Positions 1 through 64,000 of a stretch of DNA of 64,000 nucleotides are shown here, one piece after another. Made by a program: the position numbers and the translations under genes. The stretch is taken from positions 1-64,000 of the forward strand of contig NZ_JASISP010000002.1 of the NCBI RefSeq assembly GCF_030063185.1, written 5' to 3'. The DNA comes from Arthrobacter sp. H35-D1. GTDB taxonomy: Bacteria; Actinomycetota; Actinomycetes; Actinomycetales; Micrococcaceae. Position 1 is the first letter of the stretch. The number at the start of each line of letters is the position of its first letter. The notes below the pieces were generated by a model. That model worked only from the letters and a program-made list of their open reading frames with translations. It did no database searches and was not told the DNA's origin.

Positions 1-417
1 TTCCTGCACCGCAGGACTACCCCTTGCACACCGACGTGGTGAGCACCACGTTCTGGGTTGGCGAGATCTTCGATGATTCCCTCGAGGATGGTTCCCAGGT
101 GTGCTCCACCTATGATGGCCAGTGGGCGTTCAACCACACCGGCACCAAGCTCGGCACCAGGCAGCCCAGCGCTGAGGGTTGCCCCGGCAGCGTCTTTGGT
201 GGCTGCGACGGTGTCAGCTGATCCCCTGGGCCGAGGTGGACAATGCTGCCACCGGCGTGAACCACTGCTCCGACTCCAACTACAGCTGAACGGCTGTCTT
301 GGCTTCGCCGATCTCGACGGCGACAACGACCACGTCTCGTGGCGGTTCATCGACAGCGGCAGCGTTCCCGCCGGTCCTTGGCGGAACGTTGCCACCTCCT
401 CGGGTGTGGCTTCTTAA
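1..417 (+). pseudogene. Decayed copy of a secreted lipoprotein, cut by the window edge
   Basis: Three blocks of similarity to the lipoprotein at 4744-5526 lie in order but in three different frames. Positions 3-220 (frame 3) read HTDVVSTTFWVGEIFD, matching HTDIVATTFWVGEVFD. Positions 218-286 (frame 2) read LIPWAEV...SNYS, matching VIPWAND...NFSY. Positions 286-417 (frame 1) read NGCLGFADLDGDNDHVSW, matching NGCLGFSDLNGQNDRVDW. About 100 residues of the middle are missing and stops lie at the block joints. The 5' end is outside the window. This is a dead paralogue, not a small gene; I am confident of the homology, less so of the exact breakpoints. Confidence 0.8.
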
Positions 418-429
418 CGCGCGCAACCA

Positions 430-1812
430 TCACGCATCGATGGAGGCTTTGCTTTGCGCCCGGCGCACCGGGCTGACCCACACACCGGTTGACTTTGAGG
501 AAAACGCGGTGGGAAGTGCCCGAAGACAAATGGCGGCATCAACGATCCGCATGATCGGGAAGAACGGAGCCATGAGCAGATACATCGGCTTGCGCACCGT
601 GGCAGCGGCCAGCAGCGTCAATATCAGGTCGGGGATGAACACGCCGAGCAGGAGGTCCTGTGGGCGAAGAATCCCGGCAAGGAAGACAAGCTCCGGGGCA
701 CTCTCGCCGAAAGACACCAAAAGCGTGCTGATCAGTGAGAGCAGGAACGCAGGCACCAACAAAATAAAGAACAAGCAGCTGAGCACCAGCTCCAGGATGT
801 AGAAACCCATCACTACCCAAAAACGGCTCATCCGCACGTTGTGCCGCCGGACCGTTTGCCAGAAGCCAAGAATCCACCGGTGCACTTGTTTGCTGTAATC
901 CCGGAAAGTGTCCGGATCCTGGGTGTAGGCAATGGCGGCTTTGGGGTGGAAGGCTATCCGACCCAAGCGCTTGGCATGGATTTCAAAAGTCATGTTGAAG
1001 TCTTCAATGACCAAGCCAGGGGCCACGATGTCGATCTGGCGCAGCGCCCTGGTGCGGTACATGCTGGCGAAGCCGGGAACAATGGGCACCACGTTGGCAA
1101 AACGCGCGGCCTGGCCGTACTTCAGCATCAGCTGCACCACTACATAGAGCCGTTCCCGGTAGTACACCAGGAACCGTCCCAACCACGTGGATGCCGGCGG
1201 GTCCATGATTGACTTGGCCCGCCCGGCCACTGCAGCAACATCCGGATCGTCAAAGAGCGGCAGCCCCGTCTCGAGATAGTCGGCTGCCGGTTGCGTATCC
1301 GCATCAAGCAGCATGACGGCGTCAAAGCTGTCACAAAGCTTGAAATGCTCGATGCCCGCGGCCAGCGCCGCTGCCTTCCCCCTATTGGGATCCAGCTCGA
1401 GGACGTTGACCCCCGCCCCCCGCGCAATAGCCGCGGTGGCGTCGGTGGATTTGTCCGAGATGATGTGGATGTTGTGGAGCGGAACGAGGGCCGACACCGT
1501 TCGGATGGTGTCCCGAATAACCAATTCCTCGTTGTGGGCGGCGATCAACACCGCAACTTGGGACGGCTTCATCCTCGTCGAGACGGCACGGTGCACCGGT
1601 TCCCTGGTGGCGATCTGAGATTTCCTGTTCTTGCCCCCCGGATTCCCTGCGGCCAAGCGGGGACGGTGTCCGCGCGCAGGCATCCGGGGGATGACCCTGC
1701 CCAGCCAGTCCGCCGCGTCTCCGGCCTTCTCCGAAGAAGCCCGCGCCAAGCCAATGAGCGACCAGAATATGGTGCTGACACCAAGGACTAAAACTATGTA
1801 AACAAAAATCAT
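430..1812 (-). CDS. Processive family 2 glycosyltransferase (PgaC/IcaA-like synthase)
   Basis: A 460-residue membrane glycosyltransferase that probably polymerises a beta-linked polysaccharide from a UDP-sugar and exports it through its own membrane segments. Residues 1-22 form a transmembrane helix. The GT-A domain follows (VAVLIAAHNEE near 87), with DADT at 170-173, ED at 270-271 and QVHRW at 309-313; this D,D,D,QxxRW set marks processive enzymes such as PgaC, hyaluronan and cellulose synthases. Several hydrophobic helices lie after residue 325. The ATG at 1812 overlaps the deacetylase stop as ATGA, so the two are translationally coupled; the reading frame extends further upstream but only inside that gene. 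The substrate is not determinable; GlcNAc is suggested by the deacetylase partner. Confidence 0.88.
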   Translation of the reverse strand: MIFVYIVLVLGVSTIFWSLIGLARASSEKAGDAADWLGRVIPRMPARGHRPRLAAGNPGGKNRKSQIATREPVHRAVSTRMKPSQVAVLIAAHNEELVIRDTIRTVSALVPLHNIHIISDKSTDATAAIARGAGVNVLELDPNRGKAAALAAGIEHFKLCDSFDAVMLLDADTQPAADYLETGLPLFDDPDVAAVAGRAKSIMDPPASTWLGRFLVYYRERLYVVVQLMLKYGQAARFANVVPIVPGFASMYRTRALRQIDIVAPGLVIEDFNMTFEIHAKRLGRIAFHPKAAIAYTQDPDTFRDYSKQVHRWILGFWQTVRRHNVRMSRFWVVMGFYILELVLSCLFFILLVPAFLLSLISTLLVSFGESAPELVFLAGILRPQDLLLGVFIPDLILTLLAAATVRKPMYLLMAPFFPIMRIVDAAICLRALPTAFSSKSTGVWVSPVRRAQSKASIDA

Positions 1813-3230
1813 GGCGCAGGGACTCCCGTGGTGTCGATCATGCTGTAGTTGTCGGTAACCAAGCTGCCGTCGGCGAAGAGGTTGAATCCGAAGCTCAGCG
1901 CCTCGGCCCCCTTGGGGATGGGCGGAGTGGCCCAGGAATATTGGACAGCCGCTTCGCTGGGCGCAAACCAGGGACTTGCCGTCCAATAAGTCCATTGGCC
2001 CGCCGCGTCCCTGAGGTAAACCTCGATTTGGGTGACGGCGGTGGAGGTTAGCGTGGCACCCAGGGAGTAGCTGTGCCCGGGTACGACGGCGGGCGAGCAT
2101 TGGCCCAGGTCAAGGGTGGGAAGAATCTTGGCGTCGCCTGAGACAAAGTCCAAGACATCCAAGCGCGCTGCGGTTTCCCCGTCAATGCCCGGAGACAAAA
2201 TGCCCGCAGACACGGTGCTGAAGATGGACGAGTTCTTGCCGTACGAGGATTTTTGCCAGCACTGGGGCAGATTCCATTCGCCGGGGGTTTCCAGGCCCGG
2301 GTTCACCAAGGCGTTCACCCCTGGGGGCGCGGGGGCCCTGGTGGGTCCGGAGACAGCGGGAGCGGAGCGGTTTCCAATGATCTCGTGGACGGTCCGGACC
2401 GTGACGCCTCGGTCCGACTGGTCCGCCAGCCAGGCGCAGAACTCCTCAAACACATTCGTGGGAATGGCTTTTTCGCCATGGATTTCGTCGCCGGAACCAA
2501 AGACCAGCTGCAGCCAGCTTCCCTTCGCTTCGCTGTCCCTGACGGCGGCCTGCAAGTCGGCCAGGGTCCACCGCGAGTCAATGCTGGCCGTGGCCCGGGT
2601 TGCATACACATCCTGGGGAATGACAGTCTCGGCCGCGGCACAAGTGTCGCAGCCGAACTTTCCACCCACCGTTCCCGAACTGCGTGCACTGTTGTATCCG
2701 CAGTCCGCCGCCATTTTCTCAATGGCGGCGTTTGTGGCACCAAACGGGTAGGAGAAAGACGTGGCCTTGAATCCCCAGCCTGTCAGCTTGACTCGATCAT
2801 GGCATATCTGGCGTTTGGCTTCATCTGCGCCCAAGGCGGGCAGGTTCCCCAGCGTGAACGTGTGTCCGCCGACTTCCTGGCCGTCGTTGGCCAACTCCTG
2901 CAGATCATCTCGGCCCATGTAGCCGTTCGCCCCGACGAACCCGCTGTTAATGAAAAACGTTCCGCGCAGGCCATGGGCGGCCATGATCTGCGCCTGCTCC
3001 ATCTGGCTGGCGGTGCCGGAATCAAAGGTCAGGCTGACATTAAAAACGGCCGAGGCCTGGGGCACCGCCACCGGGACGGGTTCTTCGGATGCGGCCAGGG
3101 TGGCCCCGCCGCCCACCAAACAGGCGATCACGGCCACAACGGCGGCTCCCCATGGCCATTTCCTGCGCCCGGTCCTCACGTTTCCGCTTTGCGTGCTTGT
3201 TCCAGCACTGTCTTCATGCCATGGCTCCAC
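1809..3230 (-). CDS. Membrane-anchored NodB-type polysaccharide deacetylase with C-terminal carbohydrate-binding-like region
   Basis: A 473-residue protein with one N-terminal membrane helix (about 27-47) and an extracellular NodB-like deacetylase domain (about 62-275), probably acting on the polymer made by the coupled synthase. The fold signature is visible: LTFDSG at 67-72, GLRGTFFINSGF and a late FSYPFGA block. Two usual metal ligands look changed: the motif normally TFDDG is TFDSG, and SHTxxH is GGHTFTLGN, where the second His is Leu at 127. Either the site is rearranged, as in some actinobacterial relatives, or the protein is non-catalytic. The C-terminal 170 residues resemble a jelly-roll carbohydrate-binding module. 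The transcript reads on into the glycosyltransferase. Confidence 0.85.
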   Translation of the reverse strand: MEPWHEDSAGTSTQSGNVRTGRRKWPWGAAVVAVIACLVGGGATLAASEEPVPVAVPQASAVFNVSLTFDSGTASQMEQAQIMAAHGLRGTFFINSGFVGANGYMGRDDLQELANDGQEVGGHTFTLGNLPALGADEAKRQICHDRVKLTGWGFKATSFSYPFGATNAAIEKMAADCGYNSARSSGTVGGKFGCDTCAAAETVIPQDVYATRATASIDSRWTLADLQAAVRDSEAKGSWLQLVFGSGDEIHGEKAIPTNVFEEFCAWLADQSDRGVTVRTVHEIIGNRSAPAVSGPTRAPAPPGVNALVNPGLETPGEWNLPQCWQKSSYGKNSSIFSTVSAGILSPGIDGETAARLDVLDFVSGDAKILPTLDLGQCSPAVVPGHSYSLGATLTSTAVTQIEVYLRDAAGQWTYWTASPWFAPSEAAVQYSWATPPIPKGAEALSFGFNLFADGSLVTDNYSMIDTTGVPAP

Positions 3231-3640
3231 GCTTGCCCCCCAGGGTGATTCGTTCTGCTGATTCAGGCCACAGCCAGCGACCCCACGTCGCGGACCACAC
3301 TGGCGGTCGATGAGAGACCCGGCCTTCCGCTACGGACCATGTCGGTAGTCGGCTTGGCCAGTCTATGAAGCATGCAGGCACAGGACACGAGTGCTCACTA
3401 CTCGCTTTTCGAGGGACGCCGGCAACCGTCGTTTCAGGAACACGCGCATCCACCTGTGCAGCTACCTGTCCACACTTGTTTCACCACCCGAGAAACGTTT
3501 GCTGCTGCGTCCGCCGCCCGTGTCGGCGTCGACCATGCCTATACAATGCAAGGTAAGTCTCCTGGCCCGTGGTTGGAACGGGAACTTCCACAACGACTAC
3601 CGGGCCGGGGTGAAACACAGCTGAGACCTGAGGGGATGCT
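3231..3640. other. 410-bp divergent intergenic region
   Basis: No gene is supported here; the short open frames have no recognisable product. It separates the deacetylase (minus) from the hydrolase (plus), so it should carry two promoters. It contains the CGAGT-N7-ACTCG dyad at 3388-3404. A TATACA hexamer at 3540-3545, about 95 bases before the hydrolase start, is a possible -10 element, but no convincing -35 goes with it. Confidence 0.5.
3388..3404. promoter_or_regulatory. Candidate LuxR operator dyad CGAGT-N7-ACTCG
   Basis: CGAGTGCTCACTACTCG is a perfect 5-bp inverted repeat with a 7-bp spacer, followed by CTTTTCG. It matches the dyad at 14292-14308 in both arms and spacing, and less exactly those at 8459 and 39172. 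It lies about 160 bases from the deacetylase start and 240 from the hydrolase start. Assignment to the LuxR proteins in this window is inference. Confidence 0.45.
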
Positions 3641-4738
3641 TTGACTGATGGCAAGCACAGCTTCAGGCTGCCGGACCCGCGGAACAGGCTCCCTTTCCGC
3701 CTGGTTTCCGGCCTCATGTTGGTGGTTGTGCTGACGGTCCTTGGAATCTCCGCGTTCCGAACCACACTGCCCCAGGCCGAGCCTTGGTTTGCAGGCTATG
3801 TGGATGTCACGGTGTCGCCGGCGTACCCGTTCGAGACCCCCGCGTCCGACGCCGCCAAGAACGTCATTCTGTCCTTCATAGTGGCCGGGGCGGCCAACCC
3901 TTGTGAACCGCGTTGGGGACCCCACCACACACTGGATGAAGCAGGTACATTGCTGGGCCTTGATGCCAAACTGGCCACCCTGCGCGAGAACGGAGGGCAA
4001 GCAGCCATCTCCTTCGGCGGGGCCGCGAACACGGAACTGGCCACGTCCTGCACCGACCTTCCCTCCTTGGAGGATGCGTACCAGGGCGTTGTGGACCGCT
4101 ATGGAGCATCAACACTGGACTTTGACATTGAAGGCGCGAACTTGGGGCATCCCGGGGCGGGCGCTCGCCGGGCCAAGGCCATCGCGGCCGTGCAGGAACA
4201 CCAGCGGAGCCACGGCAAGCAGCTGGAGGTTTGGCTCACCCTTCCCGTCTCACCGCGCGGCCTAACGGACGACGGCGTTGCCGAAGTCGAAGCCATGCTC
4301 CAGGCCGGCATCGAGCTGGCGGGCGTAAACATCATGACCATGAACTACGGCGAAAGCCGGAGTTCCGGGCAGGGCATGCTCGAGGCCTCCGAGACTGCGG
4401 CGGCCACCGTCCATTCGCAGCTGGGCATCATCTATCAAAGGGCAGGGCAGGAGTTGGACAGCCAGGCACTCTGGGCCAAGCTTGGCTTGACGCCGATGAT
4501 TGGGCTCAATGAAATTTCCACCGATGTCTTTGACCTTGAAACTGCCAGGCAATTCGCAGAATTTGCTTCGGAAAACAAGGTGGCCCGCCTGTCCATGTGG
4601 TCCCACAACCGGGACAAGCGCTGCCAGCCCGGCAGCCCGGACCCCACAGTGGCGTCCCATATTTGCAGCGGAACGGCCCAGACCCCAGGAGCTTTTGCCC
4701 AAGTACTGGGCGCGCCGTTTGCCGGCACGTTCAGGTAA
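3641..4738 (+). CDS. Membrane-anchored GH18-like glycosidase
   Basis: A 365-residue protein with a single N-terminal membrane helix (about 20-40) and an extracellular TIM-barrel domain. DFDIE at 160-164 fits the DxxDxDxE catalytic motif of GH18 chitinases and endo-beta-N-acetylglucosaminidases (D160, D162, catalytic E164), and AISFGGAAN near 122-130 fits the SxGG motif. It probably cleaves beta-linked GlcNAc polymers outside the cell, perhaps trimming the product of the neighbouring synthase and deacetylase, much as PgaB carries both activities in Gram-negative bacteria. The TTG start follows GAGGGG by six bases. It converges with the next gene, leaving five bases between stops. Confidence 0.83.
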   Translation: MTDGKHSFRLPDPRNRLPFRLVSGLMLVVVLTVLGISAFRTTLPQAEPWFAGYVDVTVSPAYPFETPASDAAKNVILSFIVAGAANPCEPRWGPHHTLDEAGTLLGLDAKLATLRENGGQAAISFGGAANTELATSCTDLPSLEDAYQGVVDRYGASTLDFDIEGANLGHPGAGARRAKAIAAVQEHQRSHGKQLEVWLTLPVSPRGLTDDGVAEVEAMLQAGIELAGVNIMTMNYGESRSSGQGMLEASETAAATVHSQLGIIYQRAGQELDSQALWAKLGLTPMIGLNEISTDVFDLETARQFAEFASENKVARLSMWSHNRDKRCQPGSPDPTVASHICSGTAQTPGAFAQVLGAPFAGTFR

Positions 4739-4743
4739 CTGCC

Positions 4744-5526
4744 TCAGTGGTTGACCTGGCTGGTGGTGACGATGGTCCGCCACGGCCCGTCCGGGACCTC
4801 CGACTCATCCACAAATTGCCAGTCCACACGGTCATTTTGCCCGTTGAGATCGCTGAATCCCAGGCAGCCGTTGATGGCGGGTGAGACGTCCATGCCCGCC
4901 CCGTTGAACTTCTTGTTTGCCGGCCGGGCGTCATCGGAGCCGAAAACGTAGGCCGAGTCGTGGTACTGGCCGGGGCCCGCGTCCTGGATCTGCCCGTAAC
5001 AAACACGATCCTTGATCGCTATGCGTACCCAGCGGTTCTTCATGTAGCTGAAATTGCCGTTCGTCGCCTGGCCTGCATAGCCCGGATCGTTCGCCCACGG
5101 TATGACCTTGGCGCGCTCGGCGAACGCCGCAGGGTCGTTGATGTCGTCATAAGGCAAGTCAAGGTAAAACGGGTTTTCCATAGGCGTCATGGAACTTGGC
5201 ATGTAGCCGTTCGCCGCAGTTCTGGGCTCGGTCTGGCACGCGGGCGTGAGAACTCCGTCGCAACCCCCGTAACGGGCCTGCCAATCGTCGTCGTAGGTTG
5301 AATACACTTGACTGCCGTCGGCGGCCGACGGATCAAAGACCTCACCAACCCAAAAAGTGGTGGCCACAATGTCCGTGTGCCACGGGTACTTGCCGCCCTC
5401 CCGGGCAGGGCCCCTGCCCGAACAGCCCGAGGTCACCACGAGCACCAACACCAGCACCGCAGCGTGCCACGGCATGGCCCGCCACCGGCGGGGTGCGGGC
5501 CCGGCCCTGTCCATACGCTCATTCAC
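4744..5526 (-). CDS. Secreted lipoprotein with double-psi beta-barrel-like C-terminus
   Basis: About 260 residues with a lipoprotein signal: basic N-terminus, hydrophobic stretch AAVLVLVLVV and lipobox TSGC. The mature part contains GQIQDAGPG...YVFG...GAGMDVSPAI, which resembles the core of RlpA/expansin-type double-psi barrels, where an Asp near DVSPA is important; this is a fold guess, and enzymatic activity is unknown. It has several Cys (YGGCDGV, TPACQ, RVCYG, NGCLG) that could pair outside the cell. A GTG at 5526 (preceded by CGGGAC) is chosen; ATG at 5514 or a GTG at 5604 are possible. A decayed paralogue lies at 1-417. Confidence 0.75.
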   Translation of the reverse strand: MNERMDRAGPAPRRWRAMPWHAAVLVLVLVVTSGCSGRGPAREGGKYPWHTDIVATTFWVGEVFDPSAADGSQVYSTYDDDWQARYGGCDGVLTPACQTEPRTAANGYMPSSMTPMENPFYLDLPYDDINDPAAFAERAKVIPWANDPGYAGQATNGNFSYMKNRWVRIAIKDRVCYGQIQDAGPGQYHDSAYVFGSDDARPANKKFNGAGMDVSPAINGCLGFSDLNGQNDRVDWQFVDESEVPDGPWRTIVTTSQVNH

Positions 5527-5629
5527 AAAGTCCCGTTTCTGGTTAATCCCGAACAACGGGGCGCGCTTGCCGCCCCGGGAAAAATCCCGTGGCACCAAAC
5601 ACACCCCGTTGCTGATTGACGCAATCCTG

Positions 5630-6637
5630 CTAGTTTACTGAGGCGCCAACCATTATGCCGGCGCCCTGCTCCTGCGCCGCTCGGCGTTGGTCATCAGCCA
5701 CGTTGATGATGATCTCATCAAGGGTTGTTTGAGGATCAAAGCCGACAAATGCATGCGCCTTGCCATTGTTGGGCACACGCCGGCGCATGTCCTCATATCC
5801 TTCCGCGTAGGCCTCCTCGTAGGGAACGAAGATGATCTCGCTCGTGCTGTCCAGCAGTTCAATGATCCGCTGGGCCAGCGACAAGATGGAAATCTCGTAG
5901 CTGCCGCCCAAGTTGAAGACGTCGCCATACGCTTGGGGTTTTTCCGCAATTTTGGTCATCGCCGGCACCACATCGGCGACATAGGAAAAGCAACGCGTCT
6001 GCAGGCCGTCCCCGAACACTGTCAAGGGCTCACCAGCCAGGGCCTGCTTGATCAGCCGCGGCACCACCATGCCGTAGCGGCCTGTCTGGCGGGGACCAAC
6101 GGTGTTGAAGAGCCTGACGATCGCCACGCGCAAACCAAATTCTTTCCAGTACGAGTGAGCAAAGGCTTCGTCTATTCCCTTGGCTGCGGCGTAGGTCCAC
6201 CTGGATTTCAATGCCGACCCGAGGATGCGGTCTGCTTCTTCATCCAGGCTGTCCGAGGTGTTTTTGCCGTAAACCTCGCTGGTGGACGCCAGGAGCAGGC
6301 TCGCCCCCGCATCAAGAACCGCGTCCAGCACTACCTCCGTGCCGTGAATGTTGGTGCGCAGGCTCTCCAACGGGTTCTCCACGATCAGGTTCACGCCAAC
6401 GGCGGCAGCCAGGTGGAACACCCTGTCGGTTCCCTTGACCAGCTGGTCCACGGCCGCACGGTCCAGGATGTTCCCCTCGATGAACCTAAAACGAGGATGG
6501 TCCATCACACGGTCCAGGTTCTCGATCCGCCCCGTGGACAGATTGTCCAAGACTGTCACTTCATCACCTTGGGCGAGCAAGTGCTCCACCAGGTGCCCGC
6601 CAATGAAACCGGCACCGCCGGTAATAGCTGACTTCAT
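5630..6637 (-). CDS. NAD-dependent nucleotide-sugar epimerase/dehydratase (extended SDR)
   Basis: A 335-residue cytoplasmic extended short-chain dehydrogenase. The Rossmann motif GGAGFIG is at 7-13, and the catalytic set is STSEVYG near 118-124 plus YAAAK at 149-153. The sequence around LGSALKSRWTYAAAKGIDE resembles the UDP-glucuronate decarboxylase/ArnA and UDP-GlcNAc epimerase branches, so it makes or remodels a UDP-sugar, but the exact reaction cannot be read from the sequence. ATG at 6637 is chosen because AGGA stands seven bases before it; an upstream in-frame ATG at 6664 lacks one. It lies 53 bases downstream of the UDP-sugar dehydrogenase, very likely co-transcribed. Confidence 0.88.
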   Translation of the reverse strand: MKSAITGGAGFIGGHLVEHLLAQGDEVTVLDNLSTGRIENLDRVMDHPRFRFIEGNILDRAAVDQLVKGTDRVFHLAAAVGVNLIVENPLESLRTNIHGTEVVLDAVLDAGASLLLASTSEVYGKNTSDSLDEEADRILGSALKSRWTYAAAKGIDEAFAHSYWKEFGLRVAIVRLFNTVGPRQTGRYGMVVPRLIKQALAGEPLTVFGDGLQTRCFSYVADVVPAMTKIAEKPQAYGDVFNLGGSYEISILSLAQRIIELLDSTSEIIFVPYEEAYAEGYEDMRRRVPNNGKAHAFVGFDPQTTLDEIIINVADDQRRAAQEQGAGIMVGASVN

Positions 6638-6690
6638 AATAAATCCTACTTTCCATTGATTCAAAAAATTGTGGAACCGCCTGGGAACGC

Positions 6691-8088
6691 CTAGAGCCTG
6701 AAGACGTTCGCTGCGCTTGGCAGCCGGTATGTGGTGTCCAGGACCACGGGAACGTCCTTAAGCCAGGAGAGGTCCACGCCGTCGTGGCGGGTGTGGACAA
6801 TCACCAGGTCCGGACGCCAGCCAACTGGATCCTCCAGCGTGGTCAGGACCCCGCCATTGCCGTCCGGCGCCGTGCGGCACCAATGGTCCATATAGGCCAC
6901 GTCGGCGTTTTCTACTGTGAGTGCGGAAATGATTTCCAGGGCCGGCGACTCGCGGAGGTCCTCGACGTCGGGCTTGTAGGCCACCCCGACAATCAAGACC
7001 CGCGCTGAACAAAGGCCGTGGTCACGGTCGGAGAGGATGCGCCGGGACCGCTCGATGACCTGCTGCGGCCGTGCTGCGATGCCGGCCATGGCGCTCTCGA
7101 TGACCGGGCTGGCAAGCCGGGACTTGCGCAATTGCCACAGCAGGTAGTGCGGGTCGCAGGGGATGCAGTGGCCGCCCACTCCGGGGCCGGGAGTGAAAGC
7201 CATGAACCCGTAGGGCTTGGTATCGGCGGCGGTGACAACGTCCATGACCTCAATGTTCAGGACACGGCAAATGTCGGCGAACTCATTGGCCAGGGCAATG
7301 TTGACAGCACGGAAGGTGTTTTCCACCAGCTTGGTCATCTCGGCGGCGTCTGCCGTCGGAACCACGTGGACTTCCTTCGTCAGCGTCTTCAAGAAGTCCT
7401 CGGCCCTCCGGCCGCATGTCTCGGTGACACCCCCAACCACCCGGGGGACTTCTTCATGCGTGTGTGTTTCCACACCAGGGTTGATTCGTTCCGGGGAAAA
7501 GGCCACGAAGATGTCTTCTCCCGCAACGAGCCCGCGTTCGGCCAAGGGCCCCGACAACATGTCCCGTGTCGATCCCACATACGTGGTGGAAGTCAACACG
7601 AGCAGCTGCCCGGCAACCGCATTCTCAACGACGGAGGCGCAGGCGGAGCGCAGAATGCTCAACTCCGGCACCAGGTGGGAGTCCACGGGCGTCGGGACGC
7701 AGACCACCACGGCGGCGGCTTGGGAAATGAGGGAGAGATCAGAGGTGATCACGAAGTTGGGATCATCCAGTGCACTGCGCAGGCGGGCCTTGTCGGACTC
7801 CAAAAGGTCCGCTCGAAGCGACTCGATCACGGCCAGTCTGCGCTCTGAAACGTCCAGACCCAGGACCTTGTGTCCTGAGGCATTGACTGCGAGCGCCGTG
7901 GGAAGCCCCACATAGCCAAGTCCCACAATGGCCACATCGTAGGTGAACTGTTTGTCGGTCTGCAGCGGCAGGACCTGGCCGCCCAACAGGTCGTTCATCC
8001 ACTCCGTTTCGACAATTGAGGCCTGGACAACCGGCCCGTGTGCTGCCGACACCCTGCTGTGGGTCTTCTCCTTGGTGTTGTATGCCAT
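6691..8088 (-). CDS. UDP-N-acetylhexosamine 6-dehydrogenase (WbpA/WecC/TviB family)
   Basis: A 465-residue nucleotide-sugar dehydrogenase that oxidises C6 of a UDP-HexNAc to the uronic acid with two NAD+. The Rossmann motif VGLGYVGLP is near 55-63, SPERINPG near 198-205, and the catalytic cysteine is in GGHCIPCDP (C308), the form typical of UDP-GlcNAc/ManNAc dehydrogenases; the UDP-glucose enzyme at 45146 has GGCLPKD instead. About 48 residues precede the Rossmann fold, so translation may begin later, for instance at Met31. With the oxidoreductase, aminotransferase and acetyltransferase at 32-37 kb it could supply a di-N-acetylated hexosaminuronate. It starts the unit shared with the epimerase. 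Confidence 0.92.
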   Translation of the reverse strand: MAYNTKEKTHSRVSAAHGPVVQASIVETEWMNDLLGGQVLPLQTDKQFTYDVAIVGLGYVGLPTALAVNASGHKVLGLDVSERRLAVIESLRADLLESDKARLRSALDDPNFVITSDLSLISQAAAVVVCVPTPVDSHLVPELSILRSACASVVENAVAGQLLVLTSTTYVGSTRDMLSGPLAERGLVAGEDIFVAFSPERINPGVETHTHEEVPRVVGGVTETCGRRAEDFLKTLTKEVHVVPTADAAEMTKLVENTFRAVNIALANEFADICRVLNIEVMDVVTAADTKPYGFMAFTPGPGVGGHCIPCDPHYLLWQLRKSRLASPVIESAMAGIAARPQQVIERSRRILSDRDHGLCSARVLIVGVAYKPDVEDLRESPALEIISALTVENADVAYMDHWCRTAPDGNGGVLTTLEDPVGWRPDLVIVHTRHDGVDLSWLKDVPVVLDTTYRLPSAANVFRL

Positions 8089-8619
8089 TGCTCTCTGAAC
8101 TCCCCTAAAGTTTGTGAATTGTTTCGATTAATGCAGCCGGCCGGTCATCTGTCATGTCCCAGCGAGGTACTTCGCGACATTGGACATGCATGCAAGCCAG
8201 GCTGGCGGCCGCACCCGCTGATTTTCAGCAAAGGGCGCCCTGAACTGCCTTGGTCTTTCAAAGGTTTGCTTCGGTGGCAAATAACGGGAAGCGGCGGTTC
8301 CTTGATTCCGGTCGCCCCGAGATTGCAGTGGTGGCTGGCGCGGTCATCCCTCTACGGAGACGCTGTCCTTCCACACTCTTTCCAAGACCGTTCCATCCCC
8401 ATGCGATTCATTGCTAAGACCAATAAATTCAGCCTAGGAAATGAATCCCTTCCGGGCACGAGTGCGGCTTACCCGTCTTTGAATTGCAGCTCTCCGGTTT
8501 TTCCCAGGCATACGCGACCTCCGCCTTCGCAGCACTCGTTTTCTACTTGGGCCGGTGAATTGTAGTGGCTTGAAGCAAGTCATTTCGTTGAATTTCTTGG
8601 TCCACCCTGCTGCACGAGA
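8089..8619. other. Intergenic region upstream of the UDP-sugar dehydrogenase
   Basis: No gene is supported across about 530 bases; the plus-strand open frame here has no recognisable product. AGGGGAG eleven bases before the ATG at 8088 may be its ribosome site. The stretch holds the imperfect dyad at 8459-8475, and a near-palindrome GCGAGGTACTTCGC around 8163-8176 that could be another protein site. Confidence 0.5.
8459..8475. promoter_or_regulatory. Candidate LuxR operator dyad, one mismatch
   Basis: CGAGTGCGGCTTACCCG keeps the CGAGT arm and 7-bp spacer of the dyads at 3388 and 14292, with one change in the right arm (ACCCG for ACTCG). It lies about 370 bases upstream of the UDP-sugar dehydrogenase start. 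Alone it would be unremarkable; the recurrence is what supports it. Confidence 0.35.
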
Positions 8620-8652
8620 AAGGACCCGGCGGTTTCAAACCGCCGGGTCCTT
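8620..8652 (-). terminator. Hairpin terminator after the first LuxR pair
   Basis: AAGGACCCGGCGGTTT and its exact reverse complement are separated by one base, giving a very GC-rich perfect stem. It lies about 50 bases past the stop of the regulator at 8704. On the minus strand only TTTCTC follows, so it is a strong hairpin with a weak T-tract; it may work in both directions. Confidence 0.7.
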
Positions 8653-8703
8653 CATGGCACCGTAAATGTGTCAAATAGAAATGTGGTTTTGACGCGAATC
8701 AAA

Positions 8704-11373
8704 TCAAAACTGCCACGAATCCAGTCCCGTATTTGCTATTTCTGTTCTGTCGGATATTCCAAGCTTGGCAAATATGCGGTAAAGGTGGCCTTCGACCGTC
8801 CGCAGCGAAAGGCCAAAGGCCGCGGCGATATCCCTGTTGCTGGCGCCTCCATGGACCAATGCCGCCACTTTCCGTTCGCGCCGGGTCAACTGCGGCCCAC
8901 TGCCCAACCGTTCCGACAGAGGAATGTGCCCGTGGACCAACCCGGCCAGGCGGCGTTTGGCCAGCCGCTGGGCGTTGTGGAGGCGGTTTCGGTCCCCCCG
9001 TCGACTCAGGAGGGTCACCGCGTTGGCCGCGCTCCAGGCGGCCTCCAGTTCCCGACCCTGGCCCTGTGCCTCATCGCTGAAAGCCAAAAGTGCCGTGGCG
9101 TCCCTGTCTGAGATTGCCATGGCGTAGGCAGCTGCATATTTCGCGGCCTGGCCTTCGCACCGCAGCGCAACTGCTTTCAGGCGCAGGGCCAAACCCAGGT
9201 CGCCGGCATGAATACCCAGCCTCAACACCTCCATTTCCACATGGAGCATGCCCAGGGCTGCAGCTTCATCTGCGACCCGGCGCAGACTCGGGCGCGGATT
9301 TCCCTCGAACATGCCTCGCGCTGCAAGCAGGTAGGCACGGGATCGCAGGCGCGTCGCAACGTCACGCCCCGGGGCGGCAGCCTCATACAACGTCGCGTAC
9401 TTCTCCGCGACCGATTCCCTCCCCAGCACCGACGCAGTGTAGGCCGTGGCAGCCAGCCCCAAGGGCAAATCGTTTCCCGGATCTGAGACCTGCAACGCAG
9501 CGACCGCCTGCATGAGTTTGTGCAGGCCGTCATTCATGGCTCCTTGGCCAATATCGCCAAGTCCTTTTGCCAAGTGAATGGTTCCACCGTAAACAAGCAG
9601 CGACAGCGAGTGGCGCTCCGCCTCTTGGTTGACGAAGCGGCACAGTTCATCGAATTGTCCTGCATGCCACAGGGCCGAAAGGTGGCGGCGGGTCACAAAT
9701 TCGTGCAACTGGGCCAATCGCCCGTCGCCCTGTGCCAACAGCTGTGTGGCGAGGGCTGATGATTTGAGTGCCTCAACCGCCCGTCCGGTTGCCGTCCTCG
9801 CCTCGCACAGAAGCGTTGCCGAGACAACGCCGTTCACAGTTCCGGCAACTGCGGAGTTCTGGAGCTCCACCAGCTCCTGTTCCGTGCCTTGGTAGTTTCC
9901 CTGCGTGTGCATTCCCTGGATTTCAAGCAGGCGAAGACCCGTGTGATGTTCTGCGCGCTCGGAGTCTCCATGGAAGGCTCCGCTGCGCTCAAGCCTGTGC
10001 ACGGCCTCCCGCCAGGAGACAACCAGCTCGGCGATGGCAGCGGTTTCCAGCCCGGGGCGCAATCCCACATGCCCGCAGACCCCGGCAGCCAGTTGGACAG
10101 TCTCAGGATCCGAGGACTGCTCCAGTATCTCGGTGATCATAAGGGAGAAACGCCTGCGATCGCCGCGCCACAGCATGGCTTTGGCCGTCTCCAGCCGGGC
10201 ACCGCCGCTCAGCCCCGGCGACGTCACCGCGGCAGCCGCCCGTTCGGCCACATCGGACAAGAAATGCTCGTTGCCCTGTTGGGCCGCCAGCAAGGCAACA
10301 CTGTCAGGGATCTGAAGCCCCGCTTCCAGCGCCCAGCCCACGTGGCGGACAAGGCTCTCTCCACGTTCGCGGTTTAGATCCACCTTCGCAAGCAGGCGAC
10401 GCCGCAAGAACAGGCTTCTGGCCGTCGGGAGGAGTTGGGCAGCAACCGCGCCCATGCGCGGGCTGGAGAAGCAGACGCGACGCGAGGGTACCTTGGAAAT
10501 GACAATGAGCCGGGCTTCCTCCAAGTCATCGACGGCGGCCCTGTCCGCCACTTGGTAGAGCGTTTCCAAATCAAGGCTTCCCGCCAACGCAACATGCTCC
10601 AAGGCGTCTCGTGACGTTCCGGCAAGCTGCTGCAGCTGCGTCCCGACCGAGTCCCTCATCCGAGAAGTTGAGCCACTCGGGATCCGGGCAAGAAGCCAGA
10701 CGCCGTCGACTTCAACCAGGTCACCACTGTTGCGTGCGTGGCTGATGAGTTCCAGCAAGTACAACGGGTTCCCGTCCGCGAGGCGACATAACATGGCGTT
10801 CGTCCCGGGAAACACCTGTTGCCCCAGGACGCGCAAGCAAAGTTCGTGCATGGTTTCCGGGGACAGCGGCGTCATTTCAAGGAACTTGAGCAGTCCGTCG
10901 GAACACATCGCCCACAGTTCGGCGGGGGCAGCCGGAAAGGGCGAGCAAAGGAAGATGAACTTTGTTCCACTGGCCACCGCCAATTGGGCCAAAAGGGCGG
11001 CGCTGTGTTCGTCAAGGAACTGGGCGTCTTCAATCACGAGCACGGCGCATTCATTGGCCTCGGTCCGGAGTGCAGCAGCCAGGGTTTTCAGGACCGCCTT
11101 TGGCGAGTCCCCGTGCTCCATCGGCAGCCCTGCAAGAAAGGGTGCCAGCGCTCCATACGGTTCGCCCGAGAGCACCGGGGAGGCAAAAGCATGAAAACCC
11201 CGCAGTCTCCCCTGGCCAAGCTCCAGCACAGCCGCAGCCACGGTGGTCTTGCCCATTCCGGGATCGGCCATGATCAAAGAGCCGTGCCAGTCCGGGCCCC
11301 GAAGTGAATTCATCACTTCGTCGATGATGTCGCGCCGGCCAAGGAGCGCTTCCGGCAATTCGCTGTTTCTCAT
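8704..11373 (-). CDS. Giant LuxR-family regulator with AAA/NTPase domain (LAL-like), second of pair 1
   Basis: An 889-residue regulator of the large ATP-binding LuxR type. An N-terminal P-loop (DPGMGKTT near 36-43) and a Walker B-like VLVIEDAQFLDE near 112 form the ATPase; a long helical middle is probably a TPR-like sensor; the C-terminus is a LuxR helix-turn-helix (LTRRERKVAALVHGG...NRDIAAAFGLSLRTVEGHLYRIFAKLGI). The signal sensed is unknown; maltotriose-type activators such as MalT have this architecture. The ATG overlaps the stop of the upstream regulator as ATGA, so the two are made together. It probably controls the EPS genes around it. A hairpin terminator follows. Confidence 0.9.
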   Translation of the reverse strand: MRNSELPEALLGRRDIIDEVMNSLRGPDWHGSLIMADPGMGKTTVAAAVLELGQGRLRGFHAFASPVLSGEPYGALAPFLAGLPMEHGDSPKAVLKTLAAALRTEANECAVLVIEDAQFLDEHSAALLAQLAVASGTKFIFLCSPFPAAPAELWAMCSDGLLKFLEMTPLSPETMHELCLRVLGQQVFPGTNAMLCRLADGNPLYLLELISHARNSGDLVEVDGVWLLARIPSGSTSRMRDSVGTQLQQLAGTSRDALEHVALAGSLDLETLYQVADRAAVDDLEEARLIVISKVPSRRVCFSSPRMGAVAAQLLPTARSLFLRRRLLAKVDLNRERGESLVRHVGWALEAGLQIPDSVALLAAQQGNEHFLSDVAERAAAAVTSPGLSGGARLETAKAMLWRGDRRRFSLMITEILEQSSDPETVQLAAGVCGHVGLRPGLETAAIAELVVSWREAVHRLERSGAFHGDSERAEHHTGLRLLEIQGMHTQGNYQGTEQELVELQNSAVAGTVNGVVSATLLCEARTATGRAVEALKSSALATQLLAQGDGRLAQLHEFVTRRHLSALWHAGQFDELCRFVNQEAERHSLSLLVYGGTIHLAKGLGDIGQGAMNDGLHKLMQAVAALQVSDPGNDLPLGLAATAYTASVLGRESVAEKYATLYEAAAPGRDVATRLRSRAYLLAARGMFEGNPRPSLRRVADEAAALGMLHVEMEVLRLGIHAGDLGLALRLKAVALRCEGQAAKYAAAYAMAISDRDATALLAFSDEAQGQGRELEAAWSAANAVTLLSRRGDRNRLHNAQRLAKRRLAGLVHGHIPLSERLGSGPQLTRRERKVAALVHGGASNRDIAAAFGLSLRTVEGHLYRIFAKLGISDRTEIANTGLDSWQF

Positions 11374-14078
11374 GACCTGTCCCCCACAACCTGCTCAAGA
11401 ACGACTGCCAGGTCAGAACGGTCGGAAATGCGCAACTTCCCAAAAATCTGGTACAAATGTCCTTCGACAGTTCGGATGGACACGTGGAGACTGATGGCGA
11501 TTTCCTTGTTGCTCGCACCGCTCGCCGCCAATTTGGCGATTTCCAATTGTCGAGCCGTGAGCGGCTGTTTGTCACCTGCCCGCAGGCTGCTGATATCCAT
11601 GTTCCGCCGACTCGTTTCCAAACGGGCGGCCAGACTGCGGCGTTGATACAGATCCAAGGTCCCCAGCGCCAGGCCCATTTCAGCCGCGTCGACGACGGCT
11701 GCATCGTTGCCCGCATCCGCGGCGAGCTCCGCAGCAAGGGCGAGAAGTCCGGCGTCGCCCTTCAGGGTACCCTCGGCCAGTGCACGGTAAAACGAACACG
11801 GGCCATCAACGAATTGCTCGGTCGCAGCCAACAACTTCCCGGCCACGCCGACCGCACCGAGCCTCAAGGCAAGACCCAACGACACCATTTCCCAATGGTT
11901 CCGCCCGGAGTCCCTGTCGGCCTCGGACAGGGACAGCAATTGGGTGACGCTGCCGTCGCGGTCCCCTGACATTCCCCTGGCCGCCAGTTCAAAGTGGCGC
12001 CCCATCCGCTCCACAAGCCACGGTGCGGCAGCGCCGCAGCCGCCCAATTCCGCAAGGTACCTGCGGCACGAATCGACGTCGCCGGACAGCGCAGACGCGT
12101 AGGCCGCCGCAGAGAGAGCCAGCGCCAGAGCCCCGCACTGGTCTTTCAGGCGCAACTGCGCAAGCTCTGGCCTCAGGAGAGACAGGCAATGCTCGCCGTG
12201 CCCCCTGGCAGCGGCGAGTATTGGCAGGGCCAGATCAGCGAAGACCGTGCCATGGACCGCGACTTCCTGGGCCATGCTCCGGCCATGGAACCCACGGGCC
12301 GATTCTTCTGCAGCGTCAAGCCTTCCCGCTATCAAGTAGGTGAAGAACAGAAGCTCCCGAACCTGTTCCGTTCCTGCCGGCGCGGCATCGACTTGGTCCA
12401 GTGCCGCCGTCAGCCCGTCGGCGAGCTCGAGAGCCTTGTCGATGTGGCCTGCTGCAGCCGTGGCCAGGCTCAGCTGGCCGCCAAGCATCAGGGCGTTGGA
12501 TCCCGCATGCTGTGTTTCGGCCAACATACAGTGGTTGAGCTCGTCAAGAACGGAAGAATAATTGCCCGACCACCAGGCCGCCCCCACCCCGGCGAGTGCC
12601 AATTGGCTGCGGAGCGGGCCAATGCCCGCTCCTGTTGGAACGATCCCGCGATCCTGGGGGTCGGGGTAGAGTTCCGTGCGGACTTTATCCAAGTTCGCAT
12701 CCGCTTCCTGCCAGGTCTCCCTCGAGGTCACAAGCATGCTGGTCTCCGCCAGCTGGAGCTCCACCCAGCTATCGAGGGTGGGTTCCTCGTGTGTGGAGCA
12801 GTAGAAGGACCTGAGCACATCATGAACAGCGGAAACTTCGCCCAGGATCATGTGAGAGCGGACTTGTTCGACTGTCACGGATGTCAATTTAACCCCAGGA
12901 TCCTGCGACGCCAGCAGCCACAATGCCTGCCGCGGCCGCATCCTGTTGTTCTCCGTTCGGGCGGCGGCCGCCAGCGCCACGCCGTCGCCCGCCGGCTGGC
13001 CGCACTCCAGCGACCAGACCGCCATGCCCACGGCAGCTGGGCTGGATTCCTGCGCCCTGGGCAAGTGCAAGTTGACCGCCTCCCACAAGTCACGGCTACG
13101 TCCTGCCGGAACCCTGCTGCGGACAACACGGGCCAGCAGCGGACTGCCGGTCCGGACTATGTGCCCGGTATCGATCCTGAGGAGGCCCTTTTGCTCCAAG
13201 GCATCAATTTCATCGCCCTCCACCAGGGCCAGCAGGGTATTGATGGGAATTCCCCCTGCCAAGGCAACGATTTCCAGGGTTCGGGCCTCCGCAGAACTGA
13301 GCCTGCCCAATTGCTTCGCGAACAACCTTGCAGGGATTCGTTCGTCTTCTTCAACCGACTCATCCAGACACCAGACGCCGTCACCACTCACAAGGGCCCC
13401 TGACTTTTGCATGTCTTCCGCGAGCACGCCCAGATAAAATGGATCCCCCCCACTGGCATTCCACAACCTCCGCCCGGCAAGTCGGGACAGGCTTCCGCCC
13501 AAGCGTGCTTCAAGTGCATTGATTGCCTCAAGAAAAGACAACGGCTCCACCGCCAGCTGCCTGGCGCTACCATCCTTCACAAGGTCGGAAAGTTCCCGGG
13601 GCAGGAAGCGGGAGGCCGCGCATGTCAAGAGCAGGCGGACGGCGCCTACCCTGGCCAGTTGGGCAAGGATGACGGCAGAGCGTCCGTCCAAATCGTTGGC
13701 GTTGTCGACATAAAGGCAGACGGCCTTCCCTTCGGCCATGCATTCCAAACGCCGTCGAGTTGCCGCCAACACCTGGACCGGGTTGTTGGCGTTCCCCCGG
13801 CCCTCCTCCCACAGAAAAACAGCCAAGGCCCCATAGGGTTCTTTCGACGTGTGTGCGCTGGTGTGGAGTCGGATCACGTGCAAGTCGGGTTGCAGACGCT
13901 TGACAGCTCCAGCAGCCAAGTGGCTCTTGCCAATCCCAGACTCCCCCGTCAGCACGACGCTCTTCCCCGCGCCCTCCGTTCCATCGCCTTCACCTTGAGG
14001 CTTCAGCGCCTCAACAATCTCCGCGACAACAGATTCCCGACCACTGACAATCCACTGCATCGACACAGAATTCCGCAC
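11370..14078 (-). CDS. Giant LuxR-family regulator with AAA/NTPase domain, first of pair 1
   Basis: A 902-residue paralogue of the gene it overlaps. An intact P-loop (GESGIGKSH) opens the ATPase region, a Walker B-like LYVDNANDLDG follows, then a long helical segment and a LuxR helix-turn-helix (LTARQLEIAKLAASGASNKEIAISLHVSIRTVEGHLYQIFGKLRISDRSDL). GTG at 14078 is chosen because GGGGAG stands five bases ahead; the frame is open further up to 14219 but with an unlikely, Cys-rich sequence. ATG at 14060 is a second choice. Recognition-helix residues RTVEGHLY are the same in all four regulators of the window, suggesting overlapping DNA sites. A candidate dyad lies about 215 bases upstream. Confidence 0.88.
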   Translation of the reverse strand: MRNSVSMQWIVSGRESVVAEIVEALKPQGEGDGTEGAGKSVVLTGESGIGKSHLAAGAVKRLQPDLHVIRLHTSAHTSKEPYGALAVFLWEEGRGNANNPVQVLAATRRRLECMAEGKAVCLYVDNANDLDGRSAVILAQLARVGAVRLLLTCAASRFLPRELSDLVKDGSARQLAVEPLSFLEAINALEARLGGSLSRLAGRRLWNASGGDPFYLGVLAEDMQKSGALVSGDGVWCLDESVEEDERIPARLFAKQLGRLSSAEARTLEIVALAGGIPINTLLALVEGDEIDALEQKGLLRIDTGHIVRTGSPLLARVVRSRVPAGRSRDLWEAVNLHLPRAQESSPAAVGMAVWSLECGQPAGDGVALAAAARTENNRMRPRQALWLLASQDPGVKLTSVTVEQVRSHMILGEVSAVHDVLRSFYCSTHEEPTLDSWVELQLAETSMLVTSRETWQEADANLDKVRTELYPDPQDRGIVPTGAGIGPLRSQLALAGVGAAWWSGNYSSVLDELNHCMLAETQHAGSNALMLGGQLSLATAAAGHIDKALELADGLTAALDQVDAAPAGTEQVRELLFFTYLIAGRLDAAEESARGFHGRSMAQEVAVHGTVFADLALPILAAARGHGEHCLSLLRPELAQLRLKDQCGALALALSAAAYASALSGDVDSCRRYLAELGGCGAAAPWLVERMGRHFELAARGMSGDRDGSVTQLLSLSEADRDSGRNHWEMVSLGLALRLGAVGVAGKLLAATEQFVDGPCSFYRALAEGTLKGDAGLLALAAELAADAGNDAAVVDAAEMGLALGTLDLYQRRSLAARLETSRRNMDISSLRAGDKQPLTARQLEIAKLAASGASNKEIAISLHVSIRTVEGHLYQIFGKLRISDRSDLAVVLEQVVGDRS

Positions 14079-14786
14079 GAACGCTCCCCATTGGTATTTA
14101 GACACCAAATACTGCTTGCAAGTCACAGCGGTGCCGCCGCACCATGGGTGGCTGCGGCGGCACCAGTCAACATTGCCAGCACATCTGAAAGTCATTGAGA
14201 CACAAAAAAATTCAAACACTTCCGGCAGGCCCGGCCCCAGTGGTCGGTTTCTGCCAATGCCTCACGGTATCCAGCGGTATTTTCGTTTACACGAGTGCTG
14301 GCCACTCGTATTTGGCACCGGGGCTACTCGACTACGCCTGCGAGTACTCATTTTGGACGTGCGCCAAGCAGGCAAGGTGACTGTGGCAGGGTGGCCGCTC
14401 GAGGCTCAATGGCAACAACACTCGGTTCCGGTTGCCGTGGCACCTGCTGTCATGAGGGAGCACACTTCCATGGCACAGCCGGGAAACACAAGCAGACATG
14501 GTTGGGCCAGGAAGTTCCATGCTCCGAGTAGCAAAGCAAGTAGCAATCGGGATACTCGGCGGGACGGAACCGGCCTTTTCGCATTCCAGATGAAACAGTC
14601 GAGTGGTCAACACCCGTGTTTGTGCCGTCGGAAAACGATTTACTAGAGCTACGTACACCGGCAATTGCTGCGCTGGAGAGCTGAAATCGGCTCGCTGGCA
14701 CATGCTGGCGTCGTTCCCCGATGGGGCCCCACACCAGAGCTCAGGTCAACAACTTGGACTTCATGGCGACCCGACCCATCAAAACT
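14079..14786. other. Long non-coding region upstream of LuxR pair 1
   Basis: About 700 bases without a supported gene; the open frames on either strand lack recognisable products and ribosome sites. It holds the dyad at 14292-14308, an inverted TACTCG-N10-CGAGTA at 14325-14346, and AGTACTCATTTTG at 14343-14355, which recurs almost unchanged at 39205-39218. Such clustering suggests a regulatory region for the regulators themselves. Confidence 0.5.
14292..14308. promoter_or_regulatory. Candidate LuxR operator dyad CGAGT-N7-ACTCG
   Basis: CGAGTGCTGGCCACTCG is a perfect inverted repeat with a 7-bp spacer, sharing GCT at the spacer start with the site at 3388. Further half-sites (ACTCG at 14326, CGAGT at 14341) follow within 40 bases. 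It stands upstream of the first LuxR gene, so it could mediate autoregulation. Confidence 0.45.
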
Positions 14787-14818
14787 GCACGGTGATGCCA
14801 CTGTTGTCATCACCGTGC
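14787..14818 (-). terminator. Rho-independent terminator downstream of rmlA
   Basis: GCACGGTGATG and its exact complement form an 11-bp stem with a 10-base loop; on the minus strand the stem is followed by AGTTTTG. It lies about 70 bases after the rmlA stop, with the 60-nt palindromic element between. Confidence 0.7.
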
Positions 14819-14826
14819 CCCCGATC

Positions 14827-14886
14827 GGAGCCGGCGGCGGATAGGCCTCTTGAGACCCAGGCCTTCCCCCAGCCGTCGTCGGCTCC
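14827..14886. repeat. 60-nt palindromic element, copy 1
   Basis: Read on the minus strand this is 53/60 identical to 38891-38950 on the plus strand. It folds into a long outer GC stem (GGAGCCG.../...CGGCTCC), an internal loop with CTGGGGGA on one side, and an inner stem AGGCCT/AGGCCT. The inner-stem pair A-T of copy 2 is G-C here, a compensatory change. It begins four bases beyond the rmlA stop. It may be a mobile palindromic repeat or a structured RNA; I do not recognise a known family. Confidence 0.6.
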
Positions 14887-14889
14887 CCT

Positions 14890-15750
14890 TTAGTCCAAAA
14901 GCTCAAGCAGGTAGCTGCCGTAGCCGCTCTTGACGAGCTTTTCAGCCCGCTGCCGCAAATCGTTGTCACTGAGGAAGCCCATGCGCCAGGCAACTTCCTC
15001 CGGTGCGCCAATTTTCAAGCCCTGGCGGTTTTCCACCGTTCGGACAAAGGTGGAGGCATCGTTGAGGTCGCTGAAAGTTCCCGTGTCCAACCAGGCCGTG
15101 CCGCGCGGAAGCAGTTCAACATGCAACTCACCACGGTCAAGGTAGGCGCTGTTGACATCGGTGATCTCCAATTCTCCACGGGCGGAAGGCTTGAGGTTCC
15201 TGGCAATGTCGATGACGTCGTTGTCATAAAAATACAGCCCAGGGACAGCGTAATTGCTGCGCGGTTTCTTCGGCTTTTCCTCCAGCGAGACAACTTTCCC
15301 TTCAGCATCAAATTCCACTACACCGTAGGCGCTGGGGTCCTTGACCCAATACCCAAAAATGGAGCCGCCGGTGAGGTACTCGTGCTTTTGCAATTGGGTG
15401 CCCATACCGTGGCCGTAAAAGATGTTGTCGCCCAGCACCAAGGCCACTGTTTCGTGGCCAATATGGTCCGCGCCGAGCACAAAGGCCTGCGCCAGACCGT
15501 CCGGGGAGGGCTGCTGGACATAGCTGAGATTCACCCCGAACTGGGAGCCGTCGCCCAGCAGGCGCTGGAAGGCTCCTGCTTCGTGGGGCGTGGTGATGAT
15601 CAAGATGTCCCTGATGCCGGCCAGAATCAGTGTGGACAAGGGGTAATAGATCATCGGCTTGTCATAGACAGGGACAAGTTGCTTGCTGATGCCCAAAGTG
15701 ATCGGATGCAGGCGGCTGCCCGTCCCTCCGGCGAGAATGATGCCACGCAT
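14890..15750 (-). CDS. rmlA: Glucose-1-phosphate thymidylyltransferase
   Basis: A 286-residue cytoplasmic enzyme making dTDP-glucose from dTTP and glucose 1-phosphate, the first step of dTDP-L-rhamnose synthesis. The N-terminal nucleotide site [16 protein letters not shown], the [17 protein letters not shown] block (21-38 region) and [10 protein letters not shown] are all intact, and the length is normal. TAGGACGG precedes the ATG. It is divergent from rmlB with only 50 bases between starts, so the two promoters must overlap. The 60-nt palindrome and a terminator follow the stop. Confidence 0.97.
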
Positions 15751-15764
15751 TGTTACCGTCCTAA

Positions 15765-16832
<1,068 letters not shown>

Positions 16833-18254
16833 ATGCCGGGCCCGGAGTTCGGCAAGCCCTTGGCCGCCCGCAGCACCCCCATCCCGGGCGTGCTGCTCCT
16901 TGACCTCCCCGTGCACGGGGACAACCGCGGCTGGTTCAAGGAAAACTGGCAGCGCGAAAAAATGAGGGCCGCAGGGCTGCCCGACTTTGGCCCCGTGCAA
17001 AACAACATTTCCTTCAACGAAAGTGCCGGCACCACCCGCGGCATCCACGCCGAGCCGTGGGACAAGTTTATTTCCGTCGCCACCGGGAGCGTGTTTGGGG
17101 CCTGGGTGGACCTGCGCGAAGGCCCCTCATTCGGGGCCACATTCACCGCCATTCTCGATCCTGCAACGGCCATTTTCATCCCCCGCGGGGTGGGCAACGC
17201 TTTCCAAACCCTCGAGCACAACACCGCCTACACCTACCTCGTCAACGACCACTGGTCGGCCGGCGCCCAGGGCCGCTACACGTTCTTGAACTTGTCCGAT
17301 CCCGCCGCCGCCATTCCCTGGCCCATCCCGTTGGAGCAGGCCGAGCTGTCCGAGAAGGACCGCGCCCACCCCTTCCTTGACGATGTTGCGCCCATGCAGC
17401 CGCGTAAGATCCTTGTGTTGGGTGCCAACGGCCAGTTGGGCCTGGCCCTGCGCCGGATGTATAGCGGGGCGGCGAACGTTGAGTTTGCCACCCGGACCGA
17501 GCTTGACCTCGCCGGGCCGGACCCCTTTGCCGAGTGGGATTTTTCCGAGTACGGCACCGTCATCAACGCGGCCGCCTACACCTCGGTGGATGCTGCGGAA
17601 ACCCCTGCCGGGCGGGCCGCGGCCTGGGCCGTGAACGTCTCGGCCGTTTCCGCCCTGGCCCGGCACTGCACCGAGCACCGCATCACGCTGGTGCACATTT
17701 CCAGCGACTACGTCTTTGACGGCCAGCTGAGCGAACACGGCGAAGACGAACCGTTTTCCCCGCTGGGCGTCTACGGGCAGAGCAAGGCGGCTGGCGACGC
17801 CGTGGTGGCCACAGTCCCGGCACACTACATCCTGCGCACCAGCTGGGTCATTGGCGAAGGAAGCAACTTTGTTGCCACCATGGCCTTGCTGGCCGCCCGG
17901 GGCATCCAGCCCTCGGTGGTCAACGACCAGTTCGGCCGCCTGACGTTCACCCGGGACATTGGCGCAGCCATCAAGCACCTGCTCGAAGTTGGCGCGCCTT
18001 TCGGCACGTACAACGTGAGCTGCTCGGGCCCCGTCCAGTCCTGGGCGAGCATCGCTGCGGACGTCTACGAAATCCTGGGCCACCGCCGCGATGCCGTCAC
18101 CGGGGTGAGCACTGCAGAATACTTTGCCGGCAAGGACGCCGCACCGCGGCCCGTGCACTCCGCCCTGGCACTGGGGAAGATTCAGGCCACCGGCTTCGAA
18201 ACACCTGCCCCGTCATGCCGACTACTTGAGTACCTCGACCAAGGCGGGCTCTGA
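16833..18254 (+). CDS. Bifunctional dTDP-4-dehydrorhamnose 3,5-epimerase / reductase fusion (RmlC-RmlD)
   Basis: A 473-residue fusion performing the last two steps to dTDP-L-rhamnose. Residues 1 to about 185 are an RmlC-type cupin: RGIHAEPWDKFISV contains the catalytic His and the conserved Lys, and NAFQTLEHNTAYTYLVND the Tyr. Residues from about 190 are an RmlD reductase: ILVLGANGQLG binds the dinucleotide, followed by INAAAYTSVDAAE, ISSDYVFDG and YGQSK. Similar fusions are known in actinobacteria, so it is not a sequencing artefact. The 4-base spacing to its neighbours and the TGATG overlap with the next ATG indicate tight coupling. Confidence 0.93.
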   Translation: MPGPEFGKPLAARSTPIPGVLLLDLPVHGDNRGWFKENWQREKMRAAGLPDFGPVQNNISFNESAGTTRGIHAEPWDKFISVATGSVFGAWVDLREGPSFGATFTAILDPATAIFIPRGVGNAFQTLEHNTAYTYLVNDHWSAGAQGRYTFLNLSDPAAAIPWPIPLEQAELSEKDRAHPFLDDVAPMQPRKILVLGANGQLGLALRRMYSGAANVEFATRTELDLAGPDPFAEWDFSEYGTVINAAAYTSVDAAETPAGRAAAWAVNVSAVSALARHCTEHRITLVHISSDYVFDGQLSEHGEDEPFSPLGVYGQSKAAGDAVVATVPAHYILRTSWVIGEGSNFVATMALLAARGIQPSVVNDQFGRLTFTRDIGAAIKHLLEVGAPFGTYNVSCSGPVQSWASIAADVYEILGHRRDAVTGVSTAEYFAGKDAAPRPVHSALALGKIQATGFETPAPSCRLLEYLDQGGL

Positions 18255-19450
18255 TGGCAAAGCTGCGGGCCGCCGTCGTTGGCGGGGGCATTGTGGGAGT
18301 GGCGGTGGCGCGCGAGCTCCTGCTCTCCGGCAAGGCAGCCGAGGTGGCCCTGTACGAAAAGGAACCCTCCCTGGCCGCCCACCAGACCGGGCGCAACTCC
18401 GGGGTGGTCCATGCAGGGCTGTACTACGAGCCCGGCGGACTCAAGGCCACGCTGTGCCGGCGCGGGGTGGGCCTGCTGCAGGAACTCACCGCACGGCGCA
18501 ATGTCCCGTACGAGGAGTGCGGGAAGGTGGTGGTGGCGCGCGACGACGTGGAGCTTGCCCGGCTGCGCACCCTTTTTGACCGGGCCGTGGCCAATGGCGT
18601 GCCCGGTGTGCGCATGATCGACGGCCCCGAGCTGCGGCGCATTGAACCGCACGCCCGGGGTATCGCCGCCCTGCACTCCCCCACCACGGCCATCACCAAC
18701 TACGCCGCGGCAACACGGGCCATGGCAGAGGATTTCACCGAGGCCGGCGGAACAATCTTCCTGGGCACCAGGGTCACCGGGATTGACGACGGCGGCACGC
18801 ACGTTTCGGTGCTCAGCGAAGCAGGCTCCAGTTCCTTCGACTTGGTGATCAATTGCGCCGGCCTGCAGTCCGACCGGCTGGCCAAAGCCTCCGGGGACTC
18901 GGCAAACCCGCGCATTGTGCCGTTCTTCGGCGCCTACTTTCTGCTGCGCGAGGACCGTCGCAGCCTTGTCAACGGCCTGATCTACCCCGTCCCGGACCCT
19001 CGCTACCCGTTCCTGGGCGTGCACCTGACGAAGCGAATCGACGGGGAAATCATGGTGGGGCCCAACGCTTTCCTGGCTGGCGGGCGTGAAGCGTACTCAG
19101 GGCTGGAACTGATGCCACGGGACCTTGCCGCAGTGGCAGGCTTCGGCGGGTTCTGGCGTTTTGCCGCCGGGAACATTCCAGCCGCCCTGCGTGAGGGGCG
19201 GACCGTGCTCAGCCGCAAGGCGTTCATCGAAGCGGCGCGGGCCTATGTGCCCGAGCTGGCAGTGGCCGACGTGGTTCCCGGCAGCCGCGGTATCCGCGCC
19301 CAGGCCATGAACGGCGACGGCAGCCTGGTGGACGACTTTGTCATCACCGGCAATTCACGCATCATGCATGTCCGCAACGCGCCCTCCCCCGGCGCCACCT
19401 CGTCCATGGCCATTGCCGAACACATCGTGGTGCTCGCCACCACCTGCTGA
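18254..19450 (+). CDS. lhgO: L-2-hydroxyglutarate oxidase-like FAD enzyme (LhgO family)
   Basis: A 398-residue FAD-dependent oxidoreductase of the DAO superfamily. VVGGGIVGVAVARELL binds FAD; HQTGRNSGVVHAGLYYEPG and YEECGKVVVA are signature blocks of LhgO, which oxidises L-2-hydroxyglutarate to 2-oxoglutarate and passes electrons to the quinone pool. The start codon overlaps the rmlCD stop (TGATG), so it is the last gene of the rhamnose operon, an unexpected place for a central-metabolism clean-up enzyme. A role on a related hydroxy acid or glycan precursor cannot be excluded. Confidence 0.88.
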   Translation: MAKLRAAVVGGGIVGVAVARELLLSGKAAEVALYEKEPSLAAHQTGRNSGVVHAGLYYEPGGLKATLCRRGVGLLQELTARRNVPYEECGKVVVARDDVELARLRTLFDRAVANGVPGVRMIDGPELRRIEPHARGIAALHSPTTAITNYAAATRAMAEDFTEAGGTIFLGTRVTGIDDGGTHVSVLSEAGSSSFDLVINCAGLQSDRLAKASGDSANPRIVPFFGAYFLLREDRRSLVNGLIYPVPDPRYPFLGVHLTKRIDGEIMVGPNAFLAGGREAYSGLELMPRDLAAVAGFGGFWRFAAGNIPAALREGRTVLSRKAFIEAARAYVPELAVADVVPGSRGIRAQAMNGDGSLVDDFVITGNSRIMHVRNAPSPGATSSMAIAEHIVVLATTC

Positions 19451-19685
19451 GCCCGCAGGCAAGTAGTTCGTCCAATTAATCTGAGTACCTACTGCGCTTT
19501 GTCGCGCCTTCCCACTCTAGTGAGAGCCTCCCCCGGGTTCTAAAGTCAGCTGGAGCTGGCCCGTCCGTCGTGCCCCCACGGGTTTTCCCCGTTCGTGGTT
19601 TCCTGAACGGGTCCGCCTCTGCGACAACTACTAGCACGGGGGTTTTGATGTGTAGCCGGACTTTTGAGCACTTGGCGGGCCAGTC

Positions 19686-22424
19686 ATGAACGATTGGTTG
19701 GATCTTGCACGATCCACGCAATTCGCCCCAAGCAGCGCTGTTTTCACCGCCCCAGAACCGGAAGCCGCCCGCGCCATTCTTGGCGGGGCGTACGTTGACC
19801 TCAGATGGTTCGACGAGGCTGTCCTTGAGATCATGGCTGCCACCAGGGACCCCCGCCGTAATCCGCTGGGTGTGGTGTCAGCCAATCTAGACCATGTCAT
19901 GCACTTTGGCGAAGGCAGCCGGTGGCGCGGCACCCTCAACTCCTCCACGTCGATTGACTGGCTCACCTTGCTTGACGGCGCGCCGCTGCGCGCCAAGGCC
20001 ACGGCGCTGACCGGCCAGCAATGGCCCCGGCTCGCCGGCAGCGACCTGATCAATCCGCTGCTTGACGAAGCAGAAAAAGCGGGATTGTGCATTGGCTTCC
20101 TCGGTGGAACGGAGGCCACCCACTCACTTTTGAAGGAACAGTTTGCGCGGAACCGACCGAACTTGCGGGTTTCTGGTTGGTGGGCGCCGGACCGCGGTTC
20201 GCTGGTTGATCCGGCCGTCTCCGAACAGCTGGCCCGCGATGTTGCCCGGTCAGGGACGGACATGCTCGTGGTGGGTCTCGGAAAACCACGGCAGGAGCTG
20301 TGGATCGCCCAATACGGCGCCTTGACCGGGGCCTCGGTGCTGCTGGCCTTTGGCGCCGTTGTGGACTTCCTTGCCGGCAGAATTCAGCGGGCACCCCAGC
20401 CCGTGGTTGATGCGGGCATGGAGTGGGCTTGGCGGCTGGCCCTGGAACCCAAGCGACTCGCCAAACGCTACCTGGTGCAAGGGCCGGAAGCCTTCATTCG
20501 CATGAACCGGCACAGCAGCGTGGGCAGTTCCACCGTGCGGGCCGGTGCCACCCGCAATCCTTTCACTGCGCGTGCGCAGGAGGTGGCGGCGGCCATTGGC
20601 ACTGCCTTGGATCAGGTGAGTGAACCGGTGCCCGGGGACGGCAGATTCATGCCCCCAGACATGCTCGCTGATGTCACCGTGGTGCTGGTGACATACAACA
20701 ATGTTGATGACATTGACCCGCTCTTCTCTGGCCTCCGTGAGGAGACGGCAGGGCAGTCCTTGAAGGTGGTCATCGCCGACAACGGATCAGTGGACGGCAC
20801 AGTTGAGCGCATAGCCGCCCATGCCGACGTGGTCTTGGTCAAGACAGGCGCCAACCTTGGCTATGCCGGCGGCATCAACGTCGCCTTGGCGGAGGCCGGC
20901 CCCTGCCACGATGTGCTGGTACTCAACCCCGACCTGCGCATCTCCCCCGGCGCCATCAAAACCTTGCGCAGCCGCTTGATCACGTCCTCGGCAGGGATCG
21001 CAGTGCCCAAACTCCTGGACACGGACGGCACCACCTACACCTCGCTGCGGCGGGAACCCAGTCTTGCCAAGTCCATGGGAGACGCAGTTTTTGGCAGCAA
21101 GGCCCCGGGCCGGCCGGACTGGCTTTCAGAGATCGACTACAACACTGAAAGTTACCAATATCCGCACCCTATCGAATGGGCCACGGGTGCCGCACTTCTC
21201 GTTTCCGGCGAGGTACTGGCGGACGTTGGGGAATGGGATGAACAATATTTCCTCTACTCGGAGGAAACCGACTACTTCCGCAGGGCCCGCTACCACGGGC
21301 ATGCGATTTGGTTCGAACCGGCAGCCACCATGGTGCACAGCCGCGGAGGCTCCGGAGCCTCGGCTGATCTGGTTGCGCTCATGGCTGTCAACCGGGTCCG
21401 GTACGCTGCAGCCCACCATTCCAGGGGCTACGCTGCGCTGGCACGAACCATTGGAGCCACTGCCGAGCTGGCCCGAGCCTACAAACCGGGAAACCGCAAG
21501 GCCTTCCTGGCCCTGGCCGGCGTGCACCCCTGGACGAAGCTCCCGCAAGCAACGCCGGCACCAGTTCCCGAACCTGCTGCTGCGCCCACCACAGATTTCC
21601 CATCGGGTGCCGTCATCATTCCGGCACACAACGAGTCTGCAGTTCTGGCCAGGACGCTCCAACCGTTGGCTGCTTTGGCGGCGTCGGGAGCTATTGAAGT
21701 GATCGTGGCATGCAACGGCTGCACCGATGACACCGCGGCCATTGCGGCAGGCTTTCCCGGCGTCACGGTGCTTGACCTGAAGGAGCCTTCCAAAACGGCA
21801 GCCCTGAACGCCGCAGATGCAGTTTGCTCACGCTGGCCCCGCTTGTACTTGGATGCCGACATTGAGATCACGCCGGAAGCCGTGGCGCAGGTCTTCGAGC
21901 ACCTGGCGGGCCCGGGGGCGTTGGCCGCACGGCCCGCGTTCCGTTATGAAACCACCGGTTCCGACCCGCTGGTGCAGGCATATTACCGTGCCAGGATGCG
22001 CATTCCAGCAATGAACGAGCACCTGTGGGGTGCGGGGGCTTACGCTGTCAGCGCTGCCGGCCACGCACGTTTTCCGCAATTCTCCCCGGCCACAGCGGAT
22101 GATGTCTTTGTCGACTCACTGTTCGGCGCTGGCGAGAAAGCGGTGCTGCACACCGACCCTGTGGTGGTCCGAGTCCCGCAAAACACCCGCGATCTGCACA
22201 AGACCTTGCGCCGGATCTACCGTGGGAACCATGAGCTGCAAGCGGGAACAAAACAGCCGACGGGACTGGGCCCGGTGGTACGGAGCATTAGCGGCCCGCA
22301 TGCCCTGGTGGATGCCGGGGTCTATGCATCGCTGGCGGTCTCCGGCAAGGTTCGCAAGGGAAAATCCTTGACAACGGGGGGCGGATGGGACCGGGATGCA
22401 AGCAGCCGAAACCACCAAGTATAG
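19686..22424 (+). CDS. Triple glycosyltransferase: WecG/TagA/CpsF (GT26) - GT2 - GT2
   Basis: A 912-residue cytoplasmic fusion. Residues 1 to about 270 are a WecG/TagA/CpsF domain (GLCIGFLGGTEA, VVGLGKPRQELW near 198, LAFGAVVDFLAG), a family moving HexNAcA, ManNAc or similar sugars onto lipid-linked acceptors. Residues about 327-570 are a GT2 domain like rhamnosyl- or galactofuranosyltransferases (VTVVLVTYNN, LNPDLRI, YSEETDYFRRA). Residues about 637-880 are a second GT2 (AVIIPAHNE, LYLDADIEI). Both GT2 parts keep an Asp motif, so all three could add successive sugars to one undecaprenyl-linked glycan. It lies 235 bases after the rhamnose operon, so dTDP-rhamnose is a likely donor. Confidence 0.88.
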   Translation: MNDWLDLARSTQFAPSSAVFTAPEPEAARAILGGAYVDLRWFDEAVLEIMAATRDPRRNPLGVVSANLDHVMHFGEGSRWRGTLNSSTSIDWLTLLDGAPLRAKATALTGQQWPRLAGSDLINPLLDEAEKAGLCIGFLGGTEATHSLLKEQFARNRPNLRVSGWWAPDRGSLVDPAVSEQLARDVARSGTDMLVVGLGKPRQELWIAQYGALTGASVLLAFGAVVDFLAGRIQRAPQPVVDAGMEWAWRLALEPKRLAKRYLVQGPEAFIRMNRHSSVGSSTVRAGATRNPFTARAQEVAAAIGTALDQVSEPVPGDGRFMPPDMLADVTVVLVTYNNVDDIDPLFSGLREETAGQSLKVVIADNGSVDGTVERIAAHADVVLVKTGANLGYAGGINVALAEAGPCHDVLVLNPDLRISPGAIKTLRSRLITSSAGIAVPKLLDTDGTTYTSLRREPSLAKSMGDAVFGSKAPGRPDWLSEIDYNTESYQYPHPIEWATGAALLVSGEVLADVGEWDEQYFLYSEETDYFRRARYHGHAIWFEPAATMVHSRGGSGASADLVALMAVNRVRYAAAHHSRGYAALARTIGATAELARAYKPGNRKAFLALAGVHPWTKLPQATPAPVPEPAAAPTTDFPSGAVIIPAHNESAVLARTLQPLAALAASGAIEVIVACNGCTDDTAAIAAGFPGVTVLDLKEPSKTAALNAADAVCSRWPRLYLDADIEITPEAVAQVFEHLAGPGALAARPAFRYETTGSDPLVQAYYRARMRIPAMNEHLWGAGAYAVSAAGHARFPQFSPATADDVFVDSLFGAGEKAVLHTDPVVVRVPQNTRDLHKTLRRIYRGNHELQAGTKQPTGLGPVVRSISGPHALVDAGVYASLAVSGKVRKGKSLTTGGGWDRDASSRNHQV

Positions 22425-22534
22425 GGCCCCAGTGCACGGATCGGCCCGGGGCGACGATGCCGACGCATGTTACGATTTGATACCAGGGGGAGATTGCCTA
22501 GGTCAAATCGACGCATATTCAGGACTATCCCACA

Positions 22535-24505
22535 ATGAAGAAATCATCCGCGACAGCGCAGTCCCAACGGATTCAGCACCGTTCCGGCCGCGGCGTCCGT
22601 TCCAAGACCACTCTTGCCTCAGTGGCGACGTTGGCACTTCTCGTGCCGTTTCTCGTGACCGCCACAACGGTAAATTCACCATCCTACGCTTCCAACGTGT
22701 CGGTGTTGGAAAACGACGTCCCCAAGACCCTTGTTGACCCGGACACGGTCTCAGTTGAGCTCGGCGCAAAATTCACCACAAGCCAGGATGGCACCGTCAC
22801 AGCCATCCGGTTCTACAAGTCACGCGAAAATTCCGGACCGCACGTGGTCAAGTTGTGGTCTCCGACGGGGAGGGTCCTTGCCACGGCGACACTTCCCGCG
22901 AGTGCAGGGAAGGCAGTGGGCTGGCAAACCGTCAAGTTCCCTGAGCCTGTCAAGATAGCCAAAGATCAAAGGTATCTTGCCTCGTACATTGCTCCCAACG
23001 GTCGCTACTCCTCCGACGAGCGCGGCCTGGACCAAGCGAAAACAGAAGGTCCGCTGACCATTCTGGCTGGTGGCGGCGTGTATGCCTACGGGGACGGCGG
23101 AAGCTACCCCTCCAGCAACTACAAAAACTCAAACTACTTTGTCGATGTCGAGTTCACCCCCGAGTCGGTCACGGGCCCTACCACCCCGGCACCTACTGCT
23201 CCGGCGCCCACGCAGACGGCTGAACCCAGCCCGACTGCGACAGCGATGCCCCCTACAACAGCGCCCCCCACCGCCACACAACCCTCGGCCCCGCCGAGCG
23301 GCTCTTTGCCTCCCGGTGTTTCCGTCCGTGCCGTTGATGGTGGGGCTGGCTACTACCAGCAGTTCAACAATCCACTGCCCAGTGGCGCCGACTATTTCCC
23401 TGTTGGCGTCTGGTACGAAAGTCTTGTGGACACCGCTGACACAGTGAAGGACAAAGCGGCGGGGATCAACACTTATGTAGAGCTCACCTCGAATTCGGAT
23501 GCGACAATCGCTACAAAGGCCGGCATGAATGCCATCACTACGTGGAACGCTCCGGGACAGTCAGGTTCATTGATGCCTGATGAAGTTGACATGTGGGCGG
23601 GTCCAGGAAATGCGCCATGGACAGGCAATTGGCCAGGACAGGGTGAGATCTGCGAGCCTGCTGGCGCACAATGCGGATACACCATTCAGGCAGCACAAAA
23701 AGCTGCTGCTGCAAAGGGCAGCATGATCTTCGCCAATTATGGCAAGGGAGTGACTTTTTGGGAAAGCGACAGCCAAGCAGCAAAGTTCGTCAATGATTAT
23801 CCTGACGTGATCTCAGATGACAACTACTGGTTCACAGATCCGAATATTTGTGGGATTAGCGAAGGTGGCAATCTCGTTTCCCCCCGGCGACAGCTGACTC
23901 AGGACGAGTGCAGGAAGGCATCGAACTACGGATGGACCATCGACAAGATCCGTTCCTTGGTTAGCCCAGAGGCCTCGAAGCCCGTGTGGGCGTTCGTAGA
24001 AGTTGGCCATCCATTCAGTGAAGACTGGGCCCCTACGATCACGGCGCCACAGATCAAGGCGGCGGTGTGGAGCAGCCTAATCCATGGAGCCCGCGGAGTC
24101 ATCTACTTCAACCACAACTTCGGCGGAAATTGCCTATCCCAACACGTTCTCCGCGACAACTGCGGTGCCGACGTTCGCCCCGGCGTCACTGCTTTGAACG
24201 CTCAAATCACGTCCTTGGCACCCGTGTTGAATGCACCCTTCCTCGACGGCGCGGCCACCTCGAATGGTTCCGTCGACACGAGCGTGAAGATCCACAATGG
24301 AAACATGTACGTTTTTGCCGGTTCCACGAAGAATGCTGGCCAGCAAGTCGCGTTAACGGTCAAGTGCAGCAATGCCACATCGGCAACTGTCCTCGGTGAA
24401 AACCGAACCGTGCCAGTTATAAACGGCATCTTTGGCGACTCGTTCGCCGATGGGAACGCTGTTCATTTGTATCAGCTCAATGGTTCCAATACCTGCGGAT
24501 TGTAA
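22535..24505 (+). CDS. Secreted protein: DUF4082 domain, Pro/Thr linker, hydrolase-like barrel
   Basis: A 656-residue exported protein. A long basic N-terminus precedes a hydrophobic signal helix (about 25-45). Residues about 70-210 are a DUF4082 module (FTTSQDGTVTAIRFYKS), often found beside carbohydrate-active domains. A Pro/Thr/Ala linker (about 215-265) leads to a C-terminal domain of about 390 residues (DYFPVGVWYES...YVELTSN...WAFVEVG...GARGVIYFNHNFGG), which looks like a TIM-barrel glycoside hydrolase of no family I can name. It likely acts on extracellular polysaccharide. Base composition appears lower in GC than the rhamnose genes. A perfect hairpin terminator follows the stop. Confidence 0.78.
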   Translation: MKKSSATAQSQRIQHRSGRGVRSKTTLASVATLALLVPFLVTATTVNSPSYASNVSVLENDVPKTLVDPDTVSVELGAKFTTSQDGTVTAIRFYKSRENSGPHVVKLWSPTGRVLATATLPASAGKAVGWQTVKFPEPVKIAKDQRYLASYIAPNGRYSSDERGLDQAKTEGPLTILAGGGVYAYGDGGSYPSSNYKNSNYFVDVEFTPESVTGPTTPAPTAPAPTQTAEPSPTATAMPPTTAPPTATQPSAPPSGSLPPGVSVRAVDGGAGYYQQFNNPLPSGADYFPVGVWYESLVDTADTVKDKAAGINTYVELTSNSDATIATKAGMNAITTWNAPGQSGSLMPDEVDMWAGPGNAPWTGNWPGQGEICEPAGAQCGYTIQAAQKAAAAKGSMIFANYGKGVTFWESDSQAAKFVNDYPDVISDDNYWFTDPNICGISEGGNLVSPRRQLTQDECRKASNYGWTIDKIRSLVSPEASKPVWAFVEVGHPFSEDWAPTITAPQIKAAVWSSLIHGARGVIYFNHNFGGNCLSQHVLRDNCGADVRPGVTALNAQITSLAPVLNAPFLDGAATSNGSVDTSVKIHNGNMYVFAGSTKNAGQQVALTVKCSNATSATVLGENRTVPVINGIFGDSFADGNAVHLYQLNGSNTCGL

Positions 24506-24508
24506 ACT

Positions 24509-24555
24509 TTGATCCTTACCTGCAGTTCCGCCGCAGAACTGCAGGTAAGGATCAA
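24509..24555 (+). terminator. Rho-independent terminator, 20-bp perfect stem
   Basis: TTGATCCTTACCTGCAGTTC pairs exactly with its reverse complement across a 7-base loop, three bases after the stop of the DUF4082 protein. It is symmetrical and is followed by AACCC rather than a long T-run, so the stem is the main signal. Confidence 0.8.
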
Positions 24556-24568
24556 AACCCGCTAACGA

Positions 24569-24929
24569 GGCTCTTCGCGTTTCGTGGTGAATGATCCCGC
24601 TGAGATGAATTCATGCCACCGTCCGGTCGGGACTTCTTAGCCAAATACATCATTGATAGTTGATTGGGTTGCGGAACCCGCGGGCAATTCGTTGGATGTT
24701 TTTGATCAACGTGGTAGCGGCCTGGACCTGCCGTTCAAAGTCAGCTTTGCAGTCCGGCGCGCTGGCGGAATAGCTATTGGAGCGCATCAGGCGCAGGGCT
24801 TTTTTCATGCCCTGAGGCGGCGACGAGTTCCTGACTCGGCTCATCGGTAGCGAACACGTCGTCTACTCGTCTCTTGCCCGCGTCGGAGAGCGTGTCGTAG
24901 CCCAGATTCACCACGAACCGTGAAGAGCC
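24569..24929 (-). mobile_element. Internally deleted ISL3-like insertion sequence remnant with inverted repeats and target duplication
   Basis: The ends are imperfect inverted repeats: GGCTCTTCGCGTTTCGTGGTG at 24569-24589 against GGCTCTTCACGGTTCGTGGTG read inward on the minus strand from 24929, continuing GAAT on both sides. The flanks GCTAACGA (24561-24568) and GTTAACGA (24930-24937) match at 7 of 8, fitting the 8-bp duplication of ISL3 elements. Inside, minus-strand fragments resemble an ISL3 transposase C-terminus in two frames: GYDTLSDAGKRRVDDVFATDE (about 24825-24895) and IKNIQRIARGFRNPINYQ ending at 24651. At 361 bases it is far too short for a working element (about 1.3-1.5 kb). Confidence 0.8.
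24651..24895 (-). pseudogene. Transposase fragment (ISL3 family)
   Basis: Two frame-shifted pieces of one transposase C-terminus lie within the remnant: an upstream piece with the LSDAGKRRVDDVFATDE block and a downstream piece ending RIARGFRNPINYQ, a typical ISL3 tail. The N-terminal two thirds, including most of the DDE domain, are gone. Not functional. Confidence 0.7.
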
Positions 24930-24950
24930 GTTAACGAACGCATCTCTCAA

Positions 24951-25787
24951 TCAGAGCTTGGTTCCAACCCGGGACTGTCGCTTTAGATAGTCTTCTTTGC
25001 GGTTAGCTATCAGCTGTCTGGTATCGGCGGTCTTCCGTTGCCGGCTGTCCCACTCCCGATCCGGGTCTGGACCATGCTCTGCTGATAGATCGGCGCGACG
25101 GTTTCGATCCCCGCGTGTGCGACTACGCAAGTTGCCGAGCTTCTCCCTAGCCTCGCGTCTGCGGTCAAGCGCTTGGGCTGCAGAAACTGACGCAAACAGC
25201 AAAACAACACCTCCAGCGCCGATCATGATGACAGACCGGAGCCTGCTCGAGAACTGCTCTGTTGCCTGGTCCCCGCTCGTAACGGCCAGCGCGGTAAACA
25301 AAAAGCGCTTGTCTGCCCCATTGATTTCCTGCATGGCTTCGAGCTCCTGCACCAGGAACTCCCCAAGAACATCGACCGTGGACATGGCCTGATCAGGCGA
25401 AGATCCAATCGCGTTGATCTGAACCATCAGTCCTGTACCAAAACTGCCGGCCCTTTCTACCGAGTACTCGGTTCCGAGGCCCTTCATCTCCAATAACTTC
25501 GCCACCTCCTGAGTGCCGAGTCTTGTGGTCAAAGCTTGCGCAACCAGTGTGTTATCCGACGACCGAAGATAGGGGTTGTTCGAATTTAGTTTTCCTAGTG
25601 AAGGATCCTTCAGAATCTCTTGCTCTGTCGGTACCAGCGGATTCACCAAGGCAAACGTCGCTGTTGACTGATAGGTTCTGGGCCCCAAGGCAAATATATA
25701 GGCGGCGGCGAGCAGTGTCACCAGCACAACTGGAATCAGAATTAATTTGTGATGCCACAAAGTTCTGGCAACTGAAAGCGGGTCCAC
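24951..25787 (-). CDS. Wzz-like chain-length/polysaccharide co-polymerase protein without kinase domain
   Basis: A 278-residue membrane protein. Helix one (about 14-34, LILIPVVLVTLLAAAYIFAL) is followed by an extracytoplasmic loop (YQSTATFALVNP, helical middle) and helix two (about 187-207), then a hydrophilic, Arg-rich tail of some 70 residues. This is the Wzz/KpsE layout, which sets polymer length with a Wzy polymerase. There is no Walker motif, so unlike the protein at 51601 it is not a tyrosine kinase. It begins one base after the polymerase stop, preceded by GGAG. It ends 14 bases before the insertion-sequence duplication, so its tail may have been altered nearby. Confidence 0.75.
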   Translation of the reverse strand: MDPLSVARTLWHHKLILIPVVLVTLLAAAYIFALGPRTYQSTATFALVNPLVPTEQEILKDPSLGKLNSNNPYLRSSDNTLVAQALTTRLGTQEVAKLLEMKGLGTEYSVERAGSFGTGLMVQINAIGSSPDQAMSTVDVLGEFLVQELEAMQEINGADKRFLFTALAVTSGDQATEQFSSRLRSVIMIGAGGVVLLFASVSAAQALDRRREAREKLGNLRSRTRGDRNRRADLSAEHGPDPDREWDSRQRKTADTRQLIANRKEDYLKRQSRVGTKL

Positions 25788-25788
25788 G

Positions 25789-27204
25789 CTACTCCTTTGA
25801 TCTAATGCTTCGGTTGGATGCCTGATCTACCGTCAGCATACCCAAACCTTGAAATTGAGCCGATTCGCTCTTCACCATGATCCAAACAGCACCGCCTAGC
25901 CCCACTATCAATGGGTATAACAACGCAAACACTGGAAAGGAGAGGGAATCGAAAGTTGCGGAGGCCGGAGCCGCGACGAGCGCAGCACCCGCCACAGCTC
26001 CCGCGAGACATCTTAGCGAAGGATCTGCGGCATGCCGGGCGGCCTGCAGGGTTGTCAATCCCGGAAACGTGAGATAGACGAAAACGGCAATTGCGCCAAT
26101 GGTCCCCATTTCAACAGCAGTATGCAGGTATTGGTTGTCCAAAAGCTCCAAGGCATTTTCAGGCATGTAAGTGCCTGGCCCGGTGCCACCGATCGGTCGC
26201 TCAAGGAACATGGCTTCCACACGCGGATAGTTGTTCAGACGTGTTGATATCGAGGGATCGTCGGAACTGACGGTCGTCGCTCCAAGCAACGTTGCCATCA
26301 AGCCAGGAACAGCTACGAACAGTCCTGTTACTGCCGCAGGAATAACCAACAAGGCCCACTGCCTTCCAATTTTGGGCAAGAAGAAGACCGATACCAATAC
26401 AGCAACCGTTGCGGAAATCATGCCGGAACGGGAAATGGTGGCCGCTATTGCAAATACCAGCGAACCTGTAATGCACCAGTGCATCCATTTGCGTCCCACC
26501 CTGTCGAACATGCAGCGCCAGACAGAAATGGGCAGCACCATCGACGCCACCACGCCCAGTTCTATGGGCGTAAAAGTTGTACCAGCAACTCGCATCAATC
26601 CACCCCTGAGTTGAAACGTGGTATTACCTCCGTTGTCAGTAAACCCGATCATGAATTCCTGAATAGTTTCCATGGGATTCGTTCGGGTGACGAATTGAAC
26701 GGCAGCGAGAAGACAACAAAAGAAGGCCCCACGCAGCAACGCGCGCACTAGGACCATTGCGTGGTCAGTTGTCTTCACAACTTCAGCTGTCACCAAGATG
26801 AGACCTGCCGATCCTGCCATTAGCAGCACCCAGCGATCAGCGCTGGCGCGCCCCGCGATGGTGCTGGTACCGCTGAAATCCGAAAACAGCATCACGTAGG
26901 TAATGCATGTGGCCAGCAGCATCATTCCCAGCGCAATTCGACCTGGATGCCGAAAAAGAGCTGACTTATGCAAGCCAAGGAGAAGGGAAACGCCCCAAAA
27001 TACGAAAAGTAACAAGGACAAAAGCATGGCCACGTGACCCGCCGCGCCCAAAGGTTTGAGCACCATGTTGGCTGGAAACGCGAAAATTGCGAAAGCAGTG
27101 AATCTCAACAACCACGGCGGCTCTTCCCCGTTGGCTTGGCTAGGTCTCGGAGTGAAAATACGAGCGGAATCGAAACCATCTGCTGCTTTTCCGGCAACAA
27201 TCAC
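25789..27204 (-). CDS. O-antigen ligase/polymerase-type membrane protein (Wzy-like)
   Basis: About 471 residues with roughly ten to twelve hydrophobic helices and one larger external loop before TRLNNYPRVEAMFLERPIGGTGPGTY, the pattern of the O-antigen ligase/Wzy superfamily (G-x-G-x-x-x after ..P..G in the loop). It probably joins lipid-linked repeat units on the outer face of the membrane. GTG at 27204 is chosen because GGGAGG precedes it by four bases; ATG at 27216 or 27279 are alternatives. It is followed at one base by the Wzz-like gene, a natural functional pair. Confidence 0.8.
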   Translation of the reverse strand: MIVAGKAADGFDSARIFTPRPSQANGEEPPWLLRFTAFAIFAFPANMVLKPLGAAGHVAMLLSLLLFVFWGVSLLLGLHKSALFRHPGRIALGMMLLATCITYVMLFSDFSGTSTIAGRASADRWVLLMAGSAGLILVTAEVVKTTDHAMVLVRALLRGAFFCCLLAAVQFVTRTNPMETIQEFMIGFTDNGGNTTFQLRGGLMRVAGTTFTPIELGVVASMVLPISVWRCMFDRVGRKWMHWCITGSLVFAIAATISRSGMISATVAVLVSVFFLPKIGRQWALLVIPAAVTGLFVAVPGLMATLLGATTVSSDDPSISTRLNNYPRVEAMFLERPIGGTGPGTYMPENALELLDNQYLHTAVEMGTIGAIAVFVYLTFPGLTTLQAARHAADPSLRCLAGAVAGAALVAAPASATFDSLSFPVFALLYPLIVGLGGAVWIMVKSESAQFQGLGMLTVDQASNRSIRSKE

Positions 27205-27296
27205 GATACCTCCCATCGTCCATGTCTGCTCATCATCACGTCGGTTTTCGTCGATACATACAAATTCATGATAAGTCACGGCCGTTGCAAATTGAC

Positions 27297-28190
27297 CTAC
27301 CCACGAGACGCTGCTTCCAGCTGGGCAAGTATTTCATGTCGTACGGACAATGGGGTATTTGACTTCGCCGAGATCATGGCGGCAATCTGTTCGGGACCAA
27401 ATTGACGAATAAAGGCATGGGATTCTTCTTCGGTCAACGCAACTTCGTCAAAATAGTTTAGACACAGCATGTCGTCGGTGACTGGAGTATCTTCCAAACC
27501 AATTACCTGCTCAGCATATACACCGTAGAGGATCATTTCCGAAAAATGCAGCTGTCTTCCCACAGCAGTCTCCCAGGGACAGGAGTTCACCATTTCGATC
27601 CGTGCCAGCATGTTGCGGACGACCTCGGGGTCCCACGGGCAAGGACAGCAAATATAATCGGTCAGCGGGAACTCAACGTGAATTGGCAGCCCCAATAATT
27701 GCTGGGCCGTCTGCACCCACAGTTGATGGCGAGGCAGCGATTCATCGATTCCGTTGGGACGCCTAAAAAGCACCACGGCTTCATCGCGCACGAAGAGCTC
27801 TGCTGTGGTTTGCCGAAGCAATACCAGGTCAGAGTCGACCATCAACACCACGCTGGCAGTTGAACGCCTGGCTGCCTCGAGCTTGATGATCTGCTGGCTT
27901 ATCCACCCCCTGACGGGCGGCCATGGTCTGCGTACGTTAATCCACATATTGGCAGCCGGGACCTTGACCATTTGTGCGGGCAGGAACTCTGCGGCATCGT
28001 GAATTGTAGTACGCGGCCCTCCCAACTGCCTGAACTGCGCAAGATCCCTGTGTGGCACAACGATAGTGTGCCTCACAGAGGAACCCGTCATGCGTTTGAC
28101 TGAGATGTTCAGATCAGCGCAGAATTCGAAGTCGGGTGCGTAGCTCGGAGTGACTATTTCCAGAGGCAAGTCGGATTCATGGATGGACAT
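27297..28190 (-). CDS. DUF6492 family protein, putative glycosyltransferase
   Basis: A 297-residue soluble protein of the DUF6492 family, often found in capsule and EPS loci. Visible features: EIVTPSYAPDFEFC at the start, VVLMVDSDLVLLR near 113-125, where DSD could serve as a metal-binding DxD of a GT-A fold, and YICCPCPWDPEV. The role as a sugar transferase is inference. GGAGAG lies six bases before the ATG. It sits between a GT4 gene and the polymerase in the same direction. Confidence 0.7.
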   Translation of the reverse strand: MSIHESDLPLEIVTPSYAPDFEFCADLNISVKRMTGSSVRHTIVVPHRDLAQFRQLGGPRTTIHDAAEFLPAQMVKVPAANMWINVRRPWPPVRGWISQQIIKLEAARRSTASVVLMVDSDLVLLRQTTAELFVRDEAVVLFRRPNGIDESLPRHQLWVQTAQQLLGLPIHVEFPLTDYICCPCPWDPEVVRNMLARIEMVNSCPWETAVGRQLHFSEMILYGVYAEQVIGLEDTPVTDDMLCLNYFDEVALTEEESHAFIRQFGPEQIAAMISAKSNTPLSVRHEILAQLEAASRG

Positions 28191-28235
28191 TCGATTCTCT
28201 CCTTAAGTAGTGGGATGCCTAGGCCCCTCGGATGT

Positions 28236-29345
28236 TCAACGCGCCAGCAGGTTTCGTAGAAGTTCGGCACGATCTTTCCAAGTGTGAGCTCTGGCCTGTT
28301 TCGCCTGCTCTTCACGCTCTGCGTCTGTTGGCCATCTCGCAGAAACTTCCGTAACGGTTTGGGCGAATTCCGCCGCATTGCTCGCCACCCGAACTTTTGC
28401 CGCAGGCTCGAACTTCGATGCTGGCAGGTCAGTGGCAACTACGGGAACACCTGCTGCCACATATTCGAGTGTTTTCAGCGGGAAGCTGGACCGATTGAAC
28501 CGGGTGTCTGTATACGGAGTGAGCCCGACGTTGGAGTCCGCCAGCAATGCAGCAACTCCTTCACTGTTCAACACTCCCTTCCAGTGAACGTTGGGCCGGG
28601 AGAGGAAGCTGTCGAGCTGCAAAAGTCCCTTTACTGACTTGGCTGTCTTCGGACCGGCAACCTGGATGTGAATCCCGGTGTCAGCAACAGCCTTTAGGAC
28701 TTCAAAGTCCAACCGCTCATTGAGCTGACCGACAAGAGCCGCCTTCGCGAATCCGGGATCCTGGACATATATGGGTTCACCCATATTGCACCCATTGGGC
28801 ACTACTTCCACCACTTTTCCGCCCAACACTTCGGACAAGTCCTGCCCCAGGTGGCCGGTAACCGCGGCAACCACTGTTGCCTTGGTCGCGTTGGTCCTGA
28901 GAACACGCCTGATATTGCTCTCTGAAAATCCCATGAGGTCTGACCCTGAAATCCAGTCGTCAGTAACGAACAAAAGACGATTCCCACCGACGTTCTTTGC
29001 GAAGGTCATGATTGGGGATGCACAAATGGTGCCATCGACGTCCAAACCGAGAAACTTGATGGCAGACCGAATGTAATGGTGGTAGGCAACCTTTGTCCAC
29101 TGGCGCAGAACCGGTCTTGTCACCCCGGGCGGACCAATGGTGCGCAGCCGCACAATGCCCTCACCCACTTCATCCAGTAGTTCCGTCACTCTCGTTATCT
29201 GCTGCAGGCGAGTTGTCCGCAGCATGGATATGGGGGGATCCACCCAAAGCACTTGCCCTCCCCGTCCCAGTGCAACTGCCAAGTTTTTATCTGTCCCAGT
29301 CACCGAGTCCCAAGAGCTCCCGGCCTGATAGATTATCGTCTCCAT
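28236..29345 (-). CDS. Family 4-like glycosyltransferase
   Basis: A 369-residue GT-B enzyme. The C-terminal half has the family 4 pattern: VVEVVPNGCNMG, then ALVGQLNERLDFEVL, and the donor-site motif GLTPYTDTRFNRSSFPLKTLEYVAAGVPVVATDLPA, in which the usual E-x7-E is partly changed (FPLKTLEY). Probably adds one sugar to the lipid-linked repeat. ATG at 29345 is chosen: AAGGAGG stands nine bases before it; TTG at 29351 would be too close. The ORF overlaps the previous stop region, continuing the operon. Confidence 0.85.
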   Translation of the reverse strand: METIIYQAGSSWDSVTGTDKNLAVALGRGGQVLWVDPPISMLRTTRLQQITRVTELLDEVGEGIVRLRTIGPPGVTRPVLRQWTKVAYHHYIRSAIKFLGLDVDGTICASPIMTFAKNVGGNRLLFVTDDWISGSDLMGFSESNIRRVLRTNATKATVVAAVTGHLGQDLSEVLGGKVVEVVPNGCNMGEPIYVQDPGFAKAALVGQLNERLDFEVLKAVADTGIHIQVAGPKTAKSVKGLLQLDSFLSRPNVHWKGVLNSEGVAALLADSNVGLTPYTDTRFNRSSFPLKTLEYVAAGVPVVATDLPASKFEPAAKVRVASNAAEFAQTVTEVSARWPTDAEREEQAKQARAHTWKDRAELLRNLLAR

Positions 29346-29347
29346 TG

Positions 29348-30619
29348 TCAAGAGCCTCCTTGTCGAACGGATGCCATCTGTGCCCGCGCAGCAACAGGTG
29401 TGGCATTGAAGTCATCACTCGCATGTCGTCCCGCCAGCTTGGACGAAGCCTGCTGCCCCTTGTACATGGCAAACCTCCACACAGCCGCACAGGTACCACG
29501 GACATCGCCTGCACCGCCCTGCAGCGCCGCGGATTGAACCCTTTCGTAGAACTCCGCCTGTTGGGCCGCAGCCCCCGTCAAGGAAAACCGTTCCAGCACA
29601 AGCGCTCTGGCAAACGTGCCCAGGTGGGCGCGCAAGAGGGGTTTTGCCATGAGCTTTTCAACAATGGCCATCAGCTTCTCCTCGGCATCCTCCGGGCCCG
29701 AACCCGCGCCGTACCAGCCCTGCCACAGGAACGTTTGCACGGAGTCCTCGTCGAGGAGCTCCCAGAAACCGTTCTCGCCTTGGACTATCAGCGGACTGCC
29801 GAACGCCATGGCCCGCAGCGCAGAACCGCCCATGCCAATGCTGGCGTCCGCACAGGCATAGGCCGGCCGGGGGTCCTCCAGTTCGCCAGCCAGGAAGATC
29901 CGCTGCACGCCCAAGGCCTGGTTGCTGGCGGCCGCCTGCTCCGCAACCTGGTCCCGGGCCGGTCCGTCCCCGGCGATGACAAGTTGAACGGGCAGCCACT
30001 CATTCAGCCGTTCAATGGCTGAAATGGCGCAGAGGATGCCTTCAAGCTTCATTTCATGGGCCAGCCGGGACACTATCGACACGGTGAAGATGTCCGCACC
30101 GGCACCGAGCCCGGCCAGAAATTCCTCCGTGGCAAAGTCCAAGTCAGGATTGTTCAGCGATGTGTCCACGGGGGGTTCCAGCAACTCCACAAATTTTCTG
30201 CCAAACTCCCGCTCGGCAGCGGCAATTTGTTCAGTACCCACCATCAAGGGCACATTGCGGGGAATGAACGGGGCAACAGACATGGACATCACCGTCGCGC
30301 AGACAGCGGCCCCGCCACGGCCGGCACAGGCAAGCGACGCTTCAAGGGCGGGCGGCCACTCGTAGGCGTGCACAATGTCCACGCGCCGTTCCTTGATGGT
30401 GCGGCGAAGGTGTGCCGCCACGCCCGGCGTGGGCCGGCGATGCACTGGCGGGGAGGGAAGAAATTCAAGGCCCAGTTCCTTCACCCGTTCCACCAACGGC
30501 CCAGGCTGGCCGTAAACAACCACCTCATGGCCAAGCTTCTTCACTCCGGCGGCAAGTTCGATCGCATTGAGCTGGCTACCGCCAATGGCCATGTCGTGCG
30601 GGTAGACAAGGATTCTCAT
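29348..30619 (-). CDS. Family 4 glycosyltransferase
   Basis: A 423-residue GT-B glycosyltransferase. The N-terminus MRILVYPHDMAIGGSQLNAIELA carries the Gly-rich acceptor loop (GGSQ); the C-terminal domain shows IVSRLAHEMKLEGI, LVIAGDGPARDQV and SIGMGGSALRAMAFGSPLIVQGE. The ATG at 30619 overlaps the flippase stop as ATGA; the open frame upstream is only an echo of that gene. Donor and acceptor are unknown. It belongs to the long minus-strand EPS operon. Confidence 0.88.
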   Translation of the reverse strand: MRILVYPHDMAIGGSQLNAIELAAGVKKLGHEVVVYGQPGPLVERVKELGLEFLPSPPVHRRPTPGVAAHLRRTIKERRVDIVHAYEWPPALEASLACAGRGGAAVCATVMSMSVAPFIPRNVPLMVGTEQIAAAEREFGRKFVELLEPPVDTSLNNPDLDFATEEFLAGLGAGADIFTVSIVSRLAHEMKLEGILCAISAIERLNEWLPVQLVIAGDGPARDQVAEQAAASNQALGVQRIFLAGELEDPRPAYACADASIGMGGSALRAMAFGSPLIVQGENGFWELLDEDSVQTFLWQGWYGAGSGPEDAEEKLMAIVEKLMAKPLLRAHLGTFARALVLERFSLTGAAAQQAEFYERVQSAALQGGAGDVRGTCAAVWRFAMYKGQQASSKLAGRHASDDFNATPVAARAQMASVRQGGS

Positions 30620-32076
30620 GCTGTTTCCTTCGGTTCTCTGCCCCAGCTGCGGATGGCGAGGAGGTCTTTTCTGCGGACGAAGAGCAGGACGGCCATGGCG
30701 AGAGTTCCCAATGCGGCGGCTGCCAGGACCGCCAGCCAATCTGCGCCCAGGCCCATCGCCAGAAGATAGCTCCCAACAGCCACAGGCACGGCCAAGGCAA
30801 CGGGGGGCCACACCTTGGCGAGGAAATCGCGCACCTTGAACCCTTGTGCTGTGAGCATCTTCAAGTAGATGGGCAGGACGAACAAGGCCGCAACCACCAC
30901 GGGGGCTGCCGCGAGCCCGGCCAGTCCACCCCAGGCCGCCCCGGCCAGCAAGGCTGGGATGAGAACAACCAGCCAGACGATTTGAACCTTGAATATTGCC
31001 GCTGAAATGCCCAACACCACCAGGTAGTCGTAAACCAGTTCAAACATGATGCGGAAGGCTGCAAAAAGTGCCAGCCATACCAGCGCGGCCGCAGCAGGGG
31101 CCCAGGCCTTGCCGTAAACGAACGTCACCAAGGGGACGGCAACCCCGGCCATGACCGCGACGACGGGAAACACTGCAGCGGACACCACTCCGACAAGGGA
31201 AAGCATGGCGGAACGCATGGCCGGCGGATCATGCTGCAGTTTGGCGAACACAGGCGGTGCCACGGACCGCAGGGGCTGGGAAAAGATGCTGGTGGGCCAG
31301 CTGGACAGGTTGAAGGCCAGCACATAGAGGCCCAGGGCCACGGCCCCCAGCATTCTGCCGGCAACGATCTGGTCTGCATAGCCAACGGCAAAAACCACAA
31401 TGCTGGAACCAGCCAGCGGCAGCCCAAACATCAACAGCGGGCGCAACTTCTCCTTGTTGTAGCCGAACCTAATGGGCAGCGGCGAGTACTTGATGAACAA
31501 GATAGCTGCCACCAAGCTTGCCGACACGCGACCAATGGCCAGGCTCATGGCTCCCATCCCGGCAACAACCAACACCACCGAGACGATCGCTCCCAGCCAC
31601 ACGTTGACCTGGTCAATGATCATCCGGCGGCCCTGCAGGAAATCCCTTTGCATCAGTGCTGCCGGAGTTGCAACGGCGCCGTTGATCACAACACAGGTGG
31701 CGATGACCCGCACGACGTTGGTTGCGGCCGGATCCCCCATGGCTGAGGCAAAGTACGGTGCCCCGAGATACGCACCAATAAAGATCACCGTGCTGCTGAC
31801 CAGTGAAATGGTGGTCACAGTTCCTGCGATTTCCTTGGGGTCCCCCGGCCAGCGCACAATGGCCAAGCTGACGCCGAGCTCATTGAAACTCAAAATGGCA
31901 ATGAGTGCCACGAAGGCGATGGCGTAGGTGCCAAATTGTTCGGGCCCCAACAGCCTCGCCAGCACAATGCCGATCCCGATGGTGCCGAACCGTGAGATGA
32001 CGGTGTTGAGGATGCTCAGGATGAAGGCCCGCGACGCGGTAGGCGTCACGGGGGTTTTGGCCCGAACAGTGGTCAT
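30616..32076 (-). CDS. Wzx-type polysaccharide flippase
   Basis: A 486-residue membrane protein with about twelve to fourteen hydrophobic helices; FGTYAIAFVALIAILSFNELGVSLAIVRWPG near the N-terminus is typical of the polysaccharide-transporter (Wzx/RfbX) branch of the MOP superfamily. It would flip undecaprenyl-linked repeat units across the membrane for the polymerase. GAGGAAGC precedes the ATG at 32076. A second flippase lies at 53152, so each may serve a different polymer. Confidence 0.88.
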   Translation of the reverse strand: MTTVRAKTPVTPTASRAFILSILNTVISRFGTIGIGIVLARLLGPEQFGTYAIAFVALIAILSFNELGVSLAIVRWPGDPKEIAGTVTTISLVSSTVIFIGAYLGAPYFASAMGDPAATNVVRVIATCVVINGAVATPAALMQRDFLQGRRMIIDQVNVWLGAIVSVVLVVAGMGAMSLAIGRVSASLVAAILFIKYSPLPIRFGYNKEKLRPLLMFGLPLAGSSIVVFAVGYADQIVAGRMLGAVALGLYVLAFNLSSWPTSIFSQPLRSVAPPVFAKLQHDPPAMRSAMLSLVGVVSAAVFPVVAVMAGVAVPLVTFVYGKAWAPAAAALVWLALFAAFRIMFELVYDYLVVLGISAAIFKVQIVWLVVLIPALLAGAAWGGLAGLAAAPVVVAALFVLPIYLKMLTAQGFKVRDFLAKVWPPVALAVPVAVGSYLLAMGLGADWLAVLAAAALGTLAMAVLLFVRRKDLLAIRSWGREPKETA

Positions 32077-32083
32077 TGCTTCC

Positions 32084-33196
32084 TCACCTGTCCAGCAACG
32101 CTGCAGCGAGGGCGGCAACAACGCGTTCCTGCTGCTCCACCGTGATGTGCGGGAAGATGGGCAGCGACAAAATACGCGCAGCGGCGGCCTCCGTCACGGG
32201 AAAGTCGCCCTCTCCCCTGCCGAGGTAGGAAAATGCCTTGGTCAAGTGGATGGGGGTGGGATAGTGGATGCCGGCACCAATGCCGGCGGCATCCAGCTCC
32301 GCCAAAACGGCGTCGCGGTTCTCCACCTGCACCACATACAAGTGCCACGCATCTTCGTAGCCGGCCCGGGTGGCAGGAAGCACCACCCCGGGAACTGCGG
32401 CCAGCATGGCGCCATAGCGGGCGGCCGCCTCCCGGCGCATGGTGTTCCAGCGCGGCAGCCGCTGCAGTTTTGCGTTCAGCACCACTGCCTGGATGGTGTC
32501 AAGGCGGGAGTTCATCCCCACCACTTCGTGCACGTACTTCGTGGAGCTGCCGTGGGCACCGAGTGTGCGCACCATGGCGGCAATTTCCGGATCGTTGGTG
32601 GTCACCGCTCCGGCATCACCGGCGGCGCCCAAGTTCTTCCCCGGATAAAAACTGGTGGCGGCGGCATGCCCGAATGAACCGGAAACCTGCTCACCCAGTC
32701 GCGCGCCCTGGGACTGGGCCGCGTCTTCAACGACGGCCAATCCCGCAGCCTCGGCGATGCTCATGAGATCAGGCATGGGGGCAAGCTGGCCAAACAGGTG
32801 GACGGGAACAATAGCCTGAGTTCTACTCGTCAGCGCCGCGGAAACCTTGGCGGGATCAATGAGCAGGTGGACGGGGTCAACGTCCACCAACACCGGCACG
32901 GCTCCCATGCGGGCCACCGCCTCGGCACTGGCCACGAAGGAGTTGGCAGGGACAATGACTTCCCCGCCGGCTTGAACCCCGCAGGCCCGCAGCGCCAGTT
33001 CAAGGGCATCGGTGCCATTGGCCGCCCCGACGCAGTGGCTGGTTCCCGCGAACTGTGCATACGCTTTTTCAAATCGCGCCACGGCCGGACCGCCAATAAA
33101 GGCCGCCGACCACAGGACGTCGTCGATCTCGTCCCGAATGTCATCGGCAATTTCGGCTTGTTGCACTTGCAGGTCAACCAAAGGAATCGCTTCCAT
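32084..33196 (-). CDS. DegT/DnrJ/EryC1/StrS aminotransferase (WbpE-like)
   Basis: A 370-residue PLP-dependent sugar aminotransferase. IPLVDLQVQQAEI and CVGAANGTDALELALRACG are the family start; ATSFYPGKNLGAAGDAGAVTTND holds the PLP lysine. It would transaminate a UDP-3-keto-hexosaminuronate to the 3-amino sugar, using glutamate, if it works with the Gfo/Idh dehydrogenase at 36078 as WbpE works with WbpB. ATG at 33196 has AAGGGG six bases upstream; an upstream ATG at 33226 is less likely. The flippase follows after seven bases. Confidence 0.9.
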   Translation of the reverse strand: MEAIPLVDLQVQQAEIADDIRDEIDDVLWSAAFIGGPAVARFEKAYAQFAGTSHCVGAANGTDALELALRACGVQAGGEVIVPANSFVASAEAVARMGAVPVLVDVDPVHLLIDPAKVSAALTSRTQAIVPVHLFGQLAPMPDLMSIAEAAGLAVVEDAAQSQGARLGEQVSGSFGHAAATSFYPGKNLGAAGDAGAVTTNDPEIAAMVRTLGAHGSSTKYVHEVVGMNSRLDTIQAVVLNAKLQRLPRWNTMRREAAARYGAMLAAVPGVVLPATRAGYEDAWHLYVVQVENRDAVLAELDAAGIGAGIHYPTPIHLTKAFSYLGRGEGDFPVTEAAAARILSLPIFPHITVEQQERVVAALAAALLDR

Positions 33197-33197
33197 G

Positions 33198-33872
33198 TCA
33201 GCCCCTTCCATTTTCAGTGCCTGCACCCGGCTGCTTTTTGCCGGCGTGCACGGAGCGGGCCGGCACCCCCACCCAGGTGGCGTCGTCGGGCATGTCCCTC
33301 AGCACGACGGCGCCCATGCCGACAGTGGCCCCGGAACCCACCGACAAGTGCTCGCGCACGGCAGAGTTCATGCCCAGGTAAGCGCGGCGACCGATGTGGA
33401 CGCCGCCACCCAGGGAGACGCCTGCGGCGAGCGTGGCAAAGTCGTCCACTTCGTCGTCGTGGGTGAAGGTCACGTTGGGCATGGCAACAACGTGGCTGCC
33501 CAGCCGGACCCCTGCCGTCAGGACCACATTGGCCAGCAGGATGCACCCGGCGCCAATGACGGAGTCCTCGGAAACCACGGCCGAGCGGTCAACGAACGAG
33601 GCGTACCTGACGCTGCCAATGCCCATGCCTGCCAGCACGAACGCGATCTTTTCCCGCGTGGATCCCTTGCCTGCGCACAACACAAAGGAGGCGGTGGGAA
33701 ATGCCGTGGCATCGGTAATCCTGCCCAGCACCGGAAGCCCGTCAAAGTGCTCTCCGGCAAGGGCAGGGTCGTCGTCTAGGACGCCGACCACATTTGAACT
33801 GCCGGACGTTCGCATGGACGCCAACACTTCGCGCGCCAATCCGCTGGCTGCGACAAGGATCAATTCGGGCAT
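33198..33872 (-). CDS. NeuD/PglD-family sugar O- or N-acetyltransferase
   Basis: A 224-residue protein with a small N-terminal Rossmann-like domain (MPELILVAASGLAREVL) and a C-terminal left-handed beta-helix of hexapeptide repeats (SVIGAGCILLANVVLTAG...VHIGRRAYLGMNS...VGSGATVGMGAVVLRDMP). This is the PglD/NeuD/PerB pattern, which acetylates amino sugars from acetyl-CoA; a His in NVTFTHDDEV is a candidate catalytic base. Placed between two aminotransferases, it most likely acetylates the amino sugar one of them makes. Confidence 0.9.
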   Translation of the reverse strand: MPELILVAASGLAREVLASMRTSGSSNVVGVLDDDPALAGEHFDGLPVLGRITDATAFPTASFVLCAGKGSTREKIAFVLAGMGIGSVRYASFVDRSAVVSEDSVIGAGCILLANVVLTAGVRLGSHVVAMPNVTFTHDDEVDDFATLAAGVSLGGGVHIGRRAYLGMNSAVREHLSVGSGATVGMGAVVLRDMPDDATWVGVPARSVHAGKKQPGAGTENGRG

Positions 33873-33874
33873 TT

Positions 33875-35074
33875 CTAGCTCTTCCCCCCTGAGCCCACAG
33901 CGTCAATAACACGGTCCTGGTCTGCTCTTTCCAGGTGGTGGTAGACGGGCAGGATGATGGTGCTGTCAGTTAGTTGTTCGGTGACGTCCAGGTTGGCCGA
34001 GCCCGTATCATGGCCGGCATAGGCCGGCTGGCGGTGGGATGCCATGATGCCGCGGCGGGCTGAAATGCCCTGGCGGGCCAGGTGCTCCAGCAGTCCTTCC
34101 CGGCTTGTGCCATATTCCGGCAGCACTTCAAGCCAGAACGACTGGAAGTTGCTGGTTCCATGGGCAGGATCGCCGGAAATTCTCAATCCCGGCACACCGT
34201 GCAGCTCCTGCGTGTAGCGGGCGACAAGGTCGCGCCGGCGCTGCACGGCCTGTGCCAGCCTGCCCAATTGCACAATCCCGACGGCGGCCTGCATGTCCGT
34301 CATGCGGAAGTTGAAGCCGATTTCGGTATATTCCTCCGGCGGGGCCAGCACTGCTGAATGCCGGCTGGTTGCGGAAGCGCTCATGGCGTGCTCGCGCAGC
34401 CCTGCCGCCCGCTTGGCCCAGTCCGCACGGGAGCTGGTGAGCATGCCACCCTCCCCCGTGGTCAGGATCTTGCGGGGGTGGAAGGACCAGGCAGCCAGCT
34501 CGGCGCCTGCCCCGACCGGCTGGCCGTGGTAAGTGGAACCGGCCCCGCAGGCGGCATCTTCAATGACAACGATCCCCTGCGCATCACACAGTGCCTTGAT
34601 GGGGTCCAGATCCACCGGCATGCCGCCCTGGTCCACCACAATGACGGCCCGGGTCTGCGGGGTCAGCGCCGCAGCAATCGTGGCCGCCGTGACATTGCCC
34701 GTTTCACGTTCGACGTCGGCAAACACCGGCCGCGCCCCGACATAGGTGGGGGCGTTGGCCGTGGCAATGAAGGAAAAGGAAGGCACGACGACGTCGTCCC
34801 CCGCCTTGATGCCAGCCACCACCAGGGCGAGGTGCAGCGCCGTGGTGCAATTTGAGGTCGCCACAGCGTGCCGGGCCTGTTGCGCGGCGGCAAATTCGCT
34901 TTCGAACTGTGCCACTTTGGGGCCCTGGGCCACCCAACCCGAGGCGATGACGACTGCCACGGCATCGGCTTCCTCCGTGCCAAGCCACGGCAACATGACA
35001 TTGATGCGTGGCAGCTCCTCAGCTGCCGGTGGCGTGGCCGGGGCTGCTGCGCTGGTGCTTGCCTCGAGCGTCAC
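33875..35074 (-). CDS. Second DegT/DnrJ/EryC1/StrS aminotransferase
   Basis: A 399-residue PLP enzyme. The lysine is in WSFHPRKILTTGEGGML; the N-terminal VATSNCTTALHLALVVAG block is the substrate/PLP site. The PRKILTTGEGG form is common among enzymes making 4-amino sugars such as perosamine or bacillosamine precursors, while the enzyme at 32084 looks more like the 3-amino type, so the two need not be redundant. The GTG at 35074 overlaps the previous stop (GTGA). Confidence 0.9.
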   Translation of the reverse strand: MTLEASTSAAAPATPPAAEELPRINVMLPWLGTEEADAVAVVIASGWVAQGPKVAQFESEFAAAQQARHAVATSNCTTALHLALVVAGIKAGDDVVVPSFSFIATANAPTYVGARPVFADVERETGNVTAATIAAALTPQTRAVIVVDQGGMPVDLDPIKALCDAQGIVVIEDAACGAGSTYHGQPVGAGAELAAWSFHPRKILTTGEGGMLTSSRADWAKRAAGLREHAMSASATSRHSAVLAPPEEYTEIGFNFRMTDMQAAVGIVQLGRLAQAVQRRRDLVARYTQELHGVPGLRISGDPAHGTSNFQSFWLEVLPEYGTSREGLLEHLARQGISARRGIMASHRQPAYAGHDTGSANLDVTEQLTDSTIILPVYHHLERADQDRVIDAVGSGGKS

Positions 35075-36081
35075 TTCCCACCACCTGATCCGGAGCCGAC
35101 AAGACGGCCGGCGGCAATTTCTTCCCGCAGCGGCGCCCACCAGGAGACCAGCTGGCGCAATCCGTCCTCAAGCCCCGTGGTTGCGGTGAACCCCAGATCC
35201 TGCTGCGCGGCGGAAACATCGGCAAGGCGCCGCGCCACACCGTTGACCGCCCGTTCCTCTCCGTGCTCAACGGGAAGGGTGGACCCCATCGCTGCCAGCA
35301 GCGCCTCGGCCAGGCCAAGGAGGCTGGTTTCCGAGCCGCTGGCAACGTTGTAGGCGCCCTCGGTGATGTTGCTGGCCGCGGCCAGAATATTGGCCCGGGC
35401 AATGTCTTCCGTGAACACAAAGTCCATGGTCTGGAGCCCGTCGCCAAAAATCAACGGAGGCCGGCCATCGGCTATGCGTTCCATCCACCGCACCAGCACC
35501 TCCGTGTACAAGCCGTGGACGTCCATGCGCGGGCCGTACACGTTGAAGTAGCGCAACAGCACGTAGTCAAGGCCGTGCATGGCCTTGAAGCTGCGTGCCA
35601 TGCCTTCGTTGAAGGATTTCGCGGCACCATAGAAGGTGTCATTGTTGTGGTGGTGGTGCCGTTCCGTGGTGGGAAACGCCTCAGCCATGCCGTAGACGGA
35701 CGCGCTGGAGGCAACAATGATCTTGTCCACCTTGTGGGCTGCTGCCGCTTCCAGCACGGTGAACGTGCCGTCCACCAGCACTTCCAAGGCCAGCCGGGGT
35801 TCCTCGGCGCACTGGGTGATGCGGATGGCTGCCTGGTGGAATACCAGGTCCTTGCCGCGTGTGGCGTCGTGAACAAAGTCCCTGTTGCGCAGATCGCCCT
35901 CCACGAGGCTCACTTTCCCGCTGGCAAGGGCCTCGTCCAAATTGGCTTTCCGGCCCCGCACCAAGTTGTCCAGCACGTCGACGTGTGCCACGCCTGCTTC
36001 CAACAGCTGGTCCACAATGGTTGAACCGATGGTGCCGGCCCCTCCCGTGACGAGCACCGTGGCTCCTTGTAGATTGCTCAT
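35071..36081 (-). CDS. NAD-dependent nucleotide-sugar epimerase/dehydratase
   Basis: A 336-residue extended SDR. VLVTGGAGTIGSTIVDQL binds the cofactor, VASSASVYG and YGAAKSFNE supply the Ser and Tyr-Lys catalytic groups. TGGAGTIGS with ITQCAEEPRLALEVLVDGT is close to UDP-glucose 4-epimerases and UDP-GlcNAc C4-epimerases, but a 4,6-dehydratase role feeding the aminotransferase it overlaps is equally possible. A run of His (RHHHHNND near 140) is unusual. Start and stop overlap neighbours by four bases on both sides. Confidence 0.87.
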   Translation of the reverse strand: MSNLQGATVLVTGGAGTIGSTIVDQLLEAGVAHVDVLDNLVRGRKANLDEALASGKVSLVEGDLRNRDFVHDATRGKDLVFHQAAIRITQCAEEPRLALEVLVDGTFTVLEAAAAHKVDKIIVASSASVYGMAEAFPTTERHHHHNNDTFYGAAKSFNEGMARSFKAMHGLDYVLLRYFNVYGPRMDVHGLYTEVLVRWMERIADGRPPLIFGDGLQTMDFVFTEDIARANILAAASNITEGAYNVASGSETSLLGLAEALLAAMGSTLPVEHGEERAVNGVARRLADVSAAQQDLGFTATTGLEDGLRQLVSWWAPLREEIAAGRLVGSGSGGGK

Positions 36082-37187
36082 CTTGTTCCCTCCAGTTGAA
36101 CCTCAAAATCAGCAACGGGACTGTGTTCACCGTCTGCTGCCAAACTCCTGCTTGCTGCTTCCAACACCGAGAGCACCCGCAGTCCGGATACGCCGTCGGT
36201 CCGTGAAGGCCGGTTCCCCAGAATGCTGTCGGAAAATTCCTGGACCATCATGCCCAGCGCTTCCTTTTCCGGCAGGGCCGGAGACCAGGTGTCGCCGAGC
36301 CGGTACGACACTGCCTGCTCCTTGCGCTGGGCGGCCGTGGTGGATGCCTTCTCAAAGTTCACGCCCCTGTCATAGACGCTGATGCGCTGTTGCGGATTGA
36401 GATCGTCCCAAACCAGGGTGCGTCTTGAACCGCCCACCACCAGCTGCCGAATCTTGGTGGGGCTGAGCCAGTTCACATTGATGTGTGCCATGGCATTGTT
36501 GGGCAGTGCAAAAGTCAGGTGCCCCACGCAGGACTTGCCTGTGCCCAGCGGATCAGCGCCCTGTGCTGCGACCGTTTCGGGCCGGAGTCCGCCCGGCAGA
36601 ATGAAGTCGATGACGGAAAGATCGTGGGGGGCCAAGTCCCAGAAGACGTCCACATCGGGTTGGATCAGTCCCAGGTTGATCCGGACCGAATCAATGAACA
36701 GAATCTCCCCCAGCGCGCCCTCGGCAATGAGTTCCCTGATTTTCAGGGCTGCCGGGGTGTAGCAGTAGGTGTGGTCCGCCATGAGCGTCAGCCCGTTGGC
36801 TTCGGCAAATTCCACCATTTCCACACCTTGTTCCCGGGTGGCGGCCAACGGCTTCTCCACCACCACGTGTTTTCCGGCGCGCATGGCGGCCATGGCAACG
36901 CCGTGGTGGGTGCGTGCCGGTGTGGCGATGGCAACGGCGTCCACATCGCACCGTTGGAGCAAGTCGTCAAGGGAGGAAAACACGGGAACATCGCCCAGCG
37001 GGCCGGCGATCTTCAGCGCCCGTTCCGTGTCCATGTCCACAATGGCGCACAGCTCCCAGGCCGGACTGGCTTTAAAGTTCCGTGCCAAGTTCGGCCCCCA
37101 GTAGCCGGCGCCAATCACGGCAACTTTCAGGACGGTTTGTTCCTGCAACAGGTTCAGCTGTTGCATCGTGTGGGGAATCGAGACCAT
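36078..37187 (-). CDS. Gfo/Idh/MocA oxidoreductase (WbpB/WlbA-like)
   Basis: A 369-residue NAD(P)-dependent oxidoreductase. VAVIGAGYWGPNLARNF is the Rossmann motif and HVVVEKPLAAT the conserved catalytic Lys block (EKP). In O-antigen pathways WbpB/WlbA oxidises C3 of UDP-GlcNAcA to a 3-keto sugar for transamination, which fits the aminotransferase and acetyltransferase downstream and the UDP-HexNAc dehydrogenase at 6691. ATG at 37187 is taken; Met8 (37166) is an alternative. The last bases overlap the next ATG (ATGA). Confidence 0.88.
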   Translation of the reverse strand: MVSIPHTMQQLNLLQEQTVLKVAVIGAGYWGPNLARNFKASPAWELCAIVDMDTERALKIAGPLGDVPVFSSLDDLLQRCDVDAVAIATPARTHHGVAMAAMRAGKHVVVEKPLAATREQGVEMVEFAEANGLTLMADHTYCYTPAALKIRELIAEGALGEILFIDSVRINLGLIQPDVDVFWDLAPHDLSVIDFILPGGLRPETVAAQGADPLGTGKSCVGHLTFALPNNAMAHINVNWLSPTKIRQLVVGGSRRTLVWDDLNPQQRISVYDRGVNFEKASTTAAQRKEQAVSYRLGDTWSPALPEKEALGMMVQEFSDSILGNRPSRTDGVSGLRVLSVLEAASRSLAADGEHSPVADFEVQLEGTR

Positions 37188-37243
37188 TGCATTAATTCCA
37201 TTTCGTGTTCAGTTGTTCCCCCTGCATGCGTGAGCATGCGGGG

Positions 37244-38827
37244 CTAGTAGGCGCCCACAGGCGCAGTGACTGCTTTGAAGGTGCGCCACAGGATGACAAT
37301 GTCCCCCGTAAGCGACCAGTTCTCCACGTAGTACAAGTCCAGCCGAACCGCCTCGTCCCATGCGAGGTCGGACCGTCCGCTGACTTGCCACAAACCGGTG
37401 ATGCCGGGCTTGATGAGCAGCCGGCGGTGGGCGGTCCTTCCATAGCGAGCCACCTCGTCCGCCAGCGGCGGTCGGGGTCCCACCAGGCTCATCCGGCCTG
37501 TCAGCACATTCCAGAACTGCGGCAGCTCGTCCAAGGAAAATTTGCGCAGCCACCGCCCGCTGCGGGTAACCCGGGGGTCGTTGGCCATTTTGAAGAGCAC
37601 GCCGGCTCCCTCGTTTTGCTCGCCCAAACCGGACAGCCTGGCTTCTGCATCAACCACCATGGAACGGAACTTCACCATTTTGAACTTTCCGCCGTTGCGT
37701 CCCACCCGTTCCTGGAAGAACAAAGCCGGCCCCGGCGAGTCGAACTTGACGATCATGGCCAACAGCAGCAGCATGGGCGCCAGCACAAGCAACGCCGCGG
37801 ACGAGAGCACCATGTCCATGACGCGTTTGACCACATGCTTTCCACCCGAGTACTGCGGCAGCTCAACATGCATCAACGGCAGGCCTTCCATGGGCCTGAA
37901 GTGAACTCGAGGACCTGCAACGTTTGTCAGGCTGGAGGCGAGGACAAGCTCCGTTGACATGTCTTCCAACCGCCAGCCAAGTTCCTGAATTGCTTCAGGC
38001 CCGCCTGGCAGGGCCCCTGCCACCACCACGGCCTCGGCACAGGTCTTGTTGACCACATCTGCAATGTCGGCCAGCGAGGAAAGAACAGGGATTTCGTACC
38101 ACGGCGGCAACAATTCCATCTTGGGCTCAAGGGTGGTCAGGGCGGCCCCGGCAACCCGGTAGCCGGATGCCAAGTGGTTGCCCAGGTGCCCAATCACGTA
38201 CGCCACATCTTGCGGAGTGCCCAGGACAACAACATTTGAGAGTGCTTTTCCTGCCTCGCGTTGGCTGTTCAGCCACCGGCGCCACATCCACCGCTGCCCG
38301 AGCAGCAAGATCACGCCCGTCGGCAGCGCCACGGCAAAAAAGCCGCGGGAAACCCCAATCTGGAATACGAGCAGGACCATGGCCATGATGCCGAAGGTAC
38401 GGAGCGTTGCCTGCACCACCCGCTGGTATTCGGTGACGCCGGATCCGAAGATGCGCTTCTCCCTCGAGCGGCACCACTCCAGGTCCACATTCCACAGGAC
38501 CACGATGGCCAAACAAATCCACACGTAGCCGAGCTCGGAAACAACGGTGGCGCCTTGGCTCTCCGTGGCAACAAACCGCCACAGGTACGCCACACCAACC
38601 ACGACCGCCGAGACCAGCACATCGCAGAGCCGCAACCTGTTGGCATAGCGTGAAGACCAGCTGACCGTGCTGCCTTGGCCGGCTGTTGCAGCACTTGCAG
38701 CGCGGGCGTCCCACACGCTGTGCTTGGGGCCGATCCCCTTGTGGTTGTCATCCTGGTTGCCATTGACGTCTTCGATGTGCCTGAACGGGGGCGTGTGAAG
38801 TTGCGGATGAATCCTCAGCTCAGTCAC
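37244..38827 (-). CDS. Polyprenyl-phosphate sugar-1-phosphate transferase (EPS-initiating enzyme)
   Basis: A 527-residue WbaP/CpsE-type protein. About four to five N-terminal helices (from about 68), a central soluble CoA-binding-like domain, one helix near 345-365, then the catalytic domain: RVGRNGGKFKMVKFRSMVVDAE, LRKFSLDELPQFWNVLTGRMSLVGPRP and ITGLWQVSGRS. It moves hexose-1-phosphate from a UDP-sugar to undecaprenyl phosphate, starting repeat-unit synthesis. It is the only initiating transferase in the window and the first gene of the long minus-strand operon. The GTG start has an untranslated leader that includes the 60-nt palindrome. Confidence 0.93.
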   Translation of the reverse strand: MTELRIHPQLHTPPFRHIEDVNGNQDDNHKGIGPKHSVWDARAASAATAGQGSTVSWSSRYANRLRLCDVLVSAVVVGVAYLWRFVATESQGATVVSELGYVWICLAIVVLWNVDLEWCRSREKRIFGSGVTEYQRVVQATLRTFGIMAMVLLVFQIGVSRGFFAVALPTGVILLLGQRWMWRRWLNSQREAGKALSNVVVLGTPQDVAYVIGHLGNHLASGYRVAGAALTTLEPKMELLPPWYEIPVLSSLADIADVVNKTCAEAVVVAGALPGGPEAIQELGWRLEDMSTELVLASSLTNVAGPRVHFRPMEGLPLMHVELPQYSGGKHVVKRVMDMVLSSAALLVLAPMLLLLAMIVKFDSPGPALFFQERVGRNGGKFKMVKFRSMVVDAEARLSGLGEQNEGAGVLFKMANDPRVTRSGRWLRKFSLDELPQFWNVLTGRMSLVGPRPPLADEVARYGRTAHRRLLIKPGITGLWQVSGRSDLAWDEAVRLDLYYVENWSLTGDIVILWRTFKAVTAPVGAY

Positions 38828-38890
38828 AGTGTGTGCCCCTTCCGGGCGTCTTGCCGTTCTTTCTCACTGGATCTTGCACCGCAAGGGAAA

Positions 38891-38950
38891 GGAGCCGACG
38901 GCGGCTGGGGGAAAGCCTTGGTCTCGAAAGGCTTATCCGCCGCCGACTCC
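38891..38950. repeat. 60-nt palindromic element, copy 2, in the leader of the initiating transferase
   Basis: Same length and fold as 14827-14886 with seven differences. The outer stem pairs GGAGCCG with CGACTCC ends, the inner stem AAGCCTT with AAGGCTT. Read on the minus strand, the direction of the transferase gene, the stem ends 63 bases before the GTG and is followed by TTTCCCTT, so it could act as an attenuator-like hairpin. No known riboswitch consensus is recognised. Confidence 0.6.
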
Positions 38951-39171
38951 GAATGTGGAGTCCAACTTTTTATGGAGGACAGTGTGCCCGGTCGCTGGGA
39001 CCGAACTTGCGGTGCGGGGGTGGTTGTACCGCTGTTCCACGAGACAAAGAACTCGCCGGTGACAGGGCTGATTGCCGCTGAAGAAGTGAAAACCATCGTG
39101 AGACCTTCCGTGCTGAGACCATCGAGACCTTTGGAACAGTTCCAGTCAACGACAGGCGCAACACCAATACA

Positions 39172-39188
39172 CGAGTAATCCCTACTTG
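39172..39188. promoter_or_regulatory. Candidate LuxR operator dyad, one mismatch
   Basis: CGAGTAATCCCTACTTG keeps the CGAGT arm and 7-bp spacer; the right arm has one change (ACTTG). Sixteen bases on, AGTACTCAGTTTTG repeats the sequence found after the dyad at 14292. It lies about 345 bases upstream of the initiating transferase and just beyond the 3' end of LuxR pair 2. Confidence 0.4.
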
Positions 39189-39357
39189 AACTTCCACTCA
39201 GGCAAGTACTCAGTTTTGCCACGGGTACCTAGATGCGCGGTCCCACTACTGGGGTGAAACGGCAAAGAAGCCAATACTTGCATTATTAATGCAAGTATTG
39301 GGGTATGGCTATGCGGCTATAAAGGTGCGCCTGTCCGGCAACAAACGGTGGTACGGG

Positions 39358-42108
39358 TCAGCGGCGTTGGACCGCTTCCAGGACAGCAGCCAAATCATCC
39401 CGGCCGGAAATCCCCAGTTTTGTGTACGTCCTGTACAAATGGCCTTCAACGGTGCGCAGGGCAAGAGTGAGCTCCGCTGCAATGTCGCGGTCGCTCATGC
39501 CGCCGGCGGCAAGGCTGGCCACCTGCCGTTCTCGCTTGGTCAGCGATTCCCCGGCGTCTCCGGATCCGCCTGTCGAATCGAGGCTGGCCGCCACTTTGTC
39601 GAGGCGCCGGCGCGCCTTCAATGCATCCGCGCGGGCCCCCGTGCCGCCGAGCAGGCTGGCTGATTGCGTGAGGGCAAGCCGGGCGAAATTAAGCATTTCC
39701 GCTTCGCTCAACAGCTCTCCTGCCTTCGCCAGGGCATGGCCGTCCTGGCTCTGGACGGCCTCGGCGTACTTGGCGATGCCTGCTGCCCAAGGCCCCTCCA
39801 CGCGCGCTGCCACCTCCGCCGCACGCTCCGCGATGGCGCCCTCGCCCAGCTCCAGGGCCAAGGCCAGGGCGTTCAGCTCAAGCATGGCCGAACCGGAGCC
39901 CCTGGCAGCGTCAGCCTGGGCCAAAAGCTGCGCCAGCCCTCCGCCGTCGGGCTTCAGGACATGGTTTGCAGCGGAAAGGTAGGCAAGTTCATGAGCCACG
40001 ACCACGAACATGCCGGTGCTTTCCACATGCTCCGCCAAGAGCCGGGCGGCCAGTTCCGCCCGGCCCAGCTGCGCAGCGGCATAGGCTGCCATGGCAGTGC
40101 AAGATCCCAACAACTGCTGCGGATCACTAAGCCGCAGCGCTTGAAGTCCGGCATTCAGAGTATCCAGCGCCTCGAGCAGCTTGCCGGCACGCAGCATTGA
40201 CAAGCCCCGCACCACGCTGGCCCCGCCGCCAAAGGAAAACACCACGGGACCGTCCTCCAGGGAAAACTGCTCCATGATGCTCGTCGCCGAAGCCCAGTCG
40301 CCCGCGCAGAGCACAGCCGTCAATTGGCGCAGCAGTATGCTCTCCGGCAAGAAGAAGACATCGTTTTCTTCGCCGTGTTCAATGGCAAAGGCTTCGGCCG
40401 CCCGGCGCACGCCCTGCAAGGGAAAGCCCTGTGCCGTCAGCCGTTCGGATTCCATGGCCAACGCCATGCTCAGCGTGAGTTTTTCCGAGTCTGTGGACGC
40501 AGCCTGCTCGATGAGCAACTGCGACGTCAAGGCTGTCATTTCCGCATATTGGCCTGCACGTGAAAGTGCCAGCAGCTCAACCATCATGGCCCCGCCCTGC
40601 GAGCGCGCACGGATCGCTCCGGCATCCGCCGGATCTTTCCGGGCCAATTGCTCGCCTACTTCGCGCAGTTCCTGCGCATCGTCCCACAGCGTGGCAAGCG
40701 GCATGCCCAGTGCGGATCTGGTGGAGGCGCGCAACAAGCTGCCAAAAAGCATGTCGTCAATGTTGCCTTTTTTTTCCTGCAGTCCTTCCAAAAGCGTGAA
40801 TGCCGCCTGGTAGTCGCCCTCGTTGTATTTGGCCCGGGCCTTGACCATGGCGGCCCGGAGCTTGAACTCGCCATCGCCAACGTGGTTGGCCAATTCGATT
40901 GCGGTGGCGGACTGGAACATTTTGCTGGCCAGAACGGCTGCCCTCAACATGGTGCGGTCGTCCACCTCGGCACCCACCTCCACAGCCCACAGGACTCTGC
41001 GCAGCAGCGATTCCCTGCTGCCTGGTGCATTCTTCAGCTCTCCGACGAGCTGCTCGTGGAGATGACGGCTTTGCGTTACCGGAACCAACTCTCGGATGAC
41101 TTTGCCATAGATGGGGTTGGCGAGCGTCAGGAACCCGGATTCCGGTGGCTGGTAGTTGACAAGCCTCCAGTCGAGCAGTTCCTTGAACACCTCCTCCGGG
41201 ATCAGCGCGCGAAATGAAGTGGCGTCCAGCGGTTCCGAGAGCGCCACGAGGTTCAGTGCCTGTTGCCCCTCCGGTGACAGCCCTCGCAATACTGCCCTGA
41301 CGGCATCCTCCAGGCCATGGCTGTGAACTTTCAACTCGAGCTGGCCGACCCACATTTCACCACGTTTTGACAGTTGCCCCTGTGCCACGGCCTCGGTGAC
41401 AAGCAGGTACAGAAACAGGGGGTTTCCGGCCGCCGTGGACCAGTAGTGCCAGCTGCTGGCTGGGAGGACCGGGCCATCCAGCATGTCCTGGCAAAAAGCA
41501 TGTCCTTGTTCCTGGTTCAGCGGCCGTAGAACTATATTCTCCGCCACTCCGGCCGCCCACAATTTGGGCAACGGTGCAGGCAGTTCGTTTCGGCTGGAGT
41601 GGGACACCACCACATTGATTGTTCCTGCCATGGCCAGGACAACAAGCACCTCGGCTGTTCCCTCGTCAATGGCATGTGCGTCGTCAACCACAACCAGCGG
41701 CAAGTCCCCGTACTCGGACACCCCTTCCTCGGGGCCGTCCTTCAGATTGGCCTTGAGCCTTTCAATCTCCGCCAGCAGCTCCCGCAGCACCCCCAGCCTG
41801 AAACCTTCGGCCGGGGCGTCCAACCCGGTGAGATACGGTGCCAGCACCCCATAAGGAATTTTGGCCAGCGACTGTGAACCGTGGACTGACAGCACGGGGA
41901 CGTGTTCCCTGGCAGTTTCCACCAATTTCCGCAAAATAGTGGAGGCGCCGAGACCGCTGTCGGAGGTGAGAAACACGGCTCGGCAATCCTCGGCTCGAAT
42001 GGCTGTGAGAATGTCTGCCAGCTCCGCCTTGCGGCAAAACGGCCGTTTCAAACTCTTGCCAGCCGCTGCCGTTCCTTCCGCGACTCCCGCGTTCAAAGAT
42101 TTACCCAC
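39358..42108 (-). CDS. Giant LuxR-family regulator with degenerate P-loop, second of pair 2
   Basis: A 916-residue paralogue of the other three regulators. The P-loop reads SDSGLGAST: the Lys that contacts ATP phosphates in GxxxxGK(S/T) is Ala, while the Walker B-like VVVDDAHAIDE is kept. ATP binding may be lost or use another residue. A long helical middle follows and the C-terminus is an intact LuxR helix-turn-helix (LTKRERQVASLAAGGMSDRDIAAELTLALRTVEGHLYRTYTKLGI). The GTG start overlaps the previous stop by 16 bases, so it is coupled to the intact partner and may form mixed oligomers with it. Confidence 0.88.
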   Translation of the reverse strand: MGKSLNAGVAEGTAAAGKSLKRPFCRKAELADILTAIRAEDCRAVFLTSDSGLGASTILRKLVETAREHVPVLSVHGSQSLAKIPYGVLAPYLTGLDAPAEGFRLGVLRELLAEIERLKANLKDGPEEGVSEYGDLPLVVVDDAHAIDEGTAEVLVVLAMAGTINVVVSHSSRNELPAPLPKLWAAGVAENIVLRPLNQEQGHAFCQDMLDGPVLPASSWHYWSTAAGNPLFLYLLVTEAVAQGQLSKRGEMWVGQLELKVHSHGLEDAVRAVLRGLSPEGQQALNLVALSEPLDATSFRALIPEEVFKELLDWRLVNYQPPESGFLTLANPIYGKVIRELVPVTQSRHLHEQLVGELKNAPGSRESLLRRVLWAVEVGAEVDDRTMLRAAVLASKMFQSATAIELANHVGDGEFKLRAAMVKARAKYNEGDYQAAFTLLEGLQEKKGNIDDMLFGSLLRASTRSALGMPLATLWDDAQELREVGEQLARKDPADAGAIRARSQGGAMMVELLALSRAGQYAEMTALTSQLLIEQAASTDSEKLTLSMALAMESERLTAQGFPLQGVRRAAEAFAIEHGEENDVFFLPESILLRQLTAVLCAGDWASATSIMEQFSLEDGPVVFSFGGGASVVRGLSMLRAGKLLEALDTLNAGLQALRLSDPQQLLGSCTAMAAYAAAQLGRAELAARLLAEHVESTGMFVVVAHELAYLSAANHVLKPDGGGLAQLLAQADAARGSGSAMLELNALALALELGEGAIAERAAEVAARVEGPWAAGIAKYAEAVQSQDGHALAKAGELLSEAEMLNFARLALTQSASLLGGTGARADALKARRRLDKVAASLDSTGGSGDAGESLTKRERQVASLAAGGMSDRDIAAELTLALRTVEGHLYRTYTKLGISGRDDLAAVLEAVQRR

Positions 42109-44807
42109 TTTTCAAGTTCAGCGCGCGAGGTGATGCCCAGTTTTGCGAATACTTGATACAGATGCCCTTCCACTGTACGCACGGAAACACCAATTTTGCT
42201 GGCAATCTCCCGGTTGGCCATGCCCCGAATCGCCAACCGGGCCACCTGCAACTCCCTGGGCGTCAACGCCACCACGACACTCTCAGCCAGCTCACTGTGC
42301 TCCGGAGTCCCTGTCTGGAGCCTGCTCTTGGCTTCTCGAACCACACGCTTCTCGCCTGCAGCCTTGGCAAGTCTTAGCGCTCGTTCGTTGGCGTGCTGCT
42401 GAATGGCAGGCAACTCCAAGGCGCTCGCCGCATCAGCTGCCTCGAGTGCAAACTTTGCTGCTTTTTCGTTGTGCGCCCGCGCCAAGAGGATGCCGATACC
42501 AGCCAAGGGGCCCTGGCAACGTCGGGACGCCTCTTCCAGGAATTCATACTGCTGCTCGGACCCTGCCATGATCGCTCCCAGCAGGCCTGTCGATGCCGGT
42601 GTGGGCCGGCCCTTGCACCAATCTTCCTTGGCGGTGGACACCAGCAACTGCGGAGCGGCCGGATCCCCCAAGGCGTGCCGGGCCAGTGCTTGAAAATAGT
42701 CGGACAGGGTTCGGTTGATCCATGCCGTATGCAGTGTGGCAGCGTCTGCCAATGCCAGGTATTTCTGGGCTTGCTCGGGCTCATCCAGCTTGGCGTACAC
42801 ACAGGCCAGGGCCGAGTACACCAGCACCAGGCTCTTGTAGGTGTCCCTGACCTCCAACTGGGCTGCAGCAGTGAGCAGCACGTCGGCGGACTGCATGCGC
42901 CTGCCGGCAAATGCGTACACCACCCCCAGAGCCAGTTCCATGGCTCCACCGCGGTAGTGCAGGGCGTCATTGGAATATTCAATGGCCTGCCGCAACACCG
43001 CCTCACAGCTGCGCCATTGCCCGCTCCATGTCAACGCAAAAATTCGCCCATAAAGATGCCAGTCATTCATGCGCAAAACAACATTGTGCGCGGTGCTCTC
43101 AGCGTCGATTGCCCGGGAGAGTTCCACCGCGTCCATTTCACGGCCCGTTGCTGCCCATGCCATGGTCAGCATGCAGGCACAGTTGAGCCGGTACTCGCGA
43201 TCTCCGGACTCCCTGCTGGCAGCCTCAAGGTCATCCAATACCGGAGAGAATTCGCCCCTGTGGACATGCACTTCAAAACGGGCCAGATTGAGGAACTTTT
43301 CAGCGGCCTTCTGCTCCCCTGCCGGCGCTTCCTGCTTGCGAACTTCAGCGTCTGCCAAAACCTCGGCAATCCTGTCTGCACGCTGCGGGACCCATAAAAG
43401 GGCAACGGCCAAGTCCAGCGTCCACGAGGCGTAGTCCGCCGCCGAGAGTTTCCCCAGCACGGCTGGTTCAATTTCTTCAAGAACCTCTGCCGCCTTGACA
43501 TAGTTTGCCATGACGTAATGGGCCCGACTACGTTTTTGCACCGCCTGCACCGCAAGGTGGTGCCCGGCTGGAACATGGGCGCTGTAGGCAATGGCCAGCT
43601 GCGGATCAAAATAGTGCAGGGCGGCCTGGGCCGCAGCAAGTGCCATGGTCGGCTGCATGACCATGCCCGCACCATGAATCCAGGCGGCAAATGTCAGCCG
43701 TTCCTGCATGTTCATGGCCTCGGTGTCGAGGGTAAGCACACTGCTCAGCTCTACGAAGTAGGCGGCCTTCTGCGCAGTGGTGAGCTGATTGCGCACAATC
43801 TCACCAATGTACGGTTCAGCGAAAGCCACCGTCCTGTGGCGGTCTGTTGCGACGGTCAAAAAGCCGCGTTCTTCCATGCAGCTGAGTGAATCCACACCAA
43901 GCGCCTCTATGGCCAGGGCCAGCGGGACGGTGTTTACAAGGGAAAATTTCTCCACACTTCGGCGCACTGCTTCCGATTCGCGCGCCAGGCGGGCCTCAAC
44001 CAGTTCAAGCAAAATGTCATCCGAAACCTTGTCAAGGCGGCCGAAAGGCACCCAAATGCCGTCATAGCTCCGCAGCAAGCCACTGTCCCTGTATTCATGC
44101 ACCAAAGCTTGCAAGACCAACGGGTTTCCAGCGCTGGCGGCATGGAGCGAGGCGACCACCGATTCGGCAACGGGACCGCCCAAGGCCTTGACGAGCAAGG
44201 TGCGCACTTCCGCCCTGGAGAATGGCCCGATGCGGTGTTGCGCCATGAGCCCGTCCTTGACCATCCAGACCAGGTCTTCGGGAAAGTCCACTGCGCTGCG
44301 GGCCACCACGAGCAGCTTTGCCTTCCTGCCGAGTACAAGGTGCATCAAGACACCCATGCTCAACGTGTCGATGCCAGGGAGCTCGTCAAGGACCACCACA
44401 ATGGGCCGGCCGCGGGCCTCGCGGAGGATCTGTTCCACCAAGCCGGCAAGAACCGCTGCAGGGCTGTCTGTTTGCTGGGCGTTCAGCTTGGCCAGGTAAA
44501 CGGAAAAAATTGCATAGGGAACTTCGGTGGGGACACCCGAGCCAAAAAGCCGCACAACATGGCTCGCCTCCCCCAAACGCCTGACTACACTGCGCGCCAG
44601 CGTGGTTTTCCCCACGCCTCTGGGGCCCAAGATGACTGAACCGTGCAATTGCGCTGAGAGGAGAGAGGCCAATACCGTGTCGATGTCCTCTTGCCGCACC
44701 AGCGATGACCAGCGACGTCGTTCGGCAGCACCCAAGGCACGCCGTTGGGGTCCGGTGTCCCCCCGCGTGGCCTGGTGGGACCCTGCGGCTCCCGAAACAT
44801 ATGTCAT
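42093..44807 (-). CDS. Giant LuxR-family regulator with AAA/NTPase domain, first of pair 2
   Basis: A 904-residue regulator with an intact P-loop (GPRGVGKTTLA near 60), VVVLDELPGID as Walker B region, a long helical middle and a C-terminal LuxR helix-turn-helix (LTPRELQVARLAIRGMANREIASKIGVSVRTVEGHLYQVFAKLGI). The pair with the gene at 39358 mirrors the pair at 8704-14078, which suggests duplication of a two-gene unit. The ATG at 44807 lies about 66 bases after a predicted transcription start. The ligand is unknown. Confidence 0.9.
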   Translation of the reverse strand: MTYVSGAAGSHQATRGDTGPQRRALGAAERRRWSSLVRQEDIDTVLASLLSAQLHGSVILGPRGVGKTTLARSVVRRLGEASHVVRLFGSGVPTEVPYAIFSVYLAKLNAQQTDSPAAVLAGLVEQILREARGRPIVVVLDELPGIDTLSMGVLMHLVLGRKAKLLVVARSAVDFPEDLVWMVKDGLMAQHRIGPFSRAEVRTLLVKALGGPVAESVVASLHAASAGNPLVLQALVHEYRDSGLLRSYDGIWVPFGRLDKVSDDILLELVEARLARESEAVRRSVEKFSLVNTVPLALAIEALGVDSLSCMEERGFLTVATDRHRTVAFAEPYIGEIVRNQLTTAQKAAYFVELSSVLTLDTEAMNMQERLTFAAWIHGAGMVMQPTMALAAAQAALHYFDPQLAIAYSAHVPAGHHLAVQAVQKRSRAHYVMANYVKAAEVLEEIEPAVLGKLSAADYASWTLDLAVALLWVPQRADRIAEVLADAEVRKQEAPAGEQKAAEKFLNLARFEVHVHRGEFSPVLDDLEAASRESGDREYRLNCACMLTMAWAATGREMDAVELSRAIDAESTAHNVVLRMNDWHLYGRIFALTWSGQWRSCEAVLRQAIEYSNDALHYRGGAMELALGVVYAFAGRRMQSADVLLTAAAQLEVRDTYKSLVLVYSALACVYAKLDEPEQAQKYLALADAATLHTAWINRTLSDYFQALARHALGDPAAPQLLVSTAKEDWCKGRPTPASTGLLGAIMAGSEQQYEFLEEASRRCQGPLAGIGILLARAHNEKAAKFALEAADAASALELPAIQQHANERALRLAKAAGEKRVVREAKSRLQTGTPEHSELAESVVVALTPRELQVARLAIRGMANREIASKIGVSVRTVEGHLYQVFAKLGITSRAELEKWVNL

Positions 44808-45145
44808 ATTCGACCTTCCCCTGGGTCACGTAGCCCCCACGCAGACTGCTTTCGATCCGCACGGCCGAGACTTAGGGCGATTCTAACAGCGATTGTGAAC
44901 TGGGTCTCACGAGTGGCAGGCCGCAAGCACCGCAATTCGCGCACCGAGGGCGGGACATCCCAAGAATTTGGCATCTCACACAAGCCGCCGACTGACTGCG
45001 CCGGCCCGCCTTGCATGTTTGTTGCCCGGGGCTTTGTTTGGACCAGGTCGAGGGGCGCGACACACCCCTTTTCTGCAGGGAACGGGACGATACACTGGCC
45101 CTGAACTTCACTGGGCAGGTTGAGCTGGAATTTTAGGGGGCAGCA
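44808..45145. other. 338-bp divergent intergenic region between LuxR pair 2 and ugd
   Basis: No gene is supported. It carries a probable promoter for the regulators (44880-44909) and must contain one for ugd, for which I see no clear hexamers. AGGGGG five bases before 45146 is a good ribosome site for ugd. Confidence 0.5.
44880..44909 (-). promoter_or_regulatory. Predicted promoter of LuxR pair 2
   Basis: On the minus strand TGAGAC (44909-44904) and TAGAAT (44885-44880) are separated by 18 bases, a plausible -35/-10 pair with a good -10 and a weaker -35. A CGAGT half-site at 44910-44914 directly abuts the -35, where an activator would sit. Confidence 0.4.
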
Positions 45146-46453
45146 ATGCGCATTTCGGTCATTGGTTGTGGATATCTTGGCGCCGTCCATGCTGCGTGCA
45201 TGGCGGATTTGGGGCACCAAGTAGTGGGAATAGACATCGATGCTGCCAAAATTTCCGCCCTCAGTGACGGGCACGCACCGTTTTACGAACCGGACATGCC
45301 GGAAATGTTGGCCAAGGGACTGGACTCCGGGAGGCTGAAGTTCACCACCGATGTCTCCGCTGCCGCTGACTGCCAGGTGCATTTTCTTGCCGTGGGAACA
45401 CCGCAGCGCAAGAACGAGAATGCGGCCGACCTGCACTTTGTCGACAGCGCCGTGGACAGCCTGATCCCCCACCTTCGGCCCGGCTCGGTGGTGGTGGGAA
45501 AATCAACTGTGCCAGTGGGCACGGCAGCAAGGCTCACCGAACGCATCCACGCGGATTCCCCCGAAACCGTCTTGATCTGGAATCCGGAATTTCTGCGCGA
45601 AGGCTACGCCGTGGCGGACACCCTGGCACCGGACCGGCTTGTCTACGGCCTGCAAGCCGGGACCGAAGACTCAGCCCTTGTCCTTGATGAACTCTATTCC
45701 GCGGCGCTGGGCACCGGCACGCCGAGAATCATCACCGACTTTGCCACGGCCGAGCTCGTCAAGGTGGCCGCCAATGCCTTCCTGGCCACAAAGATCTCCT
45801 TCATCAACGCCATGGCGGAAGTCTGCGAGGTGGCCGGGGCCGACGTCGTCCAGCTGGCCGACGCAATAGGGCACGACAGCAGGATTGGCCGGCGCTTCCT
45901 CAATGCCGGGCTCGGCTTTGGCGGAGGCTGCCTGCCCAAGGACATCCGCGCGTTCATGGCCCGCGCAGGTGAGCTGGGGGCAGACCAGGCCCTGACGTTC
46001 CTGCGGGAAGTCGACTCCATCAATATGCGGCGGCGTTCGCGCACCATCGACTTGGCTAGGGAAGTCTGTGGAGGAAGCCTGCTGGGCAAGAGGATCGCGG
46101 TCCTCGGGCTTGCCTTCAAGCCAAATTCCGACGACGTCAGGGACTCGCCGGCACTGAGCGTTGCGGCACAATTGCAGCTTCAGGGGGCCTCTGTAGTCGC
46201 GACGGATCCCAAGGCTGTGGCCAATTCGGCAAAACGCTTCCCGGAGTTGGTATTTGCAGACTCCTTGGAAGAGGCCGTCAAAGGCGCGGACCTAATCATG
46301 CTGCTGACCGAATGGCAGGAGTACGTCGACGTGGCCCCCCATGAGCTGGCCGCTTTGGTGTCCTCCCCCGTCATTGTGGATGGACGCAACTGTCTGGATC
46401 CTGACAAATGGCGCGCGGCAGGCTGGACATACCGGGCCCTCGGACGCCCGTGA
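45146..46453 (+). CDS. ugd: UDP-glucose 6-dehydrogenase
   Basis: A 435-residue cytoplasmic enzyme oxidising UDP-glucose to UDP-glucuronate with two NAD+. The N-terminus MRISVIGCGYLGAVHAACMADLGH is the Rossmann fold, WNPEFLREG the family block, and the catalytic Cys is in FGGGCLPKD, the signature of UDP-glucose rather than UDP-HexNAc dehydrogenases. Length is normal. AGGGGG stands five bases before the ATG. UDP-glucuronate would be an acidic building block for the polymers made here. It is divergent from LuxR pair 2, hence possibly under its control. Confidence 0.94.
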   Translation: MRISVIGCGYLGAVHAACMADLGHQVVGIDIDAAKISALSDGHAPFYEPDMPEMLAKGLDSGRLKFTTDVSAAADCQVHFLAVGTPQRKNENAADLHFVDSAVDSLIPHLRPGSVVVGKSTVPVGTAARLTERIHADSPETVLIWNPEFLREGYAVADTLAPDRLVYGLQAGTEDSALVLDELYSAALGTGTPRIITDFATAELVKVAANAFLATKISFINAMAEVCEVAGADVVQLADAIGHDSRIGRRFLNAGLGFGGGCLPKDIRAFMARAGELGADQALTFLREVDSINMRRRSRTIDLAREVCGGSLLGKRIAVLGLAFKPNSDDVRDSPALSVAAQLQLQGASVVATDPKAVANSAKRFPELVFADSLEEAVKGADLIMLLTEWQEYVDVAPHELAALVSSPVIVDGRNCLDPDKWRAAGWTYRALGRP

Positions 46454-46630
46454 GCCTTGGCGATCCGGCGCCCGTGAGATGTGACACTTTGTGACAAGCA
46501 TGTTTACCGGAACTACGGGCCCTATACCCGAAAAAGTCAAAAATTAATAGCACCGAGTTTGTGTTTGCGATAACAATCGGGTTACGGTCGTTCACGTTGC
46601 CATTTTTCCAGCGTTAAGGACCCACACTTT

Positions 46631-48349
46631 ATGCCCCGCTCCACCCAAACCCGCATGCCCAAATCCAGGAAAGTTGCCACGGCAGTCTTGTCCGCGGCCG
46701 CCATGAGTGGCCTGCTGCTCAGCGGAATCTCACCAGCCGTGTCCGCCACCAGCGTTGTCACCGCAAAAGATTCATTCAACCGAACTGTCACCACGGGTTG
46801 GGGCACGTCGGACTCCGGCGACACCTGGTCGGCACCGGCAGGACTCAGCCGAGCCAACGGCAGCAGCGGCAACCTGGACATCAAGAAGGGCCAGGGCTTC
46901 TCAAACACCCTTGCCGGCTACAGTGCCCGAACTGCCGACCTGCAGGTCGCATTCTCACTCAACAAGCTGCCCACCGGAGCTGACACCTACCTTTACGTCA
47001 CGCCGCGAAAAGTTGGCAACAACGAGTACCGAGCCAAAATCAAGGTAAGCCCCAATGGCGCAGTACGTATTGACGCCACCCGAATTGTCAACGGAGCTGA
47101 AACCGTCCTGCAAAGCCACTCGGCGGGGGTTATTGCAAAGGCCGGTGCCACCCTCAATGTGAAGATGTCGCTGAGCGGTGCCGACAAGACCACCATCGCT
47201 GCGAAGATTTGGGCTTCAGGAACTCGTGCCCCCGGCAACCAGATCAACGTCACCGATGCAGAGCGCTCACTGCAGGCTTCCGGAACAGTTGCCCTCGGCG
47301 GGTACTTGGGATCCCGGGCCACGAGCCCTATCACAGTTCGCTATGACAACTTGGTGGTTTCCGGCGCCAAGGACGGTGCAGTCAAACCCCCAAGCCAGCC
47401 AAACCAACCCAGTGCAGACGCGTCAAGGAACTCGCTCGTCAACGGCACCTACAAGCCCAGCAACACCACAGCAGGCGTTGTTCGCGGCACAGCACTCAAG
47501 CCTTACAACACCAGCGGCGCAGATCTCATCATCACCAAAGATGGAACGGTCCTGGACGGGTTGGAAATCTGGGGCGACATCAAGGTCCGCGCAGCCAACG
47601 TGACCATCAAGAACAGCCGCTTGCATGGCGGTTCGTCCATTCCCAGGTCCAACACCGGAATCGTCGATGCCAATGATGGACGAGTCAAGAACCTCGTAGT
47701 CCAAGACTCCACACTCCTGCCACAGCGTGCTTCCTACTACCGTGACGGAATTGTGGGACACGACTTCACGGCCCTACGCAACCACATCACGCAAACCAAC
47801 GACGGACTGGGCATTTTCAACCGTCCAGGGGGACCCGCAGCCGCGAATGTAACCGTCAAGGGCAACTACATCCATGGCCTGACCTACTGGTCCAACGATC
47901 CCGCCCACCGCGACGGATCCCACAATGACGGCATCCAGGTCCAAGGCGGGGAAAACATCCTCATTGCGGGGAACACCATTGTTGGCGACATGGTCCGCGG
48001 CGCCGGCAGTGCTGCACCGCCGCGCGGCCTGCACACCACGACTGCCATGCTGCTGCAACAAAACGTCGCCAAGCTCAAGAACGTCGTCGTCGAAGGCAAC
48101 CACATTGACGGTGGCTTGACCTCGGTTACCGTCGACAGCACCAAAAACAAGCAGTCTTCGCTGCAGATTACGCTGAAAAACAATCATTTCGGTCACAATC
48201 AATACGCTTGGGATGGCGCAAAGTACCAAATCCGGGTCATCGACCGTTCGGCAAGCACAATCACCGGGCTGTCGACAAATAAGTGGAGCGACACCTCCAC
48301 ACCCCTTGCCGAAGGCAAGAACAAGGGCATCTACTACACCAACGAGTAG
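46631..48349 (+). CDS. Secreted right-handed beta-helix protein (pectate-lyase-like fold)
   Basis: A 572-residue exported protein with a Sec-type signal (about 1-38, ending near AVSATS). Residues about 42-245 form a module (KDSFNRTVTTGWGTSDSGDTW...) that also occurs in the giant protein at 59075 (QDAFGRTVSNGWGSADVGGPW). After a short linker, residues about 270-560 are parallel beta-helix coils (GLEIWGDIKVRAANVTIKNSRLHGG, VTVKGNYIHGLTYW, NILIAGNTIVG), a fold used by polysaccharide lyases and epimerases. A lyase or binding role on local EPS is inference. Two TGTGACA repeats ten bases apart lie upstream (46480, 46490). A strong terminator follows. Confidence 0.82.
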   Translation: MPRSTQTRMPKSRKVATAVLSAAAMSGLLLSGISPAVSATSVVTAKDSFNRTVTTGWGTSDSGDTWSAPAGLSRANGSSGNLDIKKGQGFSNTLAGYSARTADLQVAFSLNKLPTGADTYLYVTPRKVGNNEYRAKIKVSPNGAVRIDATRIVNGAETVLQSHSAGVIAKAGATLNVKMSLSGADKTTIAAKIWASGTRAPGNQINVTDAERSLQASGTVALGGYLGSRATSPITVRYDNLVVSGAKDGAVKPPSQPNQPSADASRNSLVNGTYKPSNTTAGVVRGTALKPYNTSGADLIITKDGTVLDGLEIWGDIKVRAANVTIKNSRLHGGSSIPRSNTGIVDANDGRVKNLVVQDSTLLPQRASYYRDGIVGHDFTALRNHITQTNDGLGIFNRPGGPAAANVTVKGNYIHGLTYWSNDPAHRDGSHNDGIQVQGGENILIAGNTIVGDMVRGAGSAAPPRGLHTTTAMLLQQNVAKLKNVVVEGNHIDGGLTSVTVDSTKNKQSSLQITLKNNHFGHNQYAWDGAKYQIRVIDRSASTITGLSTNKWSDTSTPLAEGKNKGIYYTNE

Positions 48350-48397
48350 AACCACATTAGATAGAACCACTGCAGTTGGAACCACCGCAGTTTGGTT

Positions 48398-48430
48398 GTG
48401 GGGCGGAGGAATTGGATTCCTCCGCCCCAC
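48398..48430 (+). terminator. Rho-independent terminator after the beta-helix gene
   Basis: GTGGGGCGGAGGAAT and its exact complement form a 15-bp stem with a 3-base loop, followed by ATTTGTG, about 50 bases past the stop. Its presence argues against an early start for the next gene. Confidence 0.85.
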
Positions 48431-48552
48431 ATTTGTGCCACCGTCCTGCCCGCATAGCCTCGCTCAGCAACCATGCACTACCCTGTTGCACGGGCGCACT
48501 GTTTTTTGAAGAATTGGAGATTCAGTGCCATTTCCGCCGAACGGGGACTATT

Positions 48553-49491
48553 TTGAATGCAACCGACTACGAATCAGTCGTCATCGCTGTTTTGACCTAC
48601 CAGCGACCGGACGAGCTGAAACTCATTGTGCCTCGTCTCTTGGAACAGGCTGCTTCAGTCCCCGTCGAGGCAACGGTGCTGGTCATCGACAACTCCCCCG
48701 AAGGGAACGCACGAGGCATAGTTGAAGAATTTGATGCCTGGAACCTCCACTTTGCGAACGAAGTCCAGCCGGGTATTTCCGCCGGACGCAACAGGGCACT
48801 TGCGGAATCAGCCGACGTTGATCTCCTGGTTTTCATCGATGACGATGAACTGCCGTCAAAGGAGTGGCTGCGCGCATTGCTCGTTCAATACGGCAGCTGC
48901 GGGGCCGCCGCTGTTGTGGGCCCTGTCGTGGCGGATTTTTCCCACGAGCCTTCCCCATGGATCGTGGATGGCGAGGTTTTCACGCGGCGCAACTTCGCCT
49001 CCGGTACCCGGCAGGATGCCGCCGCCACGAGCAACCTGCTGCTGGACCTGCGACAAATCCGGGCCATGGGGCTGTCTTTTGACGAACGCTTTGGCCTGAG
49101 CGGCGGATCAGACACGCTGTTTACCCGGCAACTGGTGGAACGTGGCGGGAGCATAATTTGGTGCCACGAGGCAATCGTCGTCGAACCTGTGCCTGTTGGC
49201 AGACTTACTCGCGAATGGGTGCTCAGGCGCTCTTTTCGCAGTGGGAACTCCTGGAGCCGGGTTTCACTTGTACTGGCTTCCAGCAGTGGGGGCCGATTCA
49301 AGACCCGGATAGACCTCTCCACCCATGGAGGCGCTCGCCTGCTGGGCGGGGCCAGCCGGTTCTTGCTTGGATTGCTGCTGCGGAACGTAAAGCACAGGGC
49401 AAAGGGCTTGCAGACCACCGCCCGTGGCGCCGGCATGATTTCAGGCGCTTGTGGCTACGTATATAGCGAGTATCGCCGCAAAACCGGATAA
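48553..49491 (+). CDS. Family 2 glycosyltransferase
   Basis: A 312-residue GT-A enzyme: VVIAVLTYQRPDELKLIVPRLL at the start, ATVLVIDNSPEGNARG, then LLVFIDDDELPSKEWLRAL with the DDD metal site, and a C-terminal part with GISAGRNRALAES typical of EPS glycosyltransferases. It probably adds one sugar in the cytoplasm. A TTG at 48553 preceded by GGGG is preferred to the frame's first start at 48376, which would place a terminator inside the coding region. Downstream about 300 bases show no gene. Confidence 0.85.
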   Translation: MNATDYESVVIAVLTYQRPDELKLIVPRLLEQAASVPVEATVLVIDNSPEGNARGIVEEFDAWNLHFANEVQPGISAGRNRALAESADVDLLVFIDDDELPSKEWLRALLVQYGSCGAAAVVGPVVADFSHEPSPWIVDGEVFTRRNFASGTRQDAAATSNLLLDLRQIRAMGLSFDERFGLSGGSDTLFTRQLVERGGSIIWCHEAIVVEPVPVGRLTREWVLRRSFRSGNSWSRVSLVLASSSGGRFKTRIDLSTHGGARLLGGASRFLLGLLLRNVKHRAKGLQTTARGAGMISGACGYVYSEYRRKTG

Positions 49492-49801
49492 AGCTCATGG
49501 AACGGTTCAAGGACAGTCTGTGTACGGGCATTCGCCCAATCGAATTGAGGGGTTCTGTTTCCTTCGCGTTGGGAGGCGATCTTCACCTCCGTGGAGGGTA
49601 CATCCGCTGTGCTAGGCTCAGCGTTGTCTGAGACTGCAGAGTCAATGCACCGACGAAGGGAACCGCGATGATCAGGAAAAGTGGGGAAATCGCCACAGGC
49701 ACTTCTCCTGCGCGGACACCCGTCCCGGCCAGCCAGAAGCATGCGACTGGTTTCGCACGGAGCCGGTCAATCCGGCTTTCAGGCAGCCACGCGACCCGGC
49801 T
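49492..49801. other. 310-bp intergenic region
   Basis: Between the convergent GT2 and candidate phosphatase genes. Small open frames exist on both strands without ribosome sites or recognisable products. A short GGAGG/CCTCC hairpin near 49570-49590 is the only structure seen. Nothing else is apparent. Confidence 0.4.
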
Positions 49802-50224
49802 TCAGCTTTCAGTTGCTTCAGCAGCGACTTGCCATTGGAACTTCATTTCACTCAATGATGCACCTGTCCTGGCAGCCATGGCCACGGCAGCCAGGTGATG
49901 GCGGTTGCGACGGTTGTTGTGCCCGTCAGAAATATCAAGAATATCTCGGTCGTTGCGTCGGCGGCCAGAACTCCGTGCCGGCTGGGTCTCCACCAGCCCT
50001 CGTCGTGAAGTCAAAACGGCGGCCGGACCGTTCACACGCAATTCGACCAATTCGCTGCGCTGCTCAGTGGTCTCCGTCAACACCATGTCAAATGAGCGTG
50101 GGTCCAAGGAATGCAGCGACTCTGACCTGAACCCTGCGCTGGCCATGTTGAACCTGCCGGCGCGTCCTGCCATGAAAGTCAGAAGCGGCGATCGACATCC
50201 GTTGGCCGCACAGATAATACGCAT
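49802..50224 (-). CDS. Candidate low-molecular-weight protein-tyrosine phosphatase (divergent)
   Basis: A 140-residue frame starting MRIICAANGCRSPLLTFMAGRAG. Residues 5-12 form the CxxxxxRS phosphate loop of LMW tyrosine phosphatases, followed by an SAGF block and SFDMVLTETTEQRSEL, matching the family's fDlvl.m...h...l region. The C-terminal acid motif is weak (DILDISDG instead of DPY/DPF). No strong ribosome site precedes the ATG. In EPS loci such phosphatases dephosphorylate the tyrosine kinase, which here lies 1.4 kb away on the other strand. The gene is likely real but may be atypical or decaying. Confidence 0.55.
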   Translation of the reverse strand: MRIICAANGCRSPLLTFMAGRAGRFNMASAGFRSESLHSLDPRSFDMVLTETTEQRSELVELRVNGPAAVLTSRRGLVETQPARSSGRRRNDRDILDISDGHNNRRNRHHLAAVAMAARTGASLSEMKFQWQVAAEATES

Positions 50225-50314
50225 GGAGTGGATCTTCGAAACATGCTTGGCGCAGGCGTCGTTCTTCACAGCTGGCCGGCACTCATCGATGATCCCACCA
50301 AGTTGGACAGCGCC

Positions 50315-51610
50315 ATGACTGACGACGCCCTTCGCATTCCGCTCCTTGCCGGCATTGGTTTGGCGGCCTTCGCCAATGCCTTCATTCTCATGCGACTGTC
50401 CCCTAGAACACTCATGGTGGCCTGGACACTCGCCTTGTTCTTTGTACCCATCTGGGCCGGTGCACAAATCGGGATTTATTTCTCGGTCATTACCGTCGTC
50501 ACGATTCTGGCAATCAGCACCTCGTCGCTGCATTTCTTCAAGTTCTCCAGCGTGGACGCATTGATGGGTTCTTTCGTGCTGCTGCTCCTCGTTGGTTGGA
50601 TGCTCGGTTTGGTCCAATGGGGGCACCTCGTCTTGGTCCTGACAGGATGGATGATCCCCTATCTTGGCGGTCGGTTTATCGCATCGAGGGTCGAGCTTAA
50701 GTGGATTTATGGTTGTCTGGCCGCCGGTGCCGTCGCCGCTGCCTGCTTGGCCATCGCAGAATTCGTCACAGGAACCAATTTCTTCGTGCGCCTAAAGATG
50801 AGCAACAGTCTCTACGCAACATGGCATACACTTCAATTCCGGGGCGGACTGCTGCGCGTGGAAGGGGCTTTTGGCCATTCAATTGCCTTGGGAGCCAGCC
50901 TGGCAATGTGTTCTGTGTTTATCCTCGTTGTGGCGTGGCCGCAGTGGTTGCGGATTGCCTCCTTGCTCGTTGTTGCGATTGCAACGGGGCTGACTTTCAG
51001 CCGCATAGGCCTTATTGCCCTCGCCTTGACCCTCGTGGTGGGACTGGTTGCCCTGCGGCATGACATCGTCGCATCGCTGCGGTGGAAGATCTTTGCGCTC
51101 GTCGGACTTGCTGCCGCCGTGGGGCTTCCCTTGCTTCTGTCGGTGTTCACTTCTGCAGGGAACGAGGCCTCGGGCAGCGCTGAGTATCGCACCGACCTTC
51201 TTCCACTTTTGGGCACGGCCTCACTTGTGGGGATTGCGAAGAGCCGGGAAGTGACAGCGGCCGGTACAACCTACTACGGCACTTTTCAGTCCATCGACAG
51301 TGAGGTGGTTCTCACCGCGTTGAGGTTCGGCCTCTTGCCACTGCTCATCCTTCTTGCTGCCCTGGCGATCTGCTGCATTGCTGTCCTCCGGGGCCGCGCC
51401 ACACCCGCCTCCGTTGCGATCGTTGGAATGATTCCGGCATTCGCGACCGTGGCCCTGATCACCCAATACACAACGTTGGTGTGGTTTCTGGCGGGCTTGG
51501 CGGTCGCTTGCCACCACCAACGACTACATGGAGCCAGCCCCATCAAAACTGTTGTTGCATTCCAACCAACCCAGACAAAAAACCAACGGGAGGTATCCAA
51601 GTGGCTGTGA
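50315..51610 (+). CDS. O-antigen polymerase/ligase-type membrane protein (second Wzy)
   Basis: A 431-residue protein with about eleven hydrophobic helices and a larger loop (SVFTSAGNEASGSAEYRTDLLPLLG) followed by GTTYYGTFQSIDSEVVLTALRFGLLP, the usual Wzy/ligase layout. QFRGGLLRVEGAFGHSIALGASLAM resembles the QLRGGLMRVAGTTFTPIELGVVASM stretch of the first polymerase at 25789, so the two are related. ATG at 50315 is chosen (GGAC eight bases before); a GTG at 50228 would collide with the divergent phosphatase start. The kinase gene starts inside its last codons. Confidence 0.82.
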   Translation: MTDDALRIPLLAGIGLAAFANAFILMRLSPRTLMVAWTLALFFVPIWAGAQIGIYFSVITVVTILAISTSSLHFFKFSSVDALMGSFVLLLLVGWMLGLVQWGHLVLVLTGWMIPYLGGRFIASRVELKWIYGCLAAGAVAAACLAIAEFVTGTNFFVRLKMSNSLYATWHTLQFRGGLLRVEGAFGHSIALGASLAMCSVFILVVAWPQWLRIASLLVVAIATGLTFSRIGLIALALTLVVGLVALRHDIVASLRWKIFALVGLAAAVGLPLLLSVFTSAGNEASGSAEYRTDLLPLLGTASLVGIAKSREVTAAGTTYYGTFQSIDSEVVLTALRFGLLPLLILLAALAICCIAVLRGRATPASVAIVGMIPAFATVALITQYTTLVWFLAGLAVACHHQRLHGASPIKTVVAFQPTQTKNQREVSKWL

Positions 51611-53058
51611 CGAGAAGTGCCGGGACAACACTGTCAGCACGCATTGTTTCAACAGTGGCAAAACGTTGGTATGTGATTGTTATGGCTGCGGCAATCGGTG
51701 CAGTCGGCGCTTTTGCAATGTCGGCCACGGTAACGCCCAGCTACACTTCGAGCACGTCGTTGTTCTTTTCGCTGAACGCAGGAGACTCCGCTTCGGACTT
51801 CAACCAAGCATCCGCCTACACACAAAGCCAGATGCTTTCGTATGCCCAGCTGGCAACTTCTTCCGTTGTTCTGGATCAGGTGGTCAAGGACATCGATTCC
51901 AAGCTTGACAAGGAAGAACTGCGGAAAAGAATTGCCGTTTTGACCCCACAAAACACGGTCATTATGGACATCAAGGTTTCCACGACCGATCCCGACTTGT
52001 CGGCCCTCATTGCCAACAGCACTGGCAAAAACCTGAAGTTGGCTGTTTCCGCCATCTCCTCCGGAAAAAGCGGCGGTCAGTCGGATTTGCAGGCCAATGT
52101 CATCGAACCTGCCGTGCCAGCGGACTTCCAGTCCTCACCGGACAAGAAGAGGGATGCTATTTTCGGAGGAATCCTCGGGGTGCTCGTTTCGCTCTTCGCG
52201 ATAGGTCTCTCCGTTGTCATCGACACCAAGGTCCGCTCCGAGGAAATCTTGAAGTCCATGACAAACCTCCCGCTGCTGGGCACAGTTGAGCGGAATCGGG
52301 CTAGCCAAGACGGCAGGCCTGTTGCCCTCAGCGCACCGAACGGTCCTGCCACCGAGCGATTCCGCCAGATCAGGGCCGGGCTGAGATTCGCGTCGGCCGG
52401 CCATGAAATGACGACGATTGCCATCACCTCGGGATCCCCGTCCGAAGGCAAAACACTTACTTCCATGAATCTTGCCCTGGTGATGGCAGAAAGCAAGGAG
52501 CGCATACTCCTGATAGACGCGGACCTGCGTCGACCCAGAATTGCCGAGTGCATTGGTTTCGAAGGGGCCATCGGACTAACGACTGTCTTGGTTGGCGATG
52601 TGAGCCTCCAAGACGCCGTGCAGAAATTTGGAAATACAACCCTGGACATCTTGACCGCGGGTGGAATTCCTCCAAATCCGGCCCAACTGCTCGGATCAAT
52701 GCCGATGCAGAATTTGCTGGAGCAGGCCAAGCGGGACTACGACTTCGTAATAGTGGACACCGCACCAGTTCTGGCAGTGGCCGATGTGGCAGTCATTGCC
52801 GGCGTTGTCGACTCTGTGGTTCTTGTAGTGGACTCCACCAAAGTCAGGCAAGCACAGTTGGAACAAGCCATAGAGGCGTTGGAAACCACTGGAGCGCACA
52901 TCTCAGGTGCCATCCTCAACCGTGTCAAACCGTCTAAATCACATGACGTCTATTACCAGAAACCAGTAGCCGGACCACCCCATGCCAAGAAGAAAACATG
53001 GCTTGAAATGGTGCCTTTGGCCAAATCCGGGGCACATAGCCTCGAGAGCACGGACTGA
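51601..53058 (+). CDS. Wzz/BY-type tyrosine kinase (polysaccharide co-polymerase, CpsCD/Wzc-like)
   Basis: A 485-residue fusion. The N-terminal Wzz domain has one helix near 20-40, an external loop, and a second helix about 180-205. The cytoplasmic kinase shows Walker A SGSPSEGKTLTS (about 278), Walker A' LLIDADLRRP (about 303) and Walker B FVIVDTAP (about 381), the bacterial tyrosine-kinase arrangement. The C-terminal Tyr cluster is minimal (DVYYQKP), so autophosphorylation may be limited. GTG at 51601 follows GGGAGG by seven bases and overlaps the polymerase gene. It would control length and export of the polymer made by that polymerase. Confidence 0.92.
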   Translation: MAVTRSAGTTLSARIVSTVAKRWYVIVMAAAIGAVGAFAMSATVTPSYTSSTSLFFSLNAGDSASDFNQASAYTQSQMLSYAQLATSSVVLDQVVKDIDSKLDKEELRKRIAVLTPQNTVIMDIKVSTTDPDLSALIANSTGKNLKLAVSAISSGKSGGQSDLQANVIEPAVPADFQSSPDKKRDAIFGGILGVLVSLFAIGLSVVIDTKVRSEEILKSMTNLPLLGTVERNRASQDGRPVALSAPNGPATERFRQIRAGLRFASAGHEMTTIAITSGSPSEGKTLTSMNLALVMAESKERILLIDADLRRPRIAECIGFEGAIGLTTVLVGDVSLQDAVQKFGNTTLDILTAGGIPPNPAQLLGSMPMQNLLEQAKRDYDFVIVDTAPVLAVADVAVIAGVVDSVVLVVDSTKVRQAQLEQAIEALETTGAHISGAILNRVKPSKSHDVYYQKPVAGPPHAKKKTWLEMVPLAKSGAHSLESTD

Positions 53059-53151
53059 CCATGGGCTTCGCCTTCGCCAACACGGTACAGCGGTTGGGCA
53101 TTGTTCCTTGCACACGTGGTCCGTTCACCCCCCGCCGGCTCCAATAAGCAC

Positions 53152-54639
53152 ATGGACCCAGCAGGTGAGCCGGTCAACGCCCTCCAGGGACTGGGCCGTC
53201 GGGCTGTCCGCGGGGCGACTGTCACGGCGGTGGGACAGTTTGGCCGGATCCTGGTGCAGACTCTTTCCGTGGTGGTCTTGGCCCGGCTTCTCACCCCCAA
53301 CGAGTATGGGCTGTTCGCCATGGTCCTGGCCGTTGCCGGCATTGCCGAAATATTCAGGGATTTTGGGCTTTCCCAAGCAGCTGTCCAGGCTCGGTCGCTT
53401 TCCAAGGAACAGCGGGACTTGCTGTTCTGGATCAATTCCTCAATAGGTGCCGTGCTGGCTCTTCTAGTATTTTTTGGATCATGGGCCATCGCAGGATTCT
53501 TCAGACACCCTGAGCTCCTGCCCTTGGTCCAGGGGGTGTCTGTCATCTTCCTGCTCAATGGAATCACCACCCAGTTCCGGGCCAGCCTGACCCGATCCCT
53601 CCGGTTCACTGCCTTGGCAGTGAACGACTTCGTCTCAACAGTGGCTGGGCTGGCAACGGCCATCGTGCTGGCGTTGCTTGGCTTCGGTGTCTGGGCGCTT
53701 GTTTTCCAAGTCATGGTCCAGGCCCTTGTGGTACTGGTGCTTTCAGCTGGAATGTGTCGCTGGATTCCCGGACCGCCCCGCCGAGGTACTGAAATTCGCA
53801 GTTTCCTGACATTTGGTTGGCACATGGTTGCCGCGCAAATGGTGACTTATGTTGGGAACAATGCCGATACCGTCACCATTGGCTTGGTGTTCGGGGCGGC
53901 TCCGCTGGGGAACTACAACCGGCCGTATCAATTGGTCATGAATATTGCCAATCAATTGCGGTCGCCAATTTCCAATGTCGCCATCCCTGTGCTGTCGCGA
54001 CTACAGGACGCAGGGTATCGGTACTGGGAATTTGCCCGTGTGGGACAGGTTGCCTTGGGTTACACACTGGTGGTCGCGTTGGCATTGGCAACGGGTGCCG
54101 CGCTGCCTGTCACCAACATTTTGCTGGGTCCAAAGTGGCTTGCCTCTGCGCCGATCCTCTCGATGTTGGCTGCTGCCGCCATCTTCCAGACCCTGGCCTA
54201 TTTTGGATACTGGATCTATGTGTCCAAGGGAATCACGAAGGCGCTGTTCCAGTTCAATTTGGTGGGCGTGGCCGTGAAAGTTGTCTGCTTGGTGATTGGT
54301 GCATTCTGGGGTGTCAATGGCGTTGCTGCGGGCTACCTCATTTCCACGCTGTTGAAATGGCCGCTTTCGCTCTACTGGATTGCGCGCTCTGTCAGCAACA
54401 TGCCAATCCGTGTTTTCGTCGTCGGGTTCTTGCGGATGTCTTTGCTTGCGGGACTTGCGGCAGGCGGTGCTTTTCTGGGAACCCTGTGGGCTGGCAATTT
54501 TGGATCGTGGGTGCAGTGCTTCGCAGCATTGGGAGTGGTTATGTTCGTGTATGCCGCTTCGGCCACGGTCCCTGCAGTTCGACGGGACATGGCAGATCTG
54601 GTCTCTGCCGCGTCCAAGATCCGACGCGAACGCAAGTGA
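53152..54639 (+). CDS. Second polysaccharide flippase (Wzx/MOP superfamily)
   Basis: A 495-residue protein with about twelve to fourteen membrane helices; VVVLARLLTPNEYGLFAMVLAVAGIAEIFRDFGLSQAAVQ is typical of WzxC/RfbX polysaccharide exporters. It moves lipid-linked units to the outer face. ATG at 53152 is chosen; a TTG at 53101 is possible and neither has a strong ribosome site. It is the last gene of the plus-strand operon with polymerase and kinase, and meets the FrhB-like gene tail-to-tail 21 bases later. Confidence 0.88.
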   Translation: MDPAGEPVNALQGLGRRAVRGATVTAVGQFGRILVQTLSVVVLARLLTPNEYGLFAMVLAVAGIAEIFRDFGLSQAAVQARSLSKEQRDLLFWINSSIGAVLALLVFFGSWAIAGFFRHPELLPLVQGVSVIFLLNGITTQFRASLTRSLRFTALAVNDFVSTVAGLATAIVLALLGFGVWALVFQVMVQALVVLVLSAGMCRWIPGPPRRGTEIRSFLTFGWHMVAAQMVTYVGNNADTVTIGLVFGAAPLGNYNRPYQLVMNIANQLRSPISNVAIPVLSRLQDAGYRYWEFARVGQVALGYTLVVALALATGAALPVTNILLGPKWLASAPILSMLAAAAIFQTLAYFGYWIYVSKGITKALFQFNLVGVAVKVVCLVIGAFWGVNGVAAGYLISTLLKWPLSLYWIARSVSNMPIRVFVVGFLRMSLLAGLAAGGAFLGTLWAGNFGSWVQCFAALGVVMFVYAASATVPAVRRDMADLVSAASKIRRERK

Positions 54640-54660
54640 TTCAACAGGCCGGGCAGTTCC

Positions 54661-55890
54661 TCATAAACGCATGTTCTTTCTCCGACGATAAGCACCTTTC
54701 GCGGTGCGCCACGACTCTCTGGGCTCCGGCAAGGACATCCGGAACAACCCGAATCCTTCGAACCGAGGAATTTTTCCTCCGGCAGCCACCACTCCCACAA
54801 GACGGGCAAAGAGGGTCGACCGCCGTTTGCGCTGCAGCGGCTGTACTGTTGCCAGCGCCTTGAGATCCAAGGGGGCAAGGATCAATATGCCTGCTGCGGC
54901 CGCCTCCAGTACCAGGTCGCGGCCGCGTTCCGTTCGTGCAATCAGTGCGCTTATGCCCGCTTGGTCGGCGAACAAGGGATACCCCTGTGCATCAGTCCGC
55001 CAAAAATCCCCTGCAGTGATGTCGGCACTTTCCCCAATCCCGTCCGGGCATATTTTGCATCGCCATTGGGTGGTTGGTCCCAAGTACTTGCCCCAGGATT
55101 CCTCATAGCTTGTCGTCTTGGTGGAACCGTCGTTGCGGGTTATGGAAAACTCCCCCGGCCACCCGTTTCCCCGATACCGCAAATCAACGATGTCTTCTCC
55201 TTCGGACACGCCCAACTTTTCAGCCAACTGCCCGGTTGAATTTTGGCTCGGCGTGCCTGCGCAAAAGAAGGAAAGCAGAATCGGGGACTTGGCGCCGTCG
55301 GTGGTTCCCTTGCTGAGCCCACGCAGGGCAGAGACTTCACACGGCTTGCCGATAAAAGAAGTGCCAGGTGCCAACGCCTCCTTGTGGGCAGCATTGGAAA
55401 CTGGGGCGTACCGGGATCCTGAAGACGCGAGCGCCTCCGCCTTCGAGGTAATCCGCACCGTCACCGTCCGGCGGGCATTCTGCGGGTCGCCTTGCGCTCC
55501 AATGACCCGGGTTGAGTGTCCAGCCTGCAGCAGCCACGCGGACAATGCTGTCAGGGTCCCACCGCTACTGCCCTTGTGGCGTATTTCCGGGTCGGCCGAC
55601 CAAGCTTCCCAAGCTTGCACCACGGGTCCGAGTTGTGCGTCCCGGCGAGATCCCCGCGGGCGTTGGGCACTCACCCGAACGCCGGGGCAAGCCCTGCCAA
55701 ATGCCTTGACGGTACCGCTTCCACTTGTAGGGCTTTCGGGTGGCCGGTGCCGCACCGGCCGCATGTAGCCCTCGTCGTCCAGCTCCATGCGAAGCCCCTC
55801 ATCCAGCAACGCACAGGCACCGCACCCCGAACAGTTGCCGGCATGAACCACTCGCTCTATGGCCGCATCGAGGCCGGATTCTGAAGTCAT
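54661..55890 (-). CDS. Coenzyme F420 hydrogenase/dehydrogenase beta-subunit (FrhB) family protein
   Basis: A 409-residue protein of the FrhB family with an N-terminal CSGCGAC cysteine cluster near 20-26 and a second set in CKICPDGIG, positions used for iron-sulfur binding in relatives. The body has RHKGSSGGTLTALSAWLL and SFIGKPCEVSALRGL. Such proteins sit repeatedly beside polysaccharide pyruvyl transferases in EPS loci, as here where the starts and stops overlap (ATGA); the biochemical role in that pairing is not established, and use of F420 is only a family association. Confidence 0.87.
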   Translation of the reverse strand: MTSESGLDAAIERVVHAGNCSGCGACALLDEGLRMELDDEGYMRPVRHRPPESPTSGSGTVKAFGRACPGVRVSAQRPRGSRRDAQLGPVVQAWEAWSADPEIRHKGSSGGTLTALSAWLLQAGHSTRVIGAQGDPQNARRTVTVRITSKAEALASSGSRYAPVSNAAHKEALAPGTSFIGKPCEVSALRGLSKGTTDGAKSPILLSFFCAGTPSQNSTGQLAEKLGVSEGEDIVDLRYRGNGWPGEFSITRNDGSTKTTSYEESWGKYLGPTTQWRCKICPDGIGESADITAGDFWRTDAQGYPLFADQAGISALIARTERGRDLVLEAAAAGILILAPLDLKALATVQPLQRKRRSTLFARLVGVVAAGGKIPRFEGFGLFRMSLPEPRESWRTAKGAYRRRKNMRL

Positions 55891-57029
55891 ATCAATTTCC
55901 TTAATGATTCTTCTGCCAGCAACAACGACTCATGGGCCCTCGCCTGAACCGCGGGCACACCGGCAGCAAGGTCTGTCGCTGCGAGATGACGCAGCACGGC
56001 ATCCACTGGATCCGTCGTCTTGTCTCTGAGGTCAACTGTGTGGTTCCATTGCATTCCTCGAAGAAGCGGCTCAAATTTCCGTGAATACGCCATCGGAATT
56101 GCCGGCGTTCCCACTGACAGTGCGTTGAGGCACGCATGCATTCGCGAGCCTATGACCACATTGGCGGAAGCAACCACGCTTCGGACCTCATCAAGGCCCT
56201 TTGGTATGCAAACTTCCGCCATAGACCCAGTCAAGTCGACAAACTCCTTGATCGCCGGGACATCGTTGTCGGCATTTCCGGAGTCGAGAACGTGGGCCAG
56301 CAACGTTATGCCGCGGCCCTGCGTCGTCAAAACCTCATGCAGCTTGCACACGGCGTTGCGATACCGTTGGAAATCGACGTGGGGATTGGGGTTCCACAGC
56401 AGTCCGGAAATATTCAGGACAACATCGCGGGTTGTGTCCACTCTCGGGACGTCGATGGCGAAGACAACATCCGTGGCCAACACACAACGTGCACGGTGCA
56501 GCTTCTCGGCTTCGGCCAGGCTTTCGGCGTCGCGTGCCATGACCAGGCGGGCCCCCCGCAACGAGCCTCGCGCCAAGAGTCTGCCGCGCACCGTGTTGAA
56601 TGGGCCAATCGTCTGTGGACCGAGCACCACGGGGACCCCCGCCCGAACCACGCATGCAGCCACGGCCGACATGATGGTGTGCCTTTTCATGCCATAAATA
56701 TCGGAGAAGCTGTCCCCTGATCGAGTGTCGATGACAAGGTCAAAGCCTGAAAGCCATTTCTGCATCCCATGGCGTCCGGATATTTGTTCACGCACCAGTG
56801 AACGGAGGCGGCCAAAAGGCATGTGCGGCGACCGATGTCCATAGTTTTGAAACGTCACTTCTGCACGTGGCCAGACGCGGCGCACCAAGGCCTCGGTTCC
56901 CCGGCCCAGTGCGCGGACGCCCAAGTTCGGCGAAGAGTCGTCGGCCCACAGCACCAATACCTGTATTTCGCGTTCTGCCGGCATCGAGTTGAGTATCTTC
57001 ACCGCATCCCCCATGTCCAAGTTCTTCAC
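55887..57029 (-). CDS. Polysaccharide pyruvyl transferase family protein
   Basis: A 380-residue protein of the CsaB/WcaK family, which attaches ketal-linked pyruvate from phosphoenolpyruvate to glycan sugars. Visible blocks: WADDSSPNLGVRALGRGTE, LGPQTIGPFNTVRGRLLARGSL and a C-terminal VIGSRMHACLNALSVGTPAIPMAYSRKF, in which the HA(C)xxAL stretch is characteristic. Pyruvylation would give the polymer extra negative charge. GTG at 57029 is used; ATG at 57014 or a GTG at 57002 following GGGGGA are plausible. Confidence 0.87.
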   Translation of the reverse strand: MKNLDMGDAVKILNSMPAEREIQVLVLWADDSSPNLGVRALGRGTEALVRRVWPRAEVTFQNYGHRSPHMPFGRLRSLVREQISGRHGMQKWLSGFDLVIDTRSGDSFSDIYGMKRHTIMSAVAACVVRAGVPVVLGPQTIGPFNTVRGRLLARGSLRGARLVMARDAESLAEAEKLHRARCVLATDVVFAIDVPRVDTTRDVVLNISGLLWNPNPHVDFQRYRNAVCKLHEVLTTQGRGITLLAHVLDSGNADNDVPAIKEFVDLTGSMAEVCIPKGLDEVRSVVASANVVIGSRMHACLNALSVGTPAIPMAYSRKFEPLLRGMQWNHTVDLRDKTTDPVDAVLRHLAATDLAAGVPAVQARAHESLLLAEESLRKLI

Positions 57030-57049
57030 GTTTGTTCATTGCCGCATTG

Positions 57050-57805
57050 CTAGAGGCGCTTCATGTCACCAAACCACTTCACGGAAGCCAGTGCCAAGTA
57101 CCCAAGATTGGCGGCAAAAAGAATTGAATAAAGTCCAAAGAAGACGATGGGCCATCCAAAGACAACGAATGAAAGACACAGCACACCATAGTCGGTGGGT
57201 ATCCCCAACAGCGCTCGCAACGGGGTGCTCGCCGTGCTCACAGCCGGAGATTTCCCCGAAAGATGCCTCGACTTGAGCTGGTCATTCAATATTGCCGCGA
57301 AGAACGACACTGCTGAAACAACGGAAAATCCGAGCGGCACGAGCAACCAAAGTGGTGAATTCAAATCGAAGTGGCGGAACACTGAAATCAAGACCGCCAA
57401 GTGAATTGTTGAACACTTGACACAATCCAGGACGTGGTCCAGCCATTCTCCGGCTGGCGTCCCGCCCCCGCGCAATCGAGCCACTTGCCCGTCCGCGGAA
57501 TCAAAAGCATAACCAATCACAAGCAGTCCTGCTATAAGAACACCGCTCCACCAAGCTGGTTCAACAACAGCAATAGCCACGATCGCACCAAAAGTGAAGA
57601 CAGCACTCACCAGACTCACCGCATTGGGTGAAAGTCCCAGGAGGTGGGATGCGGCCGCGAGCCTCCGGCCGAAAGGCCGATTGACGTAGATCGAATATGC
57701 GGGCGCACCGCGTGCACGTTCTTTCTGAGCCGACCCCAGTTCAGCCTCAATTTGCCGATAGCGTTCCCGGAAGGACCCGGATGCATTTGCGACGGACTTG
57801 CTCAT
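57050..57805 (-). CDS. CDP-alcohol phosphotransferase family membrane protein
   Basis: A 251-residue integral membrane enzyme. The full motif D-x2-DG-x2-AR-x8-G-x3-D-x3-D is present: D102, D105-G106, A109-R110, G119, D123, D127. About six helices follow. The family moves phospho-alcohols from CDP-linked donors (phosphatidylglycerol, phosphatidylinositol, inositol phosphate). Its place between a glycosyltransferase and a pyruvyl transferase suggests it modifies or anchors a surface glycan rather than serving bulk lipid synthesis; that is inference. Confidence 0.9.
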   Translation of the reverse strand: MSKSVANASGSFRERYRQIEAELGSAQKERARGAPAYSIYVNRPFGRRLAAASHLLGLSPNAVSLVSAVFTFGAIVAIAVVEPAWWSGVLIAGLLVIGYAFDSADGQVARLRGGGTPAGEWLDHVLDCVKCSTIHLAVLISVFRHFDLNSPLWLLVPLGFSVVSAVSFFAAILNDQLKSRHLSGKSPAVSTASTPLRALLGIPTDYGVLCLSFVVFGWPIVFFGLYSILFAANLGYLALASVKWFGDMKRL

Positions 57806-57896
57806 TGCACTCTCGATTCAGGAAGCGTCGACGAAACGTCACTGTAGCCGTTGGCGTACTGATCACTTCCGACAATAGCCTTTCCGCAAGCCGAAC

Positions 57897-59078
57897 TCAC
57901 GGAATTCCTTTTGTGGCTGGGAAAGCGGGTTCTGAAACGGCACAGCCTTCAACGATCGATACGATCTTCTCTTGGTATTGGGCAATGCTGTGACGCTGCC
58001 GTGCGAGTGGCAAATCATCGGCTAGATCCCTTGGCAGATCATCCCACCGAGCCGTGACTGCTTTAACAGCCCCTGCCACGGCAGCCGGGTCGTTTGGCGG
58101 AACCCTGGTCGCTGCCGAGTAACCGGCGGTAGCTTCGATCAACCCCGTCGTTCCACTTGCTATGACAGGGCGTCCACCGAGGATGGCTTCCACAGCTGTG
58201 TTTCCGAATGGCTCATCGGCGCGCGATGGCACAACGACGATGTCGCTATCGGCTACGAAGTTCCACACCGACGGCTGAAATCCGAAGAACTTGACCTGGC
58301 CACCAAGGCCGCGCGCCTCAATCTGGTCTACCAGTTGCTGTTCGTACCATTCGTAGCCGGGAAAGACAGCACCCATGATGCCCAACTCAGCCTTGACACC
58401 GTCACGCAGCAACAAAGCCAAGGCATCTATGGCGGTGTCCACCCCTTTTCGGGGTGAAAGGCGCCCCATGTAGGCCAGCCGCAAGGGGCCGCACAATTCT
58501 GATCGAATGGGTCGCGGATTGAGTGGTCCGGGCACTGCGTTGTAGACCACCTGAATCCGCTTCCCAAGACTCTTGAACGAAGCTTGGATGACCCCGGCAC
58601 TGAACGTGCTGTTCGCGATTGTTGTCCGGGCCAAGAACAAGGGCAGGGCAAGTGCCATCCGCACCACAGGGCCGGCTGACGCCTCTCCCTCGTGAACGTG
58701 CACCACCAGTGGGACCCTGTAGAAGCGGGCAAGTACGTTCCACAGCGGGATCGTCATGGTGTTGACGTAGATCAGTTGGGGACGTTCCTGCCGTATCAGG
58801 CGTGAGCCGTGTCGGAGCCCTCGCACTGTGACCAGCAATGTCTGGATCAACTGCTTCGGTTTGAACATGCTTTTACGCAGCACCGGGCTGGGGCAAAGCT
58901 CAACCCGGGCCCCGCGGGTGTGGAGTTCTTGTTCAAGCGGGCCGGTCACAGGCAGGGAAACCACCACCTGGTTTCCCGCCTGCACCAGCGCCGACACGCT
59001 CTCCAAAAACACCCGATCCGAGCCGTACAGCTCCGCGGTGGGGTGAGTCAGAAGCACGATGCGCGGATTCTTTCTCAT
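57897..59078 (-). CDS. Family 4 glycosyltransferase
   Basis: A 393-residue GT-B enzyme. N-terminal IVLLTHPTAELYGSDRVFLESVSAL holds the Gly acceptor loop; the donor domain shows LRLAYMGRLSPRKGVDTAIDAL, FFGFQPSVWNFVADSDIVVVPSRADEPFGNTAVEAILGGRPVIASGTTGLIE, with the E-F/G-x..E pattern of GT4. ATG at 59078 overlaps the stop of the giant surface protein as ATGA, an unusual coupling of a 1606-residue exported protein with a cytoplasmic glycosyltransferase. The donor sugar is unknown. Confidence 0.9.
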   Translation of the reverse strand: MRKNPRIVLLTHPTAELYGSDRVFLESVSALVQAGNQVVVSLPVTGPLEQELHTRGARVELCPSPVLRKSMFKPKQLIQTLLVTVRGLRHGSRLIRQERPQLIYVNTMTIPLWNVLARFYRVPLVVHVHEGEASAGPVVRMALALPLFLARTTIANSTFSAGVIQASFKSLGKRIQVVYNAVPGPLNPRPIRSELCGPLRLAYMGRLSPRKGVDTAIDALALLLRDGVKAELGIMGAVFPGYEWYEQQLVDQIEARGLGGQVKFFGFQPSVWNFVADSDIVVVPSRADEPFGNTAVEAILGGRPVIASGTTGLIEATAGYSAATRVPPNDPAAVAGAVKAVTARWDDLPRDLADDLPLARQRHSIAQYQEKIVSIVEGCAVSEPAFPATKGIP

Positions 59079-62000
59079 TTCGTCCAAATATCAGTGATTG
59101 GCAAGGCCTTGGTGCTCCCATCGTTGGCAGGCAGTCCGAATGCGTCCTGAATGGTCCGCAAAACACTGTAATGCGTGATCTTTCCAGAGTACTCACCCGG
59201 CAACACATCTTGTCCGGTGATGATGGTTGGAATTTGGTTCTGGGCCTTGCTGTCATCCTCATCCCAAGTCAGGATCAAAAGGCTGTTGTTTTGCTTCGCC
59301 CAGTCCGCATAGCCACCGAGGTTCTCCTGCAGCCACGCATCGCCCTGGGCAATGGTTCCGTCGTGCATGTCATGCTGCAAATTGGGAATCACATAAGAGA
59401 CCGTAGGCAACCGTGAGTAGTCAGTCGGGAATGCTGTCATGGGCTGGTTTGCGGCTGCAGGAATGGCTGGCCAATTCACCCACGGATTGTGCTTTCTTGC
59501 GTATTGCCCGCTCTCGCATCCGAGGAAGCCGGCACTTGGCAGGTCCTCGGCATAGCCGGTGAAAGTCAAGCCCGCATCCACCAGCTGGCTGGCAATATTC
59601 GGTGTTGTGTAACTGTGCGGGCAGCTATCGTCCGTCAGTCCCTGTGTGGATCCTGAAAAAAGCGCCAGATAGTTCGGCTGGCTCGGATGCGCAACGGCGA
59701 ACGACTCCGTCATCGAGGCGCCGCCGCTTGCCAAGGAATTGATGAAGGGCGCATCCGCATTGCCCAGAATGGTGGTTGAAGAATGATTCTCCATGACTAC
59801 CACCACCACATGGTCGGGTTTGGGTACGGTTTCCTCTTTCAAGGCAGCCTCGGGAGCAGTGACAGTCACGGAACGGGTGACCGCCACCGAGGCAAGCCCC
59901 TGATCATCAGTAACCACCAACTTCACCGTATAACTACCCGCCGCCGCATACACATGCTCAGCAGTCACCGACGTCCCAACAGAACCATCACCAAAATCCC
60001 AAGCATACGAAGCAACCGAACCATCAGCATCCGAGGAACCAGCACCATCCACCGACACCTTCAACCCAGACACACTGGAAGCAAACGCAGCAACCGGCGC
60101 CTTGTTCGCTGCCGGAGCGTCCTTCGCCGCCGGAGCGTCCTTCGCTGCCGGAGCGTCCTTCGCCGCCGGAGCGTCCTTCGCTGGCGGAGCATCCTTCGCC
60201 GGGGCGTCGTCCACCGCCGGCGCGTCCTTCGCAGGGGCGTTGTCCACCGCAGGCGCGTCCTTCGCCGGCGCCTTGTTCGCTGCCGGGGCGTCCATCGCCG
60301 GGGCGTCGTCCACCGCAGGCGGAGCATCCTTCGCCAGCGCCTTGTTCGCTGCCGGTGCATCGCCTGTTGTCACCGTGTAGTTGTCAAAGCTCGTGGCAAC
60401 AGCTGTGCTGGCCGCCCCCGAAAGGTAAGCCCCCAACCCGACATTGCCAGCCTGCTGCAGGCTCGCGGTACTGTCGGTTACCGACGCCTGCCAACTGGCC
60501 GGCTCGCTCTCACCAAGCTTCCAAATCTTCCCTTGGACAGTTGTTGGCGATGTCCCGGCCACTTGCAAACGCAGATTCAACACCATGTTGGATGAATACT
60601 TGAGGCCTGGAACGGTCAACACCTGCAAGACCGTCGAGTCCCGATACACCACCAACGCCACGGTCCCATCAGCCTTGACCCATGACTTGAGCAGATAACT
60701 GGAAGAACCCACTTGCCGACCGATCACCGTGACAAAATTCCCAGTACCCGTCGGGACGGAATCCAGGGAAACCGTCACACGGGAATCCGTATCAGCAGAA
60801 GAAACCGACTTCAGGTTTGCAACCCGGGTGGACCCCGGAGACAGCGCCAGCTTGGCCGACCCTCCATCAACCTCGAACATGCCAGCCCCGCCTGTAAGCG
60901 TCCACGGACCACCCACATCAGCACTCCCCCAACCGTTGCTCACAGTCCTGCCAAAGGCATCCTGTGCAACAACATCCGACGCCGGAGCAGTGACAGTCAC
61001 CGAACGGGTCGCCGCCACCGAGGCAAGCCCCTGATCATCGGTAACCACCAACTTCACCGTATAACTGCCCGCCGCCGCATACACATGCTCAGCAGTCACC
61101 GACGTCCCAACAGAACCATCACCAAACTCCCAAGCATACGAAGCAACCGAACCATCAGCATCCGAGGAACCAGCACCATCCACCGACACCTTCAACCCAG
61201 ACACACTGGAAGCAAACGCAGCAACCGGCGCCTCATTCACCACCGGAACCTTGACAGTCACCGACTTGGATGAAGTTCCCGGCACGCCTGCACTGCTGGT
61301 CACCGTCAGGAGGACCGTGTAGCTACCCGCCTCGTTGTAGCTGTGATTCACCTTGACACCCGTTGCGGTTGGCGAACCATCACCAAAGTCCCATTGGTAG
61401 GACTGAATCGTCTGCCCTGCAGGAGCAGCTGAATTCGTCGCATCAAAGGCTGCATCCAGCGCATTTGGAGTGGCCGTGAATGACGCCGTTGGAACACCTT
61501 GTCCTGTGCCGAGCGCATGGTGGGAGGCAACCTGTGCCGCCGTCAAAGCTGTGTTGTAGACGGCAAAGTTGTCGAGGCTTCCATTGAAGTAGTCGCTTGA
61601 TGGACGATTTGGCCAACCGGAAAGGTTGTCCCCGCCGACTCGCCAATATCCGTTGTATTTCTGGGCCGCTGTGGTCTGCGGGTCAGTTCCCACAACTGTC
61701 CCGTCGACATAAAGGACCATCCCGCCCGGGCCTTGTGTTGCAACCACATGGTGCCAGGCGTTGTTGTTGTAGCTGGAGGTGCTAGTGACAACCTTGGTTG
61801 AGCCGGTATATGCACCAAAAGCCAATCGGCCATCGTTGAGCATATATACATGCCTGTCGTAGGACGTTGAAGCCCCGCTGGAGCTTGATCCGTAGCCCAG
61901 GAGCTTGCCGCCCTGATTCGTGGCGGTTTTGAACCAAGCCTCAGTGGAGAAGCTCGTGCCGACAGCAGCTGTTTGGCTGCTGGCAATGACCCCTGTGCTG

Positions 62001-63895
62001 CTCCCATTGAACGTGGAAGCCGGGGATGTGTCCCCTGCAATGGATCCCCCGCCCGCCGAGGTGGAACCCACTCCTGCGCCCACGGTCCCGTCGTTGCTGC
62101 CAACCCAGTCTGCAGCAGCGACCGATGCCGAGCCACCCAACGGCCAGTAAAGTGCCGGATTGTCATTCAACACTGCGTCCGCATAAGGCGATACGGCTGA
62201 ATCGCTGATCTTCACAGTTTTCTGGGCACTCGTTGCCGAATTTCCGTCAGCGTCTTTGGCAACCACGTAGTAAGTGTGGGTGGATCCCGGGGATAATCCA
62301 GTGTCTTTCAACGTCACTGCCGGCAGGTTCCAGAACGTGGACTGAATAGTCGTGGAGGCCACCGGCTGCGACTCCCCAACACGCATGAGACTGTATGTCA
62401 GGTTCAAGTCGTCCCGGTCCCAGTTCGCGCCAATGGTGACACGGGCAGAACCGGCAGCAACGGACGTCGCAGTGGGCGTCCACCCTGTCCCGGACAACCT
62501 TGGACCGTCTTTTGGGCCCCCGGGGGGATTTGAGGAAAACCGTGCAAGTCCTTGCTGGTGTTGGTTGTTGACCCCTACGAATTCCCCTCCCACTGAGATG
62601 AAATTCCCAGTGCCGACAATCGAGAAGCCAGCTTGCCCCATGCCGGTGGCCTTGCCTGTCAACCAGTCCGGATACCAGTCCACGAATGCAGGCGCCGGGT
62701 AGCCGCTCCAGTCCTTGTAGATGCTGTTTACCCAGGGCGAACGACTCAGGGTTCCCTTCGCCACAGCGGTGGTGGCCGAGGAGTTGCGCAAGTTTTCCGG
62801 TTGCTTTTGCACAATGCCGCCAGCGGACTCACACGCATGTTCGTGGCTGGTTGTATAGACGGTGGTTCCGTCTGAGTACACTCCATAGTGATCACCATGG
62901 CAGTCTGCAATCCAACGGATCTCGCCCGTCCCAGGATCAGCTGCGAATGTTCCCTCCAAGTTCCCCACGGTCTTGTCCGCGAACACCCATCCGGTTCCAT
63001 AGACCGCATTCTGGTCCGTGGTCAATCCCCAGATTCCGGCCTTTCCGGCGCCGTTTCCGCTTCCCTTGCCATTCAGTATGATGTTGGGGGCCTGCCACGG
63101 AAGCAAAGCTCCGGTGGACAAATCAAGAGCTGCCATTCCGCGTTGGACCACCCCATTGACGACGGCGAACCGGCCGGCGGCGATCAGCTTGTCTTTTTGG
63201 GGCGTGAGCGTCATGGCGTCCACTTGGAGGTCGGCGGTGGGCGCCCAACCCAACAATTGCCCGGAAAGATCAAACGCAGCAAACCCCTTGCGCACAACGC
63301 CATTGCCCGCCCCAATGAGCCCGCCCACGTAAACCGCCGAATCCGTGACTGCAATGGCGTTCACGTATGAACCGCCCACGGAAGCCTTGAAGGTCGGGAC
63401 GAGCGCCCCGGTGGCCACGTCAAAAGCGGCAAAGTTCCATCGAGTCTGACCGTCGACAGAGTTGAATGACCCTCCAACATACAAACGTTTCCCGTCCGGG
63501 GATGCCTTGACCGACTTCACCGTTCCATTGATCGACGGGGCAAACGAGGCGATGACGCCCGTCCTAATGTCATAGGCGAGTATGTTGCTGCGTGGAATCA
63601 AATTCGTTCCAGGAAGAGCATCTGCCGGTCGCGCATTGCTGAAAGATCCCCCGGCATAGACAACATTGCCGACGATTTCCTGGGCCCACACCACACCAGC
63701 ATCGATCTGCACCGTGGGCAATCGATCGCTGGTCATGTTTGTGCTGCTTCTTTGCTCGATGGGGGCCGGGCCCGGAAGCAACGCATCTGCCGCCCACGCC
63801 GGCAGGGTGAAACCTGTCACGGCCAGACTGAATGCGCCAAGAACTGCCACCAATGCTGCAATGGGATGCTTGATGCGCGGAATCGCTGATCTCAT
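59075..63895 (-). CDS. Giant secreted multidomain protein: propeller, FN3, LamG, PKD repeats, C-terminal phosphoesterase
   Basis: A 1606-residue exported protein with a signal peptide (1-35, ending LPAWA). In order: a beta-propeller (about 50-470, repeats like GGSFSNARP, GGSFNSVDG, AGRFAVVNG), a fibronectin-III-like domain (about 490-575), a LamG/concanavalin-type domain (about 585-785), two PKD domains (about 795-970), the DSFNR/DAFGRT module shared with 46631 (about 975-1175), a Lys-Asp-Ala-Pro low-complexity segment (1180-1265), a third PKD nearly identical to the second, and an AcpA/phospholipase-C-type phosphoesterase (about 1355-1606: VVVVVMENHSS, HPSQPNYLALFSG, TWDEDDS). It has no visible sortase or membrane anchor, so it is probably released or glycan-bound. 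Substrate unknown. Confidence 0.87.
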   Translation of the reverse strand: MRSAIPRIKHPIAALVAVLGAFSLAVTGFTLPAWAADALLPGPAPIEQRSSTNMTSDRLPTVQIDAGVVWAQEIVGNVVYAGGSFSNARPADALPGTNLIPRSNILAYDIRTGVIASFAPSINGTVKSVKASPDGKRLYVGGSFNSVDGQTRWNFAAFDVATGALVPTFKASVGGSYVNAIAVTDSAVYVGGLIGAGNGVVRKGFAAFDLSGQLLGWAPTADLQVDAMTLTPQKDKLIAAGRFAVVNGVVQRGMAALDLSTGALLPWQAPNIILNGKGSGNGAGKAGIWGLTTDQNAVYGTGWVFADKTVGNLEGTFAADPGTGEIRWIADCHGDHYGVYSDGTTVYTTSHEHACESAGGIVQKQPENLRNSSATTAVAKGTLSRSPWVNSIYKDWSGYPAPAFVDWYPDWLTGKATGMGQAGFSIVGTGNFISVGGEFVGVNNQHQQGLARFSSNPPGGPKDGPRLSGTGWTPTATSVAAGSARVTIGANWDRDDLNLTYSLMRVGESQPVASTTIQSTFWNLPAVTLKDTGLSPGSTHTYYVVAKDADGNSATSAQKTVKISDSAVSPYADAVLNDNPALYWPLGGSASVAAADWVGSNDGTVGAGVGSTSAGGGSIAGDTSPASTFNGSSTGVIASSQTAAVGTSFSTEAWFKTATNQGGKLLGYGSSSSGASTSYDRHVYMLNDGRLAFGAYTGSTKVVTSTSSYNNNAWHHVVATQGPGGMVLYVDGTVVGTDPQTTAAQKYNGYWRVGGDNLSGWPNRPSSDYFNGSLDNFAVYNTALTAAQVASHHALGTGQGVPTASFTATPNALDAAFDATNSAAPAGQTIQSYQWDFGDGSPTATGVKVNHSYNEAGSYTVLLTVTSSAGVPGTSSKSVTVKVPVVNEAPVAAFASSVSGLKVSVDGAGSSDADGSVASYAWEFGDGSVGTSVTAEHVYAAAGSYTVKLVVTDDQGLASVAATRSVTVTAPASDVVAQDAFGRTVSNGWGSADVGGPWTLTGGAGMFEVDGGSAKLALSPGSTRVANLKSVSSADTDSRVTVSLDSVPTGTGNFVTVIGRQVGSSSYLLKSWVKADGTVALVVYRDSTVLQVLTVPGLKYSSNMVLNLRLQVAGTSPTTVQGKIWKLGESEPASWQASVTDSTASLQQAGNVGLGAYLSGAASTAVATSFDNYTVTTGDAPAANKALAKDAPPAVDDAPAMDAPAANKAPAKDAPAVDNAPAKDAPAVDDAPAKDAPPAKDAPAAKDAPAAKDAPAAKDAPAANKAPVAAFASSVSGLKVSVDGAGSSDADGSVASYAWDFGDGSVGTSVTAEHVYAAAGSYTVKLVVTDDQGLASVAVTRSVTVTAPEAALKEETVPKPDHVVVVVMENHSSTTILGNADAPFINSLASGGASMTESFAVAHPSQPNYLALFSGSTQGLTDDSCPHSYTTPNIASQLVDAGLTFTGYAEDLPSAGFLGCESGQYARKHNPWVNWPAIPAAANQPMTAFPTDYSRLPTVSYVIPNLQHDMHDGTIAQGDAWLQENLGGYADWAKQNNSLLILTWDEDDSKAQNQIPTIITGQDVLPGEYSGKITHYSVLRTIQDAFGLPANDGSTKALPITDIWTK
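59853..60101 (-). repeat. 249-bp direct repeat, copy A (PKD3)
   Basis: Six mismatches against 60984-61232, so about 98 percent identical at DNA level, far more alike than the other PKD unit. Such identity suggests recent duplication or gene conversion within the gene, and offers a site for domain loss or expansion by recombination. Confidence 0.85.
60101..60360 (-). repeat. Tandem 15-18-bp repeats coding a Lys-Asp-Ala-Pro-Ala linker
   Basis: Repeated units read KDAPA, KDAPPA, ANKAPA and VDDAPA at residues about 1180-1265. The DNA units (GCCGGAGCGTCCTTCGC and variants) are repetitive enough for slippage, so length variation between strains is expected. The charged, Pro/Ala-rich linker probably spaces the phosphoesterase from the rest. 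Confidence 0.8.
60984..61232 (-). repeat. 249-bp direct repeat, copy B (PKD2)
   Basis: Partner of 59853-60101 in the same gene and orientation, encoding residues about 889-971. Recombination between the copies would delete 1131 bases in frame, removing the shared module and the Lys-Asp-Ala-Pro linker. Confidence 0.85.
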
Positions 63896-64000
63896 GGTAA
63901 TTTCATCTCTGCTAGAAGCGGTATGTCAGGGAACATCGCCAGTGAAACTTGCGCTGGCTCGGCCAGCCTCGTATTCCACGCTCAATGTCAGGTCTTTCCT
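63896..64000. other. Upstream region of the giant surface protein, cut by the window end
   Basis: About 105 bases with no gene. Promoter elements for the surface protein should lie here or beyond the edge; none is clear. Confidence 0.4.

Follow-up and report, generated by a model that had tools for sequence, protein, structure and literature searches.

A putative operator accompanying tandem LuxR/LAL regulator genes, and an associated hairpin RNA, in the exopolysaccharide region of Arthrobacter sp. H35-D1

Regulator genes and dyad sites

The window, i.e. the whole 64,000-nt stretch analysed (NZ_JASISP010000002.1, positions 1 to 64,000), carries four LuxR-type regulator genes in tandem overlapping pairs on the minus strand: LAL_A1 (11370–14219; AAA and GerE) with LAL_A2 (8704–11373), and the conserved pair LAL_B1 (42093–44807) and LAL_B2 (39358–42108). 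LALs were defined as proteins of about 900 aa with an N-terminal AAA/STAND-like ATPase and a C-terminal GerE helix-turn-helix (HTH) domain. All four proteins match AAA_16/AAA_22 and GerE at E≤0.001, with AAA_16 under Pfam's own cut-off in three of them. None has an autoinducer-binding domain at E≤0.001, which places them outside the LuxR autoinducer receptor class, and no SARP domain was listed for them. Solved structures matched LAL_B2 only in the C-terminal HTH of other LuxR-type proteins, and a search of genome contigs for loci related to LAL_A1 gave no match. The sequence RTVEGHLY, from which an earlier note on this DNA had proposed one site family for all four proteins, is indeed present in each, but is weak evidence of shared specificity, since RT[VI]EGHLY also occurs in a LAL outside the exopolysaccharide (EPS) region. 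It was found in 6 of 24 readable LuxR-type HTHs of the genome (30 of 37 loci were fetched, 6 of which were misread), all in large LALs.

The perfect CGAGT-N7-ACTCG dyads reported earlier at 3388–3404 and 14292–14308, and those with one mismatch at 8459–8475 and 39172–39188, are all present and lie, as claimed, in non-coding gaps with minus-strand genes downstream; a fifth, also with one mismatch, had been overlooked at 14600–14616. Four of these putative operators, all training sites, are read on the minus strand. Operator 1 (3388–3404; CGAGTAGTGAGCACTCG; 45.5 bits), with a -10-like TAGACT at 3365–3360, faces polysaccharide deacetylase/GT genes from 3230 downwards. Operator 2 (8459–8475; CGGGTAAGCCGCACTCG; 35.6 bits; TAGGCT at 8436–8431) precedes a UDP-glucose dehydrogenase gene (8088), and operator 3 (14292–14308; CGAGTGGCCAGCACTCG; 37.1 bits; TACCGT at 14269–14264) precedes LAL_A1 (14219), with two GAGTA half-sites upstream at 14349–14345 and 14329–14325; for both, genomes G001 and G010 also have a site 5' of the orthologous gene. 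Operator 5 (39172–39188; CAAGTAGGGATTACTCG; 41.3 bits; TTGACT at 39149–39144) has half-sites TACCC (39227–39223) and GAGTA (39211–39207) upstream and is followed by a leader ORF and then a WbaP-type priming sugar transferase gene (PF02397; 37244–38827, minus strand). Operator 4 (14600–14616; CGAGTGGTCAACACCCG), on the plus strand with TTTACT at 14639–14644, is directed at a stand-alone hairpin RNA. It was rejected as an auxiliary minus-strand operator of LAL_A1, as the plus-strand promoter site scores higher (26.0 vs 14.5 bits). Its counterpart, L019:645+, has a weaker -10, TGTAAT.

The half-site at 44910–44914, to which control of the second pair had been ascribed, did not hold up: although the five letters exist, their in-register score is -14.5 bits, whereas the five sites, four of them used in training, reach 21–33 bits (operator block, with 14600 scored on the plus strand). 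It was therefore rejected as the operator of LAL_B1. Autoregulation of LAL_B1 is likewise not supported, with no site before the 17 genes examined of 22 (best -4.7 bits; the other 5 had no upstream sequence). The eight plus-strand genes of the window have no upstream site either (best 3.6 bits).

Within the window, dyads with at most one mismatch are modestly more frequent than in shuffled sequence (5 vs 1.42 expected from 100 dinucleotide shuffles, one of which reached five), but genome-wide there is no enrichment: the perfect dyad occurs at 3 places in 4.46 Mb, two of them in the window, and the backwards-read pattern at 16. When up to 3 mismatches are allowed, the extended pattern occurs at 6 places in the genome, of which 4 are in the window and in one orientation. 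Since its backwards control gives 8 places (4 per strand), the clustering in the window, not the genome total, is the distinctive feature. A 59-bp model comprising site and -10 (R1) found at E≤1 only four places in the genome, all of them training sites in the window (3388, 8459, 14292 and 39172; E≤2.4e-6). On leaving out each of the five window sites in turn, four ranked first after the four training sites and 14600 ranked eighth; the latter fell short of both thresholds, E≤1 for R1 and E≤0.01 for model R2. R2 at this threshold also missed the third-pair site, which was in its training set; of the near-identical genomes G018 and G019, one was left out of R2.

Promoter geometry and distribution of the putative operator

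The recurring unit is CRAGTA-N5-TACTCG(TG), followed after 22 bp by a -10-like TWNNNT. TWNNNT stood at offset 22 in all 20 held-out sites of at least 20 bits in the operator block (19 if G018 and G019 are counted once), although this test of spacing was not fully blind, because many loci were fetched via matches to R1, which includes the -10. Overall, 40 of 42 sites have offset 22 and the other 2 have offset 23; 8 of the 42 score below 20 bits and were added by eye with the -10 in view, all 8 at offset 22. Among 40 sites, six columns of the right arm (A23, C24, C26, G27, T28 and G29) and three of the left arm (C11, G14 and T15) are invariant or nearly so. Upstream of 38 sites, [GA]AGTA half-sites recur in steps of about 10.5 bp, 65 being found against 7.5 expected from mononucleotide shuffles, with the sequences related to each other; orthologous sites and leaders, like the half-sites, do not count as independent evidence.

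Sites of this kind were found at the orthologous loci as well, an outcome in favour of the earlier note. LAL_B2 has a homologue in 22 of 23 genus genomes, and in 21 of these 22 a site-like sequence lies at its 3' end or within 750 bp past it; in G009 the only candidate site is 1.2 kb away. Those of G003, G008, G012 and G013 are weak (13.8–17.5 bits, similar to scores at unrelated places) and were accepted because of their -10 and position; R1 gave no match by the LAL in G008 and G012. The sole genus genome without LAL_B2, G020, has no R1 match at E≤1, and G004, G005, G008, G018 and G019 each carry a single LAL_B2-type match together with a single R2 site. Outside the genus, a site and/or hairpin follows at least 30 of 41 LAL_B2 homologues directly, with none at the mirror position among the matches listed. 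For R2 sites by themselves, at least 12 of these 41 LALs have one downstream; for 11, the matches listed include no site and no hairpin. These linkage counts apply strict filters to the matches listed, i.e. 120 R2 rows, 3 of them from the own genus, and 130 rows of model R3. Full reading of 14 of these family loci showed a putative operator of at least 20 bits beyond the LAL in 10; individual scores were 27.4 bits for L111, 14.9 for L106, 9.0 for L112 and 8.3 for L114, and L107 had no site. Ten loci were also fetched from genomes under the LAL threshold, and at 9 of these 10 the site comes after LAL genes; G205 is the exception. In the genus as in the wider family, the putative operator accompanies tandem pairs of LuxR/LAL genes. 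The earlier proposal of a LuxR-controlled EPS operator appears largely right and is partly supported, its operator-like element, LAL pairs and EPS genes standing and its control of pair 2 through 44910 falling away.

The site most often precedes a priming sugar transferase gene. Of 45 downstream ORFs, chosen by length, 30 were covered by the Pfam scan. It placed 8 of them among the sugar transferases, along with 1 fragment, and identified 2 UDP-glucose dehydrogenases, 2 LALs, 1 deacetylase and 12 proteins of other families, 4 having no match. The 15 genes after LAL-pair sites comprised 8 sugar transferases and 1 such fragment, 2 UDP-glucose dehydrogenases, 1 LAL and 3 others; a P-type ATPase follows one such site. 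Far sites precede genes without an obvious EPS role, encoding MR_MLE enolase-like (2), SulP, BTAD/SARP, LysM (2), Hpt, APP1 and coiled-coil proteins.

The hairpin RNA and the leader ORF

With their starts placed from the -10 elements, the predicted transcripts from 39172 and 14600 would both carry a 60-nt hairpin RNA. The copy in the WbaP leader (38883–38960, minus strand; helix 38950–38891) has a z of -3.96 and scores 96.1 bits; the stand-alone copy (14817–14894, plus strand; helix 14827–14886; 87.4 bits) is convergent with rmlA and has a counterpart in G001 (L019:865–942). The hairpin was found in 128 of 245 sampled family genomes and is nearly confined to that family. Outside the genus, 23 of 41 hairpins have a site of at least 20 bits within 480 nt upstream; conversely, a hairpin lies within 500 nt downstream of at least 31 of 120 R2 matches, with 2 at the mirror position among the matches listed.

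Compensatory changes exceed those of shuffled and slid controls, as in a structured RNA, with double changes at 9 of 21 pairs in 29 sequences (set A3) and at 15 of 21 in other genera (47 rows fitted to the model, 6 of which are antisense matches). The A3 hairpins, from which the near-copy L150 was left out, were gathered by the pattern AGAC[CA], CCCC, G.CG.CG.CGG, and the constancy of these letters is partly by construction because the pattern demands them. Rfam gave no match at the gathering score in the window or in 20 family loci, the epsC motif included, and for the WbaP leader there was none at E≤5; at the 14817 copy only two miRNA matches (E about 9) appeared. A riboswitch reading was dropped, as no known family was matched. 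An alternative 5' arm, CUCC/GGAG, was set aside as weak (91% paired). Searches of open-access PMC papers gave no description of the operator site or of the hairpin RNA.

The WbaP leader contains an ORF of 90 codons (38824–39096, minus strand) which spans the hairpin and shares 4 nt (GTGA) with the start of the WbaP gene. Three nucleotides 5' of its start codon is GGUCUC (39100–39105), the exact complement of the hairpin loop GAGACC, with two more copies farther upstream. In EPS leaders of the own genus, an ORF starting at GGUCUC-AUG traverses the hairpin and mostly ends at the start codon of the next gene. All 20 leaders that have a GGTCTC start keep a frame open through the hairpin, the same one in most, with L084 using a different one. 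Taking the longest ORF from any GGTCTC start (in L080 not the one nearest to GGTCTC), the overlap with the next start is 4 nt in 13 of the 20 and 8 nt in 2; another 3 adjoin it (L080 among them), and the remaining 2 had no identifiable next ORF. A general rule of pairing between loop and ribosome-binding site was not supported outside the genus, where GGUCUC and a start codon are upstream of 9 of 41 hairpins, and GGUCUC may be a mere ribosome-binding feature. Loop and target are both nearly invariant, and covariation is silent on their pairing. In a few more hairpins of other genera, GGTCTC is found at the start of the downstream gene.

Proposed regulation and relation to known systems

We consider it likely that the dyads are promoter-proximal operators of activator-dependent promoters through which the LAL pairs switch on EPS genes, with the hairpin RNA as a second layer. 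The tandem MalT-like LALs, most likely the conserved pair B and possibly as a heteromer, would bind CRAGTA-N5-TACTCG centred near -43, assisted by the phased upstream AGTA half-sites, and recruit RNA polymerase to a promoter with a -10 (TWNNNT) and without a good -35, turning on EPS operons, other LAL genes and the stand-alone hairpin RNA. LAL binding, activation, the transcription start and the choice of the LAL that reads the site we infer from the sequence. In this second layer, the GAGACC loop might pair with GGUCUC, the sequence at the leader ORF's ribosome-binding site, and thereby tune translation of this ORF, and the start-stop overlap would pass this on to the sugar transferase; drawn mainly from the own genus, this step is proposed tentatively. 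More speculative still is a family-specific two-layer switch, in which LAL pairs would work as heteromeric MalT-type activators of EPS operons and of a dedicated RNA switched on along with them, combined with pairing between the GAGACC octaloop and GGUCUC at ribosome-binding sites of the regulon, in cis (WbaP leader) and in trans (stand-alone copy), coupling leader translation, hairpin folding and transferase translation.

The repeated dyads are real and hardly due to chance. The modest window count, equalled in 1 of 100 shuffles, and genome totals not above the backwards controls (3 vs 16; 6 vs 8) would fit fortuitous dyads or low-complexity inverted repeats of GC-rich DNA between genes, but the clustering in the window, the extended conservation, the fixed -10 spacing, the conservation at orthologous loci and the matches in genomes outside the training set leave this a negligible probability. 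A promoter read by an alternative sigma factor, in which ACTCGTG would be the -35 and TWNNNT the -10, with no activator site, would accord with the fixed distance and the somewhat better conserved right arm (6 vs 3 columns), yet seems very unlikely in view of the two-armed 6-N5-6 symmetry with a 22-bp gap, the phased half-sites, the linkage to LAL pairs and the nearly identical geometry published for MalT. It is also unlikely, though less so, that another regulator encoded elsewhere reads the operator and the LAL pairs are mere neighbours or targets in EPS islands: some sites are far from LAL genes, but the recurrence of the site immediately beyond the LAL pair and on its strand, with none in the mirror position among the matches listed, the five genus genomes in which a single LAL_B2-type match goes with a single R2 site, and the absence of both LAL_B2 and an R1 match from G020 argue for the LALs.

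Two other readings of the hairpin were weighed against a regulatory RNA. The open frame in all 20 GGTCTC-start leaders, mostly the same, might indicate that the 60-nt block is conserved for what it encodes, a segment (PHSEPAADKPSETKAFPQPSSAP) of a small EPS protein; this is highly improbable given the compensatory changes in both helices, insertions that are not multiples of three, the different frame of L084 and the stand-alone copy at 14817 with its convergent neighbour. It is possible, if doubtful, that the hairpin acts as an intrinsic terminator or attenuator and that its 14-bp helix halts transcription unless the leader ORF is translated. The GC-rich helix, a short T-rich tail in several copies, a terminator-like call at 38906–38893, the passage of the leader ORF through the hairpin and the weak alternative 5' arm point to it, whereas tails are T-poor in many copies, no terminator was called at the 14817 copy, and the loop and the CCCCCAG side are conserved beyond what a terminator needs.

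For the activator-dependent promoters preferred here, the geometry looks like that of a class II activator and matches the published MalT operator of Actinoplanes sp. SE50/110, also an actinobacterium with a MalT-like LuxR-family regulator, where a hexamer-N5-hexamer palindrome covers the -35 and its 3' end is 34.4 ± 1.0 nt from the transcription start (PMC7567727). The sites described here show the same layout, with a 6-N5-6 palindrome over the -35, a predicted start about 34 nt away as estimated from the -10, and arrays of further upstream boxes ([GA]AGTA); two LuxR (MalT-like) genes in the region are a further likeness (PMC7567727). The letters differ, CGAGTA/TACTCG here against TCATCC/GGATGA there (PMC7567727), so that by operator hexamer, our sites being CRAGTA/TACTCG, the LALs are not MalT orthologues. 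The mostly exopolysaccharide targets, the tandem overlapping LAL pairs and the structured RNA downstream are further differences. The MalT boxes of E. coli and Klebsiella serve the maltose regulon. They overlap the -35, with the 5' end at -34.5 to -35.5, and are repeated, much as the AGTA half-sites here are phased, but read GGGGA(T/G)GAGG (PMC7567727). LuxR/LAL-type control of actinobacterial gene clusters is also described for the SARP-LAL and PAS-LuxR regulators of Streptomyces (PMC3367932, PMC5930380); in PimR, the SARP domain binds CGGCAAG direct repeats (PMC3367932), whereas no such domain is listed for the window LALs. As these sources present it, operators are given for only a few LuxR/LAL proteins (PMC7567727, PMC3367932). 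LALs are recurrent in the family studied here, and the analysis provides a candidate operator, its promoter geometry and candidate targets for tandem LALs as a class found throughout this family; control of EPS in its members thereby becomes open to direct testing.

The epsC motif is also named EAR. Like this motif and JUMPstart, which are found in leaders of exopolysaccharide genes and are linked to transcription elongation (PMC2864571), the hairpin is a structured RNA leading exopolysaccharide genes, but one without an Rfam match, near-confined to one bacterial family and present in over half of its sampled genomes; its arrangement with the leader ORF yields a clear mechanistic prediction. 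In Vibrio, the MalT-regulated sRNA Vsr217, derived from the malK 5' UTR, acts in cis and in trans (PMC8265627). It resembles our case in being an RNA in the leader of a MalT-controlled transcript (here presumably controlled by MalT-like proteins), whereas RNA and organism are unrelated and leader and stand-alone forms both exist here.

Dyad sites and their proposed promoter layout

The two perfect CGAGT-N7-ACTCG dyads (3388 and 14292) and the two with one mismatch (8459 and 39172, all minus strand) that the earlier note had proposed as operators are present, and a fifth, overlooked there, lies at 14600-14616 on the plus strand. These five represent a moderate excess over dinucleotide-shuffled sequence (1.42 expected; five reached in 1 of 100 shuffles). 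Of the 3 perfect dyads in the entire 4.46-Mb genome, 2 lie inside the window. The sites have common flanks, approximately AAARA-CRRGT-N7-ACTCG-TG in the minus-strand reading, and the extended pattern has 6 genome occurrences at up to 3 mismatches (4 inside the window, these 4 in a single orientation). Since these totals are not above those of the backwards controls (16 and 8, respectively), the signal is one of clustering, not of abundance.

Exactly 22 bp past ACTCG, a hexamer TAGACT, TAGGCT, TACCGT or TTGACT is found in 4 of the 5 window sites. The form TWNNNT stood at offset 22 in 40 of 42 sites and at offset 23 in the remaining 2, every other offset from 14 to 31 having it in 0 to 5 sites, and held-out sites scoring at least 20 bits for the operator block had it at offset 22 in 20/20, in a test not fully blind because many loci were fetched via matches to R1, a sequence model that includes the -10. 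With this spacing the dyad would be centred at about -43 and would end some 34 nt upstream of the inferred start. The published MalT motif of Actinoplanes is a hexamer-N5-hexamer palindrome over the -35, its end 34.4 +/- 1.0 nt from the transcription start (PMC7567727); its layout is identical to that of our site but its letters are different. From this shared layout, we read the site and -10 unit as a predicted MalT-type class II activator promoter. Two regions were also scanned for sigma-70-type promoters, and none was called. In the 120 bp upstream of 38 sites, [GA]AGTA half-sites numbered 65 versus 7.5 expected (mononucleotide shuffle), clustering at about -14, -23, -42, -52, -63 and -74. 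Operator geometry and regulator class are already known in kind; searches of open-access papers turned up no description of the operator letters, EPS target set, tandem LAL arrangement or RNA.

Conservation and the putative regulator

Relatives of LAL_A1, a large LuxR/MalT-like regulator of tandem pair A, were found at E<=1e-60 in 8 of the 23 genus genomes (own one included), and in their neighbourhoods the dyad unit precedes orthologous UDP-glucose dehydrogenase, deacetylase, WbaP (priming sugar transferase) and LAL genes, so the site does recur at orthologous loci. R1 (14 sites, 59 columns), searched over the 23 genomes, gave 4 matches at E<=1 in the own genome, all within the window, and matches adjoining orthologues of LAL_B2, of tandem pair B, in non-training genomes (e.g. 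G005, G007, G011, G015, G018, G019, G021 and G022). LAL_B2 is present at E<=1e-30 in 22/23 genomes. G020, which lacks it, gave no R1 match at E<=1, nor did G008, where LAL_B2 is present. With an operator-only matrix, 21 of the 22 genomes showed site-like sequence either at the LAL_B2 3' end or no more than 750 bp beyond it, the sequences in G003, G008, G012 and G013 being weak (13.8-17.5 bits); the sole candidate of G009 is 1.2 kb from LAL_B2.

Among 245 family genomes, R2, a model from 40 sites, matched 90 at E<=0.01 and LAL_B2 matched 55 at E<=1e-90. Among the matches listed, a site and/or the hairpin RNA described below lies just downstream, on the same strand, of 30/41 non-genus LAL_B2 homologues, and at the mirror position of 0/41. 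An operator scoring 20 bits or more follows the LAL in 10 of 14 fully read non-genus LAL_B2 loci; sites 3' of LAL genes were also seen at 9/10 loci fetched from genomes below the LAL threshold.

Pair B (LAL_B1 and LAL_B2) occurs in nearly all genus genomes, and LAL_A1 at >40% identity in only 3 (G000, the own genome, G001 and G010). Sites are found even where pair A is missing, which makes pair B, or its family equivalents, the leading candidate for the putative reader of the site. The half-site at 44910, placed by the earlier note beside the predicted promoter of LuxR pair 2 (pair B), fails when scored, and window LAL_B1 has no site upstream. The earlier note took the shared RTVEGHLY to mean that one site family could serve all four window LuxR proteins. 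Among 24 readable HTHs (30 of 37 LuxR-type loci of the own genome fetched), RT[VI]EGHLY was present in 6, all LALs, one of them outside the EPS region; the motif marks LALs rather than proving one specificity.

A third tandem LAL pair lies outside the window at 70874-76522 of contig C22 of G000; downstream are a weak site (C22:70586, 12.8 bits, TTGACT at offset 22), the hairpin RNA (C22:70223-70300, minus strand) and a second WbaP-type sugar transferase. Pair B is the direct neighbour of pair A in G001 (loci L018/L019) and G010 (L020/L021), in the order B1-B2-site-A1-A2-site-UGDH; they are apart in the window genome.

Candidate target genes

Genes next to the window sites encode deacetylase and GT proteins, UDP-glucose dehydrogenase, LAL_A1 and WbaP. 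Pfam was run on 30 of the 45 downstream ORFs outside the window. The 15 after LAL-pair sites comprise 8 sugar transferases, 1 such fragment, 2 UDP-glucose dehydrogenases, 1 LAL, a P-type ATPase, a cytidylyltransferase-like ORF and one without match. The 15 at far sites comprise a deacetylase, a LAL, two MR_MLE enolase-like genes, a SulP transporter (734 nt away), a BTAD/SARP regulator, two LysM, an Hpt, an APP1-like and two coiled-coil proteins, and three without match. Both coiled-coil proteins are long and begin shortly downstream of the site (L070:7947-10352 in G014; L071:9075-11456 in G009). EPS genes are among the candidate targets, as the earlier note proposed, but the set is not purely EPS, and since eight plus-strand window genes have no site upstream it is a sub-regulon.

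Two plus-strand window ORFs are likely fusions: 16833-18254 matches dTDP-sugar isomerase (RmlC-type) and RmlD-type reductase, and 19686-22424 matches WecG/TagA/CpsF and GT2 glycosyltransferase. A 1606-aa ORF (59075-63895, minus strand) lies near the window end.

The hairpin RNA and GGTCTC leaders

A 60-nt element occurs at two places in the window, between operator 39172 and WbaP (within 38883-38960, minus strand) and downstream of 14600 (within 14817-14894, plus strand). It combines a 14-bp outer helix, a 7-bp inner hairpin whose octaloop contains GAGACC, and a CCCCCAG side; the fold of the WbaP-leader copy has a z of -3.96. In 29 sequences, gathered by a pattern that holds some loop and 3'-arm letters constant, 98.7% of cells were paired, with double changes in 9/21 pairs (0/500 shuffles). 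The other-genera set (47 rows, 6 antisense), found with and fitted to the model, gave 92.7% paired and double changes in 15/21 pairs (1/500 shuffles). With the covariance model, the window has 2 strong copies and the own genome 3, and 128/245 family genomes have matches; in the phylum scan the model matched 3/396 genomes, 2 being family members and 1 weak (31 bits). No Rfam 15 family matches the RNA. In other genera, 23/41 hairpins have a site scoring 20 bits or more in the 480 nt upstream.

Of 58 site-driven leaders, 37 carry GGTCTC no more than about 100 nt from the -10, versus 1.55 expected (mononucleotide shuffle). It frequently precedes a start codon by 0 to 8 nt, and for several LAL targets this is the start codon of the target gene itself. 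In WbaP leaders (window gene at 37244-38827, minus strand) GGTCTC opens a 75-123-codon ORF spanning the hairpin, in 20/20 leaders with a GGTCTC start (22 examined), and 13 of these 20 ORFs end in a 4-nt ATGA/GTGA overlap with the next gene. The hairpin loop and GGUCUC are exactly complementary, and the loop might pair with GGUCUC at the ribosome-binding site. Such pairing is a proposal, not a finding, because in other genera the loop is retained in 35/41 hairpins but the upstream GGTCTC-start in only 9/41; the hairpin could equally well act by attenuation.

At L028:4862-5006, two tandem copies of the RNA lie upstream of a second site (5041). At loci L265, L266 and L267, the RNA is almost immediately 3' of a -10-like hexamer, and at L266 no ORF of at least 110 codons starts for about 470 nt; these three are candidate small RNAs under their own LAL-type promoter.
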